Shown here piece after piece: positions 1-64,000 of a stretch of DNA of 64,000 nucleotides. The notes below the pieces were generated by a model. The model saw only the letters and a list, made by a program, of their open reading frames with translations, searched no databases and was not told the DNA's origin. Positions within the stretch are counted from its first letter, which is position 1. Every line of letters begins with the position of its first letter. A program made the position numbers and the translations under genes. Source of the stretch: a virus; the IMG/VR virus record IMGVR_UViG_3300046499_000591, positions 34,217-98,216 of that record; one strand, written 5' to 3'.

Positions 1-902
1 CAGCCCGGTTGCCCGACGTTCTCGCCGTTCAGCCGGCGTGCCCACTGCGAGAAGTTGGTTTCCAGGCCGTTGCCCGCGATGCGGACCCCGGGCGGCACCA
101 TCCGCGGCGTCCCGTCCGGGTACGCGCCGACGGTGTGCCGCAGCGTGACGAACAGCGCCCCGTTCGCCGGATGGTCGGCGCCCTCCCGCAAGTACCGGTC
201 GATGACCGCGCGGCGGGCCGGCATCCACATGCCCAGCGCGGCCCGGGCGCTCGCCGGCAGCGTGAACGTCTGCACCGTCGCCTCCGTCCGGCCGGGCGGG
301 TTGACGGTCAGCTCGATCGTGGTCCGGCCCGGGCCGAGGTGCGGGACGTCGGCGCCGACCAGGCCCTCACGGGTCACGCCGGTCGCCCAGAGGATTTCCA
401 GCGCGGCGAGGAGCCGCAGCCGGTACGGGTCGCGCCGTGGGTCGACGGGCTCGGAGAGGGCGCGACGGAGGACTATGTGGCCGCGCGGGTCGAGTGGCGC
501 CCGGGTGTGCTTCGACCACGGCCGCAGCCCGGGAAGCTCCCACCAGAACGGCCGGCGTCGCGCGGCCCGGTTGAGGTCTACGAGGCCGTCCATGATGTGC
601 CGCTGCATCGCCGGCGCGAGGGCCTGCCCGTATGGGGGGCGGGTGCGGTACGCGCCGGCGGCGACGCGGCCGAGGACGGTGTCCGGGTGGTCGGGGTGGC
701 CCATGACGTCTCGGTGGAAGAGGGCCGGCAGGCTGCGCAGCGATTCGGCCGGCAGGTCCACGGCCGCCCGCTCGATCGTCCGTACGACGGTGTGGAGGCG
801 TTCCTCGCGCTTCGCCGACGTATTGATCTCCGGGTCGGCCAGGGCTCGGCGTAGGGCCGCGTGAAGCTGCCGTAGAGCTTGCGGCGGCGCGGACGACGTC
901 AT
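1..902 (-). CDS. Tyrosine recombinase/integrase-like protein, C-terminus cut by window edge
   Basis: Open frame from an ATG at 902 running off the left edge, 300 codons visible. The segment LLAALEILWATGVTREGL followed by VGADVPHLG resembles the box I helix of tyrosine recombinases, where TGLR-x-SE-L is usual; here the Arg is displaced by one residue. It is followed by an insertion-type beta region and GALFVTLRH. The catalytic H-x-x-R and Tyr would lie outside the window, so activity cannot be judged. It is divergent from the GntR gene with about 60 bp between them. No strong ribosome site is seen. A degenerate integrase is equally possible. Confidence 0.6.
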   Translation of the reverse strand, partial: MTSSAPPQALRQLHAALRRALADPEINTSAKREERLHTVVRTIERAAVDLPAESLRSLPALFHRDVMGHPDHPDTVLGRVAAGAYRTRPPYGQALAPAMQRHIMDGLVDLNRAARRRPFWWELPGLRPWSKHTRAPLDPRGHIVLRRALSEPVDPRRDPYRLRLLAALEILWATGVTREGLVGADVPHLGPGRTTIELTVNPPGRTEATVQTFTLPASARAALGMWMPARRAVIDRYLREGADHPANGALFVTLRHTVGAYPDGTPRMVPPGVRIAGNGLETNFSQWARRLNGENVGQPG

Positions 903-964
903 GGGCAAAGAGTAGAGCGATCACGTCCGATAGGTTGTCTAGAGAGGCGACGGGAGGGGCCCGG
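903..964. promoter_or_regulatory. Divergent promoter region with GntR-type half operator
   Basis: Short intergenic segment between divergent genes. GTTGTCTAGAGAGGCGAC at about 934-951 holds TTGTCTAGA, resembling half of the TTGTCTAGACAA-like palindromes bound by HutC-type GntR proteins; autoregulation is inferred. GGGAGG at 952-957 is the ribosome site of the GntR gene. Confidence 0.4.
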
Positions 965-1714
965 ATGGCGGACGGCGGCGGCGTGCCGAAGTACGAGGAG
1001 ATCGCGGCGGCACTACGGGCGGCGATCTTGTCGGGCGAGTACGGGCCGGGTGAACGGCTGCCCGGCGAGAACCGGCTGATGGCGGAGTACGACGTCGCCC
1101 GAATGACGGCACGGCAGGCCCTCGGCGTGCTCCAAGCCGAGGGCCTGACCGACACCCGTAAGGGGGCAGGCGTGTTCGTGCGCACGTTCCGGCCGCTACG
1201 GCGCCGCGCGGTGCAGCGGCTCGCCGCCGAGCAGTGGACGGCCGGCCGCTCCGTGTGGGCCGACGAGGTCGACGACCGGCAGCTACTCGTGGACCAGGTC
1301 GAGGTGGCCGAGCGGCCGGCGCCCCGCCGCGCCGCGGACCGCCTGGGGCCGCCGGCCGGGCCCGTGTGCGTCCGGTCCCGCCGGTACACGCTGGACGGCA
1401 AGCCGGTGCTGTTCGCGGTCAGCTACCTGCCCGCCGACCTGGTCGCCGGGTCGCGGATCGTCGAGGAGGACACCGGGCCGGGCGGCGTCTACGCGCGGCT
1501 TGCTGAACTCGGCCACCGGCCGGTGCGGTTCGTGGAGGAGGTCCGGTCACGGATGCCGCGCCCGGAGGAGACGCAACGGCTCTCCCTACCCGCCGGCACT
1601 CCCGTGGTCCGCCTATGCCGGACCGCCTTCGCGGAGGACGGCCGGCCCGTCGAGGTCAACGACATGACCCTTGACGCGTCCGCATTCGTCCTCGAGTACG
1701 ACTTCCCCGCGTAG
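965..1714 (+). CDS. GntR-family (HutC subfamily) transcriptional regulator with UTRA domain
   Basis: 249 residues. The N-terminal winged helix (about residues 6-70; KYEEIAAALRAAILSGEYGPGERLPGEN split over helix 1 and the wing, MTARQALGVLQAEGL recognition helix) is diagnostic of GntR. A UTRA-type effector domain follows (about 85-245; RSRRYTLDGKPV, TPVVRLCRTAF). ATG 965 was chosen for its GGGAGG seven bases upstream; an upstream TTG in frame lacks a ribosome site. In Streptomyces plasmids related proteins (KorSA type) repress transfer and excision genes, which is a plausible role here beside the integrase-like gene. Effector unknown. Confidence 0.85.
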   Translation: MADGGGVPKYEEIAAALRAAILSGEYGPGERLPGENRLMAEYDVARMTARQALGVLQAEGLTDTRKGAGVFVRTFRPLRRRAVQRLAAEQWTAGRSVWADEVDDRQLLVDQVEVAERPAPRRAADRLGPPAGPVCVRSRRYTLDGKPVLFAVSYLPADLVAGSRIVEEDTGPGGVYARLAELGHRPVRFVEEVRSRMPRPEETQRLSLPAGTPVVRLCRTAFAEDGRPVEVNDMTLDASAFVLEYDFPA

Positions 1715-1735
1715 CCGGCGTGGTGGAGAATGGCG

Positions 1736-1770
1736 GAAGCCCCGCAGGAGGTCGAGACCTGCGGGGCTTC
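1736..1770 (-). terminator. Hairpin with conserved AGGTCGAGA loop
   Basis: Thirteen-base perfect arms (GAAGCCCCGCAGG) around loop AGGTCGAGA. It lies downstream of the minus-strand gene ending at 1789 and of the GntR gene, so it may terminate both. On the minus strand the loop reads CTCGACC, the signature of the hairpin family of the 38-55 kb block. Confidence 0.75.
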
Positions 1771-1788
1771 TGTCTGTGGCGGGGCCGG

Positions 1789-2214
1789 TCAGCGGCGGGT
1801 ATCGACGAGGTGGGCGAACCGCTCGTCGGGGTCGGGGCCGATGCGGGTACCCGGCGGGTACTCCATCTCCGACATGGCGTGGCACGTCGTCGTGTAGTCG
1901 TCGCCCGGGAACTGGACCTCGACGTACTGGCCGGCGAAGCCCGCGACGGTGCCGGCCCGGCCCTCGTGCTTGACGTCCATGCCGACGAAGAGTTCGAGGC
2001 CGTAGTAGCCGCGGATGTGCTGGCGACTCGACTCGATGCGGGCCTTGATGTTCGCCGCGTGCTCGCGGAGGTCGTCGATGCGGTCGAGGGTGTTGCAGCG
2101 CCACCGGTGGACGTCGGGGGTACCCGCGGGCGGGGCGCCGTACAGGCTGTCGTACAGCGTCCGGGCCTCGGCCTCCATCGCTTCGGCCTCGGCGTGGATG
2201 GCGGCGGCGCTCAT
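1789..2214 (-). CDS. Hypothetical protein with coiled coil and SH3-like C-terminus
   Basis: 141 residues, no recognised family. Residues 1-70 are helical and charged (ATG start, EAEAMEAEARTLYDSL, DDLREHAANIKARI), suggesting a coiled coil. Residues 75-130 (GMDVKHEGRAGTVAGF, YVEVQFPGDD) look like a small beta barrel such as a KOW/SH3 fold. The start codon overlaps the stop of the upstream gene (ATGA), so it is the last gene of a three-gene operon starting at 3000 under a TGTAGCTACA promoter. Confidence 0.65.
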   Translation of the reverse strand: MSAAAIHAEAEAMEAEARTLYDSLYGAPPAGTPDVHRWRCNTLDRIDDLREHAANIKARIESSRQHIRGYYGLELFVGMDVKHEGRAGTVAGFAGQYVEVQFPGDDYTTTCHAMSEMEYPPGTRIGPDPDERFAHLVDTRR

Positions 2215-2723
2215 GCGCTGGCCTCCTCGTTGTTGGTCTTGCGGGGGCGGCCGGGGGTCCGCGGCCGCCGTGCGGCGTACGCGATGACCTGCTCCTCGAC
2301 GAACACCGGGCCGGAGCGGAGGGAGGCGACGATGGGCGGGAACCCGTCGCGCTCGGCGAGTACGCCGGCGCGCTGCCGAGTGACGCCGAGGATGTCCCCG
2401 ACTTCGCTGAGGCCGGCCAGCTTCGGAATCGCGGGCTCGGCGAGGCGCCGGTCCATCTCCTCCTCGGTCATCACCTCGACGCCGAGTACGGCCGTCGAGG
2501 CGCCGGCCGCATAGGCGGCGTCGGTGGCGGCCCTGATGCCCGCGTCCATGGCCTTCCGGGCGGTGGTGGCGTCCAGCATCATGCGGACGCTGACGTTGCC
2601 GCTGCCGGGCGCGTATCCGGTCGTGGCGTGGTGTTCGGTGAGGTGCTCGCGGATCACGTCGAGGGCGCTCTCGGGTGCGCCGTCGTTGTGGAGCTCGACG
2701 TGCACACTCCAGCCGGTCATCAT
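2211..2723 (-). CDS. HTH protein with AT-hook-like tail, partner of HicA-like gene
   Basis: 170 residues. Residues 1-75 form an alpha/beta segment (SVHVELHNDGAPESALDVI) that may bind the upstream HicA-like protein. About residues 105-150 (LSEVGDILGVTRQRAGVLAE, VASLRSGPVFVEEQVIAYA) match an AlpA/MerR-like helix-turn-helix with wing. The tail GRPRK resembles an AT-hook. A GGAAGG ribosome site precedes the double ATG; the second ATG could also serve. Possible antitoxin or autoregulator; this is inference from gene order and DNA-binding fold. Confidence 0.65.
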   Translation of the reverse strand: MMTGWSVHVELHNDGAPESALDVIREHLTEHHATTGYAPGSGNVSVRMMLDATTARKAMDAGIRAATDAAYAAGASTAVLGVEVMTEEEMDRRLAEPAIPKLAGLSEVGDILGVTRQRAGVLAERDGFPPIVASLRSGPVFVEEQVIAYAARRPRTPGRPRKTNNEEASA

Positions 2724-2760
2724 CGGGTCTATCCCTTCCTTGCCGCTGTCGGGTGGGGGT

Positions 2761-2792
2761 GCGGGCCGCCGGGGTGCATCCCGGCGGCCCGC
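2761..2792 (-). terminator. Intercistronic GC hairpin
   Basis: Perfect 13-base inverted repeat (GCGGGCCGCCGGG) with a six-base loop between the HicA-like gene and the HTH gene. No T-tract follows, so it may attenuate rather than end transcription. Confidence 0.55.
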
Positions 2793-2799
2793 TGTGTTG

Positions 2800-3000
2800 C
2801 TACTTCCGGGGCCACTGGAACCCGGCTCGCCGGAGGTCGGCGAGGCAGTTCTTCATGGTGCGGTGGTCGGAGGCGCTGCCCGGGAGGGTGGTGACCCGGA
2901 GGCCGTTGAGCCGCACCGTCTTGTGGCCGTTCTTGGTTGGCACGACCTGGAAGTTCTGGTCCTTGAGGGCCTTTTCGAGCTTCCTCTGGTCGCTGCTCAT
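2800..3000 (-). CDS. HicA-like small protein (putative toxin)
   Basis: 66 residues. The order basic helix (SSDQRKLEKALKDQ), VVPTKNGHKTVRLNGLRV, TTLPGSASD, then a final helix NCLADLRRAGF resembles the double-stranded-RNA-binding-like fold of HicA mRNA interferases; the conserved G-x-H is present as NGH. HicA proteins are usually 55-80 residues, so length fits. It heads an operon with a DNA-binding partner. A TGTAGCTACA operator overlaps the promoter. Assignment rests on pattern only; toxicity is unproven. Confidence 0.5.
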   Translation of the reverse strand: MSSDQRKLEKALKDQNFQVVPTKNGHKTVRLNGLRVTTLPGSASDHRTMKNCLADLRRAGFQWPRK

Positions 3001-3041
3001 CTTCTCGCCTTTCTGTTGCCGCTGTCAACCTTTCTGGCTTC

Positions 3042-3070
3042 AGCTTGCCCCGTCGTGTAGCTACACGCAA
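3042..3070 (-). promoter_or_regulatory. Promoter with single TGTAGCTACA operator (3056-3065)
   Basis: Minus strand: TTGCGT, 17 bp, CAAGCT. The operator sits between the two boxes. It links the HicA-like operon to the large regulon of the 38-55 kb block. Confidence 0.7.
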
Positions 3071-3138
3071 GGGGGAGCGGTAAGGAATTTTTCGGGACCA
3101 ATCCGGCGATGTCGTCGGGGTGCGCTACGGTGCCGCCC

Positions 3139-3735
3139 ATGACCAACGACGACCCGCGCGGACGCCGCGACGGACGCGAACCCATGGCCACCGCCGACCA
3201 GTTGAACGCCGCAATCGAGGCCCTCGGCATCGCCACGGGGGACGGCCCGAAGATGCCCCGGGCGCAGGCCCTCGGCGCGCTGCTGTTCTGCGTCGAGCAA
3301 CTGACCATGTTCGACGTCGACCGGACCGACGCCGCCGAGGTGCGCTCCGGGTACGTCAACATGGCGCTCATGGCCGGCCTCGCCATGGAGGGGGAGCAGC
3401 TACCCGCCGGCGCCGTCATGCCCGGCCGGGAGTTCACCGAGGACTTGTGGCTCGCGGCGTCGTTCGCCGTCGCGCGCATGGCCGAGCACCGGCTGAACAT
3501 GACCCTGCTCGACATGGAGGAGATGCAGCCCCCGAAGGAGCCGGGCGCGTTCAATGTCGCCTGGCCGGCCATGGCATGGCTCCGCGCGGCGGTCGCCATC
3601 GCCGGACTGATGAACGCCGGCGACGTCTCACCGCCCGAGATCCTCAAGGCGGCGAAGGCCGCGAAGAAGCATGCGGCCGAGGGCCGACAGCACCTCGCCG
3701 ACCTGATCAAGCTCGCCGAGAAAGGGGCCGTGTGA
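3139..3735 (+). CDS. Hypothetical phage/plasmid-type protein
   Basis: 198 residues, mostly helical, no recognised family. ATG 3139 is preceded at seven bases by TACGGT, a good Streptomyces -10 box, so a leaderless transcript is likely. The C-terminus (EILKAAKAAKKHAAEGRQHL) is a charged helix. The stop overlaps the start of the next gene (TGATG), so the two are coupled. Confidence 0.6.
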   Translation: MTNDDPRGRRDGREPMATADQLNAAIEALGIATGDGPKMPRAQALGALLFCVEQLTMFDVDRTDAAEVRSGYVNMALMAGLAMEGEQLPAGAVMPGREFTEDLWLAASFAVARMAEHRLNMTLLDMEEMQPPKEPGAFNVAWPAMAWLRAAVAIAGLMNAGDVSPPEILKAAKAAKKHAAEGRQHLADLIKLAEKGAV

Positions 3736-3977
3736 TGGCCCAGGTGCGACTGATGAGCGATGACGACGGTGAGGTGTCCAAGGTGCTGGACGCCCTCATG
3801 CCCCTCCTGCGGGCTCACCCGGCCTTCGTGGTGAGCGGCACCCGTGCGCTCGGGAAGCGCGGCCCGGGGGAGCGCGTCACGTTCGAGCTGCTGCTCACCG
3901 ACGGCGCCGACGGCCCCGAGGTCACGGTGGAGCGGGCCGACAGCCCGCCGCCGGCCCGCCGGGCACTGCCCCGCTGA
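3735..3977 (+). CDS. Small hypothetical protein
   Basis: 80 residues, starting at the ATG that overlaps the previous stop. Sequence MAQVRLMSDDDGEVSKVL, then a beta-rich core (RVTFELLLTDGADGPEVTVERAD) and a proline/arginine tail. No family recognised; the alternating pattern suggests a small alpha/beta domain. Confidence 0.55.
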   Translation: MAQVRLMSDDDGEVSKVLDALMPLLRAHPAFVVSGTRALGKRGPGERVTFELLLTDGADGPEVTVERADSPPPARRALPR

Positions 3978-3993
3978 ACCCGCCATAAGGGGT

Positions 3994-4018
3994 GTAGCGG
4001 CCCCGCCCGGGCCGCTAC
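3994..4018. repeat. Inverted repeat before RHH antitoxin gene
   Basis: Nine-base perfect arms GTAGCGGCC and GGCCGCTAC with a seven-base centre, ending ten bases before the ATG at 4028 and overlapping the TACGCT -10 box. It could be the autoregulatory operator of the RHH protein, or a terminator for the preceding gene. Confidence 0.55.
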
Positions 4019-4027
4019 GCTTCCCGT

Positions 4028-4252
4028 ATGGCGAAGAACATCGAGGTACCGGTCCCCGACGACGTGTACGCGGCCCTCGCCGAAGAGGCCGAGCGCGCCG
4101 GCGTCACGGTGCCGGAGCTGGCCGGCCAGTACGTGATGCACGACGTCGGCCGGCGCCGCTTCCTCGCGGCCGCCGACCACTTCACCGAGGCGTGGGGGCC
4201 GGCGTTCGACGAGCGGTTCGGCACGGTCCGCGCCGGCGGTGCCGCCGCGTGA
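4028..4252 (+). CDS. Ribbon-helix-helix antitoxin-like protein
   Basis: 74 residues. KNIEVPVPDDVYAALAEEAE then RAGVTVPELAGQYVMHDV gives strand-helix-helix of Arc/MetJ type. TACGCT seven bases before the ATG suggests a leaderless transcript. The last codons overlap the GTG of the Fic-like toxin, the usual antitoxin-first order. The protein probably neutralises the downstream toxin and represses its own promoter through the inverted repeat at 3994. Confidence 0.7.
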   Translation: MAKNIEVPVPDDVYAALAEEAERAGVTVPELAGQYVMHDVGRRRFLAAADHFTEAWGPAFDERFGTVRAGGAAA

Positions 4253-4620
4253 TCCTGACCGTCGACCGCGGCTGGCTCCTGGACGTCGCGCAGCGGTACG
4301 TCCGCCCGGAGCCCGACGTCACCGACTGGGGGAGCCTCGCGGCCGCCGTCGCCCGGCACGCCGACGAGGTCATGGGCATTGCCGTGTACCCGGAGGCCCA
4401 CCACCGAGCGGCGTCCCTCATGCACCTGCTCATCCGCGTCCCCGCGCTGGAGCACCGCAGCGAGCTGTTCGGGGCGGCCGTCGCCGCGGCGTACCTGACC
4501 GCGTCCGGGCTGACCGTCACGGTGTCCCCGAAGGACGCGGCGGCCCTCGCCGAGCGCGTCCGGGACGGCCTCGGCGTCCGCGAGCTTGCCCAGGAGATCA
4601 AACGCGACTGGCTCACGTGA
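4249..4620 (+). CDS. Fic/Doc-family-like toxin with degenerate active-site motif
   Basis: 123 residues. The layout ILTVDRGWLLDVAQ, VTDWGSLAAAVARH, HHRAASLMHLLIRVPAL, AAVAAAYLTASGLTVTVSP and the C-terminal helices match the short Fic-family toxin components common in Streptomyces. The canonical HPFxDGNKR loop is replaced by PALEHRSELFGAA, so AMP-transferase or kinase activity is doubtful. GTG 4249 overlaps the antitoxin stop, implying translational coupling. Function as a toxin is inferred from family and pairing. Confidence 0.65.
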   Translation: MILTVDRGWLLDVAQRYVRPEPDVTDWGSLAAAVARHADEVMGIAVYPEAHHRAASLMHLLIRVPALEHRSELFGAAVAAAYLTASGLTVTVSPKDAAALAERVRDGLGVRELAQEIKRDWLT

Positions 4621-4632
4621 CCACCGCACACC

Positions 4633-4667
4633 ACGAACGCCCCGCCGGATGCCGGCGGGGCGTTCGT
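4633..4667. terminator. Bidirectional hairpin terminator
   Basis: ACGAACGCCCCGCCGG and its complement around ATG, between the convergent toxin gene and the coiled-coil gene ending at 4671. Confidence 0.75.
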
Positions 4668-4670
4668 CGT

Positions 4671-6059
4671 TCAGTGCTCCGACGGGGCGTCGTCGCCGGC
4701 TGCTGCGGCGGCGGCCGCCGCGGCGTCCTCGGCCGCACGGGCCCGCTCCTCCGCCCGTACGCGCTCCTCCGTCGTACGGGCGAGTTCCTCGGCCTCGCGG
4801 AGCAGCCGGCGGACGCCCTCCACCTCGTCCCGCAGCGTATCGACGCGGGTTTCCAGCGCGCCGGCCCGTTCCGTCGCCCGGTCCACGTCGGCGCGCGCCC
4901 GCCGCAACTCGGCTTCCAGGCCCTTCCGTAGCTGGGTCGCGGCCGCCTCCACGGCGGTAACCCGTGCCGTCGCGCTCTCGGCGGCCTGGCGGGCGGCGGC
5001 GTCCGCGGCGCGCGCCCGGTCGTCCGCCGCGTTCGCGGTCGTCTGCGCGGCGCTGACGGCCTCGGCCGCCTCGGCCTTCACGCCGGCGGCCGCGGCCCGT
5101 TCCTGCTTCACGGTCGCAGTCATCTCGTCGACGAGCCGCTTGGCCTCGTTCTGCGCCCGGCCGGCGACGGCCTCGCGGGCGGCGGCGGCCTCCTTCGCGG
5201 CCCGGACCGTCTCGGCGGACTCGGCCTTGACCCGCTTGACTTCGTCGCGGGCCTCTCGGACGGCCCGCTCGGCCTCGGCCCGGGCCTCCGCCACCAGGCG
5301 CTCCGCCTCGACGCGGCCAGCCTCGATGCGGTCGGCGGCGTCGGCCAAGGCTGCGGCTGTGTCCTCCGCGGCCTTGGTCTTCGCCCGCTCGACCTCGCCG
5401 GCCGCTTCCGCGCGGGCTGCCTCGACGTCCCGGGCCGCATCCTCGCGGGCCGTCTCGACCTCGCCGGCCGCCTCCGTGCGGATGCGCTGCACCTCGGCGT
5501 CGAAGCCGGCCCGGGCTTGGTCGAGTTGGGCGATGGCCTCCTCGGCCGCATCGTCCGCGGCCTTCTGGAGTTCGGCGGCGCCCCGGGCGGCGGTCTCCGC
5601 GGCGTTCCGGCCGGCGTGCGCGGTGGAGGCGGTGGCCTCGGCCGCCGCGATTCGGGCGGCGGCGTCGTTGGTGACCGCGAGCATTTGCGCCTCGGCGGCC
5701 TCCGGGTCGGTGATGGTCTGGAGTTGCTGGACGTAGCGGCCGAGGTCGCCGGAGAGGCGCTGCATCGCGCCGAGGACGTCGGCGCGGAGGTCCACGGCGG
5801 TCGCGGCCGCCACGGACACGGGGCGGTCGACGTCCTCGGGCTCGGGCCGGCCGGCGGCCTTGGCCTCCCTGCGGTTGCGGGCCTTGTACGCCGTGAGCGC
5901 GTTGTGGTCCTCCCGCTCGCAGTAGACGGACGGCCGGCCGGTCGTGCCGGGGGCGCGTTCCTTCACCGGGTCCATGCACCCGGGGTACGCGCACGTCGGG
6001 GGCGCCTCGGCGTCGTCCTCGTCGCGCTCTGCCGTTTCGACGCGCTGGGGCTCGCTCAC
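4671..6059 (-). CDS. KfrA-like Ala/Glu-rich coiled-coil protein with N-terminal zinc-binding motif
   Basis: 462 residues. Residues 20-55 hold CAYPGC, then a downstream CEREDH, a likely zinc site, and TAYKARNRREAKAAGR. Residues about 100-445 are an uninterrupted Ala/Glu/Arg heptad-rich coiled coil. This layout (small DNA-binding head, long rod) is that of plasmid KfrA proteins, which bind their own promoter and aid stable inheritance; the sequence itself is not clearly homologous. The very long palindrome just upstream (6108-6172) is a natural autoregulatory target. An alternative is a phage structural-type coiled-coil protein. Confidence 0.6.
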   Translation of the reverse strand: MSEPQRVETAERDEDDAEAPPTCAYPGCMDPVKERAPGTTGRPSVYCEREDHNALTAYKARNRREAKAAGRPEPEDVDRPVSVAAATAVDLRADVLGAMQRLSGDLGRYVQQLQTITDPEAAEAQMLAVTNDAAARIAAAEATASTAHAGRNAAETAARGAAELQKAADDAAEEAIAQLDQARAGFDAEVQRIRTEAAGEVETAREDAARDVEAARAEAAGEVERAKTKAAEDTAAALADAADRIEAGRVEAERLVAEARAEAERAVREARDEVKRVKAESAETVRAAKEAAAAREAVAGRAQNEAKRLVDEMTATVKQERAAAAGVKAEAAEAVSAAQTTANAADDRARAADAAARQAAESATARVTAVEAAATQLRKGLEAELRRARADVDRATERAGALETRVDTLRDEVEGVRRLLREAEELARTTEERVRAEERARAAEDAAAAAAAAAGDDAPSEH

Positions 6060-6107
6060 CCGTATCTCCTCGTGGTCGTGGGGCGACGCCGAGTGTACTC
6101 ACGGGCC

Positions 6108-6172
6108 GGTTTCGTTCCATTCCATTCCATTTCATGGCGCGAGAATGGAACGGAATGGAATGGAACGAAACC
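6108..6172. promoter_or_regulatory. 28-base-arm palindrome built of TTCCA units
   Basis: Left arm 6108-6135 and right arm 6145-6172 match at 26 of 28 positions around a nine-base centre. Each arm contains tandem TTCCA units (GTTCCATTCCATTCC). It lies about 50 bp upstream of the coiled-coil gene, a likely operator or centromere-like site. Confidence 0.75.
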
Positions 6173-6214
6173 CCGGCCCGGGGTCGCGTACGCCCGTTTC
6201 CGGCCCGTAGACGC

Positions 6215-6250
6215 GACGGCGCCCCCGCCGGCAGTCCGGCGGGGGCGTCG
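6215..6250 (-). terminator. Hairpin after small membrane protein gene
   Basis: GCCCCCGCCGG, loop CAGT, CCGGCGGGGGC; nineteen bases beyond the stop at 6269. Confidence 0.65.
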
Positions 6251-6268
6251 TACGGGCGGAGGGGGGCG

Positions 6269-6511
6269 TCAGTCGCCGAAGATGGTGGCGAACAGCGCGT
6301 AGATGGCGCAGCCCCCGCCGACCAGGATGAAGCCCCACACGATCAGGACGTCGAGGGGGTTGCCGTAGTCGATGGGCGTGAAGACGTCGGGGGTGTCCTC
6401 CGCCTGCTGCCGGGCTTCCTGGTTCTTCATATGCCAGCTCTGCGCGGCCATGTAATCGCTCGCCTGCTGGCGGAACGCGTCGTCGGCCTGCTGGCGTTCC
6501 CAGTCCTGCAT
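6269..6511 (-). CDS. Small single-pass membrane protein
   Basis: 80 residues. Residues 1-45 are polar and Gln/Ala-rich (QDWERQQADDAFRQQ); residues 54-76 (DVLIVWGFILVGGGCAIYALF) are one transmembrane segment. It has its own TGTAGCTACA promoter and a following hairpin, so it is a monocistronic member of the large regulon. Function unknown. Confidence 0.6.
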   Translation of the reverse strand: MQDWERQQADDAFRQQASDYMAAQSWHMKNQEARQQAEDTPDVFTPIDYGNPLDVLIVWGFILVGGGCAIYALFATIFGD

Positions 6512-6544
6512 GGGTCCCCCTCGTATAGTGCGGATGCGGCGATC

Positions 6545-6573
6545 AGCTTCGCATCCCGTGTAGCTACAGGCAA
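6545..6573 (-). promoter_or_regulatory. Promoter with single TGTAGCTACA operator (6559-6568)
   Basis: Minus strand: TTGCCT, 17 bp, GAAGCT, with the operator between. Same design as at 3042 and in the 38-55 kb block. Confidence 0.65.
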
Positions 6574-6581
6574 GAGGGGTC

Positions 6582-6767
6582 TTACCAGGTGCGCGGCCCC
6601 CCGTAGTACGCCCATTCGGCCTTCCGGTCGGCCTCGACCTGGATCAGAATGTCGCGCATGAAGTCACCGGTGCCGTACTTGCAGCCGGGCTTGTGCGGGA
6701 ACGGGAACTGGTTCGACGTCACGCCGCAGCCGCCGCCGTCGCACGTGTCGTAGCCGTACCGGATCAC
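6582..6767 (-). CDS. Small Cys-rich hypothetical protein
   Basis: 61 residues from a GTG overlapping the integrase stop. CDGGGCGVTSNQFPFPHKPGCKYG may bind one metal. The C-terminus is helical (DILIQVEADRKAEW). It is translationally coupled to the recombinase; an excisionase-like role is possible from position but not shown by sequence. Confidence 0.5.
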   Translation of the reverse strand: MIRYGYDTCDGGGCGVTSNQFPFPHKPGCKYGTGDFMRDILIQVEADRKAEWAYYGGPRTW

Positions 6768-7840
6768 AGGCCGATGCCTCTCATGGGGTTCTCTTCGCGG
6801 TCGTCCACGGGCCGGATGTACGCGAGGACTTGCGGCGAGTTCTCCGCCCACCGGCCCTGGGTGCGGATCGCGGAGACGGGCGCCTTCTGTCGGTACGCCT
6901 CGCTCGCGCCGCCGGCCCGGAAGCCGTGGGCGGTGTAGGTCAGTCCGTCGTCGGGGAACACGACGGCGGCCCGGCGCTGCACCATCTCGTTGATGGCGTC
7001 GCCGGACATGGAGTCGTGGGTGATCTGGTCCCACTGGTTGATGGCGCGCAGGAGTCGGCCGGTGGTGATGCCGCGGTCGGCGAGCGCGGCCCGGTACGCG
7101 CGGACGACGCGGACGGGGTCGGTGTCGTTGTGGACGCCGCGCGGCACGATGACCTCGACGCCGTCGCCCTCCTGGTCGGTCTTGGAGGCGCGGATCAGGA
7201 TGGTGAGGTCGCCCTCGTCGTCCTCGCTGATGTCTTCCAGGTGTAGGCCGGCCAGTTCGGAGCGGCGGGCCATCATCGCGAACCCGAGGACGAGGATGAC
7301 CCGGTCGCGGAGGCCGGCGAGGGTGGTGAGGTCGCACGTGTCGATGAGGGCGCGCAGCTTGGCGAGGTTGATGGGCGGCGCCTTGCGCTTGCGGGTGCCG
7401 GCCTTCGCGCGCCCCTTCTTGTAGGCGGCGAGCAGGCGCAGCGCGCCGGCGGTGTCCGGCTGGTCGCGGTAGCCGGCCGACTTGTGGCGGGAGCGGATGA
7501 CGCCGAGGGCCTGCTCGATGCTGGACGGGGCCGGCGTGCGGCCGGTGCGCTCCGACGGGGTCACGGTCATGTGCCGGACGTACTCGGTGAGGGTGGCCGG
7601 CGTCGCCGGCAGCGGCACCCGCCCCTGGACGGTGCACCAGCCGGCGAACGTCTGCCACTGTCGGGTGTAGGCGCGTTGGGTGTTCTCGGGGACGGAGTCG
7701 ACGAGGGCCTGGCGGGTCTCGTCGCTCACCTCGTGGTCGCGGTCGGTGTGGACGAGGGGCGTCTCGGGGCGTGCCGCCGGCAGGAGGTGGTCGTCGTCGA
7801 CGAGCTCGGCGTCGACCACTTCGGATTCGTCGTCTGTCAC
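6764..7840 (-). CDS. Tyrosine recombinase
   Basis: 358 residues. A SAM-like N-terminal domain (residues 40-145; NTQRAYTRQWQTFAGWC) precedes the catalytic domain. The expected active-site set is visible: ARRSEL (Arg about 192), HGFR (His 305, Arg 308), Trp 331 and Tyr 341 in LAYIRP. It therefore appears complete. A dif-like site (7853-7880) begins 12 bp upstream of the start. It may resolve multimers of the element, or integrate it. GTG start; ribosome site weak (GAGG close to the start). Confidence 0.85.
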   Translation of the reverse strand: MTDDESEVVDAELVDDDHLLPAARPETPLVHTDRDHEVSDETRQALVDSVPENTQRAYTRQWQTFAGWCTVQGRVPLPATPATLTEYVRHMTVTPSERTGRTPAPSSIEQALGVIRSRHKSAGYRDQPDTAGALRLLAAYKKGRAKAGTRKRKAPPINLAKLRALIDTCDLTTLAGLRDRVILVLGFAMMARRSELAGLHLEDISEDDEGDLTILIRASKTDQEGDGVEVIVPRGVHNDTDPVRVVRAYRAALADRGITTGRLLRAINQWDQITHDSMSGDAINEMVQRRAAVVFPDDGLTYTAHGFRAGGASEAYRQKAPVSAIRTQGRWAENSPQVLAYIRPVDDREENPMRGIGL

Positions 7841-7852
7841 GCCCTCAATCTT

Positions 7853-7880
7853 ACCCGTGATAAGCCAAGTTATCCGGGGT
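7853..7880. other. dif/core-type recombination site
   Basis: Eleven-base arms ACCCGTGATAA and TTATCCGGGGT flank a six-base centre GCCAAG; the arms are complementary at 9 of 11 positions and perfectly so for GATAA/TTATC next to the centre. This is the geometry of XerCD dif-type sites. Adjacency to the tyrosine recombinase supports the call. Confidence 0.55.
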
Positions 7881-8037
7881 TATGCGCTGAACGGCTCCTG
7901 ATACAGGGCCAGAAAACGGCTGTGCGGCTCCGTGGGAGCCGAACGGCCCTCCCGACGTCCGGTCGCACCGGACACGGCGAGATCGTCGACGAGAGGGCCC
8001 GTTCTGTGGGTCGCGTTTCTACCGATCCGCGAGCGTT

Positions 8038-8394
8038 TCACCCTTTGGGCGGATTGACGAGACGGGCGCGGGAGTTCACGCACTCGAACCGGTCCCATGG
8101 CATCGGATGGGAACACTCGTTGCCATGCTCGGGGCAGTCGGTGCAGTCCGGGCAGTAATCCTCATCCGGCCGGAACACGCGCCGACACCGACCACACACA
8201 GGGTGCCGCTTCATCCGGCCCAGATTGATCGCCAGGTTCACGGCCGCGTCCGCCGCCGTGCCCGGCTCGGGCACGACGTAGAGGAGCTCGTACTCCAGCA
8301 CGGCAATGCGCAGGCGGTCGGCGCGCGACCGGGCGGGACGACGACGGAACCAGGGCACGAGGGGACCGTACCCCCGCGTACCGACAGAGAGCAT
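8038..8394 (-). CDS. Zinc-ribbon hypothetical protein
   Basis: 118 residues. The N-terminus is basic (VPWFRRRPARSRADRLR); residues about 75-105 hold CGRCRRVFRPDEDYCPDC-TDC and a following His/Cys pair (EHGNECSH), giving one or two zinc sites. The ATG at 8394 lies within one arm of a long inverted repeat. No family recognised; nucleic-acid or protein binding is the likely general role. Confidence 0.55.
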   Translation of the reverse strand: MLSVGTRGYGPLVPWFRRRPARSRADRLRIAVLEYELLYVVPEPGTAADAAVNLAINLGRMKRHPVCGRCRRVFRPDEDYCPDCTDCPEHGNECSHPMPWDRFECVNSRARLVNPPKG

Positions 8395-8454
8395 GAAGCG
8401 CGACCCCGCACTCCCCCGCCAAGGGGACTGCAACATGCGGGACCGCGCTTCATG
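8392..8454. repeat. 19-base inverted repeat overlapping a start codon
   Basis: Arms 8392-8410 and 8436-8454 (CATGAAGCGCG plus eight more bases) match at 17 of 19 positions across a 25-base centre. One arm contains the ATG of the zinc-ribbon gene, so the structure could hide its start or act as operator. Confidence 0.55.
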
Positions 8455-8564
8455 TGGTTGGAGCCAGGCAGCCCAGGCAGGGGCCCGACTCCTGAACGCT
8501 ACGGCTCACGGACCGGCGGCCGCCACCCGAACTCAGCTTCCTGGGCGCCGGCGCATCAACTCTG

Positions 8565-9314
8565 CTACGGACGGCCGGAGTCGAACTGCTTGCCCGGGCC
8601 GCGACGCCGGCGCGCACGGGCCCGCTCGTCGGCCTCCCGCTGAATCGAGCCGAACGTCTCCTCACCCTGCCTTTTGCGAAGGTGGCGGATGTTGTTCGCA
8701 GGTATGCCGACCTTCGGCGGCCCGTACACGGCGAGGAGGTCCGACGCCTCCTGGGACGAGTAGCCGGCGGCCTCCATGGCGGCATCGTCGATGAAGACGT
8801 CGGCGTGCCGGTCGTGTTCGAGGTCGATGAGGTGGTCCTCCTTCCCACCCAAGGAGAGCACCCACAGGAAGTTCGCCGGCGGGTCCGGCTGGACGATCCG
8901 GCGAAACCGGTCGACGGCCTTGGTGTACGCGTAAAACGTCACGGCCGGCGTCGCGCGGATGATACGAAGCCAGGCTTCGACGTACGCATCGCTGTAGAAG
9001 TCACCGCTGTCATGGATGCGGACGTGGGCGCCAGAGGCGTACCGCTTGTGCGTCAACTCCTTGATCATGCGGGCCTCCCAGCCCGGCATGTCGTCCATGA
9101 GCATGGCGAGGTTGCGCTCGTGAGCTGCGAGGACGCCGCGGAACCGGTACGTGCCGGTGCGGGCGTAGCAGAGTTTCACGCACGCCTGCGCCTCCGGGCA
9201 CGTGTTGTATGTGCGACCGTCGGCGAGCCGGCCCGCCCACGCCGGCAGCGACCAATTCCATATGCCTTCGCGGCGTAGCTCGCTGTTCTGCCGAAGCAGC
9301 CATTCGGTAGCCAT
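8565..9314 (-). CDS. GP88-family phage-type protein
   Basis: 249 residues. NTCPEAQACVKLCYARTGTYRF with three spaced Cys and the following HERNLAML, VRIHDSGDFYSDAYV match the actinophage gene-product-88 family, of unknown biochemical function. The tail is very basic (ERARARRRRGPGK). GGAGGG gives a good ribosome site. Monocistronic. It is a strong sign of phage ancestry for this part of the element. Confidence 0.75.
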   Translation of the reverse strand: MATEWLLRQNSELRREGIWNWSLPAWAGRLADGRTYNTCPEAQACVKLCYARTGTYRFRGVLAAHERNLAMLMDDMPGWEARMIKELTHKRYASGAHVRIHDSGDFYSDAYVEAWLRIIRATPAVTFYAYTKAVDRFRRIVQPDPPANFLWVLSLGGKEDHLIDLEHDRHADVFIDDAAMEAAGYSSQEASDLLAVYGPPKVGIPANNIRHLRKRQGEETFGSIQREADERARARRRRGPGKQFDSGRP

Positions 9315-9418
9315 ACACGGCTCCCTCCGTCGATGCGATAGGCGGAGGGACGCCTTCCAAGTGATCGCATTATGCGGTCGGCCTGCGACGAACGCGAATC
9401 ATCGGCAACGATGCGCCC

Positions 9419-9760
9419 ATGAATCACCACATGATCAGGATTGCGGCCGGCGCCGTCCTCGCCGGCGCGCTCATTACCGGCTGTTCCAGCAGCGGCCCGA
9501 CCGCCGACCAGAAGAGATACGCCGACGCCGCGGCGGCCGCCGACCCCGACGACTTCGGCGGGATGAAGACCGACGACCTCGCCGGCACCCTCGGGGACGA
9601 AGGCAAGGAGCTGTGCGACCAGTTGAAGAAGGGCTCGTACGCCGACGCCCTGGCGTACGCCAAGACCGGCTTCCCGGGGAAGCAAGCGGCCGCGCTCGTC
9701 GACGCCGCGGTGCTCGTCAACTGCCCGGACCAGAAGGGGAAGGTGCCGGCCGGATCGTAG
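9419..9760 (+). CDS. Secreted lipoprotein with DUF732-like domain
   Basis: 113 residues. Signal peptide AAGAVLAGALITGC with lipobox LITGC, then Ser/Gly linker. The mature part has GKELCDQLKKGSYADAL and a later CP (VNCPDQ), the two-cysteine pattern of DUF732 domains of actinobacterial exported proteins. The mature lipoprotein would sit on the outer face of the membrane. Function unknown. Confidence 0.65.
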   Translation: MNHHMIRIAAGAVLAGALITGCSSSGPTADQKRYADAAAAADPDDFGGMKTDDLAGTLGDEGKELCDQLKKGSYADALAYAKTGFPGKQAAALVDAAVLVNCPDQKGKVPAGS

Positions 9761-9778
9761 GCCGGCCCCGGAACGACC

Positions 9779-9809
9779 GAGCGCCCCCGGGGTACCTCCG
9801 GGGGCGCTC
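9779..9809 (+). terminator. Hairpin terminator after lipoprotein gene
   Basis: GAGCGCCCCCGG, loop GGTACCT, CCGGGGGCGCTC, nineteen bases after the stop. Confidence 0.75.
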
Positions 9810-9816
9810 TGGGCCA

Positions 9817-9840
9817 CAGCCCCGCGTGCGCGGGGAGCAG
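9817..9840. repeat. Solo type I-E CRISPR-repeat-like hairpin
   Basis: CAGCCCCGCGTGCGCGGGG plus AGCAG. On the minus strand it reads CTGCTCCCCGCG then CACGCGGGGCTG, close to Streptomyces type I-E repeats. No neighbouring repeat at the 61-base period. Confidence 0.45.
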
Positions 9841-9900
9841 CGGTAGCCCGGTGGTCGACCTACAGTCTCCGCATGGGCCATACCCGACACGTCGGGTGGT

Positions 9901-9977
9901 GCTCGACCGAGGAGAGGTGTATCTATCTAGGCGAAAGCACACCTGAAGTTGTTGCTTCGATGGTGCCTCGGTCGAGC
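9901..9977. ncRNA. Candidate structured element: 12-bp closed three-way fold
   Basis: GCTCGACCGAGG (9901-9912) pairs perfectly with CCTCGGTCGAGC (9966-9977). Inside, AGGTGT pairs with ACACCT around a GCGAAAGC loop, and GAAG pairs with CTTC. A 16-base palindrome ACCCGACACGTCGGGT lies just before. No coding gene covers it. Could be an RNA, or a protein-binding site in DNA. Confidence 0.35.
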
Positions 9978-10023
9978 GGTTCAACTATGGCACAGGCCGC
10001 TGACACCGTGCAGCCGAACCGGG

Positions 10024-10632
10024 TCACTCGATCGGGCGATGGGCGCGCCGGCACATCGTCCCGCGGCATCCCTGCCGGTACCCGCACGGCCGGCCGCACC
10101 GGTCGCCGCCGACGCACAGCGCGACGGCGGCCTCGTCGAGGGCGGCCCTAAAGTCGTCGTCGCGGCGGGCGAGCCCGAACACCTGGCCCGGGGTCACCTC
10201 GGCCCGGACGGCGGCCGCCTCGATGGTGGCGACGTCGCCGGCCGAGACCAGTTCGAGCACCTGCCGGCGCCGCTGCTCGGGGAACACGGCGTCGGCGGCC
10301 GTACGCCGGCGCGTACGGGAGTCGGCGTTGTGCCAGGCCAGGCAGTCATCGCACCCGCAGCCGAGGCGCCACAGCGTCGACGGGGCGTAGCGGCTGTGGT
10401 CGAGGGCCGGCGGGTCGGTGTCGGCGGCGGCGATGAGGGCCGCGCCGGTCCATACCCGCCCTCGGCCGTCGGCGCCGGGCACCCGTTCCCACTCGGCGCC
10501 GGGGAACCAGCCGCTGAGGACCAGGGTGTTCGTCGACGACACGGCCAGGCCGAGGAGTTCGGCGAGGTCGGCGGCGCGGTACCGGGCGTCGGGGTCGATG
10601 CGGTCGACGACGCGGGCGAGGGGGTGGTCCAT
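10024..10632 (-). CDS. Hypothetical DNA-binding protein with Cys clusters
   Basis: 202 residues. Residues 15-60 (YRAADLAELLGLAVSSTNTLVL) look like a helix-turn-helix. A middle CGCDDCLAWHNADSRTRRR motif is the C-x-C-x-x-C zinc motif common in Streptomyces phage-type proteins; the tail CGRPCGYRQGCRGTMCRR is Cys/Arg-rich. ATG 10632 is preceded by GGGAG; a longer upstream frame merely translates CRISPR-like repeats and was rejected. Similar Cys motif to the protein at 18535-18939. Confidence 0.65.
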   Translation of the reverse strand: MDHPLARVVDRIDPDARYRAADLAELLGLAVSSTNTLVLSGWFPGAEWERVPGADGRGRVWTGAALIAAADTDPPALDHSRYAPSTLWRLGCGCDDCLAWHNADSRTRRRTAADAVFPEQRRRQVLELVSAGDVATIEAAAVRAEVTPGQVFGLARRDDDFRAALDEAAVALCVGGDRCGRPCGYRQGCRGTMCRRAHRPIE

Positions 10633-10663
10633 GCTTCTCTCCCTGGGTATGGGGGTGTCTGCT

Positions 10664-10749
10664 GCGGTCACCTCCGCATGCGCGGAGCAGAATCCGGCTC
10701 CTCGGCGAGCAGCAGCCAAGGGCGATACCCCCGCGTTTGCGGGGAAGAG
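10664..10749. repeat. Two degenerate type I-E CRISPR-repeat-like units
   Basis: Units at 10664-10692 and 10721-10749, both with GC hairpins (CTCCGCATGCGCGGAG and CCCCGCGTTTGCGGGG), separated by 28 bases. Minus-strand reading CTCTTCCCCGCAAACGCGG resembles Streptomyces type I-E repeats. The units differ from each other and the spacer is short, so this is a relic or a coincidental hairpin pair. No cas genes in the window. Confidence 0.4.
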
Positions 10750-10797
10750 TTCGACGTCATGATGGCACACTCCGCCGGCAGCGGGCGGGGAACCGGG

Positions 10798-11013
10798 TCA
10801 GTCCTCGTTGTACAGCGACGGGAACGAGCGCCGGGCGACGCCGCCCGTGTAGGCGAGCATGTGGGCCGTCTCCGCCGGCGTCAACGGCCGTGGATCGCGG
10901 AGCCCTTCGGCGAGGCCGTCGGCGAAGCAGCGGCCCAGGTATTCCAGCGCGGCCCGGTCCCGCTCGGCGATGGTGGGCCCCATGCCCAGGAGGCGGCGAA
11001 GGAGTCGATGCAT
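10798..11013 (-). CDS. Small hypothetical protein
   Basis: 71 residues from ATG 11013 (HRLLRRLLGMGPTIAERDRAAL start region in two parts), helical throughout, ending SFPSLYNED. A GTG at 11067 would add 18 residues and neither start has a clear ribosome site. No family recognised. Confidence 0.45.
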   Translation of the reverse strand: MHRLLRRLLGMGPTIAERDRAALEYLGRCFADGLAEGLRDPRPLTPAETAHMLAYTGGVARRSFPSLYNED

Positions 11014-11122
11014 GCCGGCAGCATCGCACGCCGCACCGACATCAGACCGTATGCGAAAGCCCCTCACGTCACAGGTACGTAAGGGGCGTTCGCAGTCTCC
11101 GCCCGGCCGGCCGGGGGTACCG

Positions 11123-11142
11123 TTCCTAGTGGACGCTAGGAA
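11123..11142. promoter_or_regulatory. Operator TTCCTAG-N6-CTAGGAA of XRE gene
   Basis: Perfect seven-base inverted repeat ending ten bases before the XRE start and overlapping its ribosome site. CTAG-containing repeats of this type are frequent upstream of Streptomyces XRE/TPR regulators; autoregulation is inferred. Confidence 0.6.
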
Positions 11143-11152
11143 TGGAGCCAGT

Positions 11153-12382
11153 ATGCCCCACTACGCCGACACCGGGGGGAGCGCAGAGAGCAACGGGCAG
11201 CGCCTTGCCCGCCTCCGTGCGCGCCACCGGTGGACTCAGCAACGCCTGGCAGATGAAGCCGGGTACTCTCTCGCAGCCGTGAAAGCCTACGAACAAGGGC
11301 GCCGCAGCCTGGACCGCCCCGCCGTGGTCCTCGCGTTCGCTCACGCCCTGGACTGCCATCCCACCGAGATCACCGGCGGCCCGTACTCGCCGGTGTCCAC
11401 CGACACCGAGGGGCAGGTCGCCGTCGCGGCCGTCGCCGCGGTACGCCGCGCCCTGCTGCGGCACGGCCGCCCCACCAGGCCGGAGGAGCACGAGGTTGCC
11501 GCTGTCGACCTGCCGGAGCTACGGCGACGCGTCGCCGAGGGCAACGCCTTCCGCCAGGCCGCGGCTTTAGCGAAGTCCGGTCCCATCCTGCCCGCACTGC
11601 TCCGCGACCTCCAGGTGGCCGCCGAGGTGTGCGAGGGCGACCAACGCCGGGAAGCCTTCGGGCTGCTCTCGTCGGCGTACGAGTGCGCCATGCAGTACCT
11701 CTACAAGCTGGGCCACACCTCGGATGCCACCCTGGCGACCGAGCGGGTGCTGTGGTCCGCGCAGGAGTCCGGCGACCCGCTCCGCATCCTGGCCTCGCAC
11801 TGGTACGACGCCGGGGAGTTCCTGTCGATCGGCGAGCACGACGAGGCCGGCGCCATCATCGACGACGCCCTGACCGAGCTGGGGACGGTCCGCGACCGTA
11901 CGCCGGAGGTGGTGTCCCTGTGCGGCGCGTTCCTCCTCAAGGCATCGCTGAACTCGGCCCGCTCGGCGGACAACCGGGGCGCCGAGCAACACCTGGCGAA
12001 GGCGAAGACCGCGGCGGAGGAGCTGGGCGGCGACCGCAACGACTACCAGCTGCAATTCGGGCCGACCAACGTGGCCATCTGGGGTGTGTCCTTGCCGGTG
12101 GAGATGGGCAAGGGCCGCGTCGCCGTGGACCGGGCCGAGGGGGTGCGCCTGCCGGCGCAGTTCTCCCCGGAGCGGCACTCGCACCACTTCATCGACGTGG
12201 GCCGCGCGCACTTCTACAACGGGCAGCGCGAGGCGGCTATCGGCGCGTTCCTCAAGGCGGAGCGGCTGGCACCGCAGGCGACCCGCATGCATGCCGGTGT
12301 GCGGGAGACCGTCGGCACGATGATCCGTACTCAGAAGCGCGGTGAGCTGGTGGAGTTGGGTATCCGGCTCGGCGTCGTGTGA
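11153..12382 (+). CDS. XRE-family regulator with helical-repeat C-terminal domain
   Basis: 409 residues. Residues 15-75 form the HTH (LARLRARHRWTQQRLADEAG, LAAVKAYEQGRRSLDRPAVV). Residues 105-405 are helical repeats of TPR type (EAFGLLSSAYECAMQYLYKLG, LRILASHWYDAGEFL, FNGQREAAIGAFLKAE region). Streptomyces has many such regulators, commonly beside DUF397 or small secondary-metabolite genes. GGAG precedes ATG 11153. The adjacent genes to 15.5 kb run in the same direction and may be its targets. Confidence 0.85.
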   Translation: MPHYADTGGSAESNGQRLARLRARHRWTQQRLADEAGYSLAAVKAYEQGRRSLDRPAVVLAFAHALDCHPTEITGGPYSPVSTDTEGQVAVAAVAAVRRALLRHGRPTRPEEHEVAAVDLPELRRRVAEGNAFRQAAALAKSGPILPALLRDLQVAAEVCEGDQRREAFGLLSSAYECAMQYLYKLGHTSDATLATERVLWSAQESGDPLRILASHWYDAGEFLSIGEHDEAGAIIDDALTELGTVRDRTPEVVSLCGAFLLKASLNSARSADNRGAEQHLAKAKTAAEELGGDRNDYQLQFGPTNVAIWGVSLPVEMGKGRVAVDRAEGVRLPAQFSPERHSHHFIDVGRAHFYNGQREAAIGAFLKAERLAPQATRMHAGVRETVGTMIRTQKRGELVELGIRLGVV

Positions 12383-12390
12383 GCGTGCAG

Positions 12391-12413
12391 AAGGGCTACG
12401 TTTTGTAGCCCTT
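12391..12413 (+). terminator. Hairpin terminator after XRE gene
   Basis: AAGGGCTAC, loop GTTTT, GTAGCCCTT directly after the stop codon. Confidence 0.65.
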
Positions 12414-12481
12414 GGGTCACCCCCTGGTCCCTACTGTCGGTTGAGTACCCGTCACCGACTTCCCGGGCCAGGGGGTTTCCT

Positions 12482-12883
12482 ATGAGCACCGCGCCACCAC
12501 CGCTGGCGTTCCTCTACGACCGCTGCTTAACAGAGAACGCCGCGATGCTGGAGCTGCGCTGCACGGCCCTCGCCGAATACGTCGAGGAGCGGGGCTGGGT
12601 AGAGGCCGGCAGCTTCGTCGACTACGGCGACGCGGCACTGACCAACGACAACCGGCCGGCGTTCGACGAGCTGCTGCGCACCATGGCGCGCGCCACCGAC
12701 GTGGACCGGGTGTGCCTGGTGTACGACTGGGGCCGCCTGAGCCACGACGCCGGCCACCGGCAGGTGTTCACCCGCCGGGTCCTGGGCGCCGGCGGCTGGC
12801 TGGCGTCCCTCAACGGGGAGACGGTGCGAATCGGAGCGGTCCCGGACGGGCGGCTGACGAGCGCACCGCAGGCAATCGCATGA
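12482..12883 (+). CDS. Serine-recombinase-like (resolvase fold) protein, probably inactive
   Basis: 133 residues. AFLYDRCLTENAAMLELR, YVEERGWVEAGSFVDYGDAAL, NRPAFDELLRTMARATDVDRV and VYDWGRLSHDAG reproduce the order of the serine recombinase catalytic domain. The catalytic Ser of the usual Y-x-R-x-S motif is replaced (YDRCL), and no DNA-binding domain follows, so recombination is unlikely. Such stand-alone domains occur in Streptomyces beside XRE regulators. The stop overlaps the next start (ATGA). Confidence 0.65.
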   Translation: MSTAPPPLAFLYDRCLTENAAMLELRCTALAEYVEERGWVEAGSFVDYGDAALTNDNRPAFDELLRTMARATDVDRVCLVYDWGRLSHDAGHRQVFTRRVLGAGGWLASLNGETVRIGAVPDGRLTSAPQAIA

Positions 12884-13524
12884 GCCCCGTGTCCGCACCG
12901 ACACCGCTCAGGCACAAGGGCCGTCCCGTCCCGTTCATCGCCGCGTGGAGCGCCGAGGTGGTTCCGTTGCCGCGCGTCCTCGTCACCCCCGTCGGCATCA
13001 GGTTGGAGGGGCACCCACCCGACCCGTCATGGGGGGTGACGTGGAAGCCGTGGCTGGACGTCCGGGGTCAGGGCGAGCCCTACTTCGACAAGGTCCATGT
13101 GTCGCGGCAGCGCTACGTGATGCAGCCCTCTTGCCTGAGGTGTCAGGTGTGCGCCCGGCCCGTGGAGCGGAACGAACACGGCTGGCCGTGGCTGCTGGAG
13201 GACCACCGCGGGGAGCCGGGTTGGCCCGAGCAGGAAGTGACGACGCACCCGCCGGTGTGCCCGGAGTGCCAGCCCGTGTCTAACCTCCAGTGCACGCCGA
13301 ACCGGGGCAACTTCGTGTCGGTCCGCGCCCGCCGGGTCCTCATCGACGGCGTGTACGGCGAGCTGTACGAGCCCGGCCGACAGCCGGTGAAGACGGTTCT
13401 GTTCGCCGGCGATGGGCGGCTGCGGTGGATGCTCGGCGGTCAGGTTGCGGTGACCCTCACCGGCGTCACGGTCGTCGACATGGACACCCAGACGCCGGCG
13501 CCCCGACAGGCGGTACGCCGATGA
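12880..13524 (+). CDS. Hypothetical protein with two CxxC pairs
   Basis: 214 residues, ATG overlapping the preceding stop. The centre has CLRCQVCARPVERN and a later CPECQPVSN, a probable zinc site embedding GWPWLLEDHRGEPGW. The C-terminus is beta-rich (VLIDGVYGELYE, TVLFAGDGRLRWMLGG). No family recognised. It sits in a tight four-gene run with the resolvase-like gene. Confidence 0.65.
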   Translation: MSPVSAPTPLRHKGRPVPFIAAWSAEVVPLPRVLVTPVGIRLEGHPPDPSWGVTWKPWLDVRGQGEPYFDKVHVSRQRYVMQPSCLRCQVCARPVERNEHGWPWLLEDHRGEPGWPEQEVTTHPPVCPECQPVSNLQCTPNRGNFVSVRARRVLIDGVYGELYEPGRQPVKTVLFAGDGRLRWMLGGQVAVTLTGVTVVDMDTQTPAPRQAVRR

Positions 13525-13961
13525 CCGCCCCCGGGGCGCCGGCCGCACCGGCGCGTGTCGACGCCACCCGGATACGCCGCACGTACGAAGCGGTCCTGGG
13601 AGACCCGCGGATCGGCCCCCCGCCCCTGGCGGACGAGGAGCAGCGGGCGCATTTCGCCGGGCTCCTGCGCGGGCACATGTGGCTGCTGCTGCCCCCGGTC
13701 GAGCAACTGGTGCCCGGCATGGCCGTCCCCTTCAACCGGAGCGCCGCCCGGCACGTCATCACCCGGGCGCGTGGCGTCCTTGCCGTTCCCGTCCTCGGGG
13801 CGTCGTCGGCCGACGACCTCTTCGACCTGGCGACGCTGTCCCGGGCGCTCCTCACTTTGTACGCGCGCCCTGACGACCGCGAAGGAGGAGCCGCCCCATG
13901 GAGGCGCAATGGGTCACCGGTGACTGCTGGCTCGGGTGCGAGCGCACCGGAGTGCCGGTGA
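13521..13961 (+). CDS. Hypothetical helical protein
   Basis: 146 residues starting at an ATG that overlaps the preceding stop. Mostly helical; RIRRTYEAVLGDPRIGPPPLAD, LLRGHMWLLLPPVEQLVPG, TLSRALLTLYARPDD. The last 22 codons overlap the next gene in another frame, so the true end may be functionally unimportant. No family recognised. Confidence 0.55.
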   Translation: MTAPGAPAAPARVDATRIRRTYEAVLGDPRIGPPPLADEEQRAHFAGLLRGHMWLLLPPVEQLVPGMAVPFNRSAARHVITRARGVLAVPVLGASSADDLFDLATLSRALLTLYARPDDREGGAAPWRRNGSPVTAGSGASAPECR

Positions 13962-14086
13962 TCTGGCTCGGCCCGGTGCAGTGGGACGGGCAGCACGCCC
14001 CGTTCATGGTGTGCAAGGGCTGCCTCGACCGCCTCAAGCGGCAGGCGAACGCGTACTTCATGCAGCGGCAGCCGGCTGTCGCCTGA
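13898..14086 (+). CDS. Small protein with CxxC-type zinc motif
   Basis: 62 residues. GDCWLGCERTGVPVIWLG and VCKGCLDRLKRQ give paired Cys sites as in a rubredoxin-like knuckle. Strong ribosome site GAAGGAGGA. It overlaps the end of the preceding gene by 64 bases in another frame. Confidence 0.6.
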   Translation: MEAQWVTGDCWLGCERTGVPVIWLGPVQWDGQHAPFMVCKGCLDRLKRQANAYFMQRQPAVA

Positions 14087-14094
14087 GCTCCACC

Positions 14095-14123
14095 GGCCCC
14101 CGGCGTGCGTACGCCGGCGGGCC
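14095..14123 (+). terminator. Imperfect GC hairpin
   Basis: GGCCCCCGGCGT and ACGCCGGCGGGCC with one bulged base, nine bases after the stop at 14086. Confidence 0.45.
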
Positions 14124-14220
14124 CTCATGACCCCCGTACCCGTGCGGTGCGGGAGCGCCTGGTCGTCGTCCGGCGGCCGGGTAGGTAGCGCCACGCAATC
14201 CGACTGAATCGGAGGGCACC

Positions 14221-14682
14221 ATGGCAACACCGACAATCGACAAGGACCGGGAGACCTACGTGGTCACCCGCGACCCGCGGACCTACGTCAAGCCTGACGT
14301 GTGGGACCGTGAGGTCATTCTGCTCATGCGCGACTACCCGTTCGACAGGGTCATGGCGGAGCGCATGTTCGCCGGCGCCGTCTCGTACCTCATCACGGCC
14401 ATGGAGAAGTGGGGCCAGGGGCTGGAGATGTGCTGCGGGCGGATCGTCGACATCGCCGTCCACACGTTCATCCTCGACACCCGGAACTACCGGGAGTTCT
14501 GCGCGGAGTACTTCGACGGCCGGTTCCTGGAGCACATTCCGGAGATCGCGTTCAAGTACGACGGGAGCGTCGAGCGGACCGCCCACATCATCGCCGACAA
14601 CGGGTTCCCCGTGGACTGGTCGCTGTGGGAAGCGGACTTCGCCAAGTGCGGGCCGTGCACTCCCGGCTCCAACTGCCACTGA
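14221..14682 (+). CDS. Glycine-rich-domain-containing-protein-like family member with Cys tail
   Basis: 153 residues. RVMAERMFAGAVSYLITAM, VDIAVHTFILDTRNYREFC and FDGRFLEHIPE match a family annotated in Streptomyces as glycine-rich domain-containing proteins (W/H-HTFIL-T-x-Y-x-x-FC core). The end CGPCTPGSNCH is Cys-rich. GGAGGGCACC precedes the ATG. It is followed by a methyltransferase gene, so a precursor-like or metal-binding role for the tail is conceivable but unproven. Confidence 0.55.
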   Translation: MATPTIDKDRETYVVTRDPRTYVKPDVWDREVILLMRDYPFDRVMAERMFAGAVSYLITAMEKWGQGLEMCCGRIVDIAVHTFILDTRNYREFCAEYFDGRFLEHIPEIAFKYDGSVERTAHIIADNGFPVDWSLWEADFAKCGPCTPGSNCH

Positions 14683-14708
14683 CCCCGTAGGCCCGTAGGG
14701 GCCACCCC

Positions 14709-14745
14709 GTGCCCGGGACCGCTTCACGCGGCCCCGGGCACTTTT
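14709..14745 (+). terminator. Intrinsic terminator with T-run
   Basis: GTGCCCGGG ... CCCGGGCAC followed by TTTTA, between the Cys-tailed protein gene and the methyltransferase gene. Confidence 0.8.
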
Positions 14746-14843
14746 ATGCCCATACGTGCGGGTTTCTGACTTTCACTCACGCCACCGTGGCGGCGTCGGT
14801 AGCGTGACGTCCCTGGAGCACGTCTCTCCCCCGGAGGATCCAC

Positions 14844-15521
14844 ATGTCCAGCGCCGCCCCCCTGACCGCAGCCGAATACTGGGACAAGTACAAGCCGCAC
14901 CGCGGCGAGGGGGCCCAGCAGCGCCCCGCGGCGGCCCGCTTCGACTGGACCGGCGTGGACGACCACGGGCCCGGGGCGGAGATCCTGGGCGCCCCGAAGG
15001 CTGCGCTCGACCTGGGGCCGGCCGAGGGCGAGAACGCCGCCTTCCTGACCCGCGCCGGCGTCGAGGTCACCGGCGTGGACTTCTCGCCCGTGCAGGTCGC
15101 CCGCGCCCGCGAGTTCTGGCGTGACGTCCCCGGGCTGGAGTTCGTCCACGCCGAGGCATGCGCCTTCCTCGACGACGACCTGCGGTGGTGGGATGCCATC
15201 TACTCGACGTGGGGCGCGGTCTGGTTCACCGACCCGGAAGACCTCTTCCCCCGCGTCCTCAAGCGCCTGGCCCCGGGCGGTGTCTTCGCCTTCTCGCACC
15301 GGGAGCCGATCGCCGGCCAGTACGGCGCGCAGCAGATGGGCGGCAAGTGGCTGGAGGGCCGCGAGACGGAACTGACGGTGTACCGCTGGCAGTACAGCGC
15401 CCCGCAGTGGGCCGACGCCCTCAAACGCCACGGCTTTACCGACGTCCGGGCGGAGGTTCTCCCTCATCCGGACGCCGGCGCCCTGGGCACGCTTCTGGTC
15501 AGGGCGTGCGCCCCTCGGTGA
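14844..15521 (+). CDS. Class I SAM-dependent methyltransferase
   Basis: 225 residues. ALDLGPAEGENAAFLT (motif I, D-L-G-x-x-x-G), VTGVDFSPVQVARAREF (motif II acidic residue region), DAIYSTWGAVWF and LAPGGVFAFSHREP (post-motif II/III) are typical Rossmann methyltransferase elements. Substrate cannot be told; the WF-Y region before motif II is not diagnostic. GGAGGATCC gives a good ribosome site. It has its own upstream space after a terminator, so likely its own promoter. Confidence 0.8.
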   Translation: MSSAAPLTAAEYWDKYKPHRGEGAQQRPAAARFDWTGVDDHGPGAEILGAPKAALDLGPAEGENAAFLTRAGVEVTGVDFSPVQVARAREFWRDVPGLEFVHAEACAFLDDDLRWWDAIYSTWGAVWFTDPEDLFPRVLKRLAPGGVFAFSHREPIAGQYGAQQMGGKWLEGRETELTVYRWQYSAPQWADALKRHGFTDVRAEVLPHPDAGALGTLLVRACAPR

Positions 15522-15580
15522 CCTTCCGTGAAGTTGTGGGTTCCGTTTGCCGCGAGGTTGATCTATACTCGCCCTCGCGC

Positions 15581-15615
15581 GGGCCGTCACCTCTTGGAGG
15601 TGGGGGCCCTTTTTT
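15581..15615 (+). terminator. Intrinsic terminator with six-T tract
   Basis: GGGCCGTCACCTC, loop TTG, GAGGTGGGGGCCC then TTTTTT; strong terminator sixty bases after the methyltransferase stop. Confidence 0.85.
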
Positions 15616-15905
15616 CATGCCTGGCGGCCCGCGCGATTCCCCCGCCGGCCGGCCTCTCGACGCATGCATGACGTCACGTGCGCTCATCGCATGAATGCCC
15701 TGGTGGGAGCGTTGTTTACTGTTGCGCGCGCATTAGTTACCGGGTAGCTTGTGCAGCGCCGGGTCACCGATCCGGACGACCCGCGGGCACACACCCCGGG
15801 TTGCGCGCGCAACAGGCATAAGGAGATCGTGGCGTGGACACGAACCGCTCGCGTCCTCCCTCGGTGCATCCGCCGGGCGGACGCCCGCCCAATCGGAGAC
15901 CCACC
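15616..15905 (+). promoter_or_regulatory. Non-coding leader with two TTGCGCGCGCAA-type operators
   Basis: No gene seen in this 290-base stretch. Operators lie at about 15720-15735 (one degenerate half) and 15799-15814 (GTTGCGCGCGCAAC). TTGCGC, 17 bp, TAGCTT fits a promoter at the first. The same motif recurs at 28132 and 33683. An AGGAG at 15821 followed by GTG 15834 is an alternative start for the next gene. Confidence 0.6.
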
Positions 15906-16358
15906 GTGGCCCGCCCCAAGAAGCGTCCCGCCCAGGCCGAACTGCTCACCCAGGCCGCCGAGAAACTCGCGAACGTCGGTATGCCCGAGCACGCCGACGC
16001 CATCCGCGAGGCCCTGACCGAACTCACCCGCCCCAAGGCGCGGGAGGGCAACCCGACCCTCACCGTGTGGACCACGCCGGAGATCTGGCGGGCCGCGCAG
16101 GAGGCCGGGTCGGTCCCCGACCTCATCGAGGAAGGGTTCGCCGCCCTCCTCGCCGGCCGCTTCAAGCCGGCGAAGGCACGACGTACCACCGGCGGGCCGG
16201 CCAAGGGCAGTTTCAGCGCCCGGGCCACCGTCGACCGGCAGCGCGAGGTCACCGACTACGTCGCCGCGCACGCCGACACCCTCGGCTGGTCCCCATCGGC
16301 ACGCCAGGTCGCGGCCGCATGGCTTGAGCACAAGTTCAGCCCCCGACCGCGCACGTAG
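15906..16358 (+). CDS. RHH-like DNA-binding protein, candidate regulator of TTGCGCGCGCAA operators
   Basis: 150 residues from GTG 15906 (GGAG seven bases upstream); GTG 15834 would add 24 low-complexity residues. The centre LTVWTTPEIWRAAQEAGSVP and IEEGFAALLAGRF resembles strand-helix-helix of ribbon-helix-helix proteins; the C-terminus (GWSPSARQVAAAWLEHKF) looks like a second helical DNA-binding segment. Two copies of the palindrome stand in its own leader, so an autoregulatory repressor of the plus-strand operons is a reasonable inference. Confidence 0.6.
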   Translation: MARPKKRPAQAELLTQAAEKLANVGMPEHADAIREALTELTRPKAREGNPTLTVWTTPEIWRAAQEAGSVPDLIEEGFAALLAGRFKPAKARRTTGGPAKGSFSARATVDRQREVTDYVAAHADTLGWSPSARQVAAAWLEHKFSPRPRT

Positions 16359-16435
16359 CGCGGGCAGCGGGGCGCCGGCCTGGACGCCGACACCGGGCAC
16401 GCCCCGCACACGAGTCCCCAAGGGAGACACCCCAG

Positions 16436-17620
16436 ATGGCATCCGCACCCAAGGCCGCCGGCACCGCCAGCGACCCCACCGCCCACACCCTCACCCTCAC
16501 GCCGGGGCAGCTGGCCGGCCTCGAAAAGCTCCGCGAGCCGTTCCCCGAGACCGCCATCGCGAAGCGCCCCCAGATCTCGTGTGGCGCCTGCAAGGACGCG
16601 AGCACGAAGGTGTGCAACACCCACAGCAAGGCGACGTGCGCGGCCTGCGGCCAGTACGTGACCACGGCCCACAAGCACCTCGACTACGTCGGGCACGCCG
16701 AGGCCACCGACCGGCTCCTCTCGGTCGACCCCACGTGGGACTGGGAGCCGATCGCCCGGGACGACAAGGGCCGCCCGCTCATCGACTCCGACGGCGGCAT
16801 GTGGATCACGCTGACCGTCTGCGGCATGACCCGCAAGGGATACGGCGACGCCGTCGGCAAGCGCGCCGGCACCACGGCCACGAAGGAGATCATCGGCGAC
16901 GCCATCCGCAACGCGGGCATGCGCTTCGGCATGGCCCTGGACCTGTGGGCGAAGACCAAGCTGCACATCGAGCCCCCGCACCCGGCCGAGCCGTTCCTCG
17001 AAGCCATCAAGACCGAACGCGTCTGGATGTCGTCGGAGTGGCTGGCCGGGGTCCGCCAGGAGGCCGACGAGGCCGGGCAGTTGGACTACGTCCTTCCCCG
17101 CGGCGGCGGCAAGACCCTCGGCGACATCATCGACGGGCAGCTCGCGGTCCTCGCGGACGCGGCCGAGCGGTACGCCGCCATGCGCATCAAGGCCGACGAG
17201 GAGCGCCAGGCCCGCAAGGAGGAGCGCGCCGCGGTCACCGCGCACGTCGCGGCCTCGCACCCCGACCCGGCGCAGCAGCCCGCGCCGCCGGCCGGACAGC
17301 AGCCGCCGCCGGCGGGTCCGCCGCCGGCCGACATCGGGCCGAAGACCGCGCAGCAGATCCGCGACGCGTGCGGCCCGGTGTGGCTCGACCCGGACGGTTT
17401 GCAGCGCGTGCTCGACCGGGCTACCGAGATCCGGGTCATCAACGAGCCGGCCGACCCGTCGAAGCCGCGCGGCTCGACGCTCGGCCAGGCCCTCCAGATC
17501 CAGATCACCGAACTCCGCCGGCGCGCCGCGCAGAGGACCAGCACGACCCAGGCGTCGGACGCCGCCCACCAGTACGCCGAACACGATGATTGGGGACACA
17601 CGGGTGACGCTGCGGGATGA
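16436..17620 (+). CDS. Rad52-like single-strand annealing protein
   Basis: 394 residues. A Cys cluster (CGACKD, CNTH, CAACGQ; residues 49-73) precedes a Rad52/Rad22-like core (about 80-190): YVGHAEATDRLLSVDPTWDW, WITLTVCGMTRKGYGDA, KEIIGDAIRNAGMRFGMAL. This core is shared with actinophage annealing proteins. Residues 270-310 are a Pro/Ala linker and the C-terminus is helical. Together with SSB (32845) and RusA (30750) it forms a phage-type homologous recombination set; a partner exonuclease is not seen. Confidence 0.75.
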   Translation: MASAPKAAGTASDPTAHTLTLTPGQLAGLEKLREPFPETAIAKRPQISCGACKDASTKVCNTHSKATCAACGQYVTTAHKHLDYVGHAEATDRLLSVDPTWDWEPIARDDKGRPLIDSDGGMWITLTVCGMTRKGYGDAVGKRAGTTATKEIIGDAIRNAGMRFGMALDLWAKTKLHIEPPHPAEPFLEAIKTERVWMSSEWLAGVRQEADEAGQLDYVLPRGGGKTLGDIIDGQLAVLADAAERYAAMRIKADEERQARKEERAAVTAHVAASHPDPAQQPAPPAGQQPPPAGPPPADIGPKTAQQIRDACGPVWLDPDGLQRVLDRATEIRVINEPADPSKPRGSTLGQALQIQITELRRRAAQRTSTTQASDAAHQYAEHDDWGHTGDAAG

Positions 17621-17945
17621 GACCCGCTGGCCGTCGATGTGGGGAGCCGGACAGGAACCTGTCCGGCTCCCCGCGCTTTTGGCGACGGCCCAGCCGACCG
17701 AGGACGAGTGGCGCTACGACGCCGCATGCGCATCAAACGAGACAGACCTCTTCTTCCCCGTCGGGACCACCGCGGGCGCCGTCGCCCAGACCGAAGCCGC
17801 CAAGGAGGTCTGCGCCGGCTGCTCCGTACGCGAGGCGTGCCTCGCGTTCGCGCTGGACACCGACCAGAACCACGGCGTCTGGGGCGGCACCTCGGAAGAC
17901 GAACGCCGCGCCATAAAGCGGCGCCGCGCCAGGAGGAAGACATGA
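17604..17945 (+). CDS. WhiB-family iron-sulfur regulator
   Basis: The core has four Cys: DAACASNETDLFFP, VCAGCSVREACLAFAL, then GVWGGTSEDERRAIKRRRAR, which is the Wbl turn plus basic tail. Start uncertain: GTG 17604 has GGGGA seven bases upstream, but a strong terminator (17641-17680) lies inside this reading, so TTG 17679 giving an 88-residue protein of usual Wbl size is a real alternative. Phage- and plasmid-borne WhiB proteins can interfere with host WhiB proteins; that role is possible here. Confidence 0.85.
   Translation: MTLRDETRWPSMWGAGQEPVRLPALLATAQPTEDEWRYDAACASNETDLFFPVGTTAGAVAQTEAAKEVCAGCSVREACLAFALDTDQNHGVWGGTSEDERRAIKRRRARRKT
17641..17680 (+). terminator. Perfect 15-bp terminator hairpin before/inside WhiB gene
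   Basis: GGGGAGCCGGACAGG, loop AA, complement, then GCGCTTTT. It follows the stop of the annealing-protein gene by twenty bases and would sit within the longer WhiB frames. Confidence 0.8.
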
Positions 17946-18277
17946 GGGGACTGACCCGCCGGGAGCGGAACGCGGCCGCCGTCCGCGACGCGACCCTCGA
18001 GGACCTGCTTGCCGCAGCCTGGCCATGGGATATCGACCGGGTCAAGGAGGTCGCCCTCACCCTCGCCATGGTCCACGGCGAGGTGTCCGCGAACACCGTC
18101 CGGGAGGTGCTGGAGGAACGCCTCCACCACCTCATCGGGCCGGCGTTCAACAGCCTCACCCACCAGCGCGGGCCGCTGGTGAACACCGGCCGGCGCGTCC
18201 CCTCGACGTCGCCGGCGACGAAAGGTCACGGGATCTCCGTGTACCGCTGGGCCGCGTCCGCCGACAAGGCGGCATGA
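17942..18277 (+). CDS. Winged-helix-like phage-type hypothetical protein
   Basis: 111 residues, ATG overlapping the WhiB stop. VKEVALTLAMVHGEVSANTVREVL, LIGPAFNSLTHQRGPLVNTGR and the final STSPATKGHGISVYRW resemble a winged-helix found in actinophage proteins of the replication region. DNA or protein binding is inferred. Confidence 0.6.
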   Translation: MRGLTRRERNAAAVRDATLEDLLAAAWPWDIDRVKEVALTLAMVHGEVSANTVREVLEERLHHLIGPAFNSLTHQRGPLVNTGRRVPSTSPATKGHGISVYRWAASADKAA

Positions 18278-18337
18278 ACGCGCGGGCCCCGTGGGCCTCA
18301 CCGGGCCCACGCCGGCCCTGATCGAAAGGACACAGTC

Positions 18338-18538
18338 GTGTGGTTGCTGGTTACGGTCGCCGCCTCCCTGGGGGGCCTCGTCGTCGCATGGGCGGTACGG
18401 CGCCGCATAGAGCGGGAGTTGGCCGCGGAGTGTGACCGGCGCGCCCGTGACGTGCACAGCGCCCGCGCAGAGGTCGCGCAGCTACGCCGCGGCGTACCCG
18501 ACGCCCTCGCGGGCCTCGCCACGGAGAGGAAAGCGTGA
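18338..18538 (+). CDS. Small membrane-anchored protein
   Basis: 66 residues. GTG start with GAAAGGA upstream. Residues 2-20 (LLVTVAASLGGLVVAWAV) form a transmembrane anchor; the rest is a charged helix. The stop overlaps the next GTG. Function unknown. Confidence 0.55.
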   Translation: MWLLVTVAASLGGLVVAWAVRRRIERELAAECDRRARDVHSARAEVAQLRRGVPDALAGLATERKA

Positions 18539-18939
18539 GCGGCCGCGGCCAGCCCCCCAAGATCGAGCCCGACCGCTACGGCGAACTTCTCGGCCTCCTC
18601 CACGACGGCCTCTCGATGCCGGCGGCCGCGGAGCGCATGAACGTCTCCCGCGCCACTCTCTACAACCTCGCCGTGCGCGTGCCGGCGATGGGGGAGGCGA
18701 TGCAGCGCGCCCGGGACGCCGCGAAGGCCGCCCGCCGGGCCGCACACGAGCCGTCCGAGGGCTGCTACGTCAACACCGGCTGTCGCCGCCCCGACTGCAC
18801 CCGGGCCGCGACCGACGCCCGCATCCGCCGGCGCGCCGCCAAGTACGCAACGGTCACCGCGCTGCCGGAGCCGGCCGTCGTGTCCGTGTACGAACTGCTC
18901 GCCCTCGCCGCACCACCGCCGATGGCCGACAGCGCATAG
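18535..18939 (+). CDS. HTH and C-x-C zinc-motif phage-type protein
   Basis: 134 residues. LLGLLHDGLSMPAAAERM and NVSRATLYNLAVRVP form a resolvase/terminase-small-subunit-like HTH. GCYVNTGCRRPDCTRAATDARIRRR is the Cys motif plus basic helix also seen at 10024-10632. Start GTG overlaps the preceding gene. Possible small terminase relic or regulator; no terminase large subunit is present. Confidence 0.6.
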   Translation: MSGRGQPPKIEPDRYGELLGLLHDGLSMPAAAERMNVSRATLYNLAVRVPAMGEAMQRARDAAKAARRAAHEPSEGCYVNTGCRRPDCTRAATDARIRRRAAKYATVTALPEPAVVSVYELLALAAPPPMADSA

Positions 18940-18950
18940 AGGAGGACCCC

Positions 18951-19295
18951 GTGGACCATGCAGCAACCCGGCCGCCCCAGTTCGATGGGGCGGCCTTCGC
19001 TTTGTACGAGGCCATGTCGGGCATCTCCGAGGCCGCATACGGCCTCCGGTGGGCCCAGGGAACCGAGTACGGGGTGTGGACGCTCCTCGTCGTCCCACGC
19101 ACCCGCTGGGGCCGCGTACGGGCCGACCACGCCGACGTCGCGTCGGCCCTCGTCACCATCCGCGCCCTCGCGATGCAGGCAGGTATCTGGATCATCTGGC
19201 CGGCCGGGGAGTTCGCCCCGCGGGTCATGTCCCTCGACAACTGGCGGGTGCGCTACGTGTCCGCTCACCTGCCGACCGAGAGGCGGATCGCATGA
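18951..19295 (+). CDS. Hypothetical phage-type protein
   Basis: 114 residues from GTG 18951 with GGAGG ten bases upstream. Alpha/beta sequence with YGVWTLLVVPRTRWGRVRAD and IWIIWPAGEFAPRVMS; no family recognised. Stop overlaps the next ATG. Confidence 0.6.
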   Translation: MDHAATRPPQFDGAAFALYEAMSGISEAAYGLRWAQGTEYGVWTLLVVPRTRWGRVRADHADVASALVTIRALAMQAGIWIIWPAGEFAPRVMSLDNWRVRYVSAHLPTERRIA

Positions 19296-20032
19296 CCACG
19301 CACACCACCCCGCCGCCGGCGTTCGCGACGTGCCAGTGCTGCCCCCGCCGGCTCATCGGCGTCGAGGTGCGAACCGGGCGCCTCGTGTGCCGGCCGTGCG
19401 AGCGGCGCATCGACGCCGAGCTCGGCGAGGTCGTCGACCTCTGGGCCAAGCTGCCCGGGCTCCTCGCACCGGGCACGGCCGCCGGCACCGACGGCGACGA
19501 CGCCCCGCGCGCCCCCGGCCCGTCCGGGTCGAAACCGCCGGCCAACTTGGCTGTGCTCTCACTCCTCGGCGGCGGTGTCACCGAGCCGCTCCTCGCCGAG
19601 GAGGACGCCTGGCGGCGGGAGTTGCGCAAGACGGGCCACTACCCGCTCACCCCGAACCGCGGCCGACAGGACCACGTGCTCGCCGGGACCGTCCGCTGGC
19701 TCCGCGTGAACCTCTACTGGGCCTGCCACGCCTATCCGGACGTCGACGACCTCAGTCGCGCCGTGGGCCGGCTCCTCGGCGAGATGCGCGGCCTGGTGTC
19801 CGGTGACCGGCGCCGGCGCGAAGACCTCAAGCCCGGTTGCCCGATGCCGGCGCGCGGTCACGTCGAGGACGACCCGGCCACCCCGAAGTGCGGCGGGAAG
19901 CTCACGTACGACCCGCGGGCGGCCCTCATCCGCTGCGACACCTGCCGGCGGAAGTTCGGGCCGGCCGACTGGGACACCCTCGGCGCCGCGGCCGGCCTCA
20001 TCACCATCCCGTTCACCATCCGCGCCGCATAG
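19292..20032 (+). CDS. Two-zinc-knuckle phage-type hypothetical protein
   Basis: 246 residues. N-terminal CQCCPRRLIGVEV and CRPCERR form one CxxC pair; C-terminal CPMPARGHVE, KCGGKLTY, IRCDTCRRKFG form a second zinc ribbon. The centre is helical (WRRELRKTGHYPLTP, VRWLRVNLYWAC). Similar two-knuckle proteins are frequent in actinophage early regions. Specific function unknown. Confidence 0.6.
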   Translation: MTTHTTPPPAFATCQCCPRRLIGVEVRTGRLVCRPCERRIDAELGEVVDLWAKLPGLLAPGTAAGTDGDDAPRAPGPSGSKPPANLAVLSLLGGGVTEPLLAEEDAWRRELRKTGHYPLTPNRGRQDHVLAGTVRWLRVNLYWACHAYPDVDDLSRAVGRLLGEMRGLVSGDRRRREDLKPGCPMPARGHVEDDPATPKCGGKLTYDPRAALIRCDTCRRKFGPADWDTLGAAAGLITIPFTIRAA

Positions 20033-20040
20033 GAGGCCCC

Positions 20041-20298
20041 GTGTTCTTCCGTACGCCCGCCGAGGAGCCACCGCCCCCGGACCTCGACGAGATGGAAAAG
20101 GCCCGCAGCGACCTCGCCAACGGCATGTTCATGATGCGCGAGTCCCTGACCCCTGCCTTCGACGCGGCGGACGGCATGCGCGCCGACCTCCTCGCCCGCG
20201 GCTGGTCTCCCTCGGCCGCCGAAATCCTCACCATGACGTGGCTCCAGCGCATCGTCATGAACTGCACGCCCCTGATCGGAATCGGAGACCTGAAGTGA
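20041..20298 (+). CDS. Small hypothetical protein
   Basis: 85 residues from GTG 20041 with AGGAGG upstream. Acidic start then helices (SDLANGMFMMRESL, SPSAAEILTMTWLQRIVM). No family recognised. Stop overlaps the next GTG. Confidence 0.55.
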   Translation: MFFRTPAEEPPPPDLDEMEKARSDLANGMFMMRESLTPAFDAADGMRADLLARGWSPSAAEILTMTWLQRIVMNCTPLIGIGDLK

Positions 20299-20807
20299 TA
20301 CGCGAGACCCCGCTGCCCGGCGACATTGGCCTGACGAGCATCACCGGCGCCGTCGGCCGGCTCATCAAGTTCGGGCAGTGGCTCAACGGCGACGGCTTCG
20401 GCGCCTACCAGCACGCGTTCGTGGTGCTGCCCGGAAGCCTGCTCGTCGAGGCGATGCCCGGCGGCGCCATCGTCGACCGGCTGTCGAAGTACGACGACCG
20501 CGACGTGCTGTACGTGTCGCCGGCCGGCCTCACCGACGCGCAGCGCAAGGCGATATGCGATGCCGCACTGCGGTACCGCGGCGTCCCGTACAGCTTCCTC
20601 GACTATCTCGCCCTCGCCGCGCACCGGTTCCACCTGCCCGTGCCCGGGCTCCGCCGCTACATCCAGTCGACCGGCCATCAGATCTGTTCCCAGCTGGCCG
20701 ACCGCGCGTACCTCGACGCCGGCCAGCACCTGTTCACCGACCGGCGGTGGGAGGGGTACATAACCCCCATGGCCATCGCCGCCGAACTCATGTGGCCCGG
20801 CCGCTGA
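20295..20807 (+). CDS. Permuted papain-fold (YiiX/NlpC-P60-like) hydrolase
   Basis: 170 residues. GDIGLTSITGAVGRLIKFGQ, QHAFVVLPGSLLVEAMPGGA (catalytic His in the N-terminal half) and STGHQICSQLADRAY (Cys in the C-terminal half) give the His-before-Cys order of circularly permuted NlpC/P60 proteins. Such enzymes may act on peptides or lipids; in phages they occur as accessory genes. Last gene of the operon, followed by a hairpin. Confidence 0.65.
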   Translation: MIRETPLPGDIGLTSITGAVGRLIKFGQWLNGDGFGAYQHAFVVLPGSLLVEAMPGGAIVDRLSKYDDRDVLYVSPAGLTDAQRKAICDAALRYRGVPYSFLDYLALAAHRFHLPVPGLRRYIQSTGHQICSQLADRAYLDAGQHLFTDRRWEGYITPMAIAAELMWPGR

Positions 20808-20844
20808 CCGCAAGTCGTAATCCCTTCCCCGTAGGGGCTGCTTC

Positions 20845-20881
20845 GGGGGGTTCCGGACGTCCACGGCGTCTCGAACCCCCC
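20845..20881 (+). terminator. GGGGGGTTC hairpin terminator
   Basis: GGGGGGTTC and GAACCCCCC arms around a 19-base loop, about forty bases after the stop. Confidence 0.65.
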
Positions 20882-21024
20882 ATTACTTAGACGGTTCATC
20901 GGACCGTCGAACGGGTGACGATGACGTGCCGTCATGGGCACATAACCTGCTGAAACTTGCGCGGCCGGATGCGGGGGCTTTTGCCGTGGGAAAGATGTAC
21001 GCTTAGCGCGCGCCAGCGGTGCAT

Positions 21025-21160
21025 GATCTTCCAGGTCGGCCCGCCGCGACGCACCCAGACCTGAAAAATGATCTGGGGCCCGGCTCTCCCAGGTGGCGCC
21101 AACCACCAGGCGGGAGACGGACCCCAGGTAGCGGAGGCGCCTTCAGCAAGCCCTCCGCGG
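21025..21160 (+). ncRNA. Candidate cis-regulatory RNA with mutually exclusive stems
   Basis: CAGGTC 21032-21037 can pair with GACCTG 21058-21063; CCCAGA 21054-21059 with TCTGGG 21072-21077; CTGGGG 21073-21078 with CCCCAG 21122-21127, enclosing TCTCCC/GGGAGA and GGTGG/CCACC. The second pairing excludes both others. A last hairpin GCGGAGG/CCTCCGC spans 21131-21158. No known riboswitch core was recognised. Confidence 0.4.
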
Positions 21161-21189
21161 ACGACCCCTTACTCCAAGGACGGTGTCGC

Positions 21190-21375
21190 GTGAACGATGT
21201 TACTGGCGTACCCGCCAATGTGCACACCCTGGCCCGCTACTCCGGCGTGAGGATTCCGCCGTCGAGGAGCGGGCCCTCGTGTATCCCGGCCCGGGTCGCC
21301 CTCGTTGAACTTCCTGCGACCGCCGGTCGCAGGGTGCCCATGGAACCCCCGGGGAGGGTGTTGGAAGGAAGTTGA
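21190..21375 (+). CDS. Possible short leader reading frame
   Basis: 61 residues from a GTG preceded by AAGGA, starting NDVTGVPANVHTLARYSG. Composition is unlike a folded protein and the 3' part lies in a hairpin. It may be a leader peptide linked to the structured RNA, or not translated. Confidence 0.25.
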   Translation: MNDVTGVPANVHTLARYSGVRIPPSRSGPSCIPARVALVELPATAGRRVPMEPPGRVLEGS

Positions 21376-21581
21376 TATCGGGGGCGGCCCCGGCTCTGTC
21401 ACGAGCCTCTTACCGCCCCGGCCGGCGTCTGGTGTGTCACCACCTGACCTAACCGGCCCTCATGCCACCGCCGGATCGGGAGTCACCCCGAGCCCCCGGC
21501 GAAGAACCCGGTAGTCAACCGGGCCCCTTTCCGCGTCGAGTCCCTTTGTCAGAGGGCGCATCGGCGTTTTTACGAGTCGAG

Positions 21582-22898
21582 ATGAGTATGCAGCACCTTC
21601 ACGCCTCTTGTCAGCTTCGCGTGCCCGAAACGGGTCATGTCGCGCCGGAATCCACCCTCGGAACCGAACACACGTCTGCCCGCCGGCGGAAGGCGTGGGC
21701 CCCCGAGCCGTCCGAGACCATCGCATGCACGACGTCCCGGCGTACCGGCCCCCGCGCATGGCTCCGCGCCCTCGAGCGCGCCGTCGACGCCGGCCTCGTC
21801 CCCGGGTTCAACGACACCACCCTCGCCATCATCACCGTCCTCGCGTCCCGCATGGACTACGACACCGGGCACGCCCGCTACGTCATGCGCGACGTCATGG
21901 AGCGCACCGGCCTGGGCCGGACCGCGGTCACCGACCACGTGAAGATGCTCCGCGCCGGCGGCTGGCTCGCATGGGCCGAGCACGGCAGCCTCCGCAACGC
22001 GCTCCGCAACCTCGGCAAGCCCGGGTACGCCAAGACCGCGACCGTGTACGCCGCGACCATCCCGCCGGCCTATGACCACCTCGTGGGCCACATCCTCATC
22101 GGGTCCGGATACGACGCCCGCGTCATCGTCGACCACCGCCCCGGAGCTGTGGAAACCGTTGTGGATACCGCGGGTACGACGGCTGTGGAAAACCCCAGCG
22201 GTGAAACGGCGCGGACCCCTTCCCTCTGGGTGGATAAGGAAGAGGGTCAGGTTCAGGTAGTGGGTGGTGTAGACAGATCTACCGCTAGCGCGGCAGTCAC
22301 GAAGTCCCGCCGCAAGAGGAAGCTCACCGTCACCGGCTACAAGATCACCGGGGAGCGGATCGAGCGGGCCCGACGACTCGCCGTGTCTGTCCGCCCGTTG
22401 GTGAACTGGATTCAAGGCGCCAGCTACGACGAGCTGTCGTGGGTCCTCCTCGACCTCGTCGCCCGCGACTGGTCCGACTCCCGCATCGTGTTGTGGCTGG
22501 GGAAGGTGGGCCAGGACGTCGGAGCGGCCCGCAGACGCCCCCGCGCCCCGCACCGGGTCATCGCGGCCGCCCTCCGCCGAAAGGACCGCGAGGACGCCAC
22601 CAGCGCCGTTCCCGCAGACCTCGCGGCCGAGGAGTACATGCGCCCGGCCGCCCCGAACGCCGCCTTCGCCGCGGCCCGGGAGGCCATCAGGCCGCGCCAG
22701 GAGCGCATGGTGGACTACCCGGCGGCCGACGTGCTGCCGACGCTCCGTGAGGAACTCTTCGAGCAGCGCGCGGCCGCCGAGCTCGACCCGGGCCTCGTGC
22801 GGGCAACCGCCCACATCCTGGGCCGCGATGAAGCCCTGCGCATGTTCGGCCCCCGGGCCGCCGGGATCCTCGAGGCCGCGCTCCTCGTGACCGCCTGA
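21582..22898 (+). CDS. Winged-helix protein, putative replication initiator
   Basis: 438 residues from ATG 21582. Residues 60-160 form a MarR/replisome-organizer-like winged helix (FNDTTLAIITVLASRMDY, RDVMERTGLGRTAVTDHVKML, RAGGWLAWAEHG). The C-terminal half has LSWVLLDLVARDWSDSRIV and a long helical tail. The position next to parAB, the structured leader and four DnaA-box-like motifs inside the gene (22148-22237) favour an initiator whose origin lies in its own coding region, as known for pSLA2-type Streptomyces plasmids. A plain transcription factor is the alternative. Confidence 0.5.
   Translation: MSMQHLHASCQLRVPETGHVAPESTLGTEHTSARRRKAWAPEPSETIACTTSRRTGPRAWLRALERAVDAGLVPGFNDTTLAIITVLASRMDYDTGHARYVMRDVMERTGLGRTAVTDHVKMLRAGGWLAWAEHGSLRNALRNLGKPGYAKTATVYAATIPPAYDHLVGHILIGSGYDARVIVDHRPGAVETVVDTAGTTAVENPSGETARTPSLWVDKEEGQVQVVGGVDRSTASAAVTKSRRKRKLTVTGYKITGERIERARRLAVSVRPLVNWIQGASYDELSWVLLDLVARDWSDSRIVLWLGKVGQDVGAARRRPRAPHRVIAAALRRKDREDATSAVPADLAAEEYMRPAAPNAAFAAAREAIRPRQERMVDYPAADVLPTLREELFEQRAAAELDPGLVRATAHILGRDEALRMFGPRAAGILEAALLVTA
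22148..22237 (+). other. Cluster of DnaA-box-like motifs inside putative initiator gene
   Basis: TGTGGAAAC (22148), TGTGGATAC (22160), TGTGGAAAA (22184) and GGTGGATAA (22229) each differ by one or two bases from TGTGGATAA, the complement of the DnaA box. The first three starts are spaced 12 and 24 bp, near whole helical turns. Confidence 0.4.
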
Positions 22899-22984
22899 CC
22901 CCACCTCACCCACCCGACCCGCAACCGTCGCGCCGGCGGTCGCCCTGGCCTGCCCGCACACCGACCCGACCCGAAGGGGGCCCC

Positions 22985-23521
22985 ATGGTTCTGCCCGCCA
23001 ACCCGCAGATCCTCGCCGCGTCCAACATCGACGGCCCGACCGTCACGGCCGCACCGTGGACCGACGACCAGGTCTCGAACCTGAACCGCTACCAGCGGGC
23101 CGGCGTGTTCCACCCGTTCACGTGCGGCCGGCGCGACGAGCACCGCGACGACCCCGGCGTCCTCGTCGCCGACCGCGACGGGTGGCACTGCCCGGCCGCC
23201 GGCTGCACCTACCGGCAGGGGTGGGCGCACCCGTTCATGGCCATGACGCCCACCCCGGCGATGGCGGCCGTGGAGGCGGACATGCAGCGGATGCGGCAGA
23301 TAGCGGCCGAGCCCCGCCCGTGCCTGCTCCACGAGGACGTACACGGGGAGCACGGCATCGAGTGCATGGGCGCGTACGCCCAGTGGCTCGCCGCCCACCG
23401 GCCGCTTGTCGGCAAGCCGGCCCGCGACGCGTACGCCCTCGAGGTCGAGCAGCGGATCCTCAACCGCCTCGTCCGCGGGCACGCGCCGGCCCACACCATC
23501 AACCCCGCCTTGTCGAAGTGA
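22985..23521 (+). CDS. Actinophage-type zinc protein
   Basis: 178 residues. PWTDDQVSNLNRYQRAGVFHPFTCG, then DGWHCPAAGCTYRQGWAHPFM and CLLHEDVHGEHGIECMG. The order Y-Q-R-x-G-x-F-HPFTC followed by a C-x4-C knuckle recurs in actinophage and plasmid proteins of unknown function. Good purine-rich ribosome site before the ATG. Confidence 0.65.
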   Translation: MVLPANPQILAASNIDGPTVTAAPWTDDQVSNLNRYQRAGVFHPFTCGRRDEHRDDPGVLVADRDGWHCPAAGCTYRQGWAHPFMAMTPTPAMAAVEADMQRMRQIAAEPRPCLLHEDVHGEHGIECMGAYAQWLAAHRPLVGKPARDAYALEVEQRILNRLVRGHAPAHTINPALSK

Positions 23522-23529
23522 GGGACACC

Positions 23530-23841
23530 ATGCCGAACCCCCGTCACGTGCTCACCACCCAGCCCGTCGCCCCCCGTTGCCCGGCGACCGGGGCGGACGG
23601 ATGGCACTGCCCCCGCCATGCCGGCTTCGGCACCGACCACCCCGGCACGGGAAACTGTCGGCAGCACGAACTCGAGGCCGCCGCTGCGACCCGGGCCGCG
23701 CACGCCGACCGCGTCCCGCCGGCCGTGTTCCAGGAGGCCTCCTACGTCGACGGCCTCCCGTACCGCGAGACCGCCCCGGGCCCGAACGGCATCACCGACG
23801 AGGACGACGAGGACGACACCGACTGGGGCATGGTGGCCTAA
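23530..23841 (+). CDS. Small zinc-binding phage-type protein
   Basis: 103 residues. CPATGADGWHCPRHAGFG and GNCRQHE form a C-x-C-H...C-x-x-H site like the short CxH-type zinc proteins of actinophages. The C-terminus is very acidic (DEDDEDDTD). Function unknown; it ends sixteen bases before the first parS-like site. Confidence 0.6.
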   Translation: MPNPRHVLTTQPVAPRCPATGADGWHCPRHAGFGTDHPGTGNCRQHELEAAAATRAAHADRVPPAVFQEASYVDGLPYRETAPGPNGITDEDDEDDTDWGMVA

Positions 23842-23856
23842 CCGCGCCGACGGCCC

Positions 23857-23985
23857 GAAACCCTGCCACATGTGGCAGGGTTTCCGACGCCCCGAATCTC
23901 TGCCACATGTGGCAGAAAACGCGAGGGCCGGCACCCCCATGGGGAGCGCCGGCCCTCGAGGCGAAAACCCTGCCACATGTGGCAG
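23857..23985. other. parS: parS-like centromere: three TGCCACATGTGGCA palindromes
   Basis: Sites centred at 23870, 23907 and 23977. The first extends to a perfect 28-base palindrome (23857-23884), the second to 18 (23899-23916), the third to 16 (23970-23985). They lie directly downstream of parB with no other gene between. An E-box-like CACATGTG centre is common to all. Confidence 0.7.
23922..23958. terminator. Terminator hairpin between parS-like sites
   Basis: CGAGGGCCGG and CCGGCCCTCG arms with a CCCCATGGGG-containing loop, between convergent genes ending at 23841 and 24000. Confidence 0.7.
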
Positions 23986-23999
23986 AGAATCCGGCGGTA

Positions 24000-24914
24000 C
24001 TAGTCCACCGTCACACCCGCCTCGGTGAGTGCCGCGTTGAGGACCCGCACTAGGTCCCGTACCCGCGCCGGATCCTTGCGGACCGCCTCGCGCACGGTCT
24101 CCGGCACGAGCAGCTTCGCGGCCCGCTCCACGACGGCGCCCGGGTCGGCGGCCGCCGCGAGCGCCGGCGTCTCCTCGGGGTCGACCCTCGTGGTGATGCC
24201 CAGGAGTGCCTTCGCCTTCTCCAGCTCGTCGGGGGTCGGCGTCGCCCCCTTCTTCGTCTCGCACGCCGTCTTCCAGATCTTGACGACCCGGTCGGCCCCG
24301 TGCTGCAACCGCACCGAGTGCAGCGCGTCGACCTGCCGGGAGGACAAGTCCTCGAGGACGTAGCCGGCGCCCCGAAGGACCGCGAGGAGCGGGAGCGTCT
24401 GCGTGATCCGGTAGCCGGTGCGTTCCGAGAGGTCGTGTTGCTCGCGGAGGTACTTCGCGAAGGACCGGTAGGTCTTCCCGTCGTTCCCCTTGATCAGCTT
24501 GTAGAGCTTGTGCTCGTGGACCCAGCACAGGTACGGGCCGGCCGCGGCGATGAACTCCTCGTTGGCCGCGTCCACCTTCGCCTTCCACTGGGCCTTCGCC
24601 CCGTGGATGCCGCGCTCGCACACGGCGAGCTGTTCGGCCGGCTCGGCGTCCGGGCTGGGCAACGCCGGCGGCACGAACGCCGTCGGCGCCACGAACGTCG
24701 GCATGACCACGGCCGGGGCCGCGGCGGGTTCCGCGGGACGGGTGGCCGGGACGGCCGCCGGCTGCGCCCCGCCGACGGGTGCGTCTCCCTGCTCCCCGCC
24801 CTTTGTCTCCTCCCACTCCGCCATCACCTGCGCGCGCGTCCGGACCACCGGCGCCGGAGCGCCCGGCGGCTCCAACCCCGTCGACGGCAGCTCCTTGGGC
24901 TTGTACTTACTCAC
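24000..24914 (-). CDS. parB: ParB-like centromere-binding protein (non-canonical)
   Basis: 304 residues from a GTG overlapping the parA stop. Residues 1-95 are a Pro/Ala-rich acidic linker; 95-200 (KTYRSFAKYLREQHDLSERT, YRITQTLPLLAVLRGAGY, SRQVDALHSVRL) look like a helix-turn-helix core; the C-terminus is helical. The GERR and other canonical ParB/Srx motifs are not seen, so this is a ParB analogue identified by operon position and nearby palindromes. It would bind the sites at 23857-23985 and recruit ParA. Confidence 0.65.
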   Translation of the reverse strand: MSKYKPKELPSTGLEPPGAPAPVVRTRAQVMAEWEETKGGEQGDAPVGGAQPAAVPATRPAEPAAAPAVVMPTFVAPTAFVPPALPSPDAEPAEQLAVCERGIHGAKAQWKAKVDAANEEFIAAAGPYLCWVHEHKLYKLIKGNDGKTYRSFAKYLREQHDLSERTGYRITQTLPLLAVLRGAGYVLEDLSSRQVDALHSVRLQHGADRVVKIWKTACETKKGATPTPDELEKAKALLGITTRVDPEETPALAAAADPGAVVERAAKLLVPETVREAVRKDPARVRDLVRVLNAALTEAGVTVD

Positions 24915-26056
24915 GCCGCCAACTCCTTCGCCACGGCGCGCATCGTCTCCGCCTGCGGGCTGTCCGGCGCGTACTCAAGGAGCGGGATCTCGTAGTCGGA
25001 CGACTCGCGGCCCTCCACGGAGTCCTTGAGGTGGGCCAGCACACCGGGCGTCGTGAGTTCGTTCCACGCGTCGTAGAACGACCGGGTCACCGTGCCCTTA
25101 CGGGAGTCGTACGCGTTGACGATGATGCCGAGCTGGTCGACGACGATGCCGGTCCGCTCGCACTGGGTGACGATCTGGTTGTTGAGGAGCTTGTACGCGC
25201 GGAACGACGACTTGTCGGCCCACACGGGGACGAGGACACCGGAGCGCTCCATCAGCTCACCCGGCCGGCGCTGCACGTAGTCGATGGCGAGGTCGAGGCC
25301 GAGCCCGAGGTTCGGCGGGCCGTCGAGGAGGACGACGTCGTAGTTGGCCTCGACGGGGGCGAGGGCGCGGGCGAGGCAGGTGTCCCGGCCGGCGCGCATG
25401 GAGGCGAGTTCGGCGTCCATGAGGAACGCGTCCTCGGAGGCCGGCAGTATGTGCAGCCGTCCACCGAACCGCTCGCCGTCGAGGGCGATGATGGACCGGG
25501 CGAGGTGCGTCGCGGCCTTGCCGAGCATGTGCTGGAGGAGGCTGTCGCCGCCGAGCGGAAGTTCGGCGACCTGGAGCCGGGCGGAGAGGTGGCCCTGCGG
25601 GTCGTAGTCGACGAGGAGGACGCGGAGCCCCATCTCGGCGAGGGCCTGGCCGACGCCGGCAGTGATGAACGTCTTTCCTACGCCGCCCTTTTGATTGGCA
25701 ATCAGGACGCGCTGCACCGGTTGCGACACGAGCCGGTGTTCCGGGGACGGGTGGGCCTTGAGCCACACCGTGACCGCTTGCGCCATGCCCTGGACCTTGG
25801 TGAGTCCGCGGGCGTCGCACTCGGCTTCGAAGCGTGCCGGGCCGCCGGGAGGGAGGAAGACGCCCCACGACTTGGCGCCCTCGACCGGGACCGCGTCGGC
25901 GGCCGGCGCGGCGTACCAGAGGTTGAGGGCGTGGGCGGCGGCGTCCTGGACGTTCACCCCGTGCTCGGCCGCACGGATCTTGAGGTCCCGCCGCATCGAC
26001 GGCATGAGGTTGACAAGCAACTTCTCGCGCGCGTTGTCAGGTGTTTCGGTCGTCAT
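24911..26056 (-). CDS. parA: ParA-family Walker ATPase with N-terminal RHH-like domain
   Basis: 381 residues from ATG 26056; TAATTT seven bases upstream suggests a leaderless transcript. Residues 13-50 (LLVNLMPSMRRDLKIRAAEH, VNVQDAAAHALNLWY) and 66-100 (GVFLPPGGPARFEAECDARG) look like tandem ribbon-helix-helix units. Deviant Walker A KGGVGKT is at 123-129, followed by VLLVDYDPQGHLS and VLLDGPPNLGL (Walker A' and B). The N-terminal DNA-binding part suggests autoregulation, as in type Ia ParA. It positions the element during cell division with ParB. Confidence 0.9.
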   Translation of the reverse strand: MTTETPDNAREKLLVNLMPSMRRDLKIRAAEHGVNVQDAAAHALNLWYAAPAADAVPVEGAKSWGVFLPPGGPARFEAECDARGLTKVQGMAQAVTVWLKAHPSPEHRLVSQPVQRVLIANQKGGVGKTFITAGVGQALAEMGLRVLLVDYDPQGHLSARLQVAELPLGGDSLLQHMLGKAATHLARSIIALDGERFGGRLHILPASEDAFLMDAELASMRAGRDTCLARALAPVEANYDVVLLDGPPNLGLGLDLAIDYVQRRPGELMERSGVLVPVWADKSSFRAYKLLNNQIVTQCERTGIVVDQLGIIVNAYDSRKGTVTRSFYDAWNELTTPGVLAHLKDSVEGRESSDYEIPLLEYAPDSPQAETMRAVAKELAA

Positions 26057-26481
26057 GGCGAGCAAATTACCAGTCTCGGTTCCGGATGCCGGTGGGACGC
26101 CACACAACGACACCGGAGGGTGACCCGGGCGGCCGAACGCGCGTACACATCGGGTGGCGTGGTGGGGTGGCGCGTTGCCGTGACGTCGCTCTACAATCAC
26201 CCGCATGCCGGGGCTTTCCCCGGCGACCTTGAAGGACTCGGCCGTCCTCTTCGCTTGTGATTCATGTCGGCAAACCTGGGCATGAGCGGAGGGGGCGGCT
26301 CCTTTATGCGTGATCACCTGCGGGTAAGGTGATCAGCCGTGCGTTACGAAGGGGACTAGACATCACGGAAACAGTGGCGGCCGGCAAGTCGGTCTGTCAC
26401 CCTGCCGATAGGGATACCGGTAGTTTCGCGTTGTCTGCCCGCGGAGAAACGCCATTCCAGCTAAGCGTGAAGAGAGACCCG
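26057..26481. promoter_or_regulatory. Divergent parA control region with TGATCACCT inverted repeat
   Basis: Non-coding. TGATCACCT (26311-26319) and AGGTGATCA (26327-26335) form a perfect nine-base inverted repeat with seven-base centre. It stands between parA and the divergent gene at 26482 and could be an operator for ParA or another regulator. Confidence 0.5.
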
Positions 26482-26889
26482 ATGCCTGCGACTGCGGCCC
26501 ATCAGCCGGACGAGGGTGGTTCCGACCTGGCGCCAGTCGTTCCCCTCGCCGCCCGCCGCAGCTTGAAGAAGGCCGTGGCCGGCCCCGCCATGACCGGCGG
26601 TGACGTCGGCGTGGATACCGAACTTCGGGAGCAGGCAAGCCGGCACTGGGCGCAGGTGTTCGCCGCCGCCGGTGTCGACCTGGGCGCCCGCAACACGGCC
26701 GCCGTCATCTCGCTGGTCACCAAGGAGCTCGAGCGCCTGGTCGGCGGTCTCCTCGTTATCCGTGAGGGCCGCGGCGAGAGCCTGCCGGCCAACCCGGCCG
26801 CCGGCGTCGACCTCACGTCGGCGATGGAGATCGCGGGCGTGCTGCGGGACCTCGCGCACGCCGCGGACGTCGCGGCCAAGCGCCCCTGA
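26482..26889 (+). CDS. Hypothetical protein divergent from parA
   Basis: 135 residues from ATG 26482 with AGAGAGACC upstream. The body (ELREQASRHWAQVFAAAGVD, AVISLVTKELERLVGGLLV, AMEIAGVLRDLAHAADVA) is helical and ends in a basic tail. Divergence from parAB suggests a partition or copy-control accessory but no family is recognised. Confidence 0.55.
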   Translation: MPATAAHQPDEGGSDLAPVVPLAARRSLKKAVAGPAMTGGDVGVDTELREQASRHWAQVFAAAGVDLGARNTAAVISLVTKELERLVGGLLVIREGRGESLPANPAAGVDLTSAMEIAGVLRDLAHAADVAAKRP

Positions 26890-27165
26890 CGCACACTCGC
26901 TATTCGCCCGTCAACCCGTCAATAACGGGCACCTCGGGCATGGTTGTACGTGGCACGACCCCCCTTGGCTAAAAGCTAGCTAACGACTAGGTAAAGCCTT
27001 GGCTGTTGATTGAACATTCCCACACCCCGTCTCCACGACTCCTTCACTGCCTGGCAATATGTGCATGCCGACCGCGACCGGAACCGATCACTCCAACCAC
27101 ACGGAGTCACATAGGTAACGTCGCGCACCGGTGCCAACACGAAAACGAACACCGGGGGGCGTCAC
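26890..27165. other. AT-richer non-coding region, origin candidate
   Basis: About 276 bases with no gene. A segment around 26960-27030 (TTGGCTAAAAGCTAGC, TAACGACTAGGTAAAGCC, GTTGATTGAAC) is clearly AT-richer than its surroundings; CCGTCAACCCGTCAATAACG holds a short direct repeat. Closeness to parAB suits an origin or a promoter for the next operon. Confidence 0.3.
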
Positions 27166-27726
27166 ATGAGTCAACCGCAGCACACGCACCAACGAGCCGC
27201 CCTCATCTACGGGATAGCCGCCGACCCGCACTGGGCCAGTGCCGGCGCCACCCGTATCGCCGGCGCCCTCGCCCTCCCCGAACGCCGGGCGACCCGCACG
27301 AGCGCCGGCACCCCGTACAACCTCAGCGTCTACGACCTCGCGCTCGACCTCGACCGGGCGCTCGAGGAGTTCGCGCACCGGCACGGCGTCGACACCGAGA
27401 TCCCCGCCGGCCGTACCGCGGTCGCCGCGTACGCCGCCAGCCTCGCCGAGCGCGACGACGCCACCCGCGTCGAATACGCCGAACTCCGTCTCACCCACGA
27501 CCTCCGGGCCGCGCTGACGATCGGCGACGCCGACGACCTCCTCGGCAAACTCGCCTGCCCCGCGTGTCTGTGCTGGTCCCTCGTCGGCGTTCCCACCCCC
27601 TCCGCCGGCTGGGCCGCGACGTGCCGCATGCTCCGCTGCGCCGTCGAGCCCGACGTCCCCCGGGTGTTCACGCTCGCCGAGGTCGCCCGCCACCACATCG
27701 CCCACCGCGACGCCCGCGCCGCCTGA
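27166..27726 (+). CDS. Phage-type hypothetical protein with CxxC
   Basis: 186 residues. Helical first half (LIYGIAADPHWASAGATRIA, YDLALDLDRALEEFAHRHG); then LACPACLCWSLVG and a C-x6-C region, a possible zinc knuckle; ends FTLAEVARHHIAHRDARAA. Similar proteins occur in actinophage early regions; function unknown. First gene of the long plus-strand operon. Confidence 0.6.
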   Translation: MSQPQHTHQRAALIYGIAADPHWASAGATRIAGALALPERRATRTSAGTPYNLSVYDLALDLDRALEEFAHRHGVDTEIPAGRTAVAAYAASLAERDDATRVEYAELRLTHDLRAALTIGDADDLLGKLACPACLCWSLVGVPTPSAGWAATCRMLRCAVEPDVPRVFTLAEVARHHIAHRDARAA

Positions 27727-27740
27727 ACGACCGGACCAAC

Positions 27741-28016
27741 GTGTACGACGCCGCACCCCGCCCGGGCTGCGTGACCGCCACCTTCTTCAAGAGGGTGCCG
27801 CCCGACCTCATCTTGTGGGCCGAGGCGGAGGCCGTGGTCGCGACGAGCCCGCATCCCATGAGCGCCCGCGACCTGCGCCGCAAGTACAAGGCCGCCGACC
27901 GGCCCACCTACCGCAAGTTCGGTCAGCGCGGCGAGCACGTCAGCCGGTCCGCGCTCCTCGAGTTCCACCGCGACCTGGTCCACGGATGGCTCACCGCCAC
28001 CGGCCGGCGCATCTGA
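27741..28016 (+). CDS. Small hypothetical protein
   Basis: 91 residues from GTG 27741; a GTG ten codons later is an alternative. FFKRVPPDLILWAEAEAVV, MSARDLRRKYKAADRPTYRKFG and LLEFHRDLVHGWL; basic and helical. No family recognised. Confidence 0.5.
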   Translation: MYDAAPRPGCVTATFFKRVPPDLILWAEAEAVVATSPHPMSARDLRRKYKAADRPTYRKFGQRGEHVSRSALLEFHRDLVHGWLTATGRRI

Positions 28017-28028
28017 CCCACCCGACCC

Positions 28029-28067
28029 GAAGGCCCCGCCCCGAATTCCCCCGGGGGCGGGGCCTTC
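28029..28067 (+). terminator. Strong hairpin terminator
   Basis: GAAGGCCCCGCCC and GGGCGGGGCCTTC arms, thirteen bases after the stop. Confidence 0.8.
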
Positions 28068-28131
28068 GTCATGTCCGGGTCCCGTGTCCACACACGGACC
28101 AGGCCCGACCTGGGAAAACTCTCCCCGGCAC

Positions 28132-28162
28132 TGTTGCGCGCGCAACAGGTACGCCTTAGTGT
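28132..28162 (+). promoter_or_regulatory. Promoter with TTGCGCGCGCAA operator
   Basis: TGTTGCGCGCGCAACA is a perfect 16-base palindrome. TTGCGC within it, 17 bp, then TAGTGT forms a Streptomyces-type promoter about 150 bases before the gene at 28313. Same motif at 15720, 15799 and 33683. Confidence 0.65.
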
Positions 28163-28312
28163 TGTCAGTGCCGACAGGGAAACGGGGCCGACAACCCCGG
28201 GACCCGTAACCAACCCACCCCGGAGCAGGCCGGGCGGAGCGGTCGAGTACCGCCTCCCGCCCGCCCGGCCGCAGCACCCCACGACTTCCACCCCGCGACG
28301 GGAGACCTCGCC

Positions 28313-28741
28313 ATGCCTGCAACACCCCCCGAGACGATCGCCGGCCACCTCCGCACCATGGCCGACGACATCGAGAAGTTCGGCCTCTGGACTGACGGCC
28401 CCAACTTCATCGACCCGGCCAGCGAGCGCCTGGACGTCCCCGCGGCCGCCTACAAGGCGACCGCCGGCGGCCTGCCGTTCCTCTTCGCCATCCCCACCTG
28501 GGACGCCTCGGTCGAGGCCCGCGCCTACATCGAGCGGACGCCGGCCGCGATGGACGTCCTCGGCGCCATCGCCGCGCACATGGCGACCGTCCGGCCCGAC
28601 GCCGACTGGGCCGACGACCCGATCGAGCGCCTGTCCGCATGGCCGGACCTCCTCGGCACCACCGAGGCCGAGATCCCCCAGACCCTGCGCGACCTCGCGC
28701 TCTCCCTCACGACCGCCGCATCCGCGCCGGCCGCCGCGTAA
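28313..28741 (+). CDS. Hypothetical protein
   Basis: 142 residues. TIAGHLRTMADDIEKFGLWTD, LPFLFAIPTWDASVEARAYIE and DVLGAIAAHMATVRPDADWADDP; mixed alpha/beta. The arrangement is faintly like DUF6197 proteins (another member is at 46700) but not convincing. First gene of the methylation/recombination operon behind a TTGCGCGCGCAA promoter. Confidence 0.5.
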   Translation: MPATPPETIAGHLRTMADDIEKFGLWTDGPNFIDPASERLDVPAAAYKATAGGLPFLFAIPTWDASVEARAYIERTPAAMDVLGAIAAHMATVRPDADWADDPIERLSAWPDLLGTTEAEIPQTLRDLALSLTTAASAPAAA

Positions 28742-28765
28742 CACCCCGCAAGGAGCACAACCGAG

Positions 28766-29662
28766 ATGACCACAGCCCCCGTCCGCCCCACCACGGTCCG
28801 CCCGGTCACCAACCCGTTCACCCCGCCGGTCCCGGCCATGCCCGCCCCGGTCGTGAGCACCGTTTCCGCGCAGGTCGTGGCCGTGACCCCGGTCATCGCC
28901 CGGGAGTGGCTGCGGCTCAACAACCGCAACCGCGTCATACGGCCGGCCCGGGTCAACGCCTACGCCCGGCAGATGACGAAGGGACTGTGGACGGTCAACG
29001 GCGAAGCCATCAAGATCGCCACCAACAACGACATCCTCGACGGACAGCACCGCCTCCTCGCGGTCGTGAAGTCCGGCGTGACCATTCACATCCTCGTCGT
29101 CACGGGCCTGCCCCCGGAGACCCAGGACACGATGGACGGCGGCGCGAAGCGGTCTTCCGGCGACGTCTTCGGCCTCCGCGGCGAGCAGAACGCCACGATC
29201 CTCGGCTCCGTCGCCCGCAAGGTGTGGCTCTACAACTCGGGCGACCGCCGGTTCTCCGCCGGCGAGAACCCCAGCACCCCCGAACTCGTGGCCCTCCTCG
29301 ACGAGAACCCGGGCCTCCGCCGCTCCGCCGACATCGCGGTCCGCGTCTACCACTCCTTCCGCTACATCCCGCCGTCGGTCGTCGGGTGCGCCCACCACCT
29401 CTCGTCGCGCATCGACCCGGACGCCGCCGCCTGGTTCTACGAGCGCCTTGGCACCGGCGCTGAACTCGCCGTGCGCCACCCGGTCCTGACCCTGCGCAAG
29501 CGGGTCATGACCGACAAGGACAACAACAAGCTCGTGCCCGACGGCCTCCACCTCGCGCAGGTCCTCACCGCCTGGAACGCCGTCCGCGACGACAAGACCC
29601 TGGCCGCCATCAAGGTCCCGCTCGACAGCGACGGCAAGTTCCAGCTCGTCGACCCCAAGTAA
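28766..29662 (+). CDS. DGQHR-motif ParB/DndB-like phage protein
   Basis: 298 residues. NRNRVIRPARVNAYARQMTKG, then LWTVNGEAIKIATNNDILDG directly continuing into QHRLLAVVKSGVTI, the DGQHR signature of ParB-nuclease-fold and DndB-like proteins. Such genes are frequent in actinophage genomes beside recombination genes. It probably binds DNA or nucleotide; catalytic activity is not evident. Ribosome site AAGGAG. Confidence 0.7.
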   Translation: MTTAPVRPTTVRPVTNPFTPPVPAMPAPVVSTVSAQVVAVTPVIAREWLRLNNRNRVIRPARVNAYARQMTKGLWTVNGEAIKIATNNDILDGQHRLLAVVKSGVTIHILVVTGLPPETQDTMDGGAKRSSGDVFGLRGEQNATILGSVARKVWLYNSGDRRFSAGENPSTPELVALLDENPGLRRSADIAVRVYHSFRYIPPSVVGCAHHLSSRIDPDAAAWFYERLGTGAELAVRHPVLTLRKRVMTDKDNNKLVPDGLHLAQVLTAWNAVRDDKTLAAIKVPLDSDGKFQLVDPK

Positions 29663-29679
29663 CCCGCCCGGAACGCCAC

Positions 29680-29709
29680 GGGCCGCCGCCCCTCGACCGG
29701 CGGCGGCCC
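29680..29709 (+). terminator. Hairpin with CTCGACC loop
   Basis: GGGCCGCCGCC, loop CCTCGACC, GGCGGCGGCCC, eighteen bases after the stop. Sense-strand loop CTCGACC as in the minus-strand block hairpins. Confidence 0.75.
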
Positions 29710-29739
29710 GGCCCCCGACACGCCCCCAAGGAGCAGCAC

Positions 29740-30288
29740 ATGAGCAAGAACATGAAGGCCCACGCCCTCGAGGAAGTCGTCCTCACCACCCTCCACGGGC
29801 AGATCGGCGACGTCATCAAGACGCACCGCTCCACCATGCAGGAGCACCTCGAGGACGCCGACGTCGAGTCGCTGGCCGTCCGCCTCCCCGACGGCACGAA
29901 GGTCGCGAAGATCGTCGCGACGGACCCGGACCCGAAGCCCGACGTCGTCGACGAGGACGCCCTCATCGCGTTCGTCGCCGAGCACGCCCCGGACGAGGTC
30001 GTGACCCGCACGGTCATCGTCAACGAGATCCGGCCGGCGTACCGCAACCAGCTCATCGACCAGATGACGAAGCGCAAGGCCGCCGAGATCGTCCTCGATG
30101 GCGGCGAGATCGTCGACGTCCCCGGCGTCCGCATGAAGGCCGCCACCCGCACCCACTCCGTGCGGTTCGAGGGAGGCGACGTCGGCAAGGCCTTGGTCGC
30201 CGCCGCCTGGTCCTCCGGCGCCTTCACCAACCTCGCCGGCCTCGCCGCCCTCACCACCGGCAGCGACACCACCGGCGGCGAGCAGTGA
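29740..30288 (+). CDS. Actinophage-type hypothetical protein
   Basis: 182 residues. KAHALEEVVLTTLHGQIGDV, SLAVRLPDGTKVAKIVATDP, then IRPAYRNQLIDQMTKRKAAE and VDVPGVRMKAATRTHSVRFE. The combination of basic central helix and beta strands recurs near phage annealing genes; function unknown. AAGGAG ribosome site. Stop overlaps the next GTG. Confidence 0.6.
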   Translation: MSKNMKAHALEEVVLTTLHGQIGDVIKTHRSTMQEHLEDADVESLAVRLPDGTKVAKIVATDPDPKPDVVDEDALIAFVAEHAPDEVVTRTVIVNEIRPAYRNQLIDQMTKRKAAEIVLDGGEIVDVPGVRMKAATRTHSVRFEGGDVGKALVAAAWSSGAFTNLAGLAALTTGSDTTGGEQ

Positions 30289-30731
30289 ACGCCGGCGACA
30301 CCCCCAAGAAGGTGCCGACCTCCGAGGAGGTCGGGCAGGCCCGCGCCTACCTCGCCGGCGTCGCCCACGGCTTCGGCCTCCTCATCGGGGACTGGATCGG
30401 CGTAGGTGACGGCACCGCACTGACGACCGACGCGGAGGGGACGACGCTCCTCTACACCGGCGACGAACTCCACCCGTTCGACGCGGTCATCCCGTGCAAC
30501 GTGCACCGCCGGCACCGCGTCGGCGTCACCTGGCCCGCCCAGCTCGACAAGGTCCGCGCATCCGTCGCCGAGTGCAGCGCACACGCCGCGCCGCCGGCCC
30601 CGGCCGCCCCGCCGGCCGACGACCCGCCGACCACGACCCTGCGCGTCGTACCGACACCCACCCCGCTCTGGCTCATCACCGCGGCCGCTGAAACGCCCGG
30701 AACCGACCGTCAGCGGCACGCCGCCGGCTAA
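30285..30731 (+). CDS. Hypothetical protein with proline/alanine tail
   Basis: 148 residues from GTG overlapping the previous stop. Residues 10-100 (VGQARAYLAGVAHGFGLLIG, LYTGDELHPFDAVIPC) are a compact domain; residues 100-148 are Pro/Ala/Thr-rich and probably disordered. No family recognised. Confidence 0.55.
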   Translation: MNAGDTPKKVPTSEEVGQARAYLAGVAHGFGLLIGDWIGVGDGTALTTDAEGTTLLYTGDELHPFDAVIPCNVHRRHRVGVTWPAQLDKVRASVAECSAHAAPPAPAAPPADDPPTTTLRVVPTPTPLWLITAAAETPGTDRQRHAAG

Positions 30732-30749
30732 CCCGACCTCGGAGACCAC

Positions 30750-31253
30750 GTGACCGACACCATGCCCGCAGAGACCGACGTACGCCCCGCCGGCCCCGCG
30801 TTCTCCCTCATCGTCTACGGCACGCCCGGCCCGCAGGGCAGCAAGAAGCCCACCGGACGGTACCGCCGGTCGAAGAAGGGCAACCTCGTCCCGGTCCTCG
30901 TCGAGTCGTCGGCGAAGGTCAAGCCGTGGCGCGAGGCCATCGAGGAGGCCGCCCGCGACGTCATCCGCGACGCCGGCCGGTACGTGCCGCTCGACGGCCC
31001 GCTCGAGGCCGAGATGCACTTCACCCTCGTCGCCCCCAAGCGGATGCCGAAGGACCGCGTCGCCCACACCACGTACCCGGACCTGTCCAAGTTGCTCCGC
31101 TCCACCGAGGACGCCCTCACCACCGCCGGCGTATGGGCCGACGACGCCCGCGTCATCCGCTACCGCGCACTGTCGAAGACGTACCCCAACCTCGGCCCCC
31201 ACGCCCTCATGCGGCCCGGCGTCGTCCTCCACGTCTGGACGGCCACCCCGTGA
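30750..31253 (+). CDS. RusA-family Holliday junction resolvase
   Basis: 167 residues. SLIVYGTPGPQGSKKPTGRY, PWREAIEEAARDVI, MHFTLVAPKRMPKDR, TYPDLSKLLRSTEDALTTAG and VWADDARVIRYRAL give the RusA pattern P-D-x-x-K/N-x-x-K...D-A-L...D-D, with the acidic residues that bind magnesium. It resolves recombination junctions, fitting the Rad52-like and SSB genes. GTG start with GGAG seven bases upstream. Confidence 0.85.
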   Translation: MTDTMPAETDVRPAGPAFSLIVYGTPGPQGSKKPTGRYRRSKKGNLVPVLVESSAKVKPWREAIEEAARDVIRDAGRYVPLDGPLEAEMHFTLVAPKRMPKDRVAHTTYPDLSKLLRSTEDALTTAGVWADDARVIRYRALSKTYPNLGPHALMRPGVVLHVWTATP

Positions 31254-31729
31254 CCTCCCCCCGCACCGTGCGGACCGCGCCCGTCACCCCGGGCGCGGTC
31301 CCCACCGCCGCCATCTGGGCCTTCCGCGACCGCCTCGACCGGGTCGGCGAACACCGCATCTGGGCCGGCACCGCCGACAAGGGCACCACCCCGGTCCTCT
31401 ACTCCGGCGACGTCCGTTACCCGGCCCGCCGGGTCGCATGGATCCTCCACCACGGCACCGAGCCCGTCGGCCTCGTCAAGGCCGGCTGCGGCATGGCGCT
31501 GTGTGTCCACGGCCCGCACCTCACCGACGACGTCACCCGCCAGCGCGAACGCGTCCTCTATGCCGCCCTCCACGGCATCACCCTCGCCGGCCTCTGTGCC
31601 GCCGGCCGCCACGACCTCGCCGACTTCGGATACGTCCGCGCCGACGCGCACACCGAATGCCGCGGCTGCGACAACGCCCGCCGGCGCACCGCCACACGAC
31701 ACGACCAGGAAGGAGCCCGGGCCGCATGA
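31250..31729 (+). CDS. HNH-fold-like protein, degenerate
   Basis: 159 residues from GTG overlapping the RusA stop. HRIWAGTADKGTTPVLYSG, YPARRVAWILHHGTEPVG, CGMALCVHGPHLTDD matches the layout of phage HNH proteins (W-x-G...R-V-A-W-x-L-H-G...C...CV-x-P-x-HL) but the first active-site His of H-x-C is replaced. A second Cys pair (CRGCDNARRR) is at the C-terminus. Nuclease activity is doubtful. Confidence 0.55.
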   Translation: MTSPRTVRTAPVTPGAVPTAAIWAFRDRLDRVGEHRIWAGTADKGTTPVLYSGDVRYPARRVAWILHHGTEPVGLVKAGCGMALCVHGPHLTDDVTRQRERVLYAALHGITLAGLCAAGRHDLADFGYVRADAHTECRGCDNARRRTATRHDQEGARAA

Positions 31730-32586
31730 CCACCGCCGCCGCCCCCGTCGCCCGGATGGTGCGCAGCCTCCCCGCCGCCACCCACGTCCGCGCCCTCCGC
31801 CACGCCGGCCGCACCGACCGCGACATCATCGCCGCGGCCCGGATCACCCACCCCCAGCAGCTGCGCCGCGCCCACCGCGGCGAGCCGATCGGGTGGGACG
31901 TCGAGCGCCGCATCCTCACCGTCGCCATACCGAACGAGGCCGCCCTGCACGTGCCGGTGTGGAACGTCGGCACCCGCCGCCGCATACGCGCCCTCCACGC
32001 CCTCGGCTGGCCGCTCGACGAACTCGCCACCGCCCTCGACTGGCCCCTGCACAAGATCGGCAACATCCTCGCCAGCTACCCCGTCCCCACCATGGACCAC
32101 CTCGCGGTGTGCGCCCTCTACGACCAGCGCTGGATGTGGACCCCCGAGGACCACGGGATACCCGCCGACGAGGCCGAGCAGGCCCGCCTCGTCGCCCGTC
32201 TCGGGCAGTGCGCCTCCCCGCTCGCCTGGGACGACGACGACATCGACAACCCGAGTGCACGCCCCCGCACCGGCCCGACGAGGGACGGATACGGGGCCCC
32301 CGACCACGCCGCGGTCATCCGCTCCCTCGCCGGCGACACGGTCGCCATGTCCGGCCGCACCCGCACCCTCGCCATCGCATACGCCGCCCGCTACCTCGAC
32401 ATGCCGTGGGACATCATGGCCGACCGCCTCGACATGGACGAGGCATCGCTGCGCCGCACCTGGGAGCGCATCAAGGCGCGCGTCCGGGCCGAGGCCGGCG
32501 GCGCCCCCACCTGGGTCGACGAACCCCGCTTCACCGACCCCGATTACATCGCCGCGGACCGGCGGCACATCAAGGCCGCGGCATGA
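31726..32586 (+). CDS. Phage-type HTH protein
   Basis: 286 residues. VRALRHAGRTDRDIIAAARI and RRIRALHALGWPLDELATAL with LDWPLHKIGNIL form two helix-turn-helix segments; a third (YAARYLDMPWDIMADRLDMD, EASLRRTWERIKARVR) lies near the C-terminus. Repeated HTH units of this kind occur in actinophage proteins of unknown role. Ribosome site GAAGGAG; stop overlaps the next ATG. Confidence 0.6.
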   Translation: MTTAAAPVARMVRSLPAATHVRALRHAGRTDRDIIAAARITHPQQLRRAHRGEPIGWDVERRILTVAIPNEAALHVPVWNVGTRRRIRALHALGWPLDELATALDWPLHKIGNILASYPVPTMDHLAVCALYDQRWMWTPEDHGIPADEAEQARLVARLGQCASPLAWDDDDIDNPSARPRTGPTRDGYGAPDHAAVIRSLAGDTVAMSGRTRTLAIAYAARYLDMPWDIMADRLDMDEASLRRTWERIKARVRAEAGGAPTWVDEPRFTDPDYIAADRRHIKAAA

Positions 32587-32819
32587 CACCGGAGGAAGCG
32601 GAGCACGACCGGCGCGTCTCCTGCGTCACGAAGGTCTGGTTCACCACTCACGCCGAGGCCAAGCGGAACTGGAAGTGGCTTCGCAAGCAGCCCGGCCGGC
32701 ACCACCTCGAGATCTACGAGTGCCGCTACTGCCCCAACTTCCACATCGGGAACCCGCCCGGATACCAGACGTACCGGCGCGCCGGATCACCGAACATCAC
32801 CGGCCGCCCCGCGGCCTGA
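32583..32819 (+). CDS. Small zinc-finger-like protein
   Basis: 78 residues. [20 protein letters not shown], then [12 protein letters not shown]: a Cys...CxxC...His zinc site like small phage zinc fingers. Basic middle helix suggests nucleic-acid binding. Confidence 0.6.
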
Positions 32820-32844
32820 ACACCCACAAGGAGCACACCGCCTC

Positions 32845-33402
32845 ATGGCCGGAGAAACCATCATCACCGTCGTCGGAAACCTCGTCGACGACCCCGAACT
32901 CCGCTTCACCCCGTCCGGCGCGGCCGTCGCCAAGTTCCGCGTCGCGTCGACCCCGCGCACCTTCGACCGGCAGACCAACGAGTGGAAGGACGGCGACAGC
33001 CTGTTCCTCACGTGCTCCGTGTGGCGCCAGGCCGCCGAGAACGCTGCCGAGTCCCTCCAGCGCGGCATGCGCGTCATCGTTCAGGGCCGCCTCAAGCAGC
33101 GGTCGTACGAGGACAACGAGGGCGTCAAGCGCACCGTGTACGAACTCGACGTCGAGGAGGTCGGCGCATCCCTGAAGAACGCCACCGCGAAGGTCGAGAA
33201 GGTCCGCCGGAACAACGAGGGATACGGCAACGGCGGCAGCGGTCAGCAGCAGTCGGCCGGCGGCGGCGGATGGAACGGCGGCGGCGGTCAGCAGCAGCCG
33301 GCCGGCGGCGGCGACCCGTGGGCCAGCCAGGCCCCGGCCGGCGGCGGCTGGAACGGCGGCGGCCAGCCGGCCGGCAACTACTCCGACGAGCCCCCGTTCT
33401 AG
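32845..33402 (+). CDS. ssb: Single-stranded DNA-binding protein
   Basis: 185 residues. OB-fold at 1-110 ([72 protein letters not shown]). Residues 125-178 are Gly/Gln-rich linker repeats and the end DEPPF is the acidic tip that recruits partner proteins. Plasmid/phage paralogue of the chromosomal SSB. It supports replication and recombination with the Rad52-like protein. AAGGAG upstream. Confidence 0.95.
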
Positions 33403-33611
33403 TGGCCGGCGCGCACGACCCCGGGGCCGGCTGCGACACCGGCCGGCCCCTCTGCGGGAAGCCCGCCCGCTTCTACCCCGCCGGCTGGCGCTGCGACGAA
33501 CACCGCCCGACCGCCTACCGGTACGCCGCCCCGCCGACGGCGACGCAGCGCGGCGTACCGCTGGTGTCCGGCGTCGCCGGCCAGCCGCAGGCCACGACCC
33601 TCAGCAAGTAA
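33402..33611 (+). CDS. Small zinc protein of CDTGRPLCGKPAR family
   Basis: 69 residues from GTG overlapping the SSB stop by one base. CDTGRPLCGKPARFYPAGWR then CDEHRP, a four-ligand C-C-C-H site; the remainder is unstructured. A second protein with the same motif is at 54579-54749. Function unknown. Confidence 0.6.
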   Translation: MAGAHDPGAGCDTGRPLCGKPARFYPAGWRCDEHRPTAYRYAAPPTATQRGVPLVSGVAGQPQATTLSK

Positions 33612-33625
33612 CACCGCAGTTCACA

Positions 33626-33656
33626 GGCCCGGTCACCCCGTGTGGGAGGCCGGGCC
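33626..33656 (+). terminator. Hairpin terminator
   Basis: GGCCCGG and CCGGGCC arms around a 17-base loop after the zinc protein gene. Confidence 0.6.
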
Positions 33657-33673
33657 GCAGTGCGTTCGAACCC

Positions 33674-33702
33674 TTGCCATCCTGTTGCGCGCGCAATAGT
33701 TT
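33674..33702 (+). promoter_or_regulatory. Promoter with TTGCGCGCGCAA operator before methylase
   Basis: TTGCCA, 17 bp, TAGTTT. The palindrome TGTTGCGCGCGCAATA fills the spacer, so a bound repressor would block polymerase. About 39 bases before the methylase start. Confidence 0.7.
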
Positions 33703-33740
33703 TAGGGGGCCGACATGAAACCCAGGAGGGACCCCCCCCA

Positions 33741-34757
33741 GTGACCACCGCATACGACACCGTCGACCTCTTCGCCGGACCCGGCGGCCTCGACGTCGCC
33801 GCCAAGAACCTCGGCCTCCACCCCATCGGCATCGAATGGTCCGCCGACGCCTGCAAGACCCGCCGCGCCGCAGGACTTCCCACGAGGGAGGACGACGTCC
33901 GCAACTACGGCCCGGCTGACTTCCCCACCGCGAAGCGCCTCATGGGCGGCCCCCCGTGCCAGACGTTCACCGTCGCCGGAAACGGCGCGGGCCGTCGCGC
34001 CCTCGACACCGTCCTCGACCTGGCGCAGCGCCTCACCGCCCGCGAGGACATCAGCGCCGACCTCGCCGACCTCGACGACGACGACCCGCGCACCGGCCTC
34101 GTCCTCGAACCCCTCCGCTGGGCCCTCACCGCGATGGACCTCGGTCGCCCCTATCGCACGATCGTCCTCGAACAGGTCCCGGCCGTACTGCCCGTATGGC
34201 GCGCGTACGCCGAACACCTCGCCGCCGAGGGTTACCGCACGATGACGGGCGTCCTCCGCGCCGAGCAGTACGGGGTACCGCAGACACGCAAGCGCGCCGT
34301 CCTCATCGCCTCCCTCGACGGTCCCGGCGCCCTCCCCGCCCCCGTACACCAGCCGTACGAGACCGGACGCCCGCCCGTCGCCGACGACCCGATCCTTCAC
34401 CCCTGGGTGTCCATGGGTGAAGTCCTCGACCGGCCCGGCCCGTTCACCGTCGTCTCCAACTACGGCACGGGCGGCGACCCGAAGAACCGCGGACGGCGTC
34501 TCTCGACACAGCCCGCCGCCACCGTCACCGGGAAGGTCAACCGGTGCCGCATCGTCGCCCCCGACGGCGCCGAGCTCCCGCGCCTCACCAATGCCGAGGC
34601 AGGCCAGTTGCAGACCTTCCCTGCCGACTACCCCTGGTCCGGCGGAGACATCCCGCAGCAGATCGGCAACGCCGTACCCGTCCTCCTCGCCACGCACATC
34701 ATCGCCGCCGCGATCGGCGCGGCCATCCCCGCCCGGCCCGTCGCCCTCGCGGTCTGA
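33741..34757 (+). CDS. DNA (cytosine-5) methyltransferase
   Basis: 338 residues from GTG 33741 (GGAGGG upstream). Motif I LFAGPGGLD (residues 10-18), motif IV GPPCQTF with catalytic Cys 73, motif VI region VLEQVPAVL (Gln in place of Asn in ENV), motif VIII QTRKRA, motif IX/X ATVTGKVNRCRI and IGNAVP. All core motifs are present, so it should be active. No restriction endonuclease gene is adjacent, so it is an orphan methylase that may shield the element from host restriction. Single repressor site in its promoter. Confidence 0.9.
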   Translation: MTTAYDTVDLFAGPGGLDVAAKNLGLHPIGIEWSADACKTRRAAGLPTREDDVRNYGPADFPTAKRLMGGPPCQTFTVAGNGAGRRALDTVLDLAQRLTAREDISADLADLDDDDPRTGLVLEPLRWALTAMDLGRPYRTIVLEQVPAVLPVWRAYAEHLAAEGYRTMTGVLRAEQYGVPQTRKRAVLIASLDGPGALPAPVHQPYETGRPPVADDPILHPWVSMGEVLDRPGPFTVVSNYGTGGDPKNRGRRLSTQPAATVTGKVNRCRIVAPDGAELPRLTNAEAGQLQTFPADYPWSGGDIPQQIGNAVPVLLATHIIAAAIGAAIPARPVALAV

Positions 34758-34777
34758 CCACCCGAGCCGTAACCCCC

Positions 34778-34810
34778 GGCCCGCCCCGGCACTCGACCGC
34801 CGGGGCGGCC
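34778..34810 (+). terminator. Hairpin with CTCGACC loop after methylase
   Basis: CGCCCCGGC, loop ACTCGACC, GCCGGGGCG with further GGC/GCC pairs; twenty bases after the stop. Confidence 0.75.
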
Positions 34811-34833
34811 TCTCACCGCCCAGGACCGCCCTC

Positions 34834-35286
34834 ATGTCCAGCACCACCCCGCCCACGCTCGAGCAGCTCCTCAACCTGATCGACCGCGCCGAACGCAAGG
34901 GCCTCAACGCCGCCGAGGGCGACCGCCTCCGCGTCGGCCTTCGCTTCCTCGCCGAGGACTACCCCGGGGACCCCGGCGACGTCGTCTCCATCGACACCGT
35001 CGACCTCGCCGAACTCCGGCGGAAATACGACAACGCTCGCAAATTGGCCTGGCGGTGGAGGCGCCGCGCCCTCGTCCTCGCCAAGTCGCCGACACCCGAG
35101 CCCGCGCCGCCGGCCACACCCGACCCCGCCCCGGACGTGCCGGCCGCCCCGCCGGCGACGACCGACGACCGCGACGCCCTCCGCCGCGTCACCGCCCTCG
35201 CCCAGCGCTGGATGCACATACCCGCCAAGCGGGCCGCCGCCGCCTCCATCCTCTCCACCATCACGAATCGAGACGCCGATGACTGA
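34834..35286 (+). CDS. Hypothetical protein
   Basis: 150 residues. First half helical (LEQLLNLIDRAERKGLNAAE, DLAELRRKYDNARKLAWRWR), Pro/Ala linker at 88-115, then a short helical tail. Resembles small phage proteins with an N-terminal coiled coil. No family recognised. Confidence 0.55.
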   Translation: MSSTTPPTLEQLLNLIDRAERKGLNAAEGDRLRVGLRFLAEDYPGDPGDVVSIDTVDLAELRRKYDNARKLAWRWRRRALVLAKSPTPEPAPPATPDPAPDVPAAPPATTDDRDALRRVTALAQRWMHIPAKRAAAASILSTITNRDADD

Positions 35287-35614
35287 CCGCGCCCCCAAGC
35301 CGCCGCTCCCCGCCGCCACGTTCGCGCCCTTTCCCCGTATCCCCGTGGACACCGAGGAGGGGAGCCTCCACTACCGGCTCACCACCATCGCCCGACGTCC
35401 CGCCGCCGAGTGGGTCATGGGCCCCGACGGCCCGTACAAGCACCCCGACATGACCATGGCGCAGACCATCCGCGGCGCCGTCGCCGAGGCCCTCCTCCAC
35501 CTCATGGAGCTCGGCGTCATCGACGTCGACACCGAGCGCCTCGACGCCCCTCACGGCCTGCCCTGGGCCCGCGACGACTTCCGCCCCGCATCGGAGGACC
35601 CCGCCCGTGTCTAA
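35279..35614 (+). CDS. Hypothetical protein
   Basis: 111 residues overlapping both neighbours. SLHYRLTTIARRPAAEWVMG, MTMAQTIRGAVAEALLHLME and a final GLPWARDDFRPAS. No family recognised; tight overlap shows it belongs to the operon. Confidence 0.55.
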   Translation: MTDRAPKPPLPAATFAPFPRIPVDTEEGSLHYRLTTIARRPAAEWVMGPDGPYKHPDMTMAQTIRGAVAEALLHLMELGVIDVDTERLDAPHGLPWARDDFRPASEDPARV

Positions 35615-36863
35615 CCCGTGCCCCCGGCACACGAACGCCCCCGTCATCGCAGGCCGATGCGGGGGCTGTTCGCTTCCCGCGGCCCCGGCCGAGTGCCCAC
35701 CCGGCACACACAGCCTCTTCGACCCGTGCCCCGGCGACTGCACCGACCCCGTCGCCGACACCATCCGCGCGGAATCCATCGCCCCGGTGACGACCGAGGT
35801 GACCATCGACGCCACGAGGATCATGGAAGCCTTCGCCCGCCTCCCCCGCCGCATCCCCGTCCCGGCACACCCCGACACGGAACGCCGCACCCGGTACGCG
35901 GCCGCCATCCGCCACCACATCAAGGCCCTCACCCTCCCCGCACCCACACCCGGCGGCGCCCCCCTGCTCGGCGCCACCGAGTACGACCTCGCCGACGTCG
36001 TCCTCCTCCTGGCCGACGCCGAACTAGACCAGCTCGGCGAGGAACTGGACGCCGCCGGCGCGACCATCGCTGGGCAGACAGCGCAGATGACCGAGCTACG
36101 CGCGGCACTCGACCAGACCCGTGCCGAACGTGACGCCGCGCTCCGCGTCGCCGAGGTGTGGGCGGACGCACCCGACCCGCTCGTCCGCCACAGCGCCGCC
36201 GACCTCGCCGACCTCCTCTCCGCCATCCGCGGAGCACGGCCCGCCCGACTCCTCAACTGCGGCTGGTGCCACGAGGAGGACGGCGAGGAGGTCCACCCGC
36301 ACCCCGAGTGCCCGGTACGGACCACGCCCGGGACAGCGACCGAAGCGACCGAGCACTGCCCGACCCCGGAGACCCACAACTGGGGATGCGGCTGCCCCAC
36401 GGACCAGCTCCCGCTACACGCCGAATCCGGCATCGACACCCCCGGCTGCGACTGCCGCCATAACGGCATGGGCCCGAAGTGGCATGCACAGGCGTGCACG
36501 TGGCTCGCAACGATGACCGTGCCGCACCCCGACACGGTCACGGCCGCCCCCTGCGGCGAGACGAGCACCGGCATGTACGGGCGCCTCCTCGGCCCCTGCC
36601 TCAACACGCCCCACCCCCCGACCACCTTCCACCGCGACGCACACGGCGCCGAGTGGCGTGAGTACGGGCCCGACGACCAGCTCCGCGCCGAGCGAGACCG
36701 GTACGCGAAAGCCCTCGACAAGATCGGCGACTTCAACAAGCTGGTGGCAGAGGGCTCCTGTCGCGTCCACGCGGCCGAGCAGGCCCGCGACACCCTCGCC
36801 ATCCTCGACCGCCACCTACGGCCCCCCGCGGCCCCACGACGCCCCGAGAAAGGGCAACGATGA
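35607..36863 (+). CDS. Multi-zinc-knuckle coiled-coil protein
   Basis: 418 residues from GTG. Four Cys-rich segments: CPRHTNAPVIAGRCGGC (N-terminus), CGWCHEEDGEE-HPHPEC, the repeated CPTPETHNWGCGC and CDCRHNGMGPKWHAQAC, and CGETSTGMYGRLLGPC. A coiled coil lies at 130-180 (LDQLGEELDAAGATIAGQTA) and another at the C-terminus. This order recurs in Streptomyces plasmid/phage proteins of unknown function. Confidence 0.55.
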   Translation: MSNPCPRHTNAPVIAGRCGGCSLPAAPAECPPGTHSLFDPCPGDCTDPVADTIRAESIAPVTTEVTIDATRIMEAFARLPRRIPVPAHPDTERRTRYAAAIRHHIKALTLPAPTPGGAPLLGATEYDLADVVLLLADAELDQLGEELDAAGATIAGQTAQMTELRAALDQTRAERDAALRVAEVWADAPDPLVRHSAADLADLLSAIRGARPARLLNCGWCHEEDGEEVHPHPECPVRTTPGTATEATEHCPTPETHNWGCGCPTDQLPLHAESGIDTPGCDCRHNGMGPKWHAQACTWLATMTVPHPDTVTAAPCGETSTGMYGRLLGPCLNTPHPPTTFHRDAHGAEWREYGPDDQLRAERDRYAKALDKIGDFNKLVAEGSCRVHAAEQARDTLAILDRHLRPPAAPRRPEKGQR

Positions 36864-36997
36864 ACATGCAGCCCGGCGACCTCGTACTCGCGGCCCTCGT
36901 ATGCGCAGGCATCGGATGCGTCCTCCTCCTGGGCGCCGGCCTCACCGCCCTCACCACCGCCATCCGCTACGCCCGCACACCCCGGGGCAACGCGTGA
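36860..36997 (+). CDS. 45-residue single-pass membrane peptide
   Basis: ATG overlaps the previous stop. LVLAALVCAGIGCVLLLGAG is one transmembrane segment, followed by a short basic tail (IRYARTPRG). Too short for assignment. First of four consecutive small membrane-protein genes. Confidence 0.5.
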   Translation: MNMQPGDLVLAALVCAGIGCVLLLGAGLTALTTAIRYARTPRGNA

Positions 36998-37182
36998 ACC
37001 CGCCCGAGGCCGCCGCCGTGTTCGTCCTCGCCATCACCGCGTACGCCTCCGGCCCCCTCATCGCACCCCGGCAACGCACCCCACACCCCACACCGCCACG
37101 CCCCACCCCCTCATGGGCACGCAACCGCACCGAAGCCCGCCGTATCGCCCGAGCCACCCGAACACGCGGAGAACGCCCATGA
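36994..37182 (+). CDS. 62-residue membrane protein
   Basis: GTG overlaps the preceding stop. AAAVFVLAITAYASGPLIA is a hydrophobic segment; residues 26-62 are Pro/Arg-rich and cytoplasmic by the positive-inside rule. Function unknown. Confidence 0.5.
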   Translation: MNPPEAAAVFVLAITAYASGPLIAPRQRTPHPTPPRPTPSWARNRTEARRIARATRTRGERP

Positions 37183-37367
37183 GCCCCAACCGCACGACCG
37201 CCACCCTCTTCACCGCGGCCGCCACCATCGCCACCGCCGAGACAACCCTCACCGCACTGTGCATGCCGTACCGGATCATCCCCGTCATCACCGGGACAGC
37301 CGCCGGACTCCTCTCCATCCTCGCCGCCACCGAATGGACCGCCCTCCACCGCGAGGCAACCCGATGA
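37179..37367 (+). CDS. 62-residue two-segment membrane protein
   Basis: ATG overlaps the preceding stop. TATLFTAAATIATAETTL and IIPVITGTAAGLLSILAAT are two hydrophobic helices separated by a short Cys-Met-Pro loop. Function unknown. Confidence 0.5.
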   Translation: MSPNRTTATLFTAAATIATAETTLTALCMPYRIIPVITGTAAGLLSILAATEWTALHREATR

Positions 37368-37606
37368 GGCACGGCCTCGACCTCATCTGCGCCGTCTTCC
37401 TCGGCTACCAGTGGGGACGCGACAACCGCGCCGCACGCCTCCTCAACTGGGCCGAGGACGCCATCACACCCGGCTGGCGCACCTGGCGATTCTGGCCCGC
37501 CGCCCCCATCGTCCTCGCCGTCATCGCCTGGCTATGGATCGCACACCCCCGCCGAACCCTCGCCAACCGCCGCTCATGGAAGCACGACAACGAGACCGCG
37601 ATGTAG
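37364..37606 (+). CDS. 80-residue membrane protein
   Basis: ATG overlaps the preceding stop. The N-terminus (LDLICAVFLGYQWG) is moderately hydrophobic; FWPAAPIVLAVIAWLWIAH is a clear transmembrane segment; basic C-terminus. Its stop codon lies inside a TGTAGCTACA copy. Last gene of the plus-strand operon. Confidence 0.5.
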   Translation: MRHGLDLICAVFLGYQWGRDNRAARLLNWAEDAITPGWRTWRFWPAAPIVLAVIAWLWIAHPRRTLANRRSWKHDNETAM

Positions 37607-37623
37607 CTACACGAGTAGCTACA
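37602..37623. promoter_or_regulatory. TGTAGCTACA site at the end of the plus-strand operon
   Basis: Exact copy at 37602-37611 containing the stop codon of the preceding gene; second copy AGTAGCTACA at 37614-37623 with one mismatch, only 12 bp away. No promoter is evident here, unlike other copies. Could act as a roadblock at the convergent junction. Confidence 0.55.
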
Positions 37624-37675
37624 GGTCATGAGGATGCCGCCAGCGCCTCTTGGTCATGACGCCTCGCGCACACGT

Positions 37676-37705
37676 AAGCCCCCGACCGTCATGGTCGGGG
37701 GCCTT
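37676..37705. terminator. Bidirectional terminator at convergent junction
   Basis: AAGCCCCCGACC, loop GTCAT, complement GGTCGGGGGCCTT. Separates the plus-strand operon from the minus-strand block. Confidence 0.75.
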
Positions 37706-37732
37706 GTCGTGTTTCCGGGGGTGGTGCGGAGG

Positions 37733-38191
37733 TCAGGGGCGGGGCGTGGGATGTACGCCGGCGGCCTTCATGGATCGGAGGAGGGCGTGGGCGAGGTCGT
37801 CGTACTCGAACGTGTCGGGGTCGACCTCGCGGAAGAACTTCTCGATGGTGTCGGTGAGTAGGTCGACGGTGGCCACGTCGGCGGTGGTGACGTCAGCGAC
37901 CGTCCGCGGGGCCGTGGGGGCGTCTGCGATCCATTCGGCCAACGCCTGCCCGTACGTGTCGTGTACGGCGTTCTCGGCGGCGTGTAGCCGGTCGGCGTCG
38001 GCGAGCAGCGTGGCGAGGTGCGGGGCGTGGGCGTGGAGGGCGGTGCGCAGCCAGTCCGGCATGACCATGTGGAGGCTGCGCGGGGTGTTCGGGGGGCGGC
38101 CGTCCCGCTCGAGGCAGTCGCGGAGAAACGCGCGGACGTCCTCCGGGGTGTCGAGGGTGACGCCGGCCGGCGGGGCGGTCATGTCGAACAT
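37733..38191 (-). CDS. Hypothetical accessory protein
   Basis: 152 residues. LDTPEDVRAFLRDCLERDGR, MPDWLRTALHAHAPHLATLL, TDTIEKFFREVDPDTFEYDD; all-helical. GGGAG precedes ATG 38191. Last gene of the operon that starts from the double-operator promoter at 39154. No family recognised. Confidence 0.55.
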   Translation of the reverse strand: MFDMTAPPAGVTLDTPEDVRAFLRDCLERDGRPPNTPRSLHMVMPDWLRTALHAHAPHLATLLADADRLHAAENAVHDTYGQALAEWIADAPTAPRTVADVTTADVATVDLLTDTIEKFFREVDPDTFEYDDLAHALLRSMKAAGVHPTPRP

Positions 38192-38205
38192 TGCTGCTCC
38201 CTGCG

Positions 38206-38517
38206 TTACGCGGAGTGGGATCGGTCGTGGTGGACTTCGGCGGCCGTGATCCCGTTGACCTCAAGGTGCGGGGCGAGTTCCGCGGCGAGGGCGAGGGCCT
38301 GGGCGTGGTCGTCGTGAGGGTAGTGGTGCGCCGTCGATGCGCTCGGCTCGGTGGCGCCGTCGGGCCCGTAGTAGGCGTGGCCGTCGGTGACGACCCAGCC
38401 GCGGGGGCGGAGTTCGACGTGGAGGGCGTAGTACCGGTGGTCGCGTTCGGTGGGGTCGAAGACGGATACGGCGTAGCGGGTGACGGCGAGGATCACGGGG
38501 GGCGTCGGTGCGGTCAT
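38206..38517 (-). CDS. Hypothetical accessory protein
   Basis: 103 residues from ATG 38517 (AGGAA upstream). Beta-rich start (VILAVTRYAVSVFDPTERDH, YYALHVELRPRGWVV) and Ala/His-rich helical end. No family recognised. Confidence 0.55.
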   Translation of the reverse strand: MTAPTPPVILAVTRYAVSVFDPTERDHRYYALHVELRPRGWVVTDGHAYYGPDGATEPSASTAHHYPHDDHAQALALAAELAPHLEVNGITAAEVHHDRSHSA

Positions 38518-38542
38518 GGTGACGGGTTCCTTCATGGGTGGG

Positions 38543-38570
38543 GCCCGGCAACCCGTGGGGGCGGCCGGGC
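38543..38570 (-). terminator. GC hairpin
   Basis: GCCCGGC and GCCGGGC arms; nine bases past the stop of the next minus gene. Lacks the CTCGACC loop. Confidence 0.5.
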
Positions 38571-38579
38571 GCGGTGGTT

Positions 38580-38795
38580 CTAGTCGGCGGGGTAGAACTG
38601 CGCTCGTTCCGTGCACCACAGGGTGTGCGGCTCTCCGGTGTCGACGATGACCCCGTGTACGTAGAAGGCGCGTTCGTCGACGCGGTGCGGCCGGGTCTCC
38701 TCGATGCGGTCCACGCGGAACCTCGGGGACGTCATGCTCTTGCTATAGACGACGTCCCCCATACCGAGTTCGAGTGTCGACTTGTGCTGCGCCAT
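38580..38795 (-). CDS. Small beta-rich protein
   Basis: 71 residues. LELGMGDVVYSKSMTSPRFR, ERAFYVHGVIVDTGEPHTL; an SH3- or Tudor-like small barrel is suggested by the V-x-x-x-P-x-R-V pattern. GAGAGGAA ribosome site. Unknown function. Confidence 0.55.
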   Translation of the reverse strand: MAQHKSTLELGMGDVVYSKSMTSPRFRVDRIEETRPHRVDERAFYVHGVIVDTGEPHTLWCTERAQFYPAD

Positions 38796-38823
38796 GGGGT
38801 TCCTCTCGTGTGCGGTGTGGGCC

Positions 38824-38852
38824 GGCCGCTGCCCGGTCGAGTGGCAGCGGCC
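38824..38852 (-). terminator. CTCGACC-loop hairpin
   Basis: GGCCGCTGCC, loop CGGTCGAGT (plus-strand reading), GGCAGCGGCC. Confidence 0.75.
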
Positions 38853-38860
38853 GCCGTGGG

Positions 38861-39124
38861 TCAGAGTCCGAAGGTGTTGCAGTACTCGGCGATCACGCGG
38901 CAGCCGATCAGCTTGACCGACTCGGGGCGGTTGTCGCCGCGGTTGCAGCGGAACGTGTAGGCGGCGCGGATCGTGCTGAGGATGCTGTCGGTGGTCATGC
39001 GGTCCATGACGGTGTTGAGGTCGTGTCCGGGGTGGTTGCCGGCGGCGATCACCTTCGCGGCGTTCGCGGCGATCCAGGCGACGACGTCGGTGGTGGTCTT
39101 CAGGTTCACGGTGGTGGCACTCAT
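38861..39124 (-). CDS. Hypothetical accessory protein
   Basis: 87 residues. TTTDVVAWIAANAAKVIAAG, LNTVMDRMTTDSILSTIRAA, YTFRCNRGDNRPESVKLIG; helical with two late Cys. GGGAG upstream. First gene behind the promoter at 39154. Confidence 0.6.
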   Translation of the reverse strand: MSATTVNLKTTTDVVAWIAANAAKVIAAGNHPGHDLNTVMDRMTTDSILSTIRAAYTFRCNRGDNRPESVKLIGCRVIAEYCNTFGL

Positions 39125-39153
39125 GTCGGTACTCCCTGTTCGTTCCGTCCTTG

Positions 39154-39192
39154 TGTAGCTACAGCTTGCCCCATCTGTGTAGCTACACGCAA
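39154..39192 (-). promoter_or_regulatory. Promoter with paired TGTAGCTACA operators
   Basis: Operators 39154-39163 and 39178-39187, 24 bp apart. Minus strand TTGCGT, 18 bp, CAAGCT. Drives genes 39124 to 37733. Confidence 0.75.
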
Positions 39193-39220
39193 GCCCTGGG
39201 CGTGCGGAATCCCCAAACCG

Positions 39221-39262
39221 GCGCGCGGCCGCTGCCCGGTCGAGTGGCAGCGGCCGGCGCGC
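39221..39262 (-). terminator. CTCGACC-loop hairpin
   Basis: GGCCGCTGCC, loop CGGTCGAGT, GGCAGCGGCC, with extra outer GCGCG pairing. Confidence 0.75.
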
Positions 39263-39280
39263 CCGGTTGGGCGGCCCGGG

Positions 39281-39736
39281 TCAGTAGTCGTACGGGGCGC
39301 GGCCGGAGCAGCCGTACGCGTTCGGCAGCAGGATCGTCAGCGCGTTCCACTCGCCGACCGTCTCGCACACCGTGCACTGGCCCATGGGGGCCGCGTCGTC
39401 GGCGTGCTGACGGCCGATCGCCCGCACCTGGTGCGCCCGGGTGTTCGTGGTCGTGGTCGTCGACGAGACGACGCCCAGCGCGGTCCGGCCGGCCGGGGTG
39501 AGGACCCACACCTTCACGTCGTACGTCGTCGCGGTCCCGGCGACGGTGCGCGTGCGGGTCATGACCTTGACGGCCTCGATCAGCCCGCGGTCGTGGAGGG
39601 TGCGCTCGGCGTTGCCGTCGATGGTGGTGAAGCCGGCCTCGACGCGGAGGAGGGCGGCGACGTTGCCACCGGCGATCTTGACCAGCGCCTTGCGCTGGGC
39701 GGGGGTGATGGTCACGGGCTTCGTGGCGGTGGTCAT
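39281..39736 (-). CDS. Winged-helix-like hypothetical protein with CxxC
   Basis: 151 residues. TPAQRKALVKIAGGNVAALL, AERTLHDRGLIEAVKVMTRT and TYDVKVWVLTPAGRTALGVV are like a winged helix of the DUF24/MarR layout (TP-x-GR-x-AL is typical). C-terminal CTVCETVGEW may bind zinc. A regulator is possible. Monocistronic under 39768. Confidence 0.55.
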   Translation of the reverse strand: MTTATKPVTITPAQRKALVKIAGGNVAALLRVEAGFTTIDGNAERTLHDRGLIEAVKVMTRTRTVAGTATTYDVKVWVLTPAGRTALGVVSSTTTTTNTRAHQVRAIGRQHADDAAPMGQCTVCETVGEWNALTILLPNAYGCSGRAPYDY

Positions 39737-39767
39737 GTCCGGTGGCTCCCTGGGCGTTGTGTCGTTG

Positions 39768-39806
39768 TGTAGCTACAGCTTGCCCTACCCGTGTAGCTAC
39801 ACGCAA
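39768..39806 (-). promoter_or_regulatory. Promoter with paired TGTAGCTACA operators
   Basis: Operators 39768-39777 and 39792-39801, 24 bp apart; minus strand TTGCGT and CAAGCT at 18 bp. Confidence 0.75.
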
Positions 39807-39819
39807 GGGGTAGAGAAAA

Positions 39820-39864
39820 GCCGTGCCGCCCATCTCCCCTCGACCGGGTGATGGACGGCACGGC
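39820..39864 (-). terminator. Hairpin with inverted CTCGACC loop
   Basis: GCCGTGCCG and CGGCACGGC outer arms with CCATC/GATGG inner arms; the loop CCCTCGACCGGG shows the motif on the plus strand, opposite to its neighbours. Confidence 0.65.
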
Positions 39865-39868
39865 TTGG

Positions 39869-40420
39869 TCAATGATCCGGCGCACCCCACACGTCGGGGG
39901 TGTCACCGCAGCACGCCGGGCACATGCACCGGCAGGTGTTCTCCCGCCCCGTGCACGGCCCCGGCTGGCCCGGCTCGCCGTCCTCGTGCGCCGGCGCGCC
40001 CGGGCAGTACGGACCCGGCTCCAGGCACTCGGACACCGCGCACTCGTGGGTGGCGCACCACGTGCGCACAGCCGTGTCGAGCTGGTCGTCACCCTTCGCG
40101 CCGGCGTACCGCATCGCGTCGGGCTCCCACGGACACAGCGCCTCCACGGGCGGGGGCGGACACGGCGGCGGCCCCTCGGGCCCGTCCGAGGCGTGCCACG
40201 TCCAGCCGGACGGCATCCGGTACTCCACCCACGGCCCGTGCTGGCGGGACCGGTGCCGGATGGCGGACACCCCACACACCGGGCACCGCTTCCAGTCCTC
40301 GCCGGCGCCCTCCCACTGGTGTGGGTCACCGGGCCGGGCGGCGAGGTACGCCAGCAAGTCGGAGACCGCGGCCCGGTCCCCGGGCGACCACTGCGCCCGG
40401 GGGTCGTTCCCACACCGCAT
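39869..40420 (-). CDS. Multi-Cys zinc protein
   Basis: 183 residues from ATG 40420. AVSDLLAYLAARPGDPHQWE, CPVCGVSAIRH (CxxC), WCATHECAVSECLEPGPYC and a very Cys-rich end (CRCMCPACCG). At least two zinc sites. GGAGG upstream; coupled to the preceding gene. Unknown function. Confidence 0.6.
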   Translation of the reverse strand: MRCGNDPRAQWSPGDRAAVSDLLAYLAARPGDPHQWEGAGEDWKRCPVCGVSAIRHRSRQHGPWVEYRMPSGWTWHASDGPEGPPPCPPPPVEALCPWEPDAMRYAGAKGDDQLDTAVRTWCATHECAVSECLEPGPYCPGAPAHEDGEPGQPGPCTGRENTCRCMCPACCGDTPDVWGAPDH

Positions 40421-40671
40421 CACTCCTCCGCGTCGGCCGGCCGCGGGCCGAGCCAGTAGAGCAGCGAGTTCTCCCGCTCCCCGGTCTCCTCCGGCGTCAG
40501 CTCGTCGCCGGCCGCGCCCGCCTCCGGGATGCGGTCGCAGAGGGCGCGCACTGTGTTGCACGCCTTTTCGACGTCCTCCCGCTCCTCCGCGGTGAGGTCG
40601 GCGCACTCGTACACGGCCGCGAGAGCGGTGAGGGCGCGCTTCGCCTTCGGGTACGTCAGCTTCTTCGTCAT
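40420..40671 (-). CDS. Small helical protein
   Basis: 83 residues. KLTYPKAKRALTALAAVYEC, LTAEEREDVEKACNTVRALC, acidic end. Helical bundle likely. Stop overlaps the next start. Confidence 0.55.
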   Translation of the reverse strand: MTKKLTYPKAKRALTALAAVYECADLTAEEREDVEKACNTVRALCDRIPEAGAAGDELTPEETGERENSLLYWLGPRPADAEE

Positions 40672-40674
40672 GGG

Positions 40675-41178
40675 TCAGTCCTTCCGGAAGCGGTGCTTGC
40701 TGACCGGGTGGTCGCAAAGGCATGTGGTCGGGGGGTCGGTGCGCAACGTGTCCGGGGCGCCGTTCCACCGGTACGCCTCGCAGTCGCACAACTCGCAGTC
40801 GCGCGGCGTCATCTCGAACGGCCGGCGGGGTGCCGGCGCGCGGCGGCCGGCCCGCGCGGCCTTGGGGAGCTGGAGCCACACGGCCCGCCTCTCCCGCCAG
40901 TCCTCGGTGCGCACGTACTTCTCGACGGCGGCGACGAGGTCCCGCCGGCGCGACGCGAAGACGAAGACCTGGCCGTCGGCCTTGAGCCAGTCAATGACGG
41001 CCCGGGTGTCGAGGTGGTCGGTGTAGAGGCTGGCCGTCCAGAGGCCACGGGCGCGGTACGTGTGCTCAACCACCAGCACGGTGCCGTCGACCTCCGTGAA
41101 CCGCCGGCCGTCGTCCCGGGAGACGCGGCCGCCCGTCATGGGGTTCGTGTACGAGAGGCGGATCGCGGGACCGTCCAT
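40675..41178 (-). CDS. Hypothetical protein with C-terminal zinc site
   Basis: 167 residues, ATG overlapping the upstream stop. Beta-rich first half (GGRVSRDDGRRFTEVDGTVL, VVEHTYRARGLWTASLYTDH), helical middle, then CELCDCEAYRW and CLCDHPVSKHRF. Unknown family. Confidence 0.6.
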   Translation of the reverse strand: MDGPAIRLSYTNPMTGGRVSRDDGRRFTEVDGTVLVVEHTYRARGLWTASLYTDHLDTRAVIDWLKADGQVFVFASRRRDLVAAVEKYVRTEDWRERRAVWLQLPKAARAGRRAPAPRRPFEMTPRDCELCDCEAYRWNGAPDTLRTDPPTTCLCDHPVSKHRFRKD

Positions 41179-42269
41179 CAGTGGCACTCCGGGCCGTGGT
41201 AGATGCGGCAGTAGTCGTCGGGGTGGACGTTCGCCACGTGGTCGCGGAGAGCCCAGACGTCGGGCTTCACGACGTCGCACAACGTGCACGCGCCGGCCTC
41301 CGCAACGAGGACCGCGACGTAGTCGATGGCGTCCCGGTCGCCGGCGGCCGCGGCGCGCTCCCACACCGGGCGCGCAGCGGCGGCGTCCTCGAGGAGTTCG
41401 ACCAACTCGGCCATGCGGCGGAGCTGCGCCGGCAGGGGCCCGTCGACGTCGCGGAGGTCGGCCAACTCGACGGCGGCCGCGCACGGTCCGCACAGGTCTT
41501 CGCCGTCCGTGCACGACCAGCCCTCGTTCGCGGTGAGGTGATCGCGCGCCACCTGCAACCGCTGCGCCTTCGTCATGGCGTCGTGCACGAGGTAGTCGTG
41601 GGAGACGGTGACGCGGCACTCGTCGCAGAACACGGCGATCCGGCACGGGTACGCCTCGGGCGGGGTGGTGAGGAGGATCGGCCCGGTGGGCACCGTGCGC
41701 TCGTCGACGACGAACCCGTCGGCGCGCAGCGTCGCGGCGTACGCGGCGACATGGTCCCGCTGCTCCGCCCAGCGTTCGTGGCTCGACAGCCGGTCGGGGT
41801 CGGTGAGGTCGGGGTTCGGCATCTGGTGGTGGACGCGGGCCTGGTCGTCGGTCCCGAGGGCGATGGCGAACCCGGGGGTGATGCACGACCCGTACTCGTT
41901 GAGGCCGGCGGCCGGGTGGACGGCGGCGAGCACCGCGGCGGTCACACGGACCGCGATCGGCTGTGTGGGCCGCTGCGCCGCGTTCCGGGGTTCGGGGGTG
42001 CCGTCGGTCGGGACGGTGGCCGTCGTGGCGTCTGCGGGGCGCGGGGGCGTGTTCTCGGCGGGCATGGGGTCTTCCTCCGGGGTGTCGGTGGCGGTGGCGA
42101 AGAGGTCGAGGGTTCCGAAGCCGTCCCCGGGCGGGTCCTCCATGAACGGGAACAGTGACGTCTGCACGGGGCGTACGGGCCGCCCGAAGTGCGCGGGGGT
42201 CATCCGGTCCCAGCGGGGGGCGTGCGGGGCGCGTGCGGGGCGGTGGGGGCCGTCGGTGGTGTCGGTCAT
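41178..42269 (-). CDS. Large hypothetical zinc protein
   Basis: 363 residues from ATG 42269. Low-complexity N-terminus (about 1-100) then VTAAVLAAVHPAAGLNEYGS, CRIAVFCDECRVTVSHDYLV, CTDGEDLCGPCAAAVELADL, CTLCDVVKPDVWALRDHVAN with a final H-x5-Y/H. Three Cys knuckles; the last resembles a C2H2 finger. No family recognised. Confidence 0.55.
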   Translation of the reverse strand: MTDTTDGPHRPARAPHAPRWDRMTPAHFGRPVRPVQTSLFPFMEDPPGDGFGTLDLFATATDTPEEDPMPAENTPPRPADATTATVPTDGTPEPRNAAQRPTQPIAVRVTAAVLAAVHPAAGLNEYGSCITPGFAIALGTDDQARVHHQMPNPDLTDPDRLSSHERWAEQRDHVAAYAATLRADGFVVDERTVPTGPILLTTPPEAYPCRIAVFCDECRVTVSHDYLVHDAMTKAQRLQVARDHLTANEGWSCTDGEDLCGPCAAAVELADLRDVDGPLPAQLRRMAELVELLEDAAAARPVWERAAAAGDRDAIDYVAVLVAEAGACTLCDVVKPDVWALRDHVANVHPDDYCRIYHGPECH

Positions 42270-42301
42270 CGGGCGTGTCCTCTCCGGGGAGTGACGGCGG
42301 G

Positions 42302-42718
42302 TCATGCGGCGCGGGTGGGGCGTTCGGCGCGGCGGGCGGCTGCGAGGAGGTCGGCGTACTGGGTGCGGGTGATGCGCGGGTGCGCGTCCCAGAAGTCGAG
42401 GAGTTCCTCGGAGGCGTAGCGGGCGGCGCGTGCGGTGGGTCCGGTCCACAGGTCGCGGGGGTCGATACCGGCGGAGTGGCCGGCCTTGTTGAGGAGGTGG
42501 CCGCGGCAGGTGTGTTCGGCGGCGAGCCACTGGGCGTGGGCGTAGTCGAGCCATTCGGTGACGGCGGCGTCCCAGCGGGCTTTCACGTGGGCGCGCTTGC
42601 GGTCACGGAGGTCGCGGCGGTCGCACTCGCGGCGGATGGCTTCCTGCGTGGCTTCACCGGCGGTGCCGTACAGGGTGCACAGCTCGTCATCGGTGAGGTT
42701 CCGCAGGTCCTTCTTCAC
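42302..42718 (-). CDS. Hypothetical helical protein
   Basis: 138 residues from GTG 42718 (GGAAGGGG upstream). KDLRNLTDDELCTLYGTAGE, REAIRRECDRRDL region and TRTQYADLLAAARRAERPT; charged helices. First gene of a five-gene operon to 39869. Confidence 0.6.
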   Translation of the reverse strand: MKKDLRNLTDDELCTLYGTAGEATQEAIRRECDRRDLRDRKRAHVKARWDAAVTEWLDYAHAQWLAAEHTCRGHLLNKAGHSAGIDPRDLWTGPTARAARYASEELLDFWDAHPRITRTQYADLLAAARRAERPTRAA

Positions 42719-42739
42719 GTCGTCCCCTTCCGTGTGGTG

Positions 42740-42777
42740 TGTAGCTACATAATATGCCGTCGTGTAGCTACACACAA
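42740..42777 (-). promoter_or_regulatory. Promoter with paired TGTAGCTACA operators
   Basis: Operators 42740-42749 and 42763-42772, 23 bp apart. Minus strand TTGTGT, 17 bp, TATTAT: the best -10 of the family. Confidence 0.8.
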
Positions 42778-42799
42778 GCCCCCGGAGGTACGAATGCCG

Positions 42800-42834
42800 C
42801 TGCGCCCCGGCCGGGTCGAGGGGCCGGGGCGCAG
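42800..42834 (-). terminator. CTCGACC-loop hairpin
   Basis: CTGCGCCCCGGCC, loop GGGTCGAGG, GGCCGGGGCGCAG. Confidence 0.8.
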
Positions 42835-42864
42835 CAGGGGCGGAGGGCGGCGGGTCGGGGACCG

Positions 42865-43248
42865 CTACGCCCCCGGCGGGCATCCGCACGGCGCGGGGTC
42901 GGTCGTCCAGTCCGCTATCGCCGCGTCGTGCGCGGCGTCGTCGCGATCGGCGGCCGCGCGGAGGTTCGCGGCCTTGATGGTGAAGCCGCGTCGCTCGAGC
43001 TCGTCGGCCCGCGCCCGAACCTTCGCGACGGCCGCACGCATCGCGTAGACGTCCGCAGCGCGGGCGTACGCGGCGCAGGAGTAGTGCGACCACACCCGAC
43101 GTCCAGCCGGGGTGATTCCCACCGGCTCGTAGCGGCTGACGTCCTCGGTGACTACGCCGGCGTTCTGGCACGCCGTCATTCCGGCGGGGAGGGAGACGGT
43201 CGCACCGGACGGGAAGGTGAACGTCACGGTGCGGGTGGTGGTGTTCAT
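42865..43248 (-). CDS. Hypothetical protein
   Basis: 127 residues. TRTVTFTFPSGATVSLPAGM, then RAAVAKVRARADELERRGFT and CGCPPG tail. Beta start, coiled middle. AAGG upstream. Third gene of the operon from 44204. Confidence 0.55.
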   Translation of the reverse strand: MNTTTRTVTFTFPSGATVSLPAGMTACQNAGVVTEDVSRYEPVGITPAGRRVWSHYSCAAYARAADVYAMRAAVAKVRARADELERRGFTIKAANLRAAADRDDAAHDAAIADWTTDPAPCGCPPGA

Positions 43249-43287
43249 GTGCGGGTGGTGCCTTTCTGCGGGGCGTGGCGGGGGGTG

Positions 43288-43323
43288 TGGGCGCCCCGGC
43301 CGGGTCGAGGGGCCGGGGCGCCC
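43288..43323 (-). terminator. CTCGACC-loop hairpin
   Basis: GGGCGCCCCGGCC, loop GGGTCGAGG, GGCCGGGGCGCCC. Confidence 0.8.
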
Positions 43324-43371
43324 GGGTCGGACGGGGCGCGCCGGCAGGGACCGCCGGCGCGCTGCCGGCCA

Positions 43372-43731
43372 TCAGCCGACGAAGACCTGCACGTAGTTGC
43401 GGACCGCGTTCTCCAACTCCTGCACGTTGGCCGCCAGGCGCGGCAGCGCGCCGTCCGCGTTGTACCGGGTCAGCTCCCGGTCGTCGACGCCCGCGCCGTG
43501 CTCGGCGAACGTGAGGTGTGCCGCGTCGAGCTTGCCCACCGCGGGGTTCAGGACGGTCACCACGACGCCGTCGTACGTGTCCTCCCGGATCGTGCGGGCG
43601 AGGGTGAGGGTGAACACCAGGCCGCCGACCCGGCCGACCTCCTGGCGGCCGGTGACGACCGCGCCGGGGATGAACCGGCCGAGGAGGTGCAGGGACTCGA
43701 GGGCTTCGCGCTGGTTGACGGCGGTGGTCAT
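43372..43731 (-). CDS. Hypothetical protein
   Basis: 119 residues. ALESLHLLGRFIPGAVVTGR, LVFTLTLARTIREDTYDGVV, ELENAVRNYVQVFVG. Alpha/beta small domain. GGAGG upstream. No family recognised. Confidence 0.55.
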   Translation of the reverse strand: MTTAVNQREALESLHLLGRFIPGAVVTGRQEVGRVGGLVFTLTLARTIREDTYDGVVVTVLNPAVGKLDAAHLTFAEHGAGVDDRELTRYNADGALPRLAANVQELENAVRNYVQVFVG

Positions 43732-43769
43732 GGGGTGCCTCCTGGGCGTTGATGGGTTGGGTGTCGGGG

Positions 43770-43802
43770 CGCGGCCCGGCCCGGTCGAGTGGCCGGGCCG
43801 CG
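43770..43802 (-). terminator. CTCGACC-loop hairpin
   Basis: CGCGGCCCGGCC, loop CGGTCGAGT, GGCCGGGCC plus GCG. Confidence 0.8.
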
Positions 43803-43814
43803 CGGGGTAGTTGG

Positions 43815-44162
43815 TCAGGCGGCGAGGGCCATCTGCTCGACGGCCGCGATGTACTCGGCCTTGCGGGGCTTGTAGTTGGCGCGGAGGACGGCGACCTGCG
43901 CGGCGGTGTAGTGGTGGCGCACCTTGCCCTGGTTGCGGTCGTTGCGGTCGTTGCGGACGACCCGCACCGGCTTGACGCCGAGGCGCTTGGCGACGGAGCG
44001 GAGGCCGCCCGCGACGCCCTTGGCGGTCTCGGTCGCGACACCGGCGGCGATGGCGTGGGTGGCGATCGAGCGGGCCCGGCCCCGGCGGATGGAGGAGGCG
44101 AGGCGGTGGGCGGCGGCGCGCTCCCGGACGATGCGGCGGGCCTTGGCGGTGTTCTTGTTCAT
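43815..44162 (-). CDS. Very basic hypothetical protein
   Basis: 115 residues. KNTAKARRIVRERAAAHRLA, IRRGRARSIATHAIAAGVAT, VRVVRNDRNDRNQGKVRHHY, ANYKPRKAEYIAAVEQM. Strongly basic, so nucleic-acid binding is likely. NDRNDRN is encoded by a short triplet-type repeat. CAGGAGG upstream. First gene of its operon. Confidence 0.6.
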   Translation of the reverse strand: MNKNTAKARRIVRERAAAHRLASSIRRGRARSIATHAIAAGVATETAKGVAGGLRSVAKRLGVKPVRVVRNDRNDRNQGKVRHHYTAAQVAVLRANYKPRKAEYIAAVEQMALAA

Positions 44163-44203
44163 CGGGTGCCTCCTGGGCTGTTCGGTCGGGCCGTCCCCGT
44201 CCG

Positions 44204-44242
44204 TGTAGCTACACTCTAAGGCGCATGTGTAGCTACACGCAA
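44204..44242 (-). promoter_or_regulatory. Promoter with paired TGTAGCTACA operators
   Basis: Operators 44204-44213 and 44228-44237, 24 bp apart; minus strand TTGCGT, 18 bp, TAGAGT. Confidence 0.8.
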
Positions 44243-44260
44243 GGGGGTGTGGGCGAACAA

Positions 44261-44491
44261 TCAGGCGCCGGCCGCCGGCTGTCCGGGCGCGGCCGGCACG
44301 CCGACCCGCAGCAGCTCCCAGCCCTCGGGCCAGTCCTGGGCGGCGACCCACTCGAACTCGGCGACGGCGGCGGCCTCCGCGGCCTCGTCGCTGCCGTACT
44401 CCTCGGCGGTGAAGTAGCTGGGCTCGAACACCGACTCGTCATAGGGCCGTCCGTGCTCGTCGACGGCGTGGAGGATGAACAGAGCGGCCAT
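44261..44491 (-). CDS. Small acidic protein
   Basis: 76 residues. ALFILHAVDEHGRPYDESVF, EEYGSDEAAEAAAVAEFEWV. Acidic, ending in Ala/Pro. GAAGGAGG upstream. Its stop lies 20 bp from the next promoter. A DNA-mimic role is conceivable only from acidity. Confidence 0.55.
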   Translation of the reverse strand: MAALFILHAVDEHGRPYDESVFEPSYFTAEEYGSDEAAEAAAVAEFEWVAAQDWPEGWELLRVGVPAAPGQPAAGA

Positions 44492-44594
44492 GACGGCCTC
44501 CTTCGTGCGTTGTGGGCGTGCCTGGGGGCGTTCCCGGGCGGATTGCGACGGCACCAGCCGGCGGGGCTGGGGGCGTGGCGAACGGTCCGGGGGT

Positions 44595-44631
44595 GGCCGG
44601 CTCCCGTCCGGTCGAGTGACGGGAGCCGGCC
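44595..44631 (-). terminator. CTCGACC-loop hairpin
   Basis: GGCCGGCTCCCGTC, loop CGGTCGAGT, GACGGGAGCCGGCC. Confidence 0.8.
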
Positions 44632-44639
44632 GGGGGCGG

Positions 44640-44993
44640 TCAGCCCATGCGGCGGCTCTCCTGGAGGAAGGAGCGGGCGCCGTCGCGCGCCAGGCGGTCG
44701 GTCTCGTTCGTGATGGCGCACGTGCTCTGCGACTCGCCGCGCATGAGCACCTCCATGCAGTCCTCGCGGACGCTCTCCACGGCCTTGGCGGCGCCGGCCT
44801 TCTCCATGCGGCGGAGGACCTGGCGCCAGGGCTGCGCCTTGGCCTGGGCCTCCATGACCGGCTTGAGGGTGTAGGAGTCGATCTGGCGGCCGGCGGTGAC
44901 GACGTCGACCAGGGCGGCGCGGGCGCTCTCCTCGCGGCGGACGGCCATCTCGGCGGTGAAGCGGACGTTCTCGGCGTAGTCGGTGTTCGTCAT
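44640..44993 (-). CDS. Helical hypothetical protein
   Basis: 117 residues. ENVRFTAEMAVRREESARAA, LKPVMEAQAKAQPWRQVLRR, REDCMEVLMRGESQSTCAIT. AAGGAG upstream. No family recognised. Confidence 0.6.
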   Translation of the reverse strand: MTNTDYAENVRFTAEMAVRREESARAALVDVVTAGRQIDSYTLKPVMEAQAKAQPWRQVLRRMEKAGAAKAVESVREDCMEVLMRGESQSTCAITNETDRLARDGARSFLQESRRMG

Positions 44994-45035
44994 GTCGGGC
45001 TCCTTGGTTCGTCCGGGGCGGTCCGTCCCGCTCCG

Positions 45036-45074
45036 TGTAGCTACACCTTATGCCGATCGTGTAGCTACACGCAA
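45036..45074 (-). promoter_or_regulatory. Promoter with paired TGTAGCTACA operators
   Basis: Operators 45036-45045 and 45060-45069; minus strand TTGCGT and an AT-richer CATAAG box at 17 bp. Confidence 0.75.
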
Positions 45075-45141
45075 GCCCAGGTGTGGACCGATTCTCGGAT
45101 GCGCCGGCGGGGGGCCGACCGGCGCGCCGGCGCGGACACGA

Positions 45142-45176
45142 CGACGCCCCCGCCAGGTCGAGTGGCGGGGGCGTCG
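45142..45176 (-). terminator. CTCGACC-loop hairpin
   Basis: CGACGCCCCCGCC, loop AGGTCGAGT, GGCGGGGGCGTCG. Confidence 0.8.
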
Positions 45177-45185
45177 CGGGGGTGT

Positions 45186-45434
45186 TCAGTCCTGGTCGGC
45201 GCAGACGATGAAGCGGGGGGTGCGGCCGAGGATGGCCACCCAGACGAACTCCTCGCCCTTGCGGATACCGGCGAGCTGGTTGTTCTCGGTCCAGCGCAGG
45301 ACCGTCTTGCGGTGGCCGCGCTCGGTGATCTCGGAGGTGACGACCTCGGCCGGGTAGAACGTTCCGATGGAGGCGACCTTGGTGCCGGTGGCGAGGGGCT
45401 TGAAGGCGGGGGCGGCGGCGGTGGTCTTCTTCAT
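45186..45434 (-). CDS. Small beta-rich basic protein
   Basis: 82 residues. FKPLATGTKVASIGTFYPAE, VVTSEITERGHRKTVLRWTE, EFVWVAILGRTPRFIV. Pattern of a small beta barrel. GAAGGAG upstream. Monocistronic. Confidence 0.6.
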   Translation of the reverse strand: MKKTTAAAPAFKPLATGTKVASIGTFYPAEVVTSEITERGHRKTVLRWTENNQLAGIRKGEEFVWVAILGRTPRFIVCADQD

Positions 45435-45476
45435 GTCGGGCTCCTTCGTTCGTCCGGGGGGCCGTTCCCCCCTCCG

Positions 45477-45514
45477 TGTAGCTACAGACTAAGGCGTCGT
45501 GTAGCTACACGCAA
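45477..45514 (-). promoter_or_regulatory. Promoter with paired TGTAGCTACA operators
   Basis: Operators 45477-45486 and 45500-45509, 23 bp apart; minus strand TTGCGT, 17 bp, TAGTCT. Confidence 0.8.
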
Positions 45515-45523
45515 GGGGGGGTG

Positions 45524-45973
45524 TCACACGCCGGCCGCGTCCATCGCCTCAATCTCGGCGAGGATCGCCAGGTACTCCACGGACAGCGGGTAGCACGAGA
45601 CGCACCCGTGCGCGTTGCACAACCGGCCGACCTCGCCATCCCAGTACGCCCGGTGCGCCGCGACGGCCGCGGCCTCCCAGTCGTCGCCAGCGGCGAACTC
45701 CGGCCGGCGTGCCGCCCAGTTGGCGAACGCGGCGCGCAGGTCGGTCTGGAGGTACCCGTCGGTGAGGCCGTGGTACTTCACGATCGAGACCCACGACGCC
45801 CGCACGTTGTCGTACGCGCGGCGCGACCAGTCGTGGCCGGTCGTCGGGTCGATGTCCTCGAGGGCCACGCCTCGCTCGATGCACAGCGCTATCCGGGCGT
45901 CGTTCATCGACGTGAGCTTGTCGGGGTCGTAGCTGCTGGCGATGCGGAACATGAGGGCGGCGGAGCGCTTCAC
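45524..45973 (-). CDS. Hypothetical protein
   Basis: 149 residues from GTG 45973 (AAAGG upstream). ALCIERGVALEDIDPTTGHD, WVSIVKYHGLTDGYLQTDLR, LCNAHGCVSCYPLSVEYLA with a C-x4-C-x2-C group. Second gene of the operon from 46655. Confidence 0.55.
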   Translation of the reverse strand: MKRSAALMFRIASSYDPDKLTSMNDARIALCIERGVALEDIDPTTGHDWSRRAYDNVRASWVSIVKYHGLTDGYLQTDLRAAFANWAARRPEFAAGDDWEAAAVAAHRAYWDGEVGRLCNAHGCVSCYPLSVEYLAILAEIEAMDAAGV

Positions 45974-46010
45974 GGTGTGTGCCTTTCGTGGGGTGGTGCG
46001 GATGGACGGG

Positions 46011-46047
46011 GGGCCGCCCCTGCCCGGTCGAGTGGCGGGGGCGGCCC
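46011..46047 (-). terminator. CTCGACC-loop hairpin
   Basis: GGGCCGCCCCTGCC, loop CGGTCGAGT, GGCGGGGGCGGCCC with one G-T type mismatch. Confidence 0.75.
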
Positions 46048-46061
46048 GTGCGGGGAGTGGG

Positions 46062-46613
46062 TCAGTGGGCGGCGTGAAGCGGGATCGGCAGGGCCTCGCC
46101 GGTGAAGGGGAGTTTCGCGAGGTGGGCGCGCAGCTCCTCGGCGGCGGCGAAGCGGCGGCGGGACTGCTCGGCGAACGGGCTGGACTCGTCGACCTCGCGG
46201 AACGGGGAAATGATCAGGTTTCCGCCCTCGGCGCGGCCGAGGAGGGCGTCGTGGAAGCCCCAGCCGCGGCCGTAGAGGCCGACCTTGATGGTGAGGGTGG
46301 TGAACGCCTCGGGGCCGCCCATGCGTTCGGTGAGGGCGGCGGCGACGCGGGCCGCGTAGACCATGGCCGGGGAGATGAACGGGACGTCGACCGCGGTCGG
46401 TCGGGTGGCCTCAACGCCGGCCGAGGTGATCTTGACCTTCCAGCCCTTGTCGCCCAGCGTTTCGGCGATGCGGCGGAGGCGGTACTCGGCGACGTAGACG
46501 GCGGAACCGGTCGGGGCGGCGATGAGGACGCGGTGCTCGTCGAGGGCCTCCATGCGGCCGTAGCGGGTGCCGCGCAGAATGTCGGCGGCGACGGCCTTGG
46601 TGATGGTGTGCAT
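46062..46613 (-). CDS. Hypothetical alpha/beta protein
   Basis: 183 residues. MEALDEHRVLIAAPTGSAVY, VAEYRLRRIAETLGDKGWKV, VYAARVAAALTERMGGPEAF, YGRGWGFHDALLGRAEGGNL. Two similar basic strands suggest a nucleic-acid-binding domain. GAAGGAA upstream. Confidence 0.6.
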   Translation of the reverse strand: MHTITKAVAADILRGTRYGRMEALDEHRVLIAAPTGSAVYVAEYRLRRIAETLGDKGWKVKITSAGVEATRPTAVDVPFISPAMVYAARVAAALTERMGGPEAFTTLTIKVGLYGRGWGFHDALLGRAEGGNLIISPFREVDESSPFAEQSRRRFAAAEELRAHLAKLPFTGEALPIPLHAAH

Positions 46614-46654
46614 CGGGGGTTCCTTCCCTCTGGCCTGGGCGGTTCACCCTGGCG

Positions 46655-46692
46655 TGTAGCTACAGACTAAGGCGCCATGTAGCTACACGCAA
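46655..46692 (-). promoter_or_regulatory. Promoter with paired TGTAGCTACA operators
   Basis: Operators 46655-46664 and 46678-46687; minus strand TTGCGT, 17 bp, TAGTCT. Confidence 0.8.
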
Positions 46693-46699
46693 GGGGGGA

Positions 46700-47617
46700 T
46701 CAGAAGAGAACGACCTGCCCCGGCTCCGCCGGCTCCTCGAGGTCGCCGGCGTCGCCGTCGTCGACGACCGGCGCGGCCGCACGGAACGCCGCGACGACGT
46801 CCGCCGTGGTGCGCCCGGGCTCGTTGCACCAGTCGAGGACGACCGCGCGCCGGCGCTTCTTCGTCTCCCGGTCGTCGCCTGCGTCGACGGGACCGCCGGT
46901 GATGTGCTCGGCGATGAGGCGCAGCGCGCCCGGCTCCGCCGCCCGGTACGCGTCCCACCAGTCGTGACTGTCGCCCGGGTTGGGCTTCGCCGCGACGAGG
47001 GCCCGGTCGAGGGCGTGCAGCATCGTGCACGCGGCGCTGTCGGCGAACCCGGCGGGGTCGTGCGTGACGTGGCCCCGATGGTGCCCGACGCCCTCGATGT
47101 GCGCGGCCGCCCACTCGAGGACGTCACCGGCGGTCGGCAGGTACAGGCGGGCCGGGGGGCGTCCCGGCCGTGCGGCGGCCGCTGCGGCGCGTTCGGCGAG
47201 CCCGGCGGCCTCCCGGAACAGCGCGACCGCATCGGCGCCCGTACGCCCGTCCTGCATGCCCCAGGTGTGCACGACGTAGCGGCGGCGCTGGTACTCGTCC
47301 GTCCAGTCCGGGTCGTGCGTGACGGCGCCGCCGGCGGTCAGGTCGGCGAGGGTGTCGAGGGCGAGGCGCTGCGCGGCGTACAGCGCGTCGTAGTCGTACG
47401 TACGGGCGGACGCCCGCCGGCCGTCGCCGCCAGCGACGTCGAGGGCGCCGAGCATGCCCGGGCGCAGGAGTGCGGTCGTGGTCGTCGAGCCGTCGTGGCC
47501 GAACCGGTCGCCGTCGCGTCCGTCGTGGAAGCCGCGGGCCTCGATGTGCGCGGCGGCCCACTCGAGGAGGTCGTGCGCGGTGGTCGGGAGGATGGTGGAC
47601 TCGGCGCTGTAGCGCAT
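46700..47617 (-). CDS. Tandem DUF6197 protein
   Basis: 305 residues with two similar halves: LEWAAAHIEARGFHDGRDGD (about 18) and LEWAAAHIEGVGHHRGHVTH (about 175), each followed by LDTLADLTAGG / LRLIAEHITGG. The second ends CNEPGRTTADVVAAF, close to the W-N-D-x-PGRT ending of DUF6197, a family of actinobacterial accessory proteins without known function. Internal duplication is the notable feature. Second gene of the operon from 47952. Confidence 0.65.
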   Translation of the reverse strand: MRYSAESTILPTTAHDLLEWAAAHIEARGFHDGRDGDRFGHDGSTTTTALLRPGMLGALDVAGGDGRRASARTYDYDALYAAQRLALDTLADLTAGGAVTHDPDWTDEYQRRRYVVHTWGMQDGRTGADAVALFREAAGLAERAAAAAARPGRPPARLYLPTAGDVLEWAAAHIEGVGHHRGHVTHDPAGFADSAACTMLHALDRALVAAKPNPGDSHDWWDAYRAAEPGALRLIAEHITGGPVDAGDDRETKKRRRAVVLDWCNEPGRTTADVVAAFRAAAPVVDDGDAGDLEEPAEPGQVVLF

Positions 47618-47652
47618 GGGTGCCTCCGGGGCGGTGTGCGGGTGGGTGGGTT

Positions 47653-47685
47653 CTGCGCCCGACCCGGTCGAGTGGCCGGGCGCAG
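47653..47685 (-). terminator. CTCGACC-loop hairpin
   Basis: CTGCGCCCGACC, loop CGGTCGAGT, GGCCGGGCGCAG. Confidence 0.75.
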
Positions 47686-47700
47686 CGGGGGGTTGTGTGG

Positions 47701-47910
47701 TCAGGCGGCGGCGACGGCGGCGACGGCCTCGCGGCGGAGGTCGTAGCCCCAGCCCAGGAAGCCGCGGGCGTAGTCCTCGATGGGCTGGCCGGCGGTGTTG
47801 AACGCGCGGTGTGCGCCGAGGTGGGTGACGACGTAGCCCTTGCGGACGCCGGCGACGAGGACGTCGATGCGGCCGCGGCCGACGCGGCGGGTGGTGGTCT
47901 GGGTGTTCAT
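47701..47910 (-). CDS. Small basic protein
   Basis: 69 residues. TTTRRVGRGRIDVLVAGVRK, YVVTHLGAHRAFNTAGQP. Beta strands with basic residues, Ala-rich helical end. GGGAG upstream. Confidence 0.55.
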   Translation of the reverse strand: MNTQTTTRRVGRGRIDVLVAGVRKGYVVTHLGAHRAFNTAGQPIEDYARGFLGWGYDLRREAVAAVAAA

Positions 47911-47951
47911 GTCGTCTCCCGTGGGTCGGCGGGCGGCCGTTCCGCCCTGCG

Positions 47952-47989
47952 TGTAGCTACAGACTATGCCGTCGTGTAGCTACACGCAA
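47952..47989 (-). promoter_or_regulatory. Promoter with paired TGTAGCTACA operators
   Basis: Operators 47952-47961 and 47975-47984; minus strand TTGCGT, 17 bp, TAGTCT-like box. Confidence 0.8.
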
Positions 47990-48009
47990 GGGGGTTTGCA
48001 CTGATGGGA

Positions 48010-48044
48010 GCCGCGTCCGGCCCGGTCGAGTGGTCGGGCGCGGC
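48010..48044 (-). terminator. CTCGACC-loop hairpin
   Basis: GCCGCGTCCGGC and GTCGGGCGCGGC around CCGGTCGAGTG. Confidence 0.7.
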
Positions 48045-48049
48045 GGGGG

Positions 48050-48598
48050 TTACGGCTGGACGACGGCGAGGCGGGAGACGTACCGCTGCGTGAGGCCGGC
48101 GTGCCACGCCATCAGCTGGGCGTCCTCCCGGCTGGCGAACTCCAGCCCGTCGTACATCGGGTGACGGACGACCAGGCCCGTGCCGCCGAGCGGGTTGGGC
48201 AGGGACTCGTCGATGAGGCTGACGTTGAGGCGCGCGCCGGCGATGTTCGACCCGGTGACGTAGGAGACGCCCCACTTGGTCGCGGCGACCGTGACGACGT
48301 CGGCCGCCCACAGTCCGGGCCGGCGGGCCGCGACGGCGGCCGCCAGGGTCGCGGCGAGCCAGTAGTCGAACGCGTCGCCGCGGTCGTCGCGGAACATCCG
48401 CAGCGCGGTGCCGAGGTTGTCGGCGACGGGCCGCTCGTAGTCGCGGCCGTAGGTGACGAACGGCAGCAGCTCCTCGCGGATGACGTGGATGAACTCGGCG
48501 CGGGTGATGACGCCCTCCCGGCTGGGCGCGGCGACCTCGAGGGGGAGGGTGCGCCACCACTGGGCCAGGTGTATCTGCGTCTCGTGTGCTCCGAACAT
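48050..48598 (-). CDS. Hypothetical protein
   Basis: 182 residues. IHLAQWWRTLPLEVAAPSRE, FIHVIREELLPFVTYGRDYE, MFRDDRGDAFDYWLAATLAA, EFASREDAQLMAWHAGLTQR. Mixed fold, no family recognised. GGAGG upstream. Monocistronic. Confidence 0.6.
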   Translation of the reverse strand: MFGAHETQIHLAQWWRTLPLEVAAPSREGVITRAEFIHVIREELLPFVTYGRDYERPVADNLGTALRMFRDDRGDAFDYWLAATLAAAVAARRPGLWAADVVTVAATKWGVSYVTGSNIAGARLNVSLIDESLPNPLGGTGLVVRHPMYDGLEFASREDAQLMAWHAGLTQRYVSRLAVVQP

Positions 48599-48637
48599 GC
48601 GGGACCTCCGGGGAGGTTGGGGCGACCGTTCCGCCCG

Positions 48638-48676
48638 TGTAGCTACAGACTAAGGAAGCTATGTAGCTACACGCAA
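48638..48676 (-). promoter_or_regulatory. Promoter with paired TGTAGCTACA operators
   Basis: Operators 48638-48647 and 48662-48671, 24 bp apart; minus strand TTGCGT, 18 bp, TAGTCT. Confidence 0.8.
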
Positions 48677-48717
48677 GGCGAGTTCGGGCAGGTCAGCGCT
48701 GGTTTTCCGGGGAACGC

Positions 48718-48754
48718 GCGACGCCCCCGCCAGGTCGAGGGGCGGGGGCGTCGC
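48718..48754 (-). terminator. CTCGACC-loop hairpin
   Basis: GCGACGCCCCCGCC, loop AGGTCGAGG, GGCGGGGGCGTCGC. Confidence 0.8.
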
Positions 48755-48784
48755 GGGGGGGGTGTCGGAACACAAGGGGGGTGA

Positions 48785-49579
48785 TCAGCGGCCGGAGACG
48801 TCACCCATCCACACCGAGCAGCCGTGGGTGTCCATGTCGGCCTTGTCGCGCTCGAACAACGGCAGCGCGCGGCGTACGACCCGCCAGAATTCCGGGCCGT
48901 GCGGCCGTCCGCCCGGGCGGGTGGCGTGGGCCAGCTCGTGCACGAGTACGTACGTGGCCATGGACGTCGGAAGCTGGAGCGCCTGCCATGCGAGGGTGAC
49001 GCGGTGCGGGGTGTGCGCGTACACGCCCCACCGCTTCCGCCCGATGTCCGCGACGCGCAGCGCCGGCATCTCCGCCCCGTACTGCATGCGCGACCACCAC
49101 GCCGGCGCCTGCTCCTCGAGCCACGCCGTGCCCTCGCGGCAGTACCAGTCGATGATCGGCCGGCCGCCGTGGCGCTCGAGGTCGGCGCGGTCGGCGTGCA
49201 TCCAGTGGCCGAAGCCGTCCCGTACGCGCTCCACCGGGCCGTGCCCGTCGATGATGCGGAGGCGCGCCGACCGGCCGAGCCATTCGAAGCCCTCCCCGTT
49301 CACCAAGTCCTTGACCGGGTGCGCGGGCGCGAACTTCTGGGCGTCGACGAGGGCGCCGACGATGCGGTCGCGCATGCGTCGCACGCCGGCGGCGACGTCG
49401 TCCGGCTGCGCGCCGGCGGGGACGGCAAGGGTGACGGCCTTCCCGCCCGGCTCGATGGTGGCGCCGAGCGTCCGCCGGCGGGCACTGACGCGGACGTTGA
49501 CGGCGTACGCGGTGAGGAGGCCGGCCTCCTCGAGGGCGGCCTTGATCTGGTCGGCCAGGGGCGCGGTTGCGGTGGTCAC
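48785..49579 (-). CDS. YgjP/SprT-like zinc metallopeptidase
   Basis: 264 residues from GTG 49579. MATYVLVHELAHATRPGGRP then HGPEFWRVV is the HExxH zinc motif with the third ligand region typical of YgjP (DUF45). RKRWGVYAHTPHRVTLAWQA before it matches the family's substrate strand. The N-terminal 60 residues are extra. Pairing with the upstream LPD29-like gene recalls anti-restriction ArdC-type proteins, which join DNA-binding and metallopeptidase parts; that link is inference. Confidence 0.75.
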   Translation of the reverse strand: MTTATAPLADQIKAALEEAGLLTAYAVNVRVSARRRTLGATIEPGGKAVTLAVPAGAQPDDVAAGVRRMRDRIVGALVDAQKFAPAHPVKDLVNGEGFEWLGRSARLRIIDGHGPVERVRDGFGHWMHADRADLERHGGRPIIDWYCREGTAWLEEQAPAWWSRMQYGAEMPALRVADIGRKRWGVYAHTPHRVTLAWQALQLPTSMATYVLVHELAHATRPGGRPHGPEFWRVVRRALPLFERDKADMDTHGCSVWMGDVSGR

Positions 49580-49666
49580 GTGCGGTGTCCCTTCGGGGGT
49601 GCAGGGGGACGGCCGGCCCGGTGGGGCCGGGGCCGGCCGTGGGTGGGGTTGTACGGGGCTCACGGG

Positions 49667-49705
49667 GCCGCAGCCGCGGCCAGGTCGAGGGGCCGGGTCT
49701 GCGGC
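49667..49705 (-). terminator. CTCGACC-loop hairpin
   Basis: GCCGCAGCCGCGGCC, loop AGGTCGAGG, GGCCGGGTCTGCGGC with mismatches. Confidence 0.7.
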
Positions 49706-49719
49706 GGTCAGCGGGCCGT

Positions 49720-50415
49720 TCAGCCGCGGGGGCGCTCGGTCCAGTCCACTTCCACGTGCCCGTAGTAGTTGACGTGGAAGTAGTCGACGCTCGAGTCGCT
49801 GCCGTCGAAGTTGTAGGCGCCGTGGATCTCGGAGAGGGCGTCGATGATGCCGCGGAGCTGCACCCCGGGGACCCACACCGTCTGGCCCGGGCGGTACGGG
49901 TCACGCTGCTCGACGTAACCCCAGCCCTGCTCCGGGAGGTTGTAGATGCGGACGTCGATGGCGTTTCCGTGGCGGGCGCGGACGGAGACCTTCATCCCCT
50001 TCGGCATGGTGGCGAGCGGGGCGAGCGGGTCGACGAGGGCGACGGCCGCGCCGGTCGCGAGCTTGTCGTCGACCTTGCGGGCGAGCTTGATGTCCTCGCG
50101 GATGCGCTTGGCGATCTCGACGACGGACAGGTTCTTGACCTCCTCGTACCGGGAGCCGTACCAGACCTCCGGCAGCCGGTAGCCGTGCCAGACGGCGGCC
50201 TTACCGTCCGCCTCGGTGACCTGGCCGGCCTCCTTCGCCGCGGCGACGGCCCGGTCGAGCATGCGGCCGGCGGCGGCCTTCTCGCCCTCGCCGGTCCGCG
50301 CGTGGAAGTACAGGTTCTCGAGGATCCAGACCTTCTTCATGGCGCGGTCCGTCGGCTCCCGCTTCACGTCGGTGATGCGGGTCCGGGTCTCGGGGGCCTC
50401 GGTGGTGGTGCTCAT
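49720..50415 (-). CDS. LPD29-like protein with DUF2786-like N-terminus
   Basis: 231 residues. KKVWILENLYFHARTGEGEK, AAAGRMLDRAVAAAKEAGQV (DUF2786-like helices), then VVEIAKRIREDIKLARKVDD, GMKVSVRARHGNAIDVRIYN and ALSEIHGAYNFDGSDSSVDY, like large-polyvalent-protein domain 29 (SVR...I-x-V...FD-x-x-x-D). Such domains occur in mobile-element proteins thought to counter host defence. Operon with the metallopeptidase. Confidence 0.55.
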   Translation of the reverse strand: MSTTTEAPETRTRITDVKREPTDRAMKKVWILENLYFHARTGEGEKAAAGRMLDRAVAAAKEAGQVTEADGKAAVWHGYRLPEVWYGSRYEEVKNLSVVEIAKRIREDIKLARKVDDKLATGAAVALVDPLAPLATMPKGMKVSVRARHGNAIDVRIYNLPEQGWGYVEQRDPYRPGQTVWVPGVQLRGIIDALSEIHGAYNFDGSDSSVDYFHVNYYGHVEVDWTERPRG

Positions 50416-50455
50416 CGGTGGTGTTCCCGTCTGGTCAGGGGCTTTCGCCGTGGCG

Positions 50456-50493
50456 TGTAGCTACAGACTAAGCCAATGTGTAGCTACACGCAA
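50456..50493 (-). promoter_or_regulatory. Promoter with paired TGTAGCTACA operators
   Basis: Operators 50456-50465 and 50479-50488; minus strand TTGCGT, 17 bp, TAGTCT. Confidence 0.8.
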
Positions 50494-50513
50494 GACTAGG
50501 ACGGGAAGGAAAA

Positions 50514-50545
50514 GGCCGCCCCGGCGTCGGAACGTCGGGGCGGCC
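50514..50545 (-). terminator. GC hairpin (variant loop)
   Basis: GGCCGCCCCG and CGGGGCGGCC arms; loop does not carry CTCGACC. Confidence 0.65.
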
Positions 50546-50564
50546 GCGATGGGGTGAGGGCGCG

Positions 50565-50795
50565 TCACGCCTCGGAGACGGTGACGCCGGCCCGGTGGTC
50601 CGTGACGTCCTCCTCCGAGCCCCACGAGTAGCGCACCGTCACCCGGCCGGTGAAGTACTCGCCGGTCGAGTCGTCGCCCCACGGCTCCGACGCGATGCGC
50701 ACGAACTTGACGGGGAGGTTGTCGTCGACCATCAGGTCGTCGCCCTCCTGGACGACGTGGCGGTCGCTGTTGCGGGTGGCCTTCCAGCCGCGCAT
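50565..50795 (-). CDS. Small acidic beta-rich protein
   Basis: 76 residues from ATG 50795. GWKATRNSDRHVVQEGDDLM, VKFVRIASEPWGDDSTGEYF, TGRVTVRYSWGSEEDVTDH. Small barrel likely. GAGAGGA upstream. Confidence 0.55.
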   Translation of the reverse strand: MRGWKATRNSDRHVVQEGDDLMVDDNLPVKFVRIASEPWGDDSTGEYFTGRVTVRYSWGSEEDVTDHRAGVTVSEA

Positions 50796-50852
50796 GGGCT
50801 TGGTCCTCTCTCGGGGTCTCACGGGGCATTGTGGGGTGGAGCGTTGGGGGGT

Positions 50853-50887
50853 GGGGGCCCCGGCCCGGTCGAGTGGCCGGGGCCCCC
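50853..50887 (-). terminator. CTCGACC-loop hairpin
   Basis: GGGGGCCCCGGCC, loop CGGTCGAGT, GGCCGGGGCCCCC. Confidence 0.8.
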
Positions 50888-50896
50888 TACGGGCCG

Positions 50897-51550
50897 TCAG
50901 GCCGCTGCGGGCTCCGCGTCCAGCGCGGTCACGTGGTCGAGACCGACGTGAATGGCGCACGGCCACCACTCGCCGATGCGGTAGAGCGCGTATCCGTCAC
51001 AGTCGAGGTCGCACTCCTCGGTCCGGTAGCAGGACTCGACGCGGAAGGTGCCGCCGGACAGCTGAGCGAGCGAGCCGTGGTACCGGACCACCGTGCCGTT
51101 CTCCAGCCACACCGGGCGCACCGGCTTCGGGGCCTTGTACGGCTCGGGCTCGACGTCGACCGGGAGGCCCTGGCCGGCCGTCTGGCGGGCGAAGACGACC
51201 TGGGCCGCGCCGTTGCGCAGGTTGGCGGACCAGCCGGCGGAGAAGAAGTCATCGTTCTCCGCGTCGTACCACTCGACGTGAACGCGGGTGCCGTAGCCCT
51301 GGAGGAGCACGCCGACGACGCCGGCCTCGGGGTGGACGACCCGCCAGCCCCGCATGGTGAGGAGGAACTGCTCCTCGTTCCAGCCGCGGGTGTTGAGGGC
51401 GGCGGAGGCCCACTCCCACTCGGACAGCTCGGGGGGAAGCATGCCCTCGAGCGTCACGGTGACGTCGCCGAGGTGGCGGAGGACCATCTCGCCCGCGGCG
51501 TCCCGCTCGCCGGCGGTGACGTTGCGGGTGGTGAAGGTGTAGTTCTTCAT
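50897..51550 (-). CDS. Hypothetical protein
   Basis: 217 residues. NVTAGERDAAGEMVLRHLGD, WNEEQFLLTMRGWRVVHPEA, YGTRVHVEWYDAENDDFFSA, VESCYRTEECDLDCDGYALY (Cys cluster). No family recognised. GGAGG upstream. Confidence 0.6.
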   Translation of the reverse strand: MKNYTFTTRNVTAGERDAAGEMVLRHLGDVTVTLEGMLPPELSEWEWASAALNTRGWNEEQFLLTMRGWRVVHPEAGVVGVLLQGYGTRVHVEWYDAENDDFFSAGWSANLRNGAAQVVFARQTAGQGLPVDVEPEPYKAPKPVRPVWLENGTVVRYHGSLAQLSGGTFRVESCYRTEECDLDCDGYALYRIGEWWPCAIHVGLDHVTALDAEPAAA

Positions 51551-51594
51551 GATGGCCTCCGGGGAGGTTGGTGGTGCGGGTCCGTCCCGCTCCG

Positions 51595-51633
51595 TGTAGC
51601 TACAGCTTGCCCCGAGCGTGTAGCTACACGCAA
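51595..51633 (-). promoter_or_regulatory. Promoter with paired TGTAGCTACA operators
   Basis: Operators 51595-51604 and 51619-51628, 24 bp apart; minus strand TTGCGT and CAAGCT at 18 bp. Confidence 0.75.
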
Positions 51634-51657
51634 GGGGGTTGGCCAGGGAAAAGAAGA

Positions 51658-51690
51658 ATCCGCCCCGGCGGTGTCGTTGCCGGGGCGGAT
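51658..51690 (-). terminator. GC hairpin (variant loop)
   Basis: ATCCGCCCCGGC, loop GGTGTCGTT, GCCGGGGCGGAT. Confidence 0.7.
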
Positions 51691-51696
51691 CGTGGG

Positions 51697-52017
51697 TCAG
51701 CGGGTGTCGGTGGCCGGCGTGCCGTGCCCCTCGTGGTGGTGGTCGGTCTGGCACGCGCGGCACCGGGGCCGGTGACACACCCGGCATCGGGTGTCGGCCG
51801 GCCCGCGGCAGCCGGCGCACTCGTCGGGGAGTTCGTCGACGAACGCGGCCTTCGTACGCCAGACCCCGAGGCACCCGGGCGCGGTACACCGGACCTCGGA
51901 ATAGTCGGACGGGGTCACTCGGTAGCCGTTGAACGCCGACTGGTTGTGCCGGCGCTGGGAGACGACCCAGTGCGGCCGGTGCGCCCGGCGGTCCTTGCAG
52001 GGGTTGCCGCTGCTCAT
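51697..52017 (-). CDS. Small zinc-finger protein
   Basis: 106 residues from ATG 52017 (GAAGGA upstream). CTAPGCLGVWRTKAAF, CAGCRGPADTRCRVCHRPRC and a His-rich end (CQTDHHHEGHG): a B-box/treble-clef-like set of two zinc sites. Second gene of the operon from 52818. Confidence 0.55.
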   Translation of the reverse strand: MSSGNPCKDRRAHRPHWVVSQRRHNQSAFNGYRVTPSDYSEVRCTAPGCLGVWRTKAAFVDELPDECAGCRGPADTRCRVCHRPRCRACQTDHHHEGHGTPATDTR

Positions 52018-52041
52018 GCGGATCCTTCCGTGAAGTCGGGT

Positions 52042-52073
52042 GCGCCCCGGCCAGGTCGAGGGGCCGGGGCGCG
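52042..52073 (-). terminator. CTCGACC-loop hairpin
   Basis: GCGCCCCGGCC, loop AGGTCGAGG, GGCCGGGGCGC. Confidence 0.8.
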
Positions 52074-52088
52074 CCGTGGGGTGGTGGG

Positions 52089-52784
52089 TCAGGCGCCGGC
52101 GGCCTTGCGGGCGCGGGCGGTGGCGCGGTTCTCGCGGTATCCGATGCACGTCCGGCAGGTGATGTCTCCGGCGTTGACGAACCGGTACTTCGTCAGGCGG
52201 CTGTTCTGGCCCATGGTCCGGCACAGCGGGTAGACGTTGCGGTCGTCGTCGTCCTGGCCCGCCGTGGTGTGGATCTCGCCGCCGTTGACGGCGATGCACA
52301 TGAAGAGGGTGTCCTCGTCGGGGATGACGATGTTGTCGCGCCAGTCGACGTTCAGGGCCTCCCGCCAGGCGCGGGCGGCAGTGAGGCGACCCTCGGCGTG
52401 CATGCGGGCGGCGTGCGCGGCGACGTTGGCCTTCCGGTCGGCGGGCAGCACGTTGTAGTTGTAGCGGTCGTTCCGGTTGCTGGGCTCGGTCATCCCGCGC
52501 GGGCCGACGGGCCGGTACAGGCGGCCGATCGCTTCGCCGGCCTCCTCCTTGGTGGCGAAGAAGCCGACCATGCCGTCCTTGGCGCGGCCCTTCGGGGACC
52601 AGGCGGCGAAGTTCCCGCGGGGCAGGTTGGCGGCGGTCTCGTCGATGAGGCTCCCGATGTGCTTCTGGTCGAGCCACACGTCGTAGTGGGGGCGGTCGCC
52701 GTCCTGGGTGATGACGACGACACCAGCCGCCGCGGCGGTGACCTCGGCCGGCAGTTCCTCGTCGTACTCCTGGGTGGTGTTCAT
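52089..52784 (-). CDS. Hypothetical protein
   Basis: 231 residues. VVVITQDGDRPHYDVWLDQK, FAAWSPKGRAKDGMVGFFAT, MCIAVNGGEIHTTAGQDDDD, ITCRTCIGYRENRATARARK with a CxxC. Mixed fold, no family recognised. Ribosome site GGACACC weak. First gene behind 52818. Confidence 0.55.
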   Translation of the reverse strand: MNTTQEYDEELPAEVTAAAAGVVVITQDGDRPHYDVWLDQKHIGSLIDETAANLPRGNFAAWSPKGRAKDGMVGFFATKEEAGEAIGRLYRPVGPRGMTEPSNRNDRYNYNVLPADRKANVAAHAARMHAEGRLTAARAWREALNVDWRDNIVIPDEDTLFMCIAVNGGEIHTTAGQDDDDRNVYPLCRTMGQNSRLTKYRFVNAGDITCRTCIGYRENRATARARKAAGA

Positions 52785-52817
52785 GGTGTCCTCTCTCCGG
52801 CCGCCCCGTGCGGTCCG

Positions 52818-52855
52818 TGTAGCTACACTCTAGGGTGTTGTGTAGCTACACGCAA
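52818..52855 (-). promoter_or_regulatory. Promoter with paired TGTAGCTACA operators
   Basis: Operators 52818-52827 and 52841-52850, 23 bp apart; minus strand TTGCGT, 17 bp, TAGAGT. Confidence 0.8.
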
Positions 52856-52878
52856 GCCTCTTGGTCTGGGAAACGAGA

Positions 52879-52909
52879 AACGCCCCGGCAGGTCGAGAGC
52901 CGGGGCGTT
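52879..52909 (-). terminator. CTCGACC-loop hairpin
   Basis: AACGCCCCGGC, loop AGGTCGAGA, GCCGGGGCGTT. Confidence 0.8.
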
Positions 52910-52926
52910 CCTGGTGCGCTGTTCGA

Positions 52927-53178
52927 TCAGCGGCGCGTCTTGGTCACGGTCGTCGAGCGACGTGTCGTCGTCGAGCCGCTGCGCCTGGTGGTGGTCGTCG
53001 ACCGGGTCGTCTTCCGCGTCGTCGAACCGTGCACGGTCCCGGCGTGGGGGTGGTGATGGTCGATGACCACCACGGACGGCGACGGCGTACCGGATGCGGC
53101 CGGGTCACACGAGGCGACCATGGCGACGATCGCGACGGTGCCGACCATGCCGGCGATGAGGGCTATGTAGGGCTTCAC
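52927..53178 (-). CDS. Small lipoprotein with Thr/Arg-rich tail
   Basis: 83 residues from GTG 53178 (AGGAG upstream). Signal YIALIAGMVGTVAIVAMVAS followed by Cys (lipobox VAS-C); mature part has HHHPHAG and then a Thr/Arg repeat region (TTRKTTRSTTTTRRSG). Likely exported and membrane-bound. Role unknown; surface exclusion is one option for an element-borne lipoprotein. Confidence 0.55.
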   Translation of the reverse strand: MKPYIALIAGMVGTVAIVAMVASCDPAASGTPSPSVVVIDHHHPHAGTVHGSTTRKTTRSTTTTRRSGSTTTRRSTTVTKTRR

Positions 53179-53229
53179 TGGATCAATTCTCCTGACGGGT
53201 CGGACAGTTACCGGGTGCCGGCCGGGCCC

Positions 53230-53640
53230 TCACGCGATGGACTTCTGCACCGTCGTGGCGACGCGCACGTCGCGCTGCGCCTCGCCGATGAGGTGGAGGA
53301 GGTCGGCGCCGGCGTGGGTGTCGTACTCGATGTCGTACACCGCGTCGCTACGGAGGATCGAGACCAGGCGCTCGGCCTTCGCGAGCCCCGCGGCCGCGGC
53401 GTCCAGGGCCTCGGCGAGTTCGGCGCGCAGCCGTTCGCACGCCTCGCCGTGCAACACCTCGGCCTCGGCGCGCTCGTACAGCCGGTGCGCGCGCTCGATG
53501 TCGCCGAGCTGCTTCTCGAGGCGCTCGCACAGCGCGTAGCGGTCGGCGGCCGGCGTGGCCGCGATGAGGCGGAGGAGGCCGACCTCGTCGGTGGGGATCG
53601 GTTCGGGGGTGGTCGGCGGGCGGAGTGCAGCAGCGGACAT
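53230..53640 (-). CDS. Coiled-coil hypothetical protein
   Basis: 136 residues. LCERLEKQLGDIERAHRLYE, ACERLRAELAEALDAAAAGL, ending DLLHLIGEAQRDVRVATTV. Long heptad helices. Ribosome site GGGAA. No family recognised. Confidence 0.55.
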   Translation of the reverse strand: MSAAALRPPTTPEPIPTDEVGLLRLIAATPAADRYALCERLEKQLGDIERAHRLYERAEAEVLHGEACERLRAELAEALDAAAAGLAKAERLVSILRSDAVYDIEYDTHAGADLLHLIGEAQRDVRVATTVQKSIA

Positions 53641-53660
53641 GACGGGTTCCCTTCGGTGGG

Positions 53661-53687
53661 GGCCGGCCGCCGGGGTGGCGGCCGGCC
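53661..53687 (-). terminator. GC hairpin upstream of coiled-coil gene
   Basis: GGCCGGCCGCC, loop GGGGT, GGCGGCCGGCC; tandem with the next hairpin. Confidence 0.6.
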
Positions 53688-53696
53688 GGGGTGGGG

Positions 53697-53723
53697 GCCC
53701 GGGCCGGGTCGAGCGGCCCGGGC
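53697..53723 (-). terminator. CTCGACC-loop hairpin
   Basis: GCCCGGGCC, loop GGGTCGAGC, GGCCCGGGC, four bases from the stop of the next gene. Confidence 0.75.
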
Positions 53724-53726
53724 GGG

Positions 53727-54428
53727 TCAGCGGGTGGTGTCGACGGGCTGGCCGGTGACGTCGACCGCCGGGCCGCGGGAGACCAGCTCGACCACGTCGC
53801 CGGGCGACTTGGTGAAGACGAAGTAGCCGGGGTGTTCGCCGGCCGGCGGGACGGTGTGGACCCGCAGGTAGTTACCGGCGTGGAGGTACTCGACCTTCCA
53901 CACCATCCGCGTCGCCCCGTGCAGGTCGATACGGGCCCCGGAGCGCAGCGTGTGGGCGGCGACAGGCCCGTGGTCGACGTTGGTTCGCTTCGCCGTGGCC
54001 GACGTGGGGAGCATGGTGTGGGTCAGTCGGATCTCGACCGCCCGCAGTTCGAAGCCGGGCTCGGCGAGGGCCTGCATGTCGGTGATGTAGCCGGCCACAT
54101 CGTCCGCGGTGTTGAGCAAGGCCGAGGTGGCGTGGCCCTTCCAATCGCCGCCGGCCATCCGCCACCGGATCACGTACGACACGTCGTCGCGGAGGACTTC
54201 GCGGTGCCGGTCGTGCACGTACTCGGGGCCGAGTCCGTATGAGGTGGCGCAGCGGAGGGCGCGGTCGTAGTCGTGGAAGCCGATCCATTCCCGCTCGTCG
54301 GGGCCGATGGCGACCGCCCATCGGGACAGCGGTGCTTCGTCATCGGTGAGGGCGTCGGCCCAGGCGGCGGCGATGTTCTGCGTGAGTGCCGTGTTCGGCT
54401 CGCTCGCGTCGGGGTTGGTGGTGTCCAT
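53727..54428 (-). CDS. Hypothetical protein
   Basis: 233 residues. DERE-WIGFHDYDRALRCATS region, then YVIRWRMAGGDWKGHATSAL, FELRAVEIRLTHTMLPTSAT, VVELVSRGPAVDVTGQPV. Two beta-rich segments. GAAGGAG upstream. No family recognised. First gene of a three-gene operon. Confidence 0.6.
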   Translation of the reverse strand: MDTTNPDASEPNTALTQNIAAAWADALTDDEAPLSRWAVAIGPDEREWIGFHDYDRALRCATSYGLGPEYVHDRHREVLRDDVSYVIRWRMAGGDWKGHATSALLNTADDVAGYITDMQALAEPGFELRAVEIRLTHTMLPTSATAKRTNVDHGPVAAHTLRSGARIDLHGATRMVWKVEYLHAGNYLRVHTVPPAGEHPGYFVFTKSPGDVVELVSRGPAVDVTGQPVDTTR

Positions 54429-54459
54429 CGGTGGTACTCCTTCACTCCGGTCCGGTGTG

Positions 54460-54497
54460 TGTAGCTACATGATATGGGGATGTGTAGCTACACGCAA
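54460..54497 (-). promoter_or_regulatory. Promoter with paired TGTAGCTACA operators
   Basis: Operators 54460-54469 and 54483-54492; minus strand TTGCGT, 17 bp, TATCAT. Confidence 0.8.
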
Positions 54498-54519
54498 GAG
54501 GGTTCGCCTGGAAAAACAG

Positions 54520-54552
54520 CCGCGCCCCGACAGGTCGAGGGTCGGGGCGCGG
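54520..54552 (-). terminator. CTCGACC-loop hairpin
   Basis: CCGCGCCCCGAC, loop AGGTCGAGG, GTCGGGGCGCGG. Confidence 0.8.
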
Positions 54553-54578
54553 CGGGGGAGTTCAGCGGGGCGTCGACG

Positions 54579-54749
54579 TCACCGGCTGCGGGGGCGGTGC
54601 TCGAAGCAGCGCCAGCCGGCCACGGTCCAGCGGGCCGGCTTCCCGCACAGGGGTCGGCCGGTGTCGCACTTCCCGCGGGTGATGAAGCGGCCGGCGTCGG
54701 CAGCCTCGGGGGCGTCGGTGGTCTCGGGGGCCGTGTCGGCGGTGGTCAC
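54579..54749 (-). CDS. Small zinc protein, paralogue of 33402-33611
   Basis: 56 residues from GTG overlapping the upstream stop. CDTGRPLCGKPARWTVAGWR then CFEHRP matches the zinc site of the protein after ssb almost residue for residue. Acidic N-terminus. Function unknown. Confidence 0.6.
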   Translation of the reverse strand: MTTADTAPETTDAPEAADAGRFITRGKCDTGRPLCGKPARWTVAGWRCFEHRPRSR

Positions 54750-54991
54750 TTGGACAGCACGCCCTTCGCGAACCGCGGGACGCCGGCGCCGGTCATCTCG
54801 AGGACGCCCTTGGCGACCAGGTTCCGGCGGGTGAGGTAGGAGACGTGACCGGGGTCGTACTGGAGGCCCTCGGGGCCGCTGCCCGCCTCGCCGTTCATGG
54901 CGACGTACCGCTTCATCGCGGCGACCTCGCCGCGGGTGAGGCGGACGACGCGGCCGTCCGCGAGGCTGACTAGTCGGCTGCGCTTCGCCAT
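54746..54991 (-). CDS. Small basic protein
   Basis: 81 residues from ATG 54991 with GAAGGAG. LVSLADGRVVRLTRGEVAAM, LQYDPGHVSYLTRRNLVAKG, VLEMTGAGVPRFAKGVL. Looks like a compact winged helix. Directly behind the divergent control region at 55.0 kb. Confidence 0.6.
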   Translation of the reverse strand: MAKRSRLVSLADGRVVRLTRGEVAAMKRYVAMNGEAGSGPEGLQYDPGHVSYLTRRNLVAKGVLEMTGAGVPRFAKGVLSK

Positions 54992-55033
54992 CGGCACTCC
55001 TTCGCTGGTGGGCCGCCGTTCCCCGGCGGCCCG

Positions 55034-55073
55034 TGTAGCTACAGACTAAGGGTAGTGTGTAGCTACGCGTCAA
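55034..55073 (-). promoter_or_regulatory. Minus-strand promoter with operator pair at the divergent hub
   Basis: Exact operator 55034-55043 and TGTAGCTACG 55058-55067. Minus strand TTGACG (near consensus -35), 19 bp, TAGTCT. Confidence 0.7.
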
Positions 55074-55091
55074 GCGTCGAGCCCGGACCCG

Positions 55092-55147
55092 TGTACCTAC
55101 ACACCCCAGCTTGCGCGTGTAGCTACATGGCCTGTACCGTGGCCGGC
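55092..55147 (+). promoter_or_regulatory. Plus-strand promoter of RHH gene with TGTAGCTACA operator
   Basis: TTGCGC 55111-55116, 18 bp, TACCGT 55135-55140, seven bases before the ATG (leaderless). Exact operator 55118-55127 in the spacer; degenerate TGTACCTACA at 55092-55101. This is the only exact operator within a plus-strand promoter. Confidence 0.75.
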
Positions 55148-55444
55148 ATGATGACTCCCGCATACCTCAAAGACACGCACACCCCGCCCCGTCAGGTCCG
55201 CCTCGGCGACGAGTGGTACGAGTTCCAGGCCGCAATCGAGCTGATGGGCGGCGGCGCCGTCGGCGGCGGAAGCGGACGCGCCGAGAACCTGCGCGAGTAC
55301 CTCGCCTGGTTCAACCGTGAGCCCGGCGCCACCATGCCGAAGCGTCCGCCGGCCGAGATGCGCGAGCAGATCGTCAAGCGCGGCGCCCAGCTCAAGAAGG
55401 AGGCCGAGGAGAAGGCCAAGGCCCGCACACGGAAGAAGGCCTGA
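55148..55444 (+). CDS. RHH-like DNA-binding protein, candidate master repressor
   Basis: 98 residues. RQVRLGDEWYEFQAAIELMG then GRAENLREYLAWFNREPG follows the ribbon-helix-helix pattern R-x-V-R-L-x-D-E-W-x-x-F...; the tail (RGAQLKKEAEEKAKARTRKK) is a basic helix. RHH dimers bind short palindromes and often tandem sites, fitting TGTAGCTACA pairs. An operator in its own promoter predicts autoregulation. Standing divergent to the regulated block supports the inference. A second ATG follows directly and may be the start. Gene 15906 is the other RHH-like candidate but has a different palindrome. Confidence 0.6.
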   Translation: MMTPAYLKDTHTPPRQVRLGDEWYEFQAAIELMGGGAVGGGSGRAENLREYLAWFNREPGATMPKRPPAEMREQIVKRGAQLKKEAEEKAKARTRKKA

Positions 55445-55516
55445 CGACGCCCCGACATGCGCACCATCACCGAGCCTGCCGGCGCCGCCGGCTAACGACT
55501 ACCCGCACACCATTAC

Positions 55517-55545
55517 GGGCCCCGACCACACCGGTCGGGGCCCGT
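55517..55545. terminator. Bidirectional terminator
   Basis: CGGGCCCCGACC, loop ACACC, GGTCGGGGCCCG between convergent genes. Confidence 0.75.
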
Positions 55546-55567
55546 CCTGCTGCCTAGCCGAGCACTT

Positions 55568-55966
55568 CTACGGCTGCACGTGCAGATTCGGCACCATCAC
55601 CCGGCCCGGCCCCATCGCCGAGAGCCGCGTCCACTGCCGGGCCTTCTCCTCGAAGATGTCGATCAGGCCCGCAAAGGCCGGCTTGCTGCGCCGCAGCTCG
55701 TCCGCCCACGCGGCCGTCAACTCCCGGCCGTCGACCAACACCTGCCCGTCCAGGCCGACCGCCGTGGAGATGACCCGACCCCTCGACAGCCTGTGATAGC
55801 TGACGTCGCAGCCGTCCTCCATCAGCCCGGCGCGCACAGCCTCGTCCCACGCCTCCGCCAGCCGCTCCAGCTCGCTGGGCCCCACCGTGATCGAGTGCTG
55901 CGGCGGCTCCAGCCGCTTCCGCTTGTCCCGCCGCGCCTGCTTGGCGCGCTTGGCGTCACGTCCCAT
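55568..55966 (-). CDS. Basic hypothetical protein
   Basis: 132 residues from ATG 55966 (GAAGGAG). GRDAKRAKQARRDKRKRLEP is a basic head; SITVGPSELERLAEAWDEAV, SYHRLSRGRVISTAVGLDGQ, IFEEKARQWTRL the body. A possible plasmid-borne small protein; no family recognised. Confidence 0.6.
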   Translation of the reverse strand: MGRDAKRAKQARRDKRKRLEPPQHSITVGPSELERLAEAWDEAVRAGLMEDGCDVSYHRLSRGRVISTAVGLDGQVLVDGRELTAAWADELRRSKPAFAGLIDIFEEKARQWTRLSAMGPGRVMVPNLHVQP

Positions 55967-56052
55967 GAGTTCTCCTTCGTCCAGGGGGAATCTAGTGGCG
56001 AGAATCCGCGGGCCCCGACCACCACGGCCGGGGCCCGTCGTCGTGTCCGGGG

Positions 56053-57261
56053 TCAGGCCGTCGGCAGCCAGGGGCGGTGGTCCCGGCCGGTCGTCCCGGC
56101 GCCCCGGGCGCGCAGTGCCGCCCGAACCTGGGCGATGGTCTCGGGGGCAGGGATGGTGTCGACGCCGGGGCCCGGCTCGGGGACGGGCCGGACCGCGGGC
56201 CGCGCGGCCGGAACCGCGGCCGCGACCGGGGCCGGCGCAGGCTTCGGGGCCGGCGCGACCGGACGGCGGTCCTCCCGGGCCCGGGCGCACGCCCGGCACG
56301 GCTGCCCGGTGTCCACCTCGACGTGCTCGTCACACCGGTCGTCGTTGCACAGCGGGCTCCGCTCGAGCATCGCGCGCAGCGCGCCCACCGGCGCCGTCAT
56401 CCGGCCGGCGTAGAACTCGCTCGCCCAGTGCCGATCCCACCGCGGCGCCACCCGGTGCGTCACCAACTGCTCGGGGGTGCGCTCCGTGGGCGTACCGGTC
56501 GCCAGCGCGGCGAGCACGGCGTCCTCGAGGCCGTGGGCCTGCCGCGGCACCGCCCGGGCCAGGTCGGCCGGCAGCAACCCCCACACGGCGTCGACCGCTC
56601 GGCGCTCCTCCTGGCTCAACTTCCGCGGCTTCGTCTTGCCGGACGCGGCGTAGCCGCTCGCGCCCCCAGCCGCCTTACTACCTGCACCAGTCCTACGGAC
56701 GTCCATGGGCGCTACGCGCCCGTAGGGCGCTGCTTCGGTTGTGATGGTTTCTACTGAGGATTCAAGGGGCGGCACGGGGGACACCCCCTCCCCTGTCCCC
56801 GGGGACACCGGGGGGGACGTCCTGTAGGACACCCCCTCCTGGCCAGGCGTGTTGCCCTCGCCGGCCGCCTCGGCAACCCGCGTTCCGGCCCGGAACTCCC
56901 CCTCGGCGGGGGCCTGCGCCCAGAGATCCGCGCGGGCCTGACGCGGCGTCGTGATGGTCGGGAAGGGCGTTCCGGTGCCGCCGAACCCGTCCCACGGGCC
57001 GTGGAGGTGGTACCGGTTCGTCGTCTGCGAGCCGTCGGCCCGGCGGGCCACCCGGTCGGAGACCAAGCCGACTTCCCGCAGCGCGGCGAGGTGCTTCTGC
57101 ACCGCCCGCGGCAGGATCTCCAACTCGGCGGCGAGCAGCGCCACGGACGGGTTGCACGAGTACCGCTCGTCGGCGCGGTCCGCGAGCCGGGTCAGGAGGT
57201 ACTTCCGGGTCGGGTTGCCGATTTTGAGGGTCGTCACGTAGTTCATGGCGTCGATGCTCAC
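56053..57261 (-). CDS. Winged-helix protein (plasmid replication/regulation type)
   Basis: 402 residues from GTG 57261. Residues 1-90 form a winged helix (VTTLKIGNPTRKYLLTRLAD, NPSVALLAAELEILPRAVQK, LAALREVGLVSDRVARRADG). Low-complexity middle, then LSQEERRAVDAVWGLLPADL and RWDRHWASEFYAGRMTAPVG, and a zinc-type CDEHVEVDTGQPCRACARAR. Similar proteins accompany Streptomyces plasmid transfer/replication genes. The upstream 16-codon frame overlaps its start. A second, unrelated winged-helix candidate initiator is at 21582. Confidence 0.6.
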   Translation of the reverse strand: MSIDAMNYVTTLKIGNPTRKYLLTRLADRADERYSCNPSVALLAAELEILPRAVQKHLAALREVGLVSDRVARRADGSQTTNRYHLHGPWDGFGGTGTPFPTITTPRQARADLWAQAPAEGEFRAGTRVAEAAGEGNTPGQEGVSYRTSPPVSPGTGEGVSPVPPLESSVETITTEAAPYGRVAPMDVRRTGAGSKAAGGASGYAASGKTKPRKLSQEERRAVDAVWGLLPADLARAVPRQAHGLEDAVLAALATGTPTERTPEQLVTHRVAPRWDRHWASEFYAGRMTAPVGALRAMLERSPLCNDDRCDEHVEVDTGQPCRACARAREDRRPVAPAPKPAPAPVAAAVPAARPAVRPVPEPGPGVDTIPAPETIAQVRAALRARGAGTTGRDHRPWLPTA

Positions 57262-57308
57262 CGGGACACCGCCGAGAGGTGCGCGCCGGCGGCGTAGTTA
57301 AGTACCAT
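57258..57308 (-). CDS. 16-residue leader peptide overlapping winged-helix gene start
   Basis: ATG 57308 with strong GAAGGAACACGAAG ribosome site; peptide MVLNYAAGAHLSAVSR; its TGA overlaps the GTG of the next gene. Likely couples translation of the downstream gene, which has only a weak ribosome site. Confidence 0.45.
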   Translation of the reverse strand: MVLNYAAGAHLSAVSR

Positions 57309-57366
57309 CTTCGTGTTCCTTCGCAGGGACGTCTTCGGCGGGCACCATCCCGCCGCTTCTTCGATC

Positions 57367-57394
57367 GGCCGCCGGGATCCGACCCCCGGCGGCC
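57367..57394 (-). terminator. Hairpin in the leader of the winged-helix operon
   Basis: GGCCGCCGGG and CCCGGCGGCC arms lie between the operator promoter (57441) and the leader peptide, so they may attenuate. On the plus strand TTTCGCTTT follows. Confidence 0.5.
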
Positions 57395-57440
57395 TTTCGC
57401 TTTCCCGCGCCCGGCCTTCTGACCTGCAACGCTTGCGGGA

Positions 57441-57461
57441 TTGTACATCTCAGATGTACAA
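57441..57461. promoter_or_regulatory. Perfect TTGTACATCT-C-AGATGTACAA operator
   Basis: Ten-base perfect arms with one central base, upstream of the winged-helix gene and facing the AlpA-like gene. Same architecture at 57896 and 57942. Confidence 0.7.
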
Positions 57462-57589
57462 CCCTCCAGAGATGTGCCCCTGTTCCCTGGCCGAAAGGAG
57501 GTGTGATGGGACTCATGCCGCTACTCTCCGTCGACCGCCCGGCGCTACGGTTGTCCCACTCAGGTGGACGACTACAGGAAGGGCGCGAA

Positions 57590-57847
57590 GTGACCGACCA
57601 GGATGACCCGCTGCTCGACATGGACGAGGTGGCGGAACTGATCGGCGTACGCCCCGCAACCCTGCGCACCTACAACAGCCGAGCGAACCAGCGCCGCGAG
57701 GCCGGCATCGCCACCGCCGCCGACCTCCCCGAGCCCGACCGGACATGGGGCCGCTCCCCAAGCTGGAAGCTGTCGACGATCGAACGGTGGCGGCACGCCC
57801 GCGCCGACCAGCCGAACGTCCGCGACGTCCCGCCGGCCGCCGGCTAA
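57590..57847 (+). CDS. AlpA/excisionase-like HTH protein
   Basis: 85 residues from GTG 57590 (AGGAAGGG upstream). LLDMDEVAELIGVRPATLRT, then YNSRANQRREAG, and the wing WGRSPSWKLSTIERWRHARA. MerR-like excisionase fold, as in plasmid-borne regulators beside transfer genes. A degenerate TTGTCC...GGACGA element at 57551-57571 lies just before it. Candidate regulator of the TTGTAC-N9-GTACAA sites or a directionality factor. Confidence 0.7.
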   Translation: MTDQDDPLLDMDEVAELIGVRPATLRTYNSRANQRREAGIATAADLPEPDRTWGRSPSWKLSTIERWRHARADQPNVRDVPPAAG

Positions 57848-57868
57848 CCCCCTAGATCACGCACCTAG

Positions 57869-57916
57869 TTGACGGTCCATCGGACCGCGAGTAGGTTGTA
57901 CAACTGAGTCGTACAA
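57869..57916 (+). promoter_or_regulatory. Promoter with TTGTAC-N9-GTACAA operator
   Basis: TTGACG, 17 bp, TAGGTT; operator 57896-57916 overlaps the -10. The spacer contains GACGGTCCATCGGACCG, resembling 20890-20908. Confidence 0.7.
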
Positions 57917-57941
57917 CACGGGCTCTTTTTTTGGCCCAGGG

Positions 57942-57962
57942 TTGTACGAGTGAGCAGTACAA
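57942..57962. promoter_or_regulatory. Second TTGTAC-N9-GTACAA operator
   Basis: Between the promoter at 57869 and the gene at 57989; arms match in the outer six bases. A GGGC-T7-GCCC segment lies between the two operators. Confidence 0.6.
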
Positions 57963-57988
57963 CTCCGATCCCTCAGAAGGAGCCCCGC

Positions 57989-58165
57989 ATGACGAGCAAG
58001 TGGGAAATTTCCGCCCGGTCCCGCACCGGCGAGCCCGTCAACCAGATCACCGGCGCCGACCACGACGCCGCCACCGTCTACAGCCGCGCCGACCTCGAGC
58101 AGCGCGTCGAGGCCGCGAAGACCGACCCGCGGAACCTCGACGTCACCGTCCGCCCCCTCAACTGA
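57989..58165 (+). CDS. Small hypothetical protein, first of transfer operon
   Basis: 58 residues from ATG 57989 with AGAAGGAG. SKWEISARSRTGEPVNQITG and DHDAATVYSRADLEQRVEAA. Alpha/beta, no family recognised. It precedes the DUF2637/FtsK genes and shares their operator-controlled promoter. Confidence 0.6.
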   Translation: MTSKWEISARSRTGEPVNQITGADHDAATVYSRADLEQRVEAAKTDPRNLDVTVRPLN

Positions 58166-58200
58166 CCGCCCCGTCGTCCCCCTCACCGAAGGAGCGCCCC

Positions 58201-59403
58201 TTGTCCGCGAACACGCCCAGCAGCCGCGCCCGGTGGACCGAGCGTGTCCGCGACGCGGCCCTGTGGCTGCGGGACACCGGCCTCGGCGGCTTCGGCTTCG
58301 CCCTGGTGCTCGTCGTCGCCGTCTCCGGCTGGGCCGCCTCGTTCATCGGCCTCCACGACTTCGGCGTCGAACACATGGGGTTCGGCGACCGGGCCGCCTG
58401 GCTCGTCCCGATCACCTTCGACGGCGCGCCGGCCGGCCTCTCCATCGTCGTCGCCCGGGCCGCGACCCACGGCCGTTCCGCCCCGGTGTGGCGGCTGCTC
58501 ATCGTCGGCTTCACCGGACTGTCGTCGTGGATCAACTATCAGCACATCGAGGACCCCCTCGGCCGTGAGGTCGCCTCGTTCATGCCGCCGTCCGCGGTCA
58601 TCTTGTTCGAGGGCCTGATGTCCGAGGCCCGGGCCGCCGCGATCCGACGCCGGCGCGCCATGCTCGGCGAGGTCGCCGCGGTCCGCCTGCACCCGGCCCG
58701 CTGGATCTTCGCCCCCCGGGACACCGCCAAGATCGTCCGCGGCTACGTCCTCGGCACGGCCCTGCCGGCCGGGTTCGCCGAGGCGGCCGTCGCGGGGGAG
58801 CGGACCGCGGACCAAGCGCCGGCGGACCGGACCGACACCGAGCGGACCGTCGGACCGGACCGGACCGTGTCGCTCGAGAAGACGGACCGGACCGCGGACC
58901 GGACCGCCGGACCGGACCGGACCGACACCACGGACCGGACCGCGGACCACACGGACCGGACCACCGGACCGGACCCGGACCACCAGCGGACCACGGACCA
59001 GACGGACCGGACCGAGCGGACCGCGGACCACCCGGACCACGACGAGCGGACCGCGGACCGCGCGGACCGGACCGCCCCAGAGGCGGACCGGACCACCGGA
59101 CCGGACCACAAGGACCCCAAGCCCCGCAAGGCCCGGACCGCTCCGGACCAGACCGCGGACCACACGGACCGGACCACCAAGACCGCCGCCACGGACCGGA
59201 CCACCGACGAGACGGACCGGACCGAAGACCTGGTCCTCACCGACCTCGAGCGGACCGCCGTCGCGATCCTCCAGACCGCGGACCGGTCCATCAGCAAGCG
59301 GTCCCTCGGCGAGGTCATCCGCCAGGACCTCAAGGGGTCCATCTCCACGGACCGGGCCGTCGAGATCGCCCGCCACTACCGCACCCTTCGCGCCGCGTCC
59401 TGA
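58201..59403 (+). CDS. DUF2637 membrane protein of transfer operon with DRT repeat region
   Basis: 400 residues from TTG 58201 with GAAGGAG. Residues 25-140 hold four hydrophobic segments (FALVLVVAVSGWAASFIGLH, WLVPITFDGAPAGLSIVVAR, WRLLIVGFTGLSSWI, VILFEGLM): DUF2637, as in Streptomyces plasmid spread proteins. Residues 195-345 are an Asp-Arg-Thr-rich repeat tract encoded by GGACCG repeats. The C-terminus (LTDLERTAVAILQTADRSIS) is a winged-helix-like tail. Likely works with the FtsK-type translocase in plasmid transfer or intramycelial spread. Confidence 0.75.
   Translation: MSANTPSSRARWTERVRDAALWLRDTGLGGFGFALVLVVAVSGWAASFIGLHDFGVEHMGFGDRAAWLVPITFDGAPAGLSIVVARAATHGRSAPVWRLLIVGFTGLSSWINYQHIEDPLGREVASFMPPSAVILFEGLMSEARAAAIRRRRAMLGEVAAVRLHPARWIFAPRDTAKIVRGYVLGTALPAGFAEAAVAGERTADQAPADRTDTERTVGPDRTVSLEKTDRTADRTAGPDRTDTTDRTADHTDRTTGPDPDHQRTTDQTDRTERTADHPDHDERTADRADRTAPEADRTTGPDHKDPKPRKARTAPDQTADHTDRTTKTAATDRTTDETDRTEDLVLTDLERTAVAILQTADRSISKRSLGEVIRQDLKGSISTDRAVEIARHYRTLRAAS
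58800..59235 (+). repeat. GGACCG(G) direct-repeat tract inside DUF2637 gene
   Basis: About fifteen copies of CGGACCGGACC at irregular spacing, plus one GACCCGGA near 58974. GACCCGGA-type 8-mers are the recognition repeats of TraB of some Streptomyces plasmids, so this tract may be a clt-like loading site. Confidence 0.5.
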
Positions 59404-59435
59404 CGGACCGGACCAACCTAGAAAGGACCGCCGCC

Positions 59436-59780
59436 ATGCGCAGCACCGACGACAGGTTCACCCTCGCCGCGATCACCACCGCCGCAGTGCTGGCGGCCTT
59501 CCTCCTCGCCCACGCCGTCGCCTGCATCCCCGGACCGCTCGCGCCCCCGGTGGTCCTCACCTGGGCCACCACCTACACCGCCGCCGTGCTCGGCCTGGCC
59601 CGGGCCCTGCACCTCCCGCCGGCGCGCACCCTGTGCGCCGCCACCCTCGTCGTCGCCGCCACCACCCGGATCCTCCTCGCCGGCCTCGGACACGTCCTCG
59701 AGGGCGCCCTGCGCATCCTCGACCGGCTCAGCGACGCCAGCCTCACCATGCTCAACACCACCCCCGCGAAGGCGGCCTGA
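59436..59780 (+). CDS. Small membrane protein of transfer operon
   Basis: 114 residues. LAAITTAAVLAAFLLAHAVA, VVLTWATTYTAAVLGLARAL and LCAATLVVAATTRILLAGLG are three hydrophobic helices. AGAAAGGA upstream. Position between DUF2637 and translocase genes suggests a spread (Spd-type) protein; sequence alone does not prove it. Confidence 0.6.
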   Translation: MRSTDDRFTLAAITTAAVLAAFLLAHAVACIPGPLAPPVVLTWATTYTAAVLGLARALHLPPARTLCAATLVVAATTRILLAGLGHVLEGALRILDRLSDASLTMLNTTPAKAA

Positions 59781-59783
59781 ACC

Positions 59784-61733
59784 ATGACGCAGACCCCTAC
59801 CGAGCCCCGCGTCTATGTCCCCGAGCCGATGACGACGAAGACAGACGACGCGACGACGTACCGTCTGACCAGGGGTTTTGCGTCGTCGTCGTCATCGTCG
59901 TCGTCATCCAGGCCCCTCGTGGTGCGCTGCGCCGGCTGGCTGGTGCACACCCGCGACTGGGTCTCCCGCCGCCGCTACGAGCTGGCACCCGTGGCCGGCA
60001 CCTCCACCCTGTCCCTGCTCGGCTGGTGGCAGGAGGGCATCGGCCCGACCCTGTCGTACGGGGCGCTCGCCGGCGTGGCGGCCACCGCGGCCGTGCTCGG
60101 CCTCAAGCACAAGAACGCCACGGTCACGCAGGCCGCGGCCGGCCTCACCGTGGCCCTGGGAGACATAGCCACCGCCACCGGGTTCGGCCCCGGCCCCGAG
60201 TCGGCGACCGCGTGGGCCCTGACCACCGGCCTGACGTACTGGATCTACGGGCCGTGGCTGACCGCGCAGCGCAACGCCCGTATGAAGCTGCACATCGACA
60301 CCGTCAAGGCGAAGGGCGCCCTGCCTAACGCCCTCGGGCTCGAGGCCGCCGACCCGGGCCTGATCGGGGCGACCTCGGAGGAGACCGCGCTCCGCCGTGC
60401 CATCCACGCTCTCACCGGCGCTGCGCCCCTGGACGTCGTGGCGTTCCACCGCAACGAACACGGCTGGTCGGCCATCGTGGTCATGCCCCCGGGCCGCACG
60501 ACCGCGCCGGCCGCGATCATCGCCAAGCGGGTGCAGCTCGCGGCGAACCTCGGCCAGCCCGGCAAGCTGGCCCTCGCCGCCGGGTCCGCCGACAACGAGC
60601 TGATCGTGAAGCTGTCCACCGTCGACGCCCTCGCCGGCACCCTGCCCCTGACCGAGCCCGGGGTGACGACGTGCCGCGAGCCCGTGCTCCTCGGCGCCGA
60701 CGAGGACGGCAACCCGATCCACCTCACGCTGATGTACCGGCACACCCTCATCGCCGGCGCCTCGGACTGGGGGAAGTCCGGCATCGTCAACCTGATCATC
60801 AAGCGGTTGAACCGGTGCCTGGACGCCGACCTGTACGGCATCGACATGAAGCCCGGCGCGCCGGAGCTCGGCCCGTGGGAGCCGGTCATGGCCGCGGCCG
60901 TGGCCAAGAACCCGGCGCAGGCCCGGGCGCTGCTGGAGTGGATACGCGGCGAGTGTGACCGGCGCGGCGCGATCCTCGCCGAGCTGACCCGCAAGGCGCT
61001 GGCGGAGGGCAAGGGCCCGGTCCGCAAGTGGGTGCCCGGTGTCCACGGCAAGGCCATCTTCGTCTTCACCGACGAACTCGCCGAGCTGGTCCGCCAGGAC
61101 CCCGAGCTTGCCGAGCTGTACGAGTCGCTGCTCGCCATCGCCCGATTCCTCGCGATCCACTTCGTCTCGGCCACCCAGCAGCCGTCGCGCAAGGTGTTCG
61201 GCGGCAGCACGGACGCCCGCGGTAACTACGCCAACCGGCTCTCCACCCGCGCCGGCGAGGCCGGCCACGCCCCGTTCGTGTTCGGGCAGGGCTGCCAGGC
61301 CAAGGGCTGGCGGCCGGAGACGCTGGACATGCCCGGCAAGTTCATGCTCCAGACGGCGGAACTGACCGACCCGAAGGTCTACCGGGCCGAGTACGTCACG
61401 GACATGGATATCGCCGCTGACGTCGGCTTCTACTACTCCGACAAGGCCGACACCGAGCCGCAGCCGGCCATCACCGATGAGCCGTGGGTCGAGCAGTTCG
61501 CGCCGCTGCGGTTCCCGAACGGCGACCTCGTGCGGCCCGGGCAGTGGCCGGACCTCTGGGAGCAGTTCCAGGCCCTCGGGTCGGCGACGAAGAAGGAACT
61601 CGCCGCCACGTGCGGGATCTCCCGCGATACCGCCATGCGCGCGTTCGACGAGTGGGCGAAGCACGGCGTCGCCGGCCGCCGCGACGGCCGCGCCACCCGC
61701 TATTACGTGAACGACCCCGAGGAGGCGCAGTGA
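59784..61733 (+). CDS. FtsK/SpoIIIE-type conjugative DNA translocase (TraB/TraSA-like)
   Basis: 649 residues. N-terminal hydrophobic segments (about 65-110, 140-160), Walker A GASDWGKS at 325-332, Walker B KAIFVFTDELAE at about 423-434, and HFVSATQQPSRKVFGGSTDA (sensor/arginine region). The C-terminal 70 residues (KKELAATCGISRDTAMRAFD, KHGVAGRRDGRATRY) are a winged helix as in the gamma domain that binds transfer sequences. Streptomyces plasmids use one such protein to move double-stranded DNA. A nine-serine run at residues 34-42 is encoded by TCG/TCA triplets. Confidence 0.9.
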   Translation: MTQTPTEPRVYVPEPMTTKTDDATTYRLTRGFASSSSSSSSSRPLVVRCAGWLVHTRDWVSRRRYELAPVAGTSTLSLLGWWQEGIGPTLSYGALAGVAATAAVLGLKHKNATVTQAAAGLTVALGDIATATGFGPGPESATAWALTTGLTYWIYGPWLTAQRNARMKLHIDTVKAKGALPNALGLEAADPGLIGATSEETALRRAIHALTGAAPLDVVAFHRNEHGWSAIVVMPPGRTTAPAAIIAKRVQLAANLGQPGKLALAAGSADNELIVKLSTVDALAGTLPLTEPGVTTCREPVLLGADEDGNPIHLTLMYRHTLIAGASDWGKSGIVNLIIKRLNRCLDADLYGIDMKPGAPELGPWEPVMAAAVAKNPAQARALLEWIRGECDRRGAILAELTRKALAEGKGPVRKWVPGVHGKAIFVFTDELAELVRQDPELAELYESLLAIARFLAIHFVSATQQPSRKVFGGSTDARGNYANRLSTRAGEAGHAPFVFGQGCQAKGWRPETLDMPGKFMLQTAELTDPKVYRAEYVTDMDIAADVGFYYSDKADTEPQPAITDEPWVEQFAPLRFPNGDLVRPGQWPDLWEQFQALGSATKKELAATCGISRDTAMRAFDEWAKHGVAGRRDGRATRYYVNDPEEAQ

Positions 61734-62200
61734 TCCCCGACCAGCCGTATGAGGTCGCCATGCCGGCCGCTGTCTACCCGGCGCCCGCCGCTGTCTACCC
61801 GGCGCCGGCGGCCGGCGCCGTCGCCCCCTACATGGCGGGCGGCGTCGCGCCGGTGCAGCAGGTGCTTCTCCCCGACGGCCGGGTCGTCACCGGGTACGCC
61901 CTCGCGCCGGCCGCGCAGCCGGGGCCGCCGGCGGTGGCGCCGCGGGCGGGTATCGACCCGACCGCGCAGAAGCTGGCCGGCGCCGGCGTCTTCGCCGTCG
62001 GTGCCGGCATTGGCGGATCGTTTCTCCTCACCGCGCTCGCCGCGGCGGAGACGGCATTGGGTGCGCTTGCCGTGTGCCTGGTCGCCGTGTGGGCAATAAG
62101 CGGTCGCCGCGGTGGTGGGGGAGGGGGCAGCGTCCGCGTTGACGTGCGGGTTACCCAGAACCCGACGATCACGACGACCAGCCGGATCGAGCGCAAATAG
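61730..62200 (+). CDS. Membrane protein downstream of translocase
   Basis: 156 residues from GTG overlapping the translocase stop. Tandem AAVYPAPAAVYPAP near the start, then LLTALAAAETALGALAVCLV and a Gly-rich linker (GRRGGGGGG) before a beta tail (VRVDVRVTQNPTITTT). One or two transmembrane helices. Typical last gene of Streptomyces transfer operons, function unknown. Confidence 0.6.
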   Translation: MIPDQPYEVAMPAAVYPAPAAVYPAPAAGAVAPYMAGGVAPVQQVLLPDGRVVTGYALAPAAQPGPPAVAPRAGIDPTAQKLAGAGVFAVGAGIGGSFLLTALAAAETALGALAVCLVAVWAISGRRGGGGGGSVRVDVRVTQNPTITTTSRIERK

Positions 62201-62573
62201 CGCAACACCCGAATATATCCATGTCGGTAGCGCGGTGCCCGAATGCATTTATGCGTGAGGTGCGCATATAGGTTAGGTAAGAAGAAGATGAGGAACGCTC
62301 AACTTTGTGTCGGTGTCCGAGGTTCCGGAACGCGACGTGTTCGTTATTGCCGAACGGGGACGGCTGAGATGCCTGTTCGTGACCTCGCCATGTCCGAACG
62401 GACACGAACCCGCTGGTAATCGGGCGCCCCAGGTCCACGTGCGACCCGCGGTATGTCATGACATCGTCACGGCCGCCCGGTCGTCGCTATTCCCCTGCAA
62501 ATCTCGCAGGCAAATGGTTTCGGAAAATGAGCAATGATGTTCAACGTTCAGATTTTCAATCGGGGAGCATGAA
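62201..62573. other. AT-richer non-coding border region
   Basis: No gene. Base composition is clearly less GC-rich than the rest (ATATATCCATG, GCATATAGGTTAGG, TTTCGGAAAATGAGCAATG). Contains GTTCGTG/CACGAAC inverted repeat around 62380-62412. May mark the right edge of the element or the promoter of the next gene. Confidence 0.4.
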
Positions 62574-63464
62574 GTGGTTCAGGGCGTCGCCTTGAAGGAG
62601 GCACTGCGGATCCTGCTACAGCGACGCAGGGCCGAACTCAATCCGGTCGACTATGGGCTCACCCGTCTCGCGCCCCAGGGGCGCCGCGCCGCCGGTGGTG
62701 GTCTCTCCCAGCCGCAGGTCGACGAGATCCTCGGCTTCGGCCGCGGCACCTACGAACGGCTGGAGAGCGGCCGCTACACCAACGCACCCGAGCACGTACT
62801 CAAGGGCGTCGGTGAGCTGTTCCAGCTCAACGCGCACGAGTGGGTGTGGCTGTGGCGCATGACGTGGCGCCGCGACCCCCCGGCCCCGCTGCACCCCGAC
62901 CGTGACGACGCGATCCCCGGCTCCTGGCTGCGCGTGATCGACGCCCTCCCGCACCCCGTGTACATCACGAACCACCGGTGGGAGGTCGTCGCCTTCAACT
63001 ACCTGGTTCCGCGGATGTTCCCCGACCGGCAGGTCCCCGCGAACACCATGGAGTGGATGATGCTCGCCCCCGAGGCCCGGCACATCCTCGGCGACTGGGG
63101 CACCGAGTGGGCGCCGTTCGTCGCCCCCCAGCTGTGGGCCGGACGCGCCGCCCACGCAGACGACGAGTGCCTCGCCGAAATCGAGGAGCGGGTCCTCGCC
63201 GACCCGGTGGCCGGCCCTATCTACCGAGACTTCGGGCCCATCTACGTCCACCCCGACGGCGCGACCCGGCCCTTCCACCACCCCGAACAAGGCCCCGGCT
63301 GGATGACCCTGCACACGTCGTCCCCGAAGTCCTCGAGCAGGTTCATCACCATGACGATGGTCTTCGATGCAGGTGAGGAACGGCCCCCGCCCCTGGCGCC
63401 GATACGCGCCCGCTACGGCGACGCCTGGCCCGCGCCCCTGTCGAAGGCGCCCGCCTGCTGCTGA
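62574..63464 (+). CDS. XRE-family regulator of MmyB type
   Basis: 296 residues from GTG 62574 (GGGGAG upstream). N-terminal HTH (LKEALRILLQRRRAELNPVD, LSQPQVDEILGFGRGTYERL, ESGRYTNAPEHVLKGVGELF), then a MmyB/PAS-like ligand domain (PHPVYITNHRWEVVAFN, MMLAPEARHILGDWGTEWAP). Such regulators bind a small ligand, often fatty acids, and control nearby metabolic genes. Directly precedes the type III PKS gene, so control of it is likely. Confidence 0.8.
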   Translation: MVQGVALKEALRILLQRRRAELNPVDYGLTRLAPQGRRAAGGGLSQPQVDEILGFGRGTYERLESGRYTNAPEHVLKGVGELFQLNAHEWVWLWRMTWRRDPPAPLHPDRDDAIPGSWLRVIDALPHPVYITNHRWEVVAFNYLVPRMFPDRQVPANTMEWMMLAPEARHILGDWGTEWAPFVAPQLWAGRAAHADDECLAEIEERVLADPVAGPIYRDFGPIYVHPDGATRPFHHPEQGPGWMTLHTSSPKSSSRFITMTMVFDAGEERPPPLAPIRARYGDAWPAPLSKAPACC

Positions 63465-63572
63465 CGCCGCAGTAGCCGCCCCGTAGACCGGCCTGCGGGC
63501 AGCTCACCCCCGACTGCCCGCAGGCCCACACCCGTACCTGACTGCACCTCTGTTGCGACCCTGGAGGAACCC

Positions 63573-64000
63573 GTGCCTGCGCACATTGGCAGACCCGTGA
63601 CACGCCTTGCCGCCCACCGCGTCACCACCGATGCCCTGTGCGAACACCTCGCTGCCACCTATCGCCACCCGGACGACCCGACCCGCGAGCACCCGCGCAT
63701 GGGCCTGTGGCGGCGCCTCATCAGCAACACCGGCGTGCAACAGCGGTATTGGACCCGGCCCCTGGCGGAGGCCACCGCGCCCACCAGCGTCGGCCAGCGG
63801 GCCCAGGTGGCGTTCGGCGACGCTCTCGACCTCGCCGAAGCCGCCGCCCGCCAGGCCATGGACGACGCCGGCCTGCACCCCGGCGACGTCGACGCCATCA
63901 TCACCAGCCACACCACCAGCTGGACCGTGCCCGGCCTCGACGTGCACCTCGTCGAACGCCTCGGCCTGCGCCCCACCGTGGCCCGCATGCCGCTGTCGAC
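63573..64000 (+). CDS. Type III polyketide synthase, N-terminal part
   Basis: 142 codons from GTG 63573 (CTGGAGG upstream), cut by the window edge. LISNTGVQQRYWTRPLAE, GDALDLAEAAARQAMDDAGL, VDAIITSHTTSWTVPGLDV and VERLGLRPTVARMPLS match the N-terminal half of chalcone-synthase-like enzymes. The catalytic Cys should follow within a few residues beyond the window. Product cannot be predicted. First metabolic gene in the window and the best sign that chromosomal or cargo DNA starts here. Confidence 0.8.
   Translation, partial: MPAHIGRPVTRLAAHRVTTDALCEHLAATYRHPDDPTREHPRMGLWRRLISNTGVQQRYWTRPLAEATAPTSVGQRAQVAFGDALDLAEAAARQAMDDAGLHPGDVDAIITSHTTSWTVPGLDVHLVERLGLRPTVARMPLS

Follow-up and report, generated by a model that had tools for sequence, protein, structure and literature searches.

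The analyzed DNA stretch (the window, 64 kb) is part of a 98-kb tailed phage of the Streptomyces type that encodes a terminase, portal, tape measure, endolysin, replication initiator, ParA and an FtsK/TraB-like gene, and the ends of its contig overlap (214 bp at 98.6%). The combination of a phage genome with ParA, a replication initiator and the FtsK/TraB-like gene indicates that the element is probably a phage-plasmid. The 10-base palindrome TGTAGCTACA occurs in the window in 31 exact copies (mean 0.01, maximum 1 in 100 dinucleotide shuffles) and in exactly three copies with one mismatch (37614, 55058 and 55092), in agreement with an earlier, sequence-only reading of this DNA, which had also put the chance expectation far below one. 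Beyond the window, the contig has one further exact copy, at base 4417. The full predicted operator is the 12-bp palindrome GTGTAGCTACAC. The sites are symmetric and nearly all are located inside promoters, and the coordinates confirm the previously proposed arrangement of 13 exact pairs, with members 23 or 24 bp apart, and a 14th pair (55034/55058) with one degenerate member. The features of the window are the following (operator positions in brackets):

3056-3065, minus strand: single operator, second copy lost; genes 2800-3000, 2211-2723, 1789-2214
6559-6568, minus strand: single operator, same promoter type; gene 6269-6511
37602-37623, unstranded: double operator (37602 and 37614; distance 12 bp) between convergent genes, without promoter
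38823-54553, minus strand: 13 terminator-like hairpins with the common loop GGTCGAG (on the plus strand), between cassettes
39154-39193, minus strand: promoter 1 (39154/39178); four genes, 38861-39124 to 37733-38191
39768-39807, minus strand: promoter 2 (39768/39792); gene 39281-39736
42740-42778, minus strand: promoter 3 (42740/42763); five genes, 42302-42718 to 39869-40420
44204-44243, minus strand: promoter 4 (44204/44228); genes 43815-44162, 43372-43731, 42865-43248
45036-45075, minus strand: promoter 5 (45036/45060); genes 44640-44993, 44261-44491
45477-45515, minus strand: promoter 6 (45477/45500); gene 45186-45434
46655-46693, minus strand: promoter 7 (46655/46678); genes 46062-46613, 45524-45973
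47952-47990, minus strand: promoter 8 (47952/47975); genes 47701-47910, 46700-47617 (DUF6197)
48638-48677, minus strand: promoter 9 (48638/48662); gene 48050-48598
50456-50494, minus strand: promoter 10 (50456/50479); genes 49720-50415 (common to plasmid CP108999), 48785-49579 (YgjP-like metallopeptidase)
51595-51634, minus strand: promoter 11 (51595/51619); genes 50897-51550, 50565-50795
52818-52856, minus strand: promoter 12 (52818/52841); genes 52089-52784, 51697-52017
54460-54498, minus strand: promoter 13 (54460/54483); genes 53727-54428, 53230-53640, 52927-53178
55034-55073, minus strand: promoter 14, with TTGACG, the degenerate operator CGTAGCTACA and an exact operator; genes 54746-54991, 54579-54749
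55092-55101, unstranded: degenerate copy TGTACCTACA, preceding the promoter of the repressor gene
55111-55147, plus strand: repressor promoter; -35 TTGCGC (55111-55116), operator in the spacer (55118-55127), -10 TACCGT (55135-55140), ATG at 55148
55148-55444, plus strand: gene for a 98-aa repressor, Arc/CopG-like ribbon-helix-helix (RHH), with predicted DNA-reading strand PRQVRL

The operator pairs all coincide with promoters of the sigma-70 type (TTGCGT, 17 or 18 bp, TAnnnT; the -10 variant CAAGCT is frequent, 12 of 47). The sequence-only reading had placed one copy between -35 and -10 and the other over the -10 or the start; this holds and can be refined to base-exact overlap, with operator 1 covering the final base of the -35 and half of the spacer and operator 2 beginning at the final T of the -10. 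The spacer tracks the distance within the pair, measuring 17 bp in 23-bp pairs and 18 bp in 24-bp pairs. The two operons at 3.06 and 6.56 kb that had been ascribed to single copies do lie behind promoters of the same type, which have lost the second copy (TTGCGTGTAGCTACAC...CAAGCT and TTGCCTGTAGCTACAC, respectively). Deviations from the consensus are themselves maintained: both TTGACG and CGTAGCTACA of promoter 14 are kept in all three operator-dense phages, the degeneracy of TGTACCTACA at 55092 is kept in both related phages, and both also have a degenerate double operator at the junction that corresponds to 37602-37623. By our gene calls, 32 minus-strand genes lie behind the 14 promoters, and the total is about 37 when the single-operator operons and the repressor gene are included.

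This geometry bears on what the repeats are for. Their spread as a mobile repeat or recombination substrate devoid of regulatory role would agree with the modularity of the units, which are swapped among replicons, but it is in practice refuted: only operator and promoter are conserved while the flanks diverge, and the operator class changes along with the residues of the repressor (see below). A partition centromere or nucleoid-organizing array for an RHH protein of the ParG/omega kind, with promoter control being secondary, is also improbable. The element does encode ParA, and RHH proteins serve as centromere or partition binders in other systems; however, the pairs are all in base-exact register with -35/-10 promoters whose spacers measure 17 or 18 bp, the ParA gene (24911-26056) has an adjoining partner gene and no operator nearby, and for most members of the repressor family the sites number only 2-4 and lie at the gene of the member itself.

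The operator-binding protein is almost certainly, on comparative evidence, the 98-aa product of 55148-55444, so that the element carries a candidate binder of its own motif. Its gene is located at the divergent end of the cassette block, next to the 14th promoter and just past the interval that the sequence-only reading gave for the regulon. The promoter of this gene, which has the same layout in all three dense phages, is probably leaderless and autoregulated. A longer open reading frame from 55127 begins within the operator, and the real start is probably 55148, matching the methionine annotated as the start in the relative from plasmid CP108999, where the promoter has the same arrangement (TTGCCT-operator-TACAGT-ATG). 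Outside the dense phages, blind scans for operator pairs yielded 44 loci; in 36 of them a family member is encoded no more than 250 bp away, and another two adjoin a truncated one; conversely, all five loci found via the protein alone have an operator core upstream. It is very improbable that the palindrome is instead bound by another protein of the element, namely, the GntR-UTRA (965-1714), Xre-type (11153-12382) or MmyB-like (62574) protein. All three belong to DNA-binding families, and GntR/HutC proteins frequently bind short palindromes; indeed, the GntR-UTRA protein was our first candidate, because HutC-type proteins bind similar palindromes. However, relatives of the three were found in only 3, 2 and 0 pattern-derived loci, respectively, and the GntR-UTRA candidate was rejected on that count, whereas the RHH family adjoins the operator in most loci and covaries with it.

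The predicted layout of the repressor, strand-helix-helix with DNA read by strand residues, resembles that of PHROG 6506 and Arc/CopG proteins. PHROG 6506 ("Arc-like repressor") is matched by 24 of 28 family members, and neither Pfam nor PHROG gave a direct match to the window repressor. Pfam RHH_1 gave weak matches in 3 of the 28 (best E=0.0099), the one compared with the curated cut-off scoring 14.1 against 20.5 bits; given that such a cut-off is an annotation threshold rather than a structural feature, this lowers confidence in the still probable RHH fold. A single-chain AlphaFold model places helices at residues 22-35 and 44-55, after an extended segment. Two AlphaFold models (single chains, mean pLDDT 76-79) produced no significant fold match, Foldseek with the model of the window protein produced no match, and the weak, nonsignificant fold matches of relatives include VapB, NikA, Arc, AmrZ and CopG. 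Sequence searches of the PDB retrieved nothing meaningful, only de novo TIM barrels and antibodies, and profile comparison with a short P22 Arc repressor sequence gave no signal, a result to which we attach no weight either way. The family has no relative among 50,697 deposited phage records. TurkishDelight, the sole deposited phage with near DNA similarity, lacks the motif and has its own annotated repressor/Cro switch.

Rather than being equally common in other Streptomyces DNA, the paired motif was rare there, present in 6 of 296 genomes, and in whole chromosomes single operator copies occur only at the element itself. Two related phages carry 43 and 21 operator sites (about 20 operator-bearing promoters in one of them, G005), and 15 sites are found in the linear plasmid CP108999.1, which is otherwise unrelated to the phages. 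Common to both related phages and the plasmid are the repressor and the promoter-gene-terminator cassettes, with largely different genes behind the promoters; of the 10 plasmid genes with phage homologues, 7 are the repressor and collinear operator-linked cassettes. The cassettes, each consisting of a promoter-operator pair, gene(s) and a terminator, appear interchangeable, hence the different contents of the replicons. The probable phage-plasmid nature of the element, the at least seven operator specificities of the repressor family and the sharing of the regulon with a linear plasmid go beyond the sequence-only reading.

The claim that one repressor silences about 37 genes together is thus supported, with all evidence fitting the candidate RHH protein and repression itself deduced from promoter geometry and comparison. 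We consider it quite probable that the repressor silences the cassettes except during a burst on entry into a new cell. A dimer of the 98-aa protein would bind GTGTAGCTACAC via its N-terminal strand, and two dimers per promoter, one over the -35 and spacer and one over the -10 and start, would exclude RNA polymerase from the 14 promoters, leaving some 32 small minus-strand genes silent, while the operator within the leaderless promoter of the repressor would cap its level. Upon entry into a repressor-free cell, by infection or conjugation, all cassettes would fire together until the repressor accumulates, and an element arriving where a copy already resides would be silenced.

By analogy, an establishment regulon similar to that of Reg(p576), in which genes are expressed briefly on entry and then shut off, is most likely. 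Reg(p576), from the Bacillus pumilus conjugative plasmid p576 (EGeRS2, clade II, pLS20 family), is an RHH repressor that acts on establishment promoters as well as on its own gene (PMC8708921). In both systems, the gene of such a repressor has its own operator, and several strong promoters with their own operators, some flanked on both sides, head small, highly variable genes in a modular multi-operon layout. However, the four promoters of p576 carry tandem heptads TTATCCCnnTTATCCC either ahead of the -35 or past the start, whereas here 14-21 promoters carry inverted-repeat operators over the -35 and -10, on phages as well as a plasmid. Dual TTATCCC heptads beside the -35 are absent here, the operators being TGTAGCTACA palindromes over -35/-10, and accordingly we do not class the element as a Reg(p576)-type member. 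The same study set plasmid RHH repressors against the helix-turn-helix repressors of phage anti-CRISPR operons (PMC8708921), whereas in our case the RHH repressor is found on phages. A Pfam scan of 17 regulon genes of the window recognized no ArdA/ArdC-type anti-restriction gene, and hardly any regulated gene has a known function; a role of the genes in establishment, such as anti-defence, is accordingly suggested by analogy.

Alternatively, though with distinctly lower probability, the same protein could be mainly a lysogeny (immunity) repressor, with the block representing an early lytic or host-takeover region that is silent in the prophage and switched on at induction, as with P1 C1 or the L5 repressor. 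Dispersed operators are typical of such systems: C1 has 22 on the P1 phage-plasmid (PMC8546580), and cluster A mycobacteriophages (L5/Bxb1) have 20-30 stoperator sites (PMC6550527, PMC9283540). P1, of similar size, shares with our element a single repressor acting on many dispersed operators, and cluster A shares many sites with specificity groups diverging alongside the repressor; yet C1 sites are asymmetric 17-bp sequences, unlike the short symmetric paired sites here. C1 is not known to be an RHH protein. The stoperators are asymmetric, transcription-oriented 13-bp sites mostly outside promoters, which is not the case here, and their repressor is a monomeric two-domain protein. A conserved single operator upstream of terminase/structural genes (contig 4417; G005 55711) and the many relatives with 2-4 sites that are integrase-bearing phage contigs also favor lysogeny control, but no operator precedes the plus-strand replication operon (SSB, RusA, methylase; ~28-37 kb), the same regulon is present on a linear plasmid, and other regulators (Xre-type, GntR, MmyB-like) might run lysogeny. 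This explanation overlaps with, rather than excludes, establishment control.

Under the establishment reading, the operator alone marks sets of small phage and plasmid genes that are probably active during the first minutes after arrival in a host, a phase in which anti-defence genes would be expected; establishment genes of Bacillus plasmids were recognized in the same way. If true, a resident element could silence the entry burst of a same-class incomer. For known Arc/CopG repressors, neither so large a regulon nor the operator classes appear to have been reported in the literature searched, and among the papers listed for the literal operator motif none concerned bacterial or phage regulation.

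Across 109 non-redundant natural pairs, the operators fall into seven classes that vary in step with two strand residues predicted to contact DNA. These residues fully predict the class (2.26 of 2.26 bits, against at most 0.7 in permutations), although the covariation is partly inherited by clade, so that the pairs represent fewer than 109 independent events. In the window repressor, the two residues are P and Q. In new scans with operators of other classes, the family adjoins 29 of 29, 5 of 5 and 24 of 34 loci, the last being the TCATGA class, in which the weakest of the 24 adjacent matches are marginal and about half of the 10 loci without an adjacent member lie in low-GC DNA. The odds appear even that Streptomyces phages, phage-plasmids and plasmids share one small-RHH repressor family in which two strand residues readably encode operator specificity (at least seven classes, all with 12-bp palindromes) and which, in one class, governs a mobile phage/plasmid array of establishment or anti-defence cassettes, with residents silencing the entry burst of same-class incomers. 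The 109 pairs are a source for a readable and testable RHH recognition code, and orthogonal repressors for Streptomyces could be built. Among the operator pairs without the RHH family, L036 and L042 are from Streptomyces, L047 and L048, inside repeated sequence, are probably due to chance, L045 (Mariprofundus) lies upstream of a Phd-like antitoxin, and L052, on a low-GC contig, adjoins a different RHH-like protein.

The sequence-only reading had counted 31 exact copies of TGTAGCTACA in the window and three near matches; our count is the same, against 0.01 exact copies expected, and each of the three further copies carries one mismatch. An additional exact copy lies beyond the window, at contig position 4417. 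To find the cognate repressor, IMG/VR and GTDB genomes were scanned for the operator pair alone, without protein information. A 105-aa ORF at 55127-55444, divergent from the 14th promoter of the minus-strand cassette block, has relatives adjoining the pair in nearly all loci so retrieved: with the dense phages excluded, a family member lies within 250 bp of the pair in 36 of 44 loci, and in two more it is truncated at a contig end. Conversely, the operator core was present upstream of the gene in all five loci found by protein similarity only. The earlier proposal that one repressor would control the genes is strongly supported, and comparative evidence identifies the gene of that ribbon-helix-helix (RHH) repressor. 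The GntR, Xre and MmyB-like regulators of the window were also considered as the binder and have relatives in only 3, 2 and 0 of the pair-derived loci, respectively.

PHROG 6506 ("Arc-like repressor") is matched by 24 of 28 relatives and Pfam RHH_1, weakly, by three. In the structure model, an extended N-terminal segment is followed by two helices, to which the window protein adds a long C-terminal helix; fold matches of a short relative include the RHH chains VapB, NikA, Arc, AmrZ and CopG, none of them significant. The true start is probably Met 55148, because the repressor promoter (TTGCGC-operator-TACCGT), kept in three phages, stops seven bases before it, and because the plasmid homologue, with the same promoter layout, is annotated from the matching Met. 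In many relatives, the conserved apparent N-terminus "VATP" is a translation of the operator GTAGCTACACC. ORF callers place the start too early at many loci (for example, 2847-2883 of locus L009).

A genus-wide search of 296 genomes recovered family members in 27, often preceded, at the same position, by a palindromic pair with a different core, mostly flanked as GTG......CAC. The core tracks residues x and y of the strand motif x-R-y-z-R, which by alternation would correspond to DNA-contacting positions in Arc.

Strand residues (x,y) and operator cores, TAGCTA and those replacing it
P/A,Q or T,P: TAGCTA
H,S or A,P: TACGTA
K at y: TGGCCA
N,V: CATATG
L,G: GTTAAC
Q,V/A: GCTTGC
R,T: TCATGA

Across 109 non-redundant loci (ten members without assignable operator excluded), x and y hold all 2.26 bits of class information, compared with at most 0.7 in permutations; the counts are inflated by relatedness, yet the operator switch spans seven classes. 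In a prospective test, viral contigs were searched for pairs of three further operators, and a family member adjoined 29 of 29, 5 of 5 and 24 of 34; the strands were those expected, and the TACGTA class had ARPVR as a second type. Two plasmids carry family members of other classes (GGTGGCTTGCCACC, GGTGGTTAACCACC): a 91 kb circular one with a terminase (L104, NZ_CP046906.1), where the family gene lacks annotation, and a linear one (L103, NZ_CP026654.1).

When all operator pairs of this record, of one plasmid and of two related phages are aligned, a single promoter consensus emerges, CTTGCGTGTAGCTACAC-N5/6-TAnnnTGTAGCTACAC. Of the 47 aligned promoters, 40 have TTGCGT as -35; 34 have TAnnnT and 12 have CAAGCT as -10. 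Spacers measure 17 bp (25 promoters) or 18 bp (22 promoters), and this difference accounts for the 23- and 24-bp operator spacings. Operator 1 covers the final -35 base together with half the spacer, and operator 2 begins at the final base of the -10; occupancy of either should block polymerase. By our gene calls, the 14 promoters head 32 genes; 13 hairpins with a common loop separate the cassettes, and each unit therefore comprises promoter, gene(s) and terminator. In all three phages, the promoter adjoining the repressor gene combines an improved -35 (TTGACG) with an upstream operator that is degenerate, and the repressor's own region, also conserved, has a degenerate TGTACCTACA and one exact operator; these deviations suggest graded control.

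The block's convergent end carries a promoterless double operator, its copies about 12 bp apart (37602-37623), after which come GGTCATGA repeats and a terminator; kept in degenerate form in both related phages (G005, 89918; G006, 16732), it is possibly a roadblock. The operator at contig 4417 is single, is flanked by the terminase operon and a ParB-methyltransferase gene, and is kept in G005 (55711); late genes may thus also be touched by the repressor.

The pair is present in 6 of 296 Streptomyces genomes and a reversed control pattern in one; four whole host genomes each contain 2-4 copies of the motif, always at the element. Family relatives were not detectable by tblastn among 50,697 deposited phage records. 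In most elements the sites number just 2-4 and lie at the element's own repressor gene. Four replicons have dense sets; scans for other operator classes revealed none.

Dense operator sets
This phage: 32 sites
Related phage G005: 43 sites, 99 kb
Related phage G006: 21 sites, 98 kb
Linear plasmid CP108999.1 of Streptomyces sp. NBC_00708: 15 sites, 155 kb

About half of the operator-controlled promoters of G005 head genes without a relative in the window, and the repressor and collinear genes of operator-linked cassettes make up 7 of the 10 genes of CP108999.1 with phage relatives; cassettes therefore turn over and pass between phage and plasmid. Elsewhere, in a low-GC contig (L052, ~5209), the same pair is accompanied by a Cro-like gene and an RHH-like protein of another kind (MSNKNDVIRLRID...), and a Mariprofundus contig (L045, ~5672) has the pair directly upstream of a Phd/YefM-like antitoxin, perhaps through convergent operator use. 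The 48.6 kb of phage TurkishDelight (L056) contain 6 copies of ACTTTGCAAA, against 0.004 expected; this sequence may be that phage's own dispersed operator.

Dispersed operators are used by other phages, namely by P1 C1, with 22 operators (PMC8546580), and as cluster A stoperators (PMC6550527), but these involve other proteins and asymmetric sites. Among known systems, Reg(p576) of the Bacillus pumilus conjugative plasmid p576 comes closest: this RHH repressor regulates its own gene and several promoters, from which establishment genes are expressed transiently after transfer (PMC8708921). Layout and logic are alike, whereas operator sequence and placement disagree, and hence we do not class the present regulon as a member. 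The same regulon also occurs on a plasmid that has little further in common with the phages, which speaks for a function that both life styles need when a new cell is entered; by analogy, its purpose is likely establishment, and the cassettes would carry anti-defence genes. Pfam gave mostly no match for 17 scanned cassette genes, the exceptions being a YgjP-like metallopeptidase and a DUF6197 protein; among the products of the plasmid cassettes are proteins annotated as PP2C-like and DUF3560.

The window represents bases 34217-98216 of a 98,216-bp record whose two ends share an overlap of 214 bp (98.6% identity), and the molecule is therefore probably circular. The element is a tailed phage having plasmid functions.

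Phage and plasmid functions of the record
Left 34 kb of the record: terminase, portal, tape measure, endolysin
Window 24911-26056: ParA
Window 56053-57261: replication initiator
Window 59919-61733: FtsK/TraB-like protein
Within the window: SSB, RusA

Judged by eye, a ketoacyl-synthase-III-like gene, metabolic and unusual in a phage, spans the contig ends (contig 21-860 and the contig end). In the whole contig, 10-mers resembling CACATGTGGCA occur 6-7 times, compared with 0.07-0.17 expected.

Follow-up and report, generated by a model that had tools for sequence, protein, structure and literature searches.

The question raised by this locus is which protein reads TGTAGCTACA, a short palindrome repeated along a phage genome, and whether the small gene at 55148 encodes that reader. 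The DNA analysed, referred to as the window, covered 64,000 nucleotides and corresponded to bases 34217–98216 of a 98,216-bp viral record. The preliminary description had taken the 55148 product for a ribbon-helix-helix (RHH) protein and the probable master repressor of the TGTAGCTACA regulon, and this interpretation was supported here in a form wider than proposed. Judged from the sites and from the relatives of the protein, it very probably switches off its own gene and approximately fourteen phage promoters via one short palindrome. The best explanation, in which we place high confidence, is that it would be the DNA-binding repressor of the element, with TGTAGCTACA read by its N-terminal strand, a 14-promoter regulon and autoregulation.

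The element is a tailed phage. The first 34 kb of the record, before the window, encodes the large terminase subunit, a portal/head fusion, a tape measure protein, an endolysin and a ParB-like methyltransferase. The window encodes ParA (24911–26056, with its own neighbour gene in the ORF map), a tyrosine recombinase and an FtsK/SpoIIIE protein, and the phage could perhaps also be a phage-plasmid. DNA similarity to named records was minimal (2%, to plasmids of Streptomyces and to a single phage of this genus); therefore, the host is probably an actinobacterium, with Streptomyces favoured. The DUF2637 and FtsK/SpoIIIE proteins at 58201–61733 are as on actinobacterial conjugative plasmids, here in a tailed phage with ParA/ParB. 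A second RHH-type protein is encoded at 4028–4252 (Pfam RHH_5 match, E 3.7e-4).

The gene at 55148 and its control region

The putative repressor gene occupies 55148–55444 on the plus strand and encodes 98 residues; a further in-frame ATG lies at 55127. Its putative promoter (55111–55140, plus strand) was read as a -35 element TTGCGC at 55111–55116 and a -10 element TACCGT at 55135–55140, followed by 7 nt and the ATG. An exact TGTAGCTACA operator lies within the spacer of this promoter, at 55118–55127, and points to autoregulation. The other upstream sites are an exact copy at 55034–55043 and copies with one mismatch at 55058–55067 and 55092–55101, the latter being TGTACCTACA (the related loci L089 and G005 also have a one-mismatch site). 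The stretch from 55034 to 55127 is exactly 94 bp, with two exact and two one-mismatch sites, which agrees with the four operator-like sites originally counted in a 94-bp divergent region. The suggested switch layout was also recovered, with 55118 in the repressor promoter and 55034 and 55058 in the opposite promoter, and the upstream neighbour was divergent in 89 of 93 relatives.

The transcript had been described as apparently leaderless. Among the relatives, a TANNNT -10-like box placed 6 or 7 nt before the start, without a Shine-Dalgarno sequence, occurred in 73 of 93 members and in 13 of 775 other genes, with several in-frame starts allowed per family member and a single start per control gene. 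Therefore, the leaderless reading is well supported, despite the wider choice of start codons in the family. The statement that no other plus-strand gene has an exact operator in its promoter held, with two caveats. A plus-strand ORF at 3139 lies 74 bp downstream of the site at 3056, but the CTTGCG element of this site faces the minus-strand ORF 2800–3000; the TGTAGCTACA site at record position 4417 adjoins plus-strand ORFs. No plus-strand gene follows the 55148 gene in the window, and the next ORF (55568–55966) is on the minus strand.

The RHH-like character of the protein had good but not complete support. The putative strand comprises residues 14–20 or thereabouts (PRQVRLG). The AlphaFold2 monomer model of the window protein showed an extended N-terminus, helices at 22–32 and 43–55, and a long third helix at 69–97 (pLDDT 85.8), and that of a short family member showed an extended N-terminus with helices at 17–27 and 32–43 (pLDDT 89.4). 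An extended N-terminus with two helices, as predicted in both models, is the expected look of an RHH monomer. Moreover, PHROG 6506 ("Arc-like repressor") matched 40 of 69 family members (best 1.4e-9) and Pfam RHH_1 matched 5 of 69 (best 0.019, below the cut-off), whereas the window protein itself matched no Pfam, PHROG or NCBIfam model. With the monomer models as queries, Foldseek found nothing at E ≤ 0.001 (PDB and BFVD for the window protein, PDB for the short member), and VIA aligned 23 chains, with a best Z of 2.7 and no RHH entry listed. These structure-search results were read as uninformative because the RHH sheet needs a partner and cannot form in a monomer. A search of PDB sequences with the family profile found no relative, and its ten matches (E up to 1) were chance, antibody and designed-barrel matches. 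Hence, the RHH pattern claimed from the sequence is supported by PHROG 6506 within the family and agrees with the look of the monomer models, but it was not recovered by Foldseek or VIA, and the window protein itself fits no family model.

Operator pairs across the window

With at most one mismatch allowed, TGTAGCTACA occurred 34 times in the window (31 exact and 3 one-mismatch copies), compared with a mean of 0.14 and a largest count of 2 in shuffled sequences; the whole 98,216-bp record had 32 exact copies. Twenty-eight of the window copies are arranged in 14 tandem pairs with a 23- or 24-bp spacing, between 37.7 and 55.0 kb. All 14 lie upstream of minus-strand ORFs, which confirms that the 55148 gene is divergent from the regulated block. 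In the minus-strand reading, CTTGCG stands immediately ahead of the first palindrome in 12 of the 14 pairs, in 11 the last base of a TANNNT -10 box coincides with the first base of the second palindrome, and the ORF starts 22–45 bp downstream of the pair. Thus, the promoters resemble the sigma-70 type, and their spacer and start region are taken up by the palindromes. Pairs in the related records G004 and G005 have the same geometry, with TTG at -35 in 20 of 21 and 7 of 8 distinct pairs, respectively.

The minus-strand pair nearest to the repressor gene, at 55034–55067, belongs to the divergent promoter, has one mismatch in its second site and precedes ORF 54746–54991. The -10 box TAGTCT accompanies the pairs at 50456–50488 (ORF 49720–50415), 48638–48671 (ORF 48050–48598), 47952–47984 (ORF 47701–47910), 46655–46687 (ORF 46062–46613) and 45477–45509 (ORF 45186–45434). 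TAGAGT is found at 52818–52850 (ORF 52089–52784) and 44204–44237 (ORF 43815–44162), TATCAT at 54460–54492 (ORF 53727–54428), TAAGGT at 45036–45069 (ORF 44640–44993) and TATTAT at 42740–42772 (ORF 42302–42718). CAAGCT takes the place of the -10 box at 51595–51628 (ORF 50897–51550), 39768–39801 (ORF 39281–39736) and 39154–39187 (ORF 38861–39124). Isolated exact operators lie at 3056–3065, flanked by CTTGCG and GGGGCAAGC, and at 6559–6568, upstream of the minus-strand ORF 6269–6511. A second site class carries an invariant GGGCAAGCT at the -10 position (39154, 39768, 51595 and 3056 in the window; 7 of 21 pairs in G004 and 2 of 8 in G005), and GGGCAAGCT forms an inverted repeat with the GCTTGCG preceding the first palindrome. 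At 37602–37623, two sites only 12 bp apart (37602 and 37614, the second being AGTAGCTACA) lie at the convergence of the rightward and leftward gene blocks and are possibly a roadblock.

The pairs might be read not as promoter operators but as roadblocks of the cluster A mycobacteriophage kind ("stoperators") or as RNA hairpins that stop transcription. Every pair folds as a strong hairpin, although this is so by construction; the fixed GGGCAAGCT replaces the -10 box in 3 of 14 pairs in the window and in the G004 and G005 pairs counted above, and the sites at 37602 and 37614 stand at a convergence point. However, the canonical -10 in 11 of 14 pairs, the TTG of the -35 element at the right spacing in nearly all of them and the nearby gene starts argue for promoters. 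In cluster A phages (L5, Bxb1), helix-turn-helix repressors act at directional 13-bp stoperators mostly away from promoters (PMC6550527), whereas the window sites are palindromic 10-bp pairs at promoters and thus differ from stoperators as defined there. The likeness to cluster A consists of a single repressor whose sites, a few tens in number, are distributed along an actinobacteriophage early arm, and of sites that diverge with their repressors (PMC6550527). Roadblocks or hairpins are therefore an unlikely account of the pairs, and the reading as promoter operators is retained.

Relatives of the protein and co-occurrence with the operator

By sequence comparison, the 55148 protein falls into a family of small, RHH-like and so far unannotated proteins, which occur in prophages of actinobacteria, in viral contigs and on a few linear plasmids. 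An orthologue with 94% identity was found in another 99-kb viral record. The 155-kb linear plasmid CP108999.1 from Streptomyces sp. NBC_00708 carries one with 64% identity, and exact palindromes precede its domain by 340, 316 and 44 bp. In the third large viral record (G005), the orthologue adjoins 2 of the 21 sites. The scans with the family alignment comprised 12 Streptomyces genome loci and at least 80 viral loci, and the 93 members used were the 96 hits minus three second domains (L074, L084 and L086), with L016 excluded.

The co-occurrence of protein and palindrome was evaluated from both sides. A scan of viral contigs for exact pairs gave 36 stretches on 34 contigs, and 28 of the 34 encode a family member of 60–77 residues, usually adjacent to the sites. 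No family member was found in the other six operator-bearing contigs. In three of them (L025, L033 and L037), a different small protein that looks RHH-like by eye lies within approximately 1 kb, with family support weak at best, and in L013, L017 and L038 no convincing RHH-like protein was seen. Starting from the protein, two like palindromes spaced by 21–26 or 33–38 bp were present within 180 bp upstream in 79 of 93 members, compared with 6 of 1860 control pieces, which were random stretches of the same loci. The pair was not found in the stretch tested for 14 of 93 members, of which L045 has one farther upstream. A simpler palindrome score gave 94 rows for the 93 loci (L084 twice), and its controls (38 of 1880) possibly include real operators.

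No family member was found with four query proteins among 50,697 deposited phage records, indicating that isolates had not brought the family to light. Among phage records, DNA similarity to the block was confined to Streptomyces phage TurkishDelight (2% covered); in the 43.6 kb examined, no family member and no repeated AT-type palindrome was seen. Literature searches on RHH, actinobacterial phage, operator and repressor topics, mostly outside subscription journals, gave no paper on the family among the matches listed. For the TGTAGCTACA string, the matches listed were, by their titles and the beginnings of their abstracts, unrelated to phage regulation.

Operator classes, the strand and the place of the repressor

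Members without TGTAGCTACA have different palindromes at the same positions, and these palindromes follow the type of the strand. The strand types TQHRSVR, TTARPVR and RRQIA pair with TGTACGTACA, TTNRVVR with TGCATATGCA, PRKFR and PRRFR with TGTGGCCACA, and KLRG[VI]R with TGGTTAACCA. In a clade with nearly identical helices, Gln goes with GTAGCTAC cores (L096, L103, L123 and L131) and Lys or Arg goes with GTGGCCAC (L115, L117, L124 and L130), while L121 (Arg) has mixed sites. The exceptions to the rule that Gln means GTAGCTAC are L088 (Pro) and L121 (Arg), together with L094, L100 and L106, which have Gln but TGTACGTACA.

The distance between operators was correlated with the distance between strands (Mantel r 0.60, 0 of 5000 permutations). 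Given the rest of the domain, the partial correlation was 0.38 (0 of 5000), whereas the rest of the domain, given the strand, added little (0.19, 1 of 5000). These tests used n = 61, with 25 of the 93 members left out because they had no perfect-palindrome pair and 7 because they were duplicates (32 in total). A tree built without the strand columns had few columns, 35 of 57 forks open and 9 operator changes; therefore, the Mantel values are not corrected for ancestry, and on well-supported branches two independent contrasts were obtained, too few for a sign test. If alternate residues of the strand face the DNA, operators should differ in step with the strands over and above the remainder of the domain; such a correlation was seen, but ancestry leaves two supported contrasts. 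Furthermore, when four palindromes were counted in 22 records hand-picked from over 90, each was confined to its own class except for one stray TGTAGCTACA in G019. There were 32, 3, 3, 3, 43, 21, 3 and 2 copies of TGTAGCTACA in the eight records of its class, plus one in the record of the mixed L121; TGTACGTACA occurred in five records only (3, 3, 2, 2 and 1), and TGCATATGCA and TGTGGCCACA in three each (both 3, 2 and 3), all matching their classes.

Instead, TGTAGCTACA might be bound by a host factor or by another of the element's proteins (GntR at 965, AlpA/MerR-like at 57590, XRE-like at 62574 or RHH-like at 4028), which would make the 55148 gene a mere target. GntR proteins often bind palindromes, the protein at 4028–4252 has its RHH_5 match, GntR domains exceeded the cut-off in 5 of 14 records searched, and AlpA-like homologues were present in all three multi-operator records. 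However, in these 14 records, chosen from the 22 and searched for AlpA-like and GntR proteins, AlpA was absent from 11, including single-switch records with the same operator, and GntR was not over the cut-off in 9, including the nearest multi-operator relative G004 with its 43 operators. Moreover, the palindrome changes along with the strand residues of the 55148 family itself. Another binder is thus improbable, slightly more so than the roadblock reading. The two-way co-occurrence, the strand covariation and the absence of GntR and AlpA from some relatives support the claim that the 55148 product, rather than the GntR or AlpA-like protein, would read TGTAGCTACA. The putative rank of master repressor is a fair inference from the operators at 14 promoters and at its own.

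In the mechanism that we infer, an RHH-like dimer would read one TGTAGCTACA palindrome through its N-terminal strand (PRQVRLG), and dimers would probably bind cooperatively at two palindromes 23–24 bp apart. At the 14 minus-strand promoters, the first palindrome lies after the -35 element in the spacer and the second overlaps the end of the -10 element and the start point, so that bound protein would exclude RNA polymerase. The single palindrome in the spacer of the leaderless promoter would provide autoregulation, and the regulon would be silent in the lysogen or plasmid state. In most relatives, the protein may control one divergent switch with 2–3 sites, whereas in the lineage of the window the switch would have expanded into a regulon comprising at least a dozen promoters. 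According to the copy numbers, the usual member serves one switch (most relatives have 2–3 sites at a single switch); the lineage of the window, with 21–43 copies (43 in G004 and 21 in G005), is therefore the exception. It is reasonably likely, on this evidence, that these proteins form an undescribed actinobacterial phage repressor family with at least six operator classes (TGTAGCTACA, TGTACGTACA, TGCATATGCA, TGTGGCCACA, TGGTTAACCA and others) reached through changes in the short strand. Such a family would be a natural recognition code, including Gln to Lys/Arg with A to G at base 4 of the half-site inside one clade, and one of its lineages would have placed copies of the operator pair at no fewer than a dozen promoters, so that what began as a local switch became a regulon spanning the genome.

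Some RHH partition proteins act in addition as repressors of their own operon, and the element has ParA and a ParB-like gene; hence, the 55148 protein might be a centromere-binding partition protein, with the dispersed sites as its centromere. However, ParA is 30 kb away with its own neighbour, the sites are tied to single promoters across 17 kb and single-switch relatives have just 2–3 of them, which makes this role very improbable. An autoregulating antitoxin, which could be suggested by the small size and RHH-like character of the protein, by the operator in its promoter and by weak RelB and VapB matches (1 of 69 members each), is the least probable of all, as no toxin gene shares the operon, the next ORF being on the opposite strand, and operators stand at 14 other promoters.

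Arc and Mnt of phage P22 are RHH repressors. Together with PHROG 6506, they resemble the window system in being small phage RHH-type proteins with short palindromic half-sites and a divergent control region. In contrast, the window protein has no PHROG match of its own, and its operators are separate full 10-bp palindromes, 23–24 and 33–35 bp apart; unlike Arc and Mnt, its lineage has a genome-wide regulon and a leaderless repressor gene. C1 of P1 is a phage-plasmid repressor with many dispersed operators and is similar in this respect, but it is a non-RHH protein and its operators are asymmetric. Repressors that read DNA with a strand and have mutually exclusive operators would let RHH recognition rules be read from evolution, testable with natural pairs, and the family would supply small orthogonal repressors for actinobacteria. 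Moreover, the three related large phages with 21–43 sites, compared with the others with 2–3, could show how a phage switch grows into a regulon.

Two further arrangements were observed among the relatives. In 10 loci of the TGCATATGCA class (e.g., L092, L093 and L109), the first gene on the divergent side encodes a small RHH-looking protein (weak RHH_1, E 0.057), which suggests a two-repressor switch. In L015, L040, L074 and L086, the repressor gene is followed by a gene for a protein that we take to be GIY-YIG from its appearance, and in L074 the strand-helix motif is present a second time, in this following protein.
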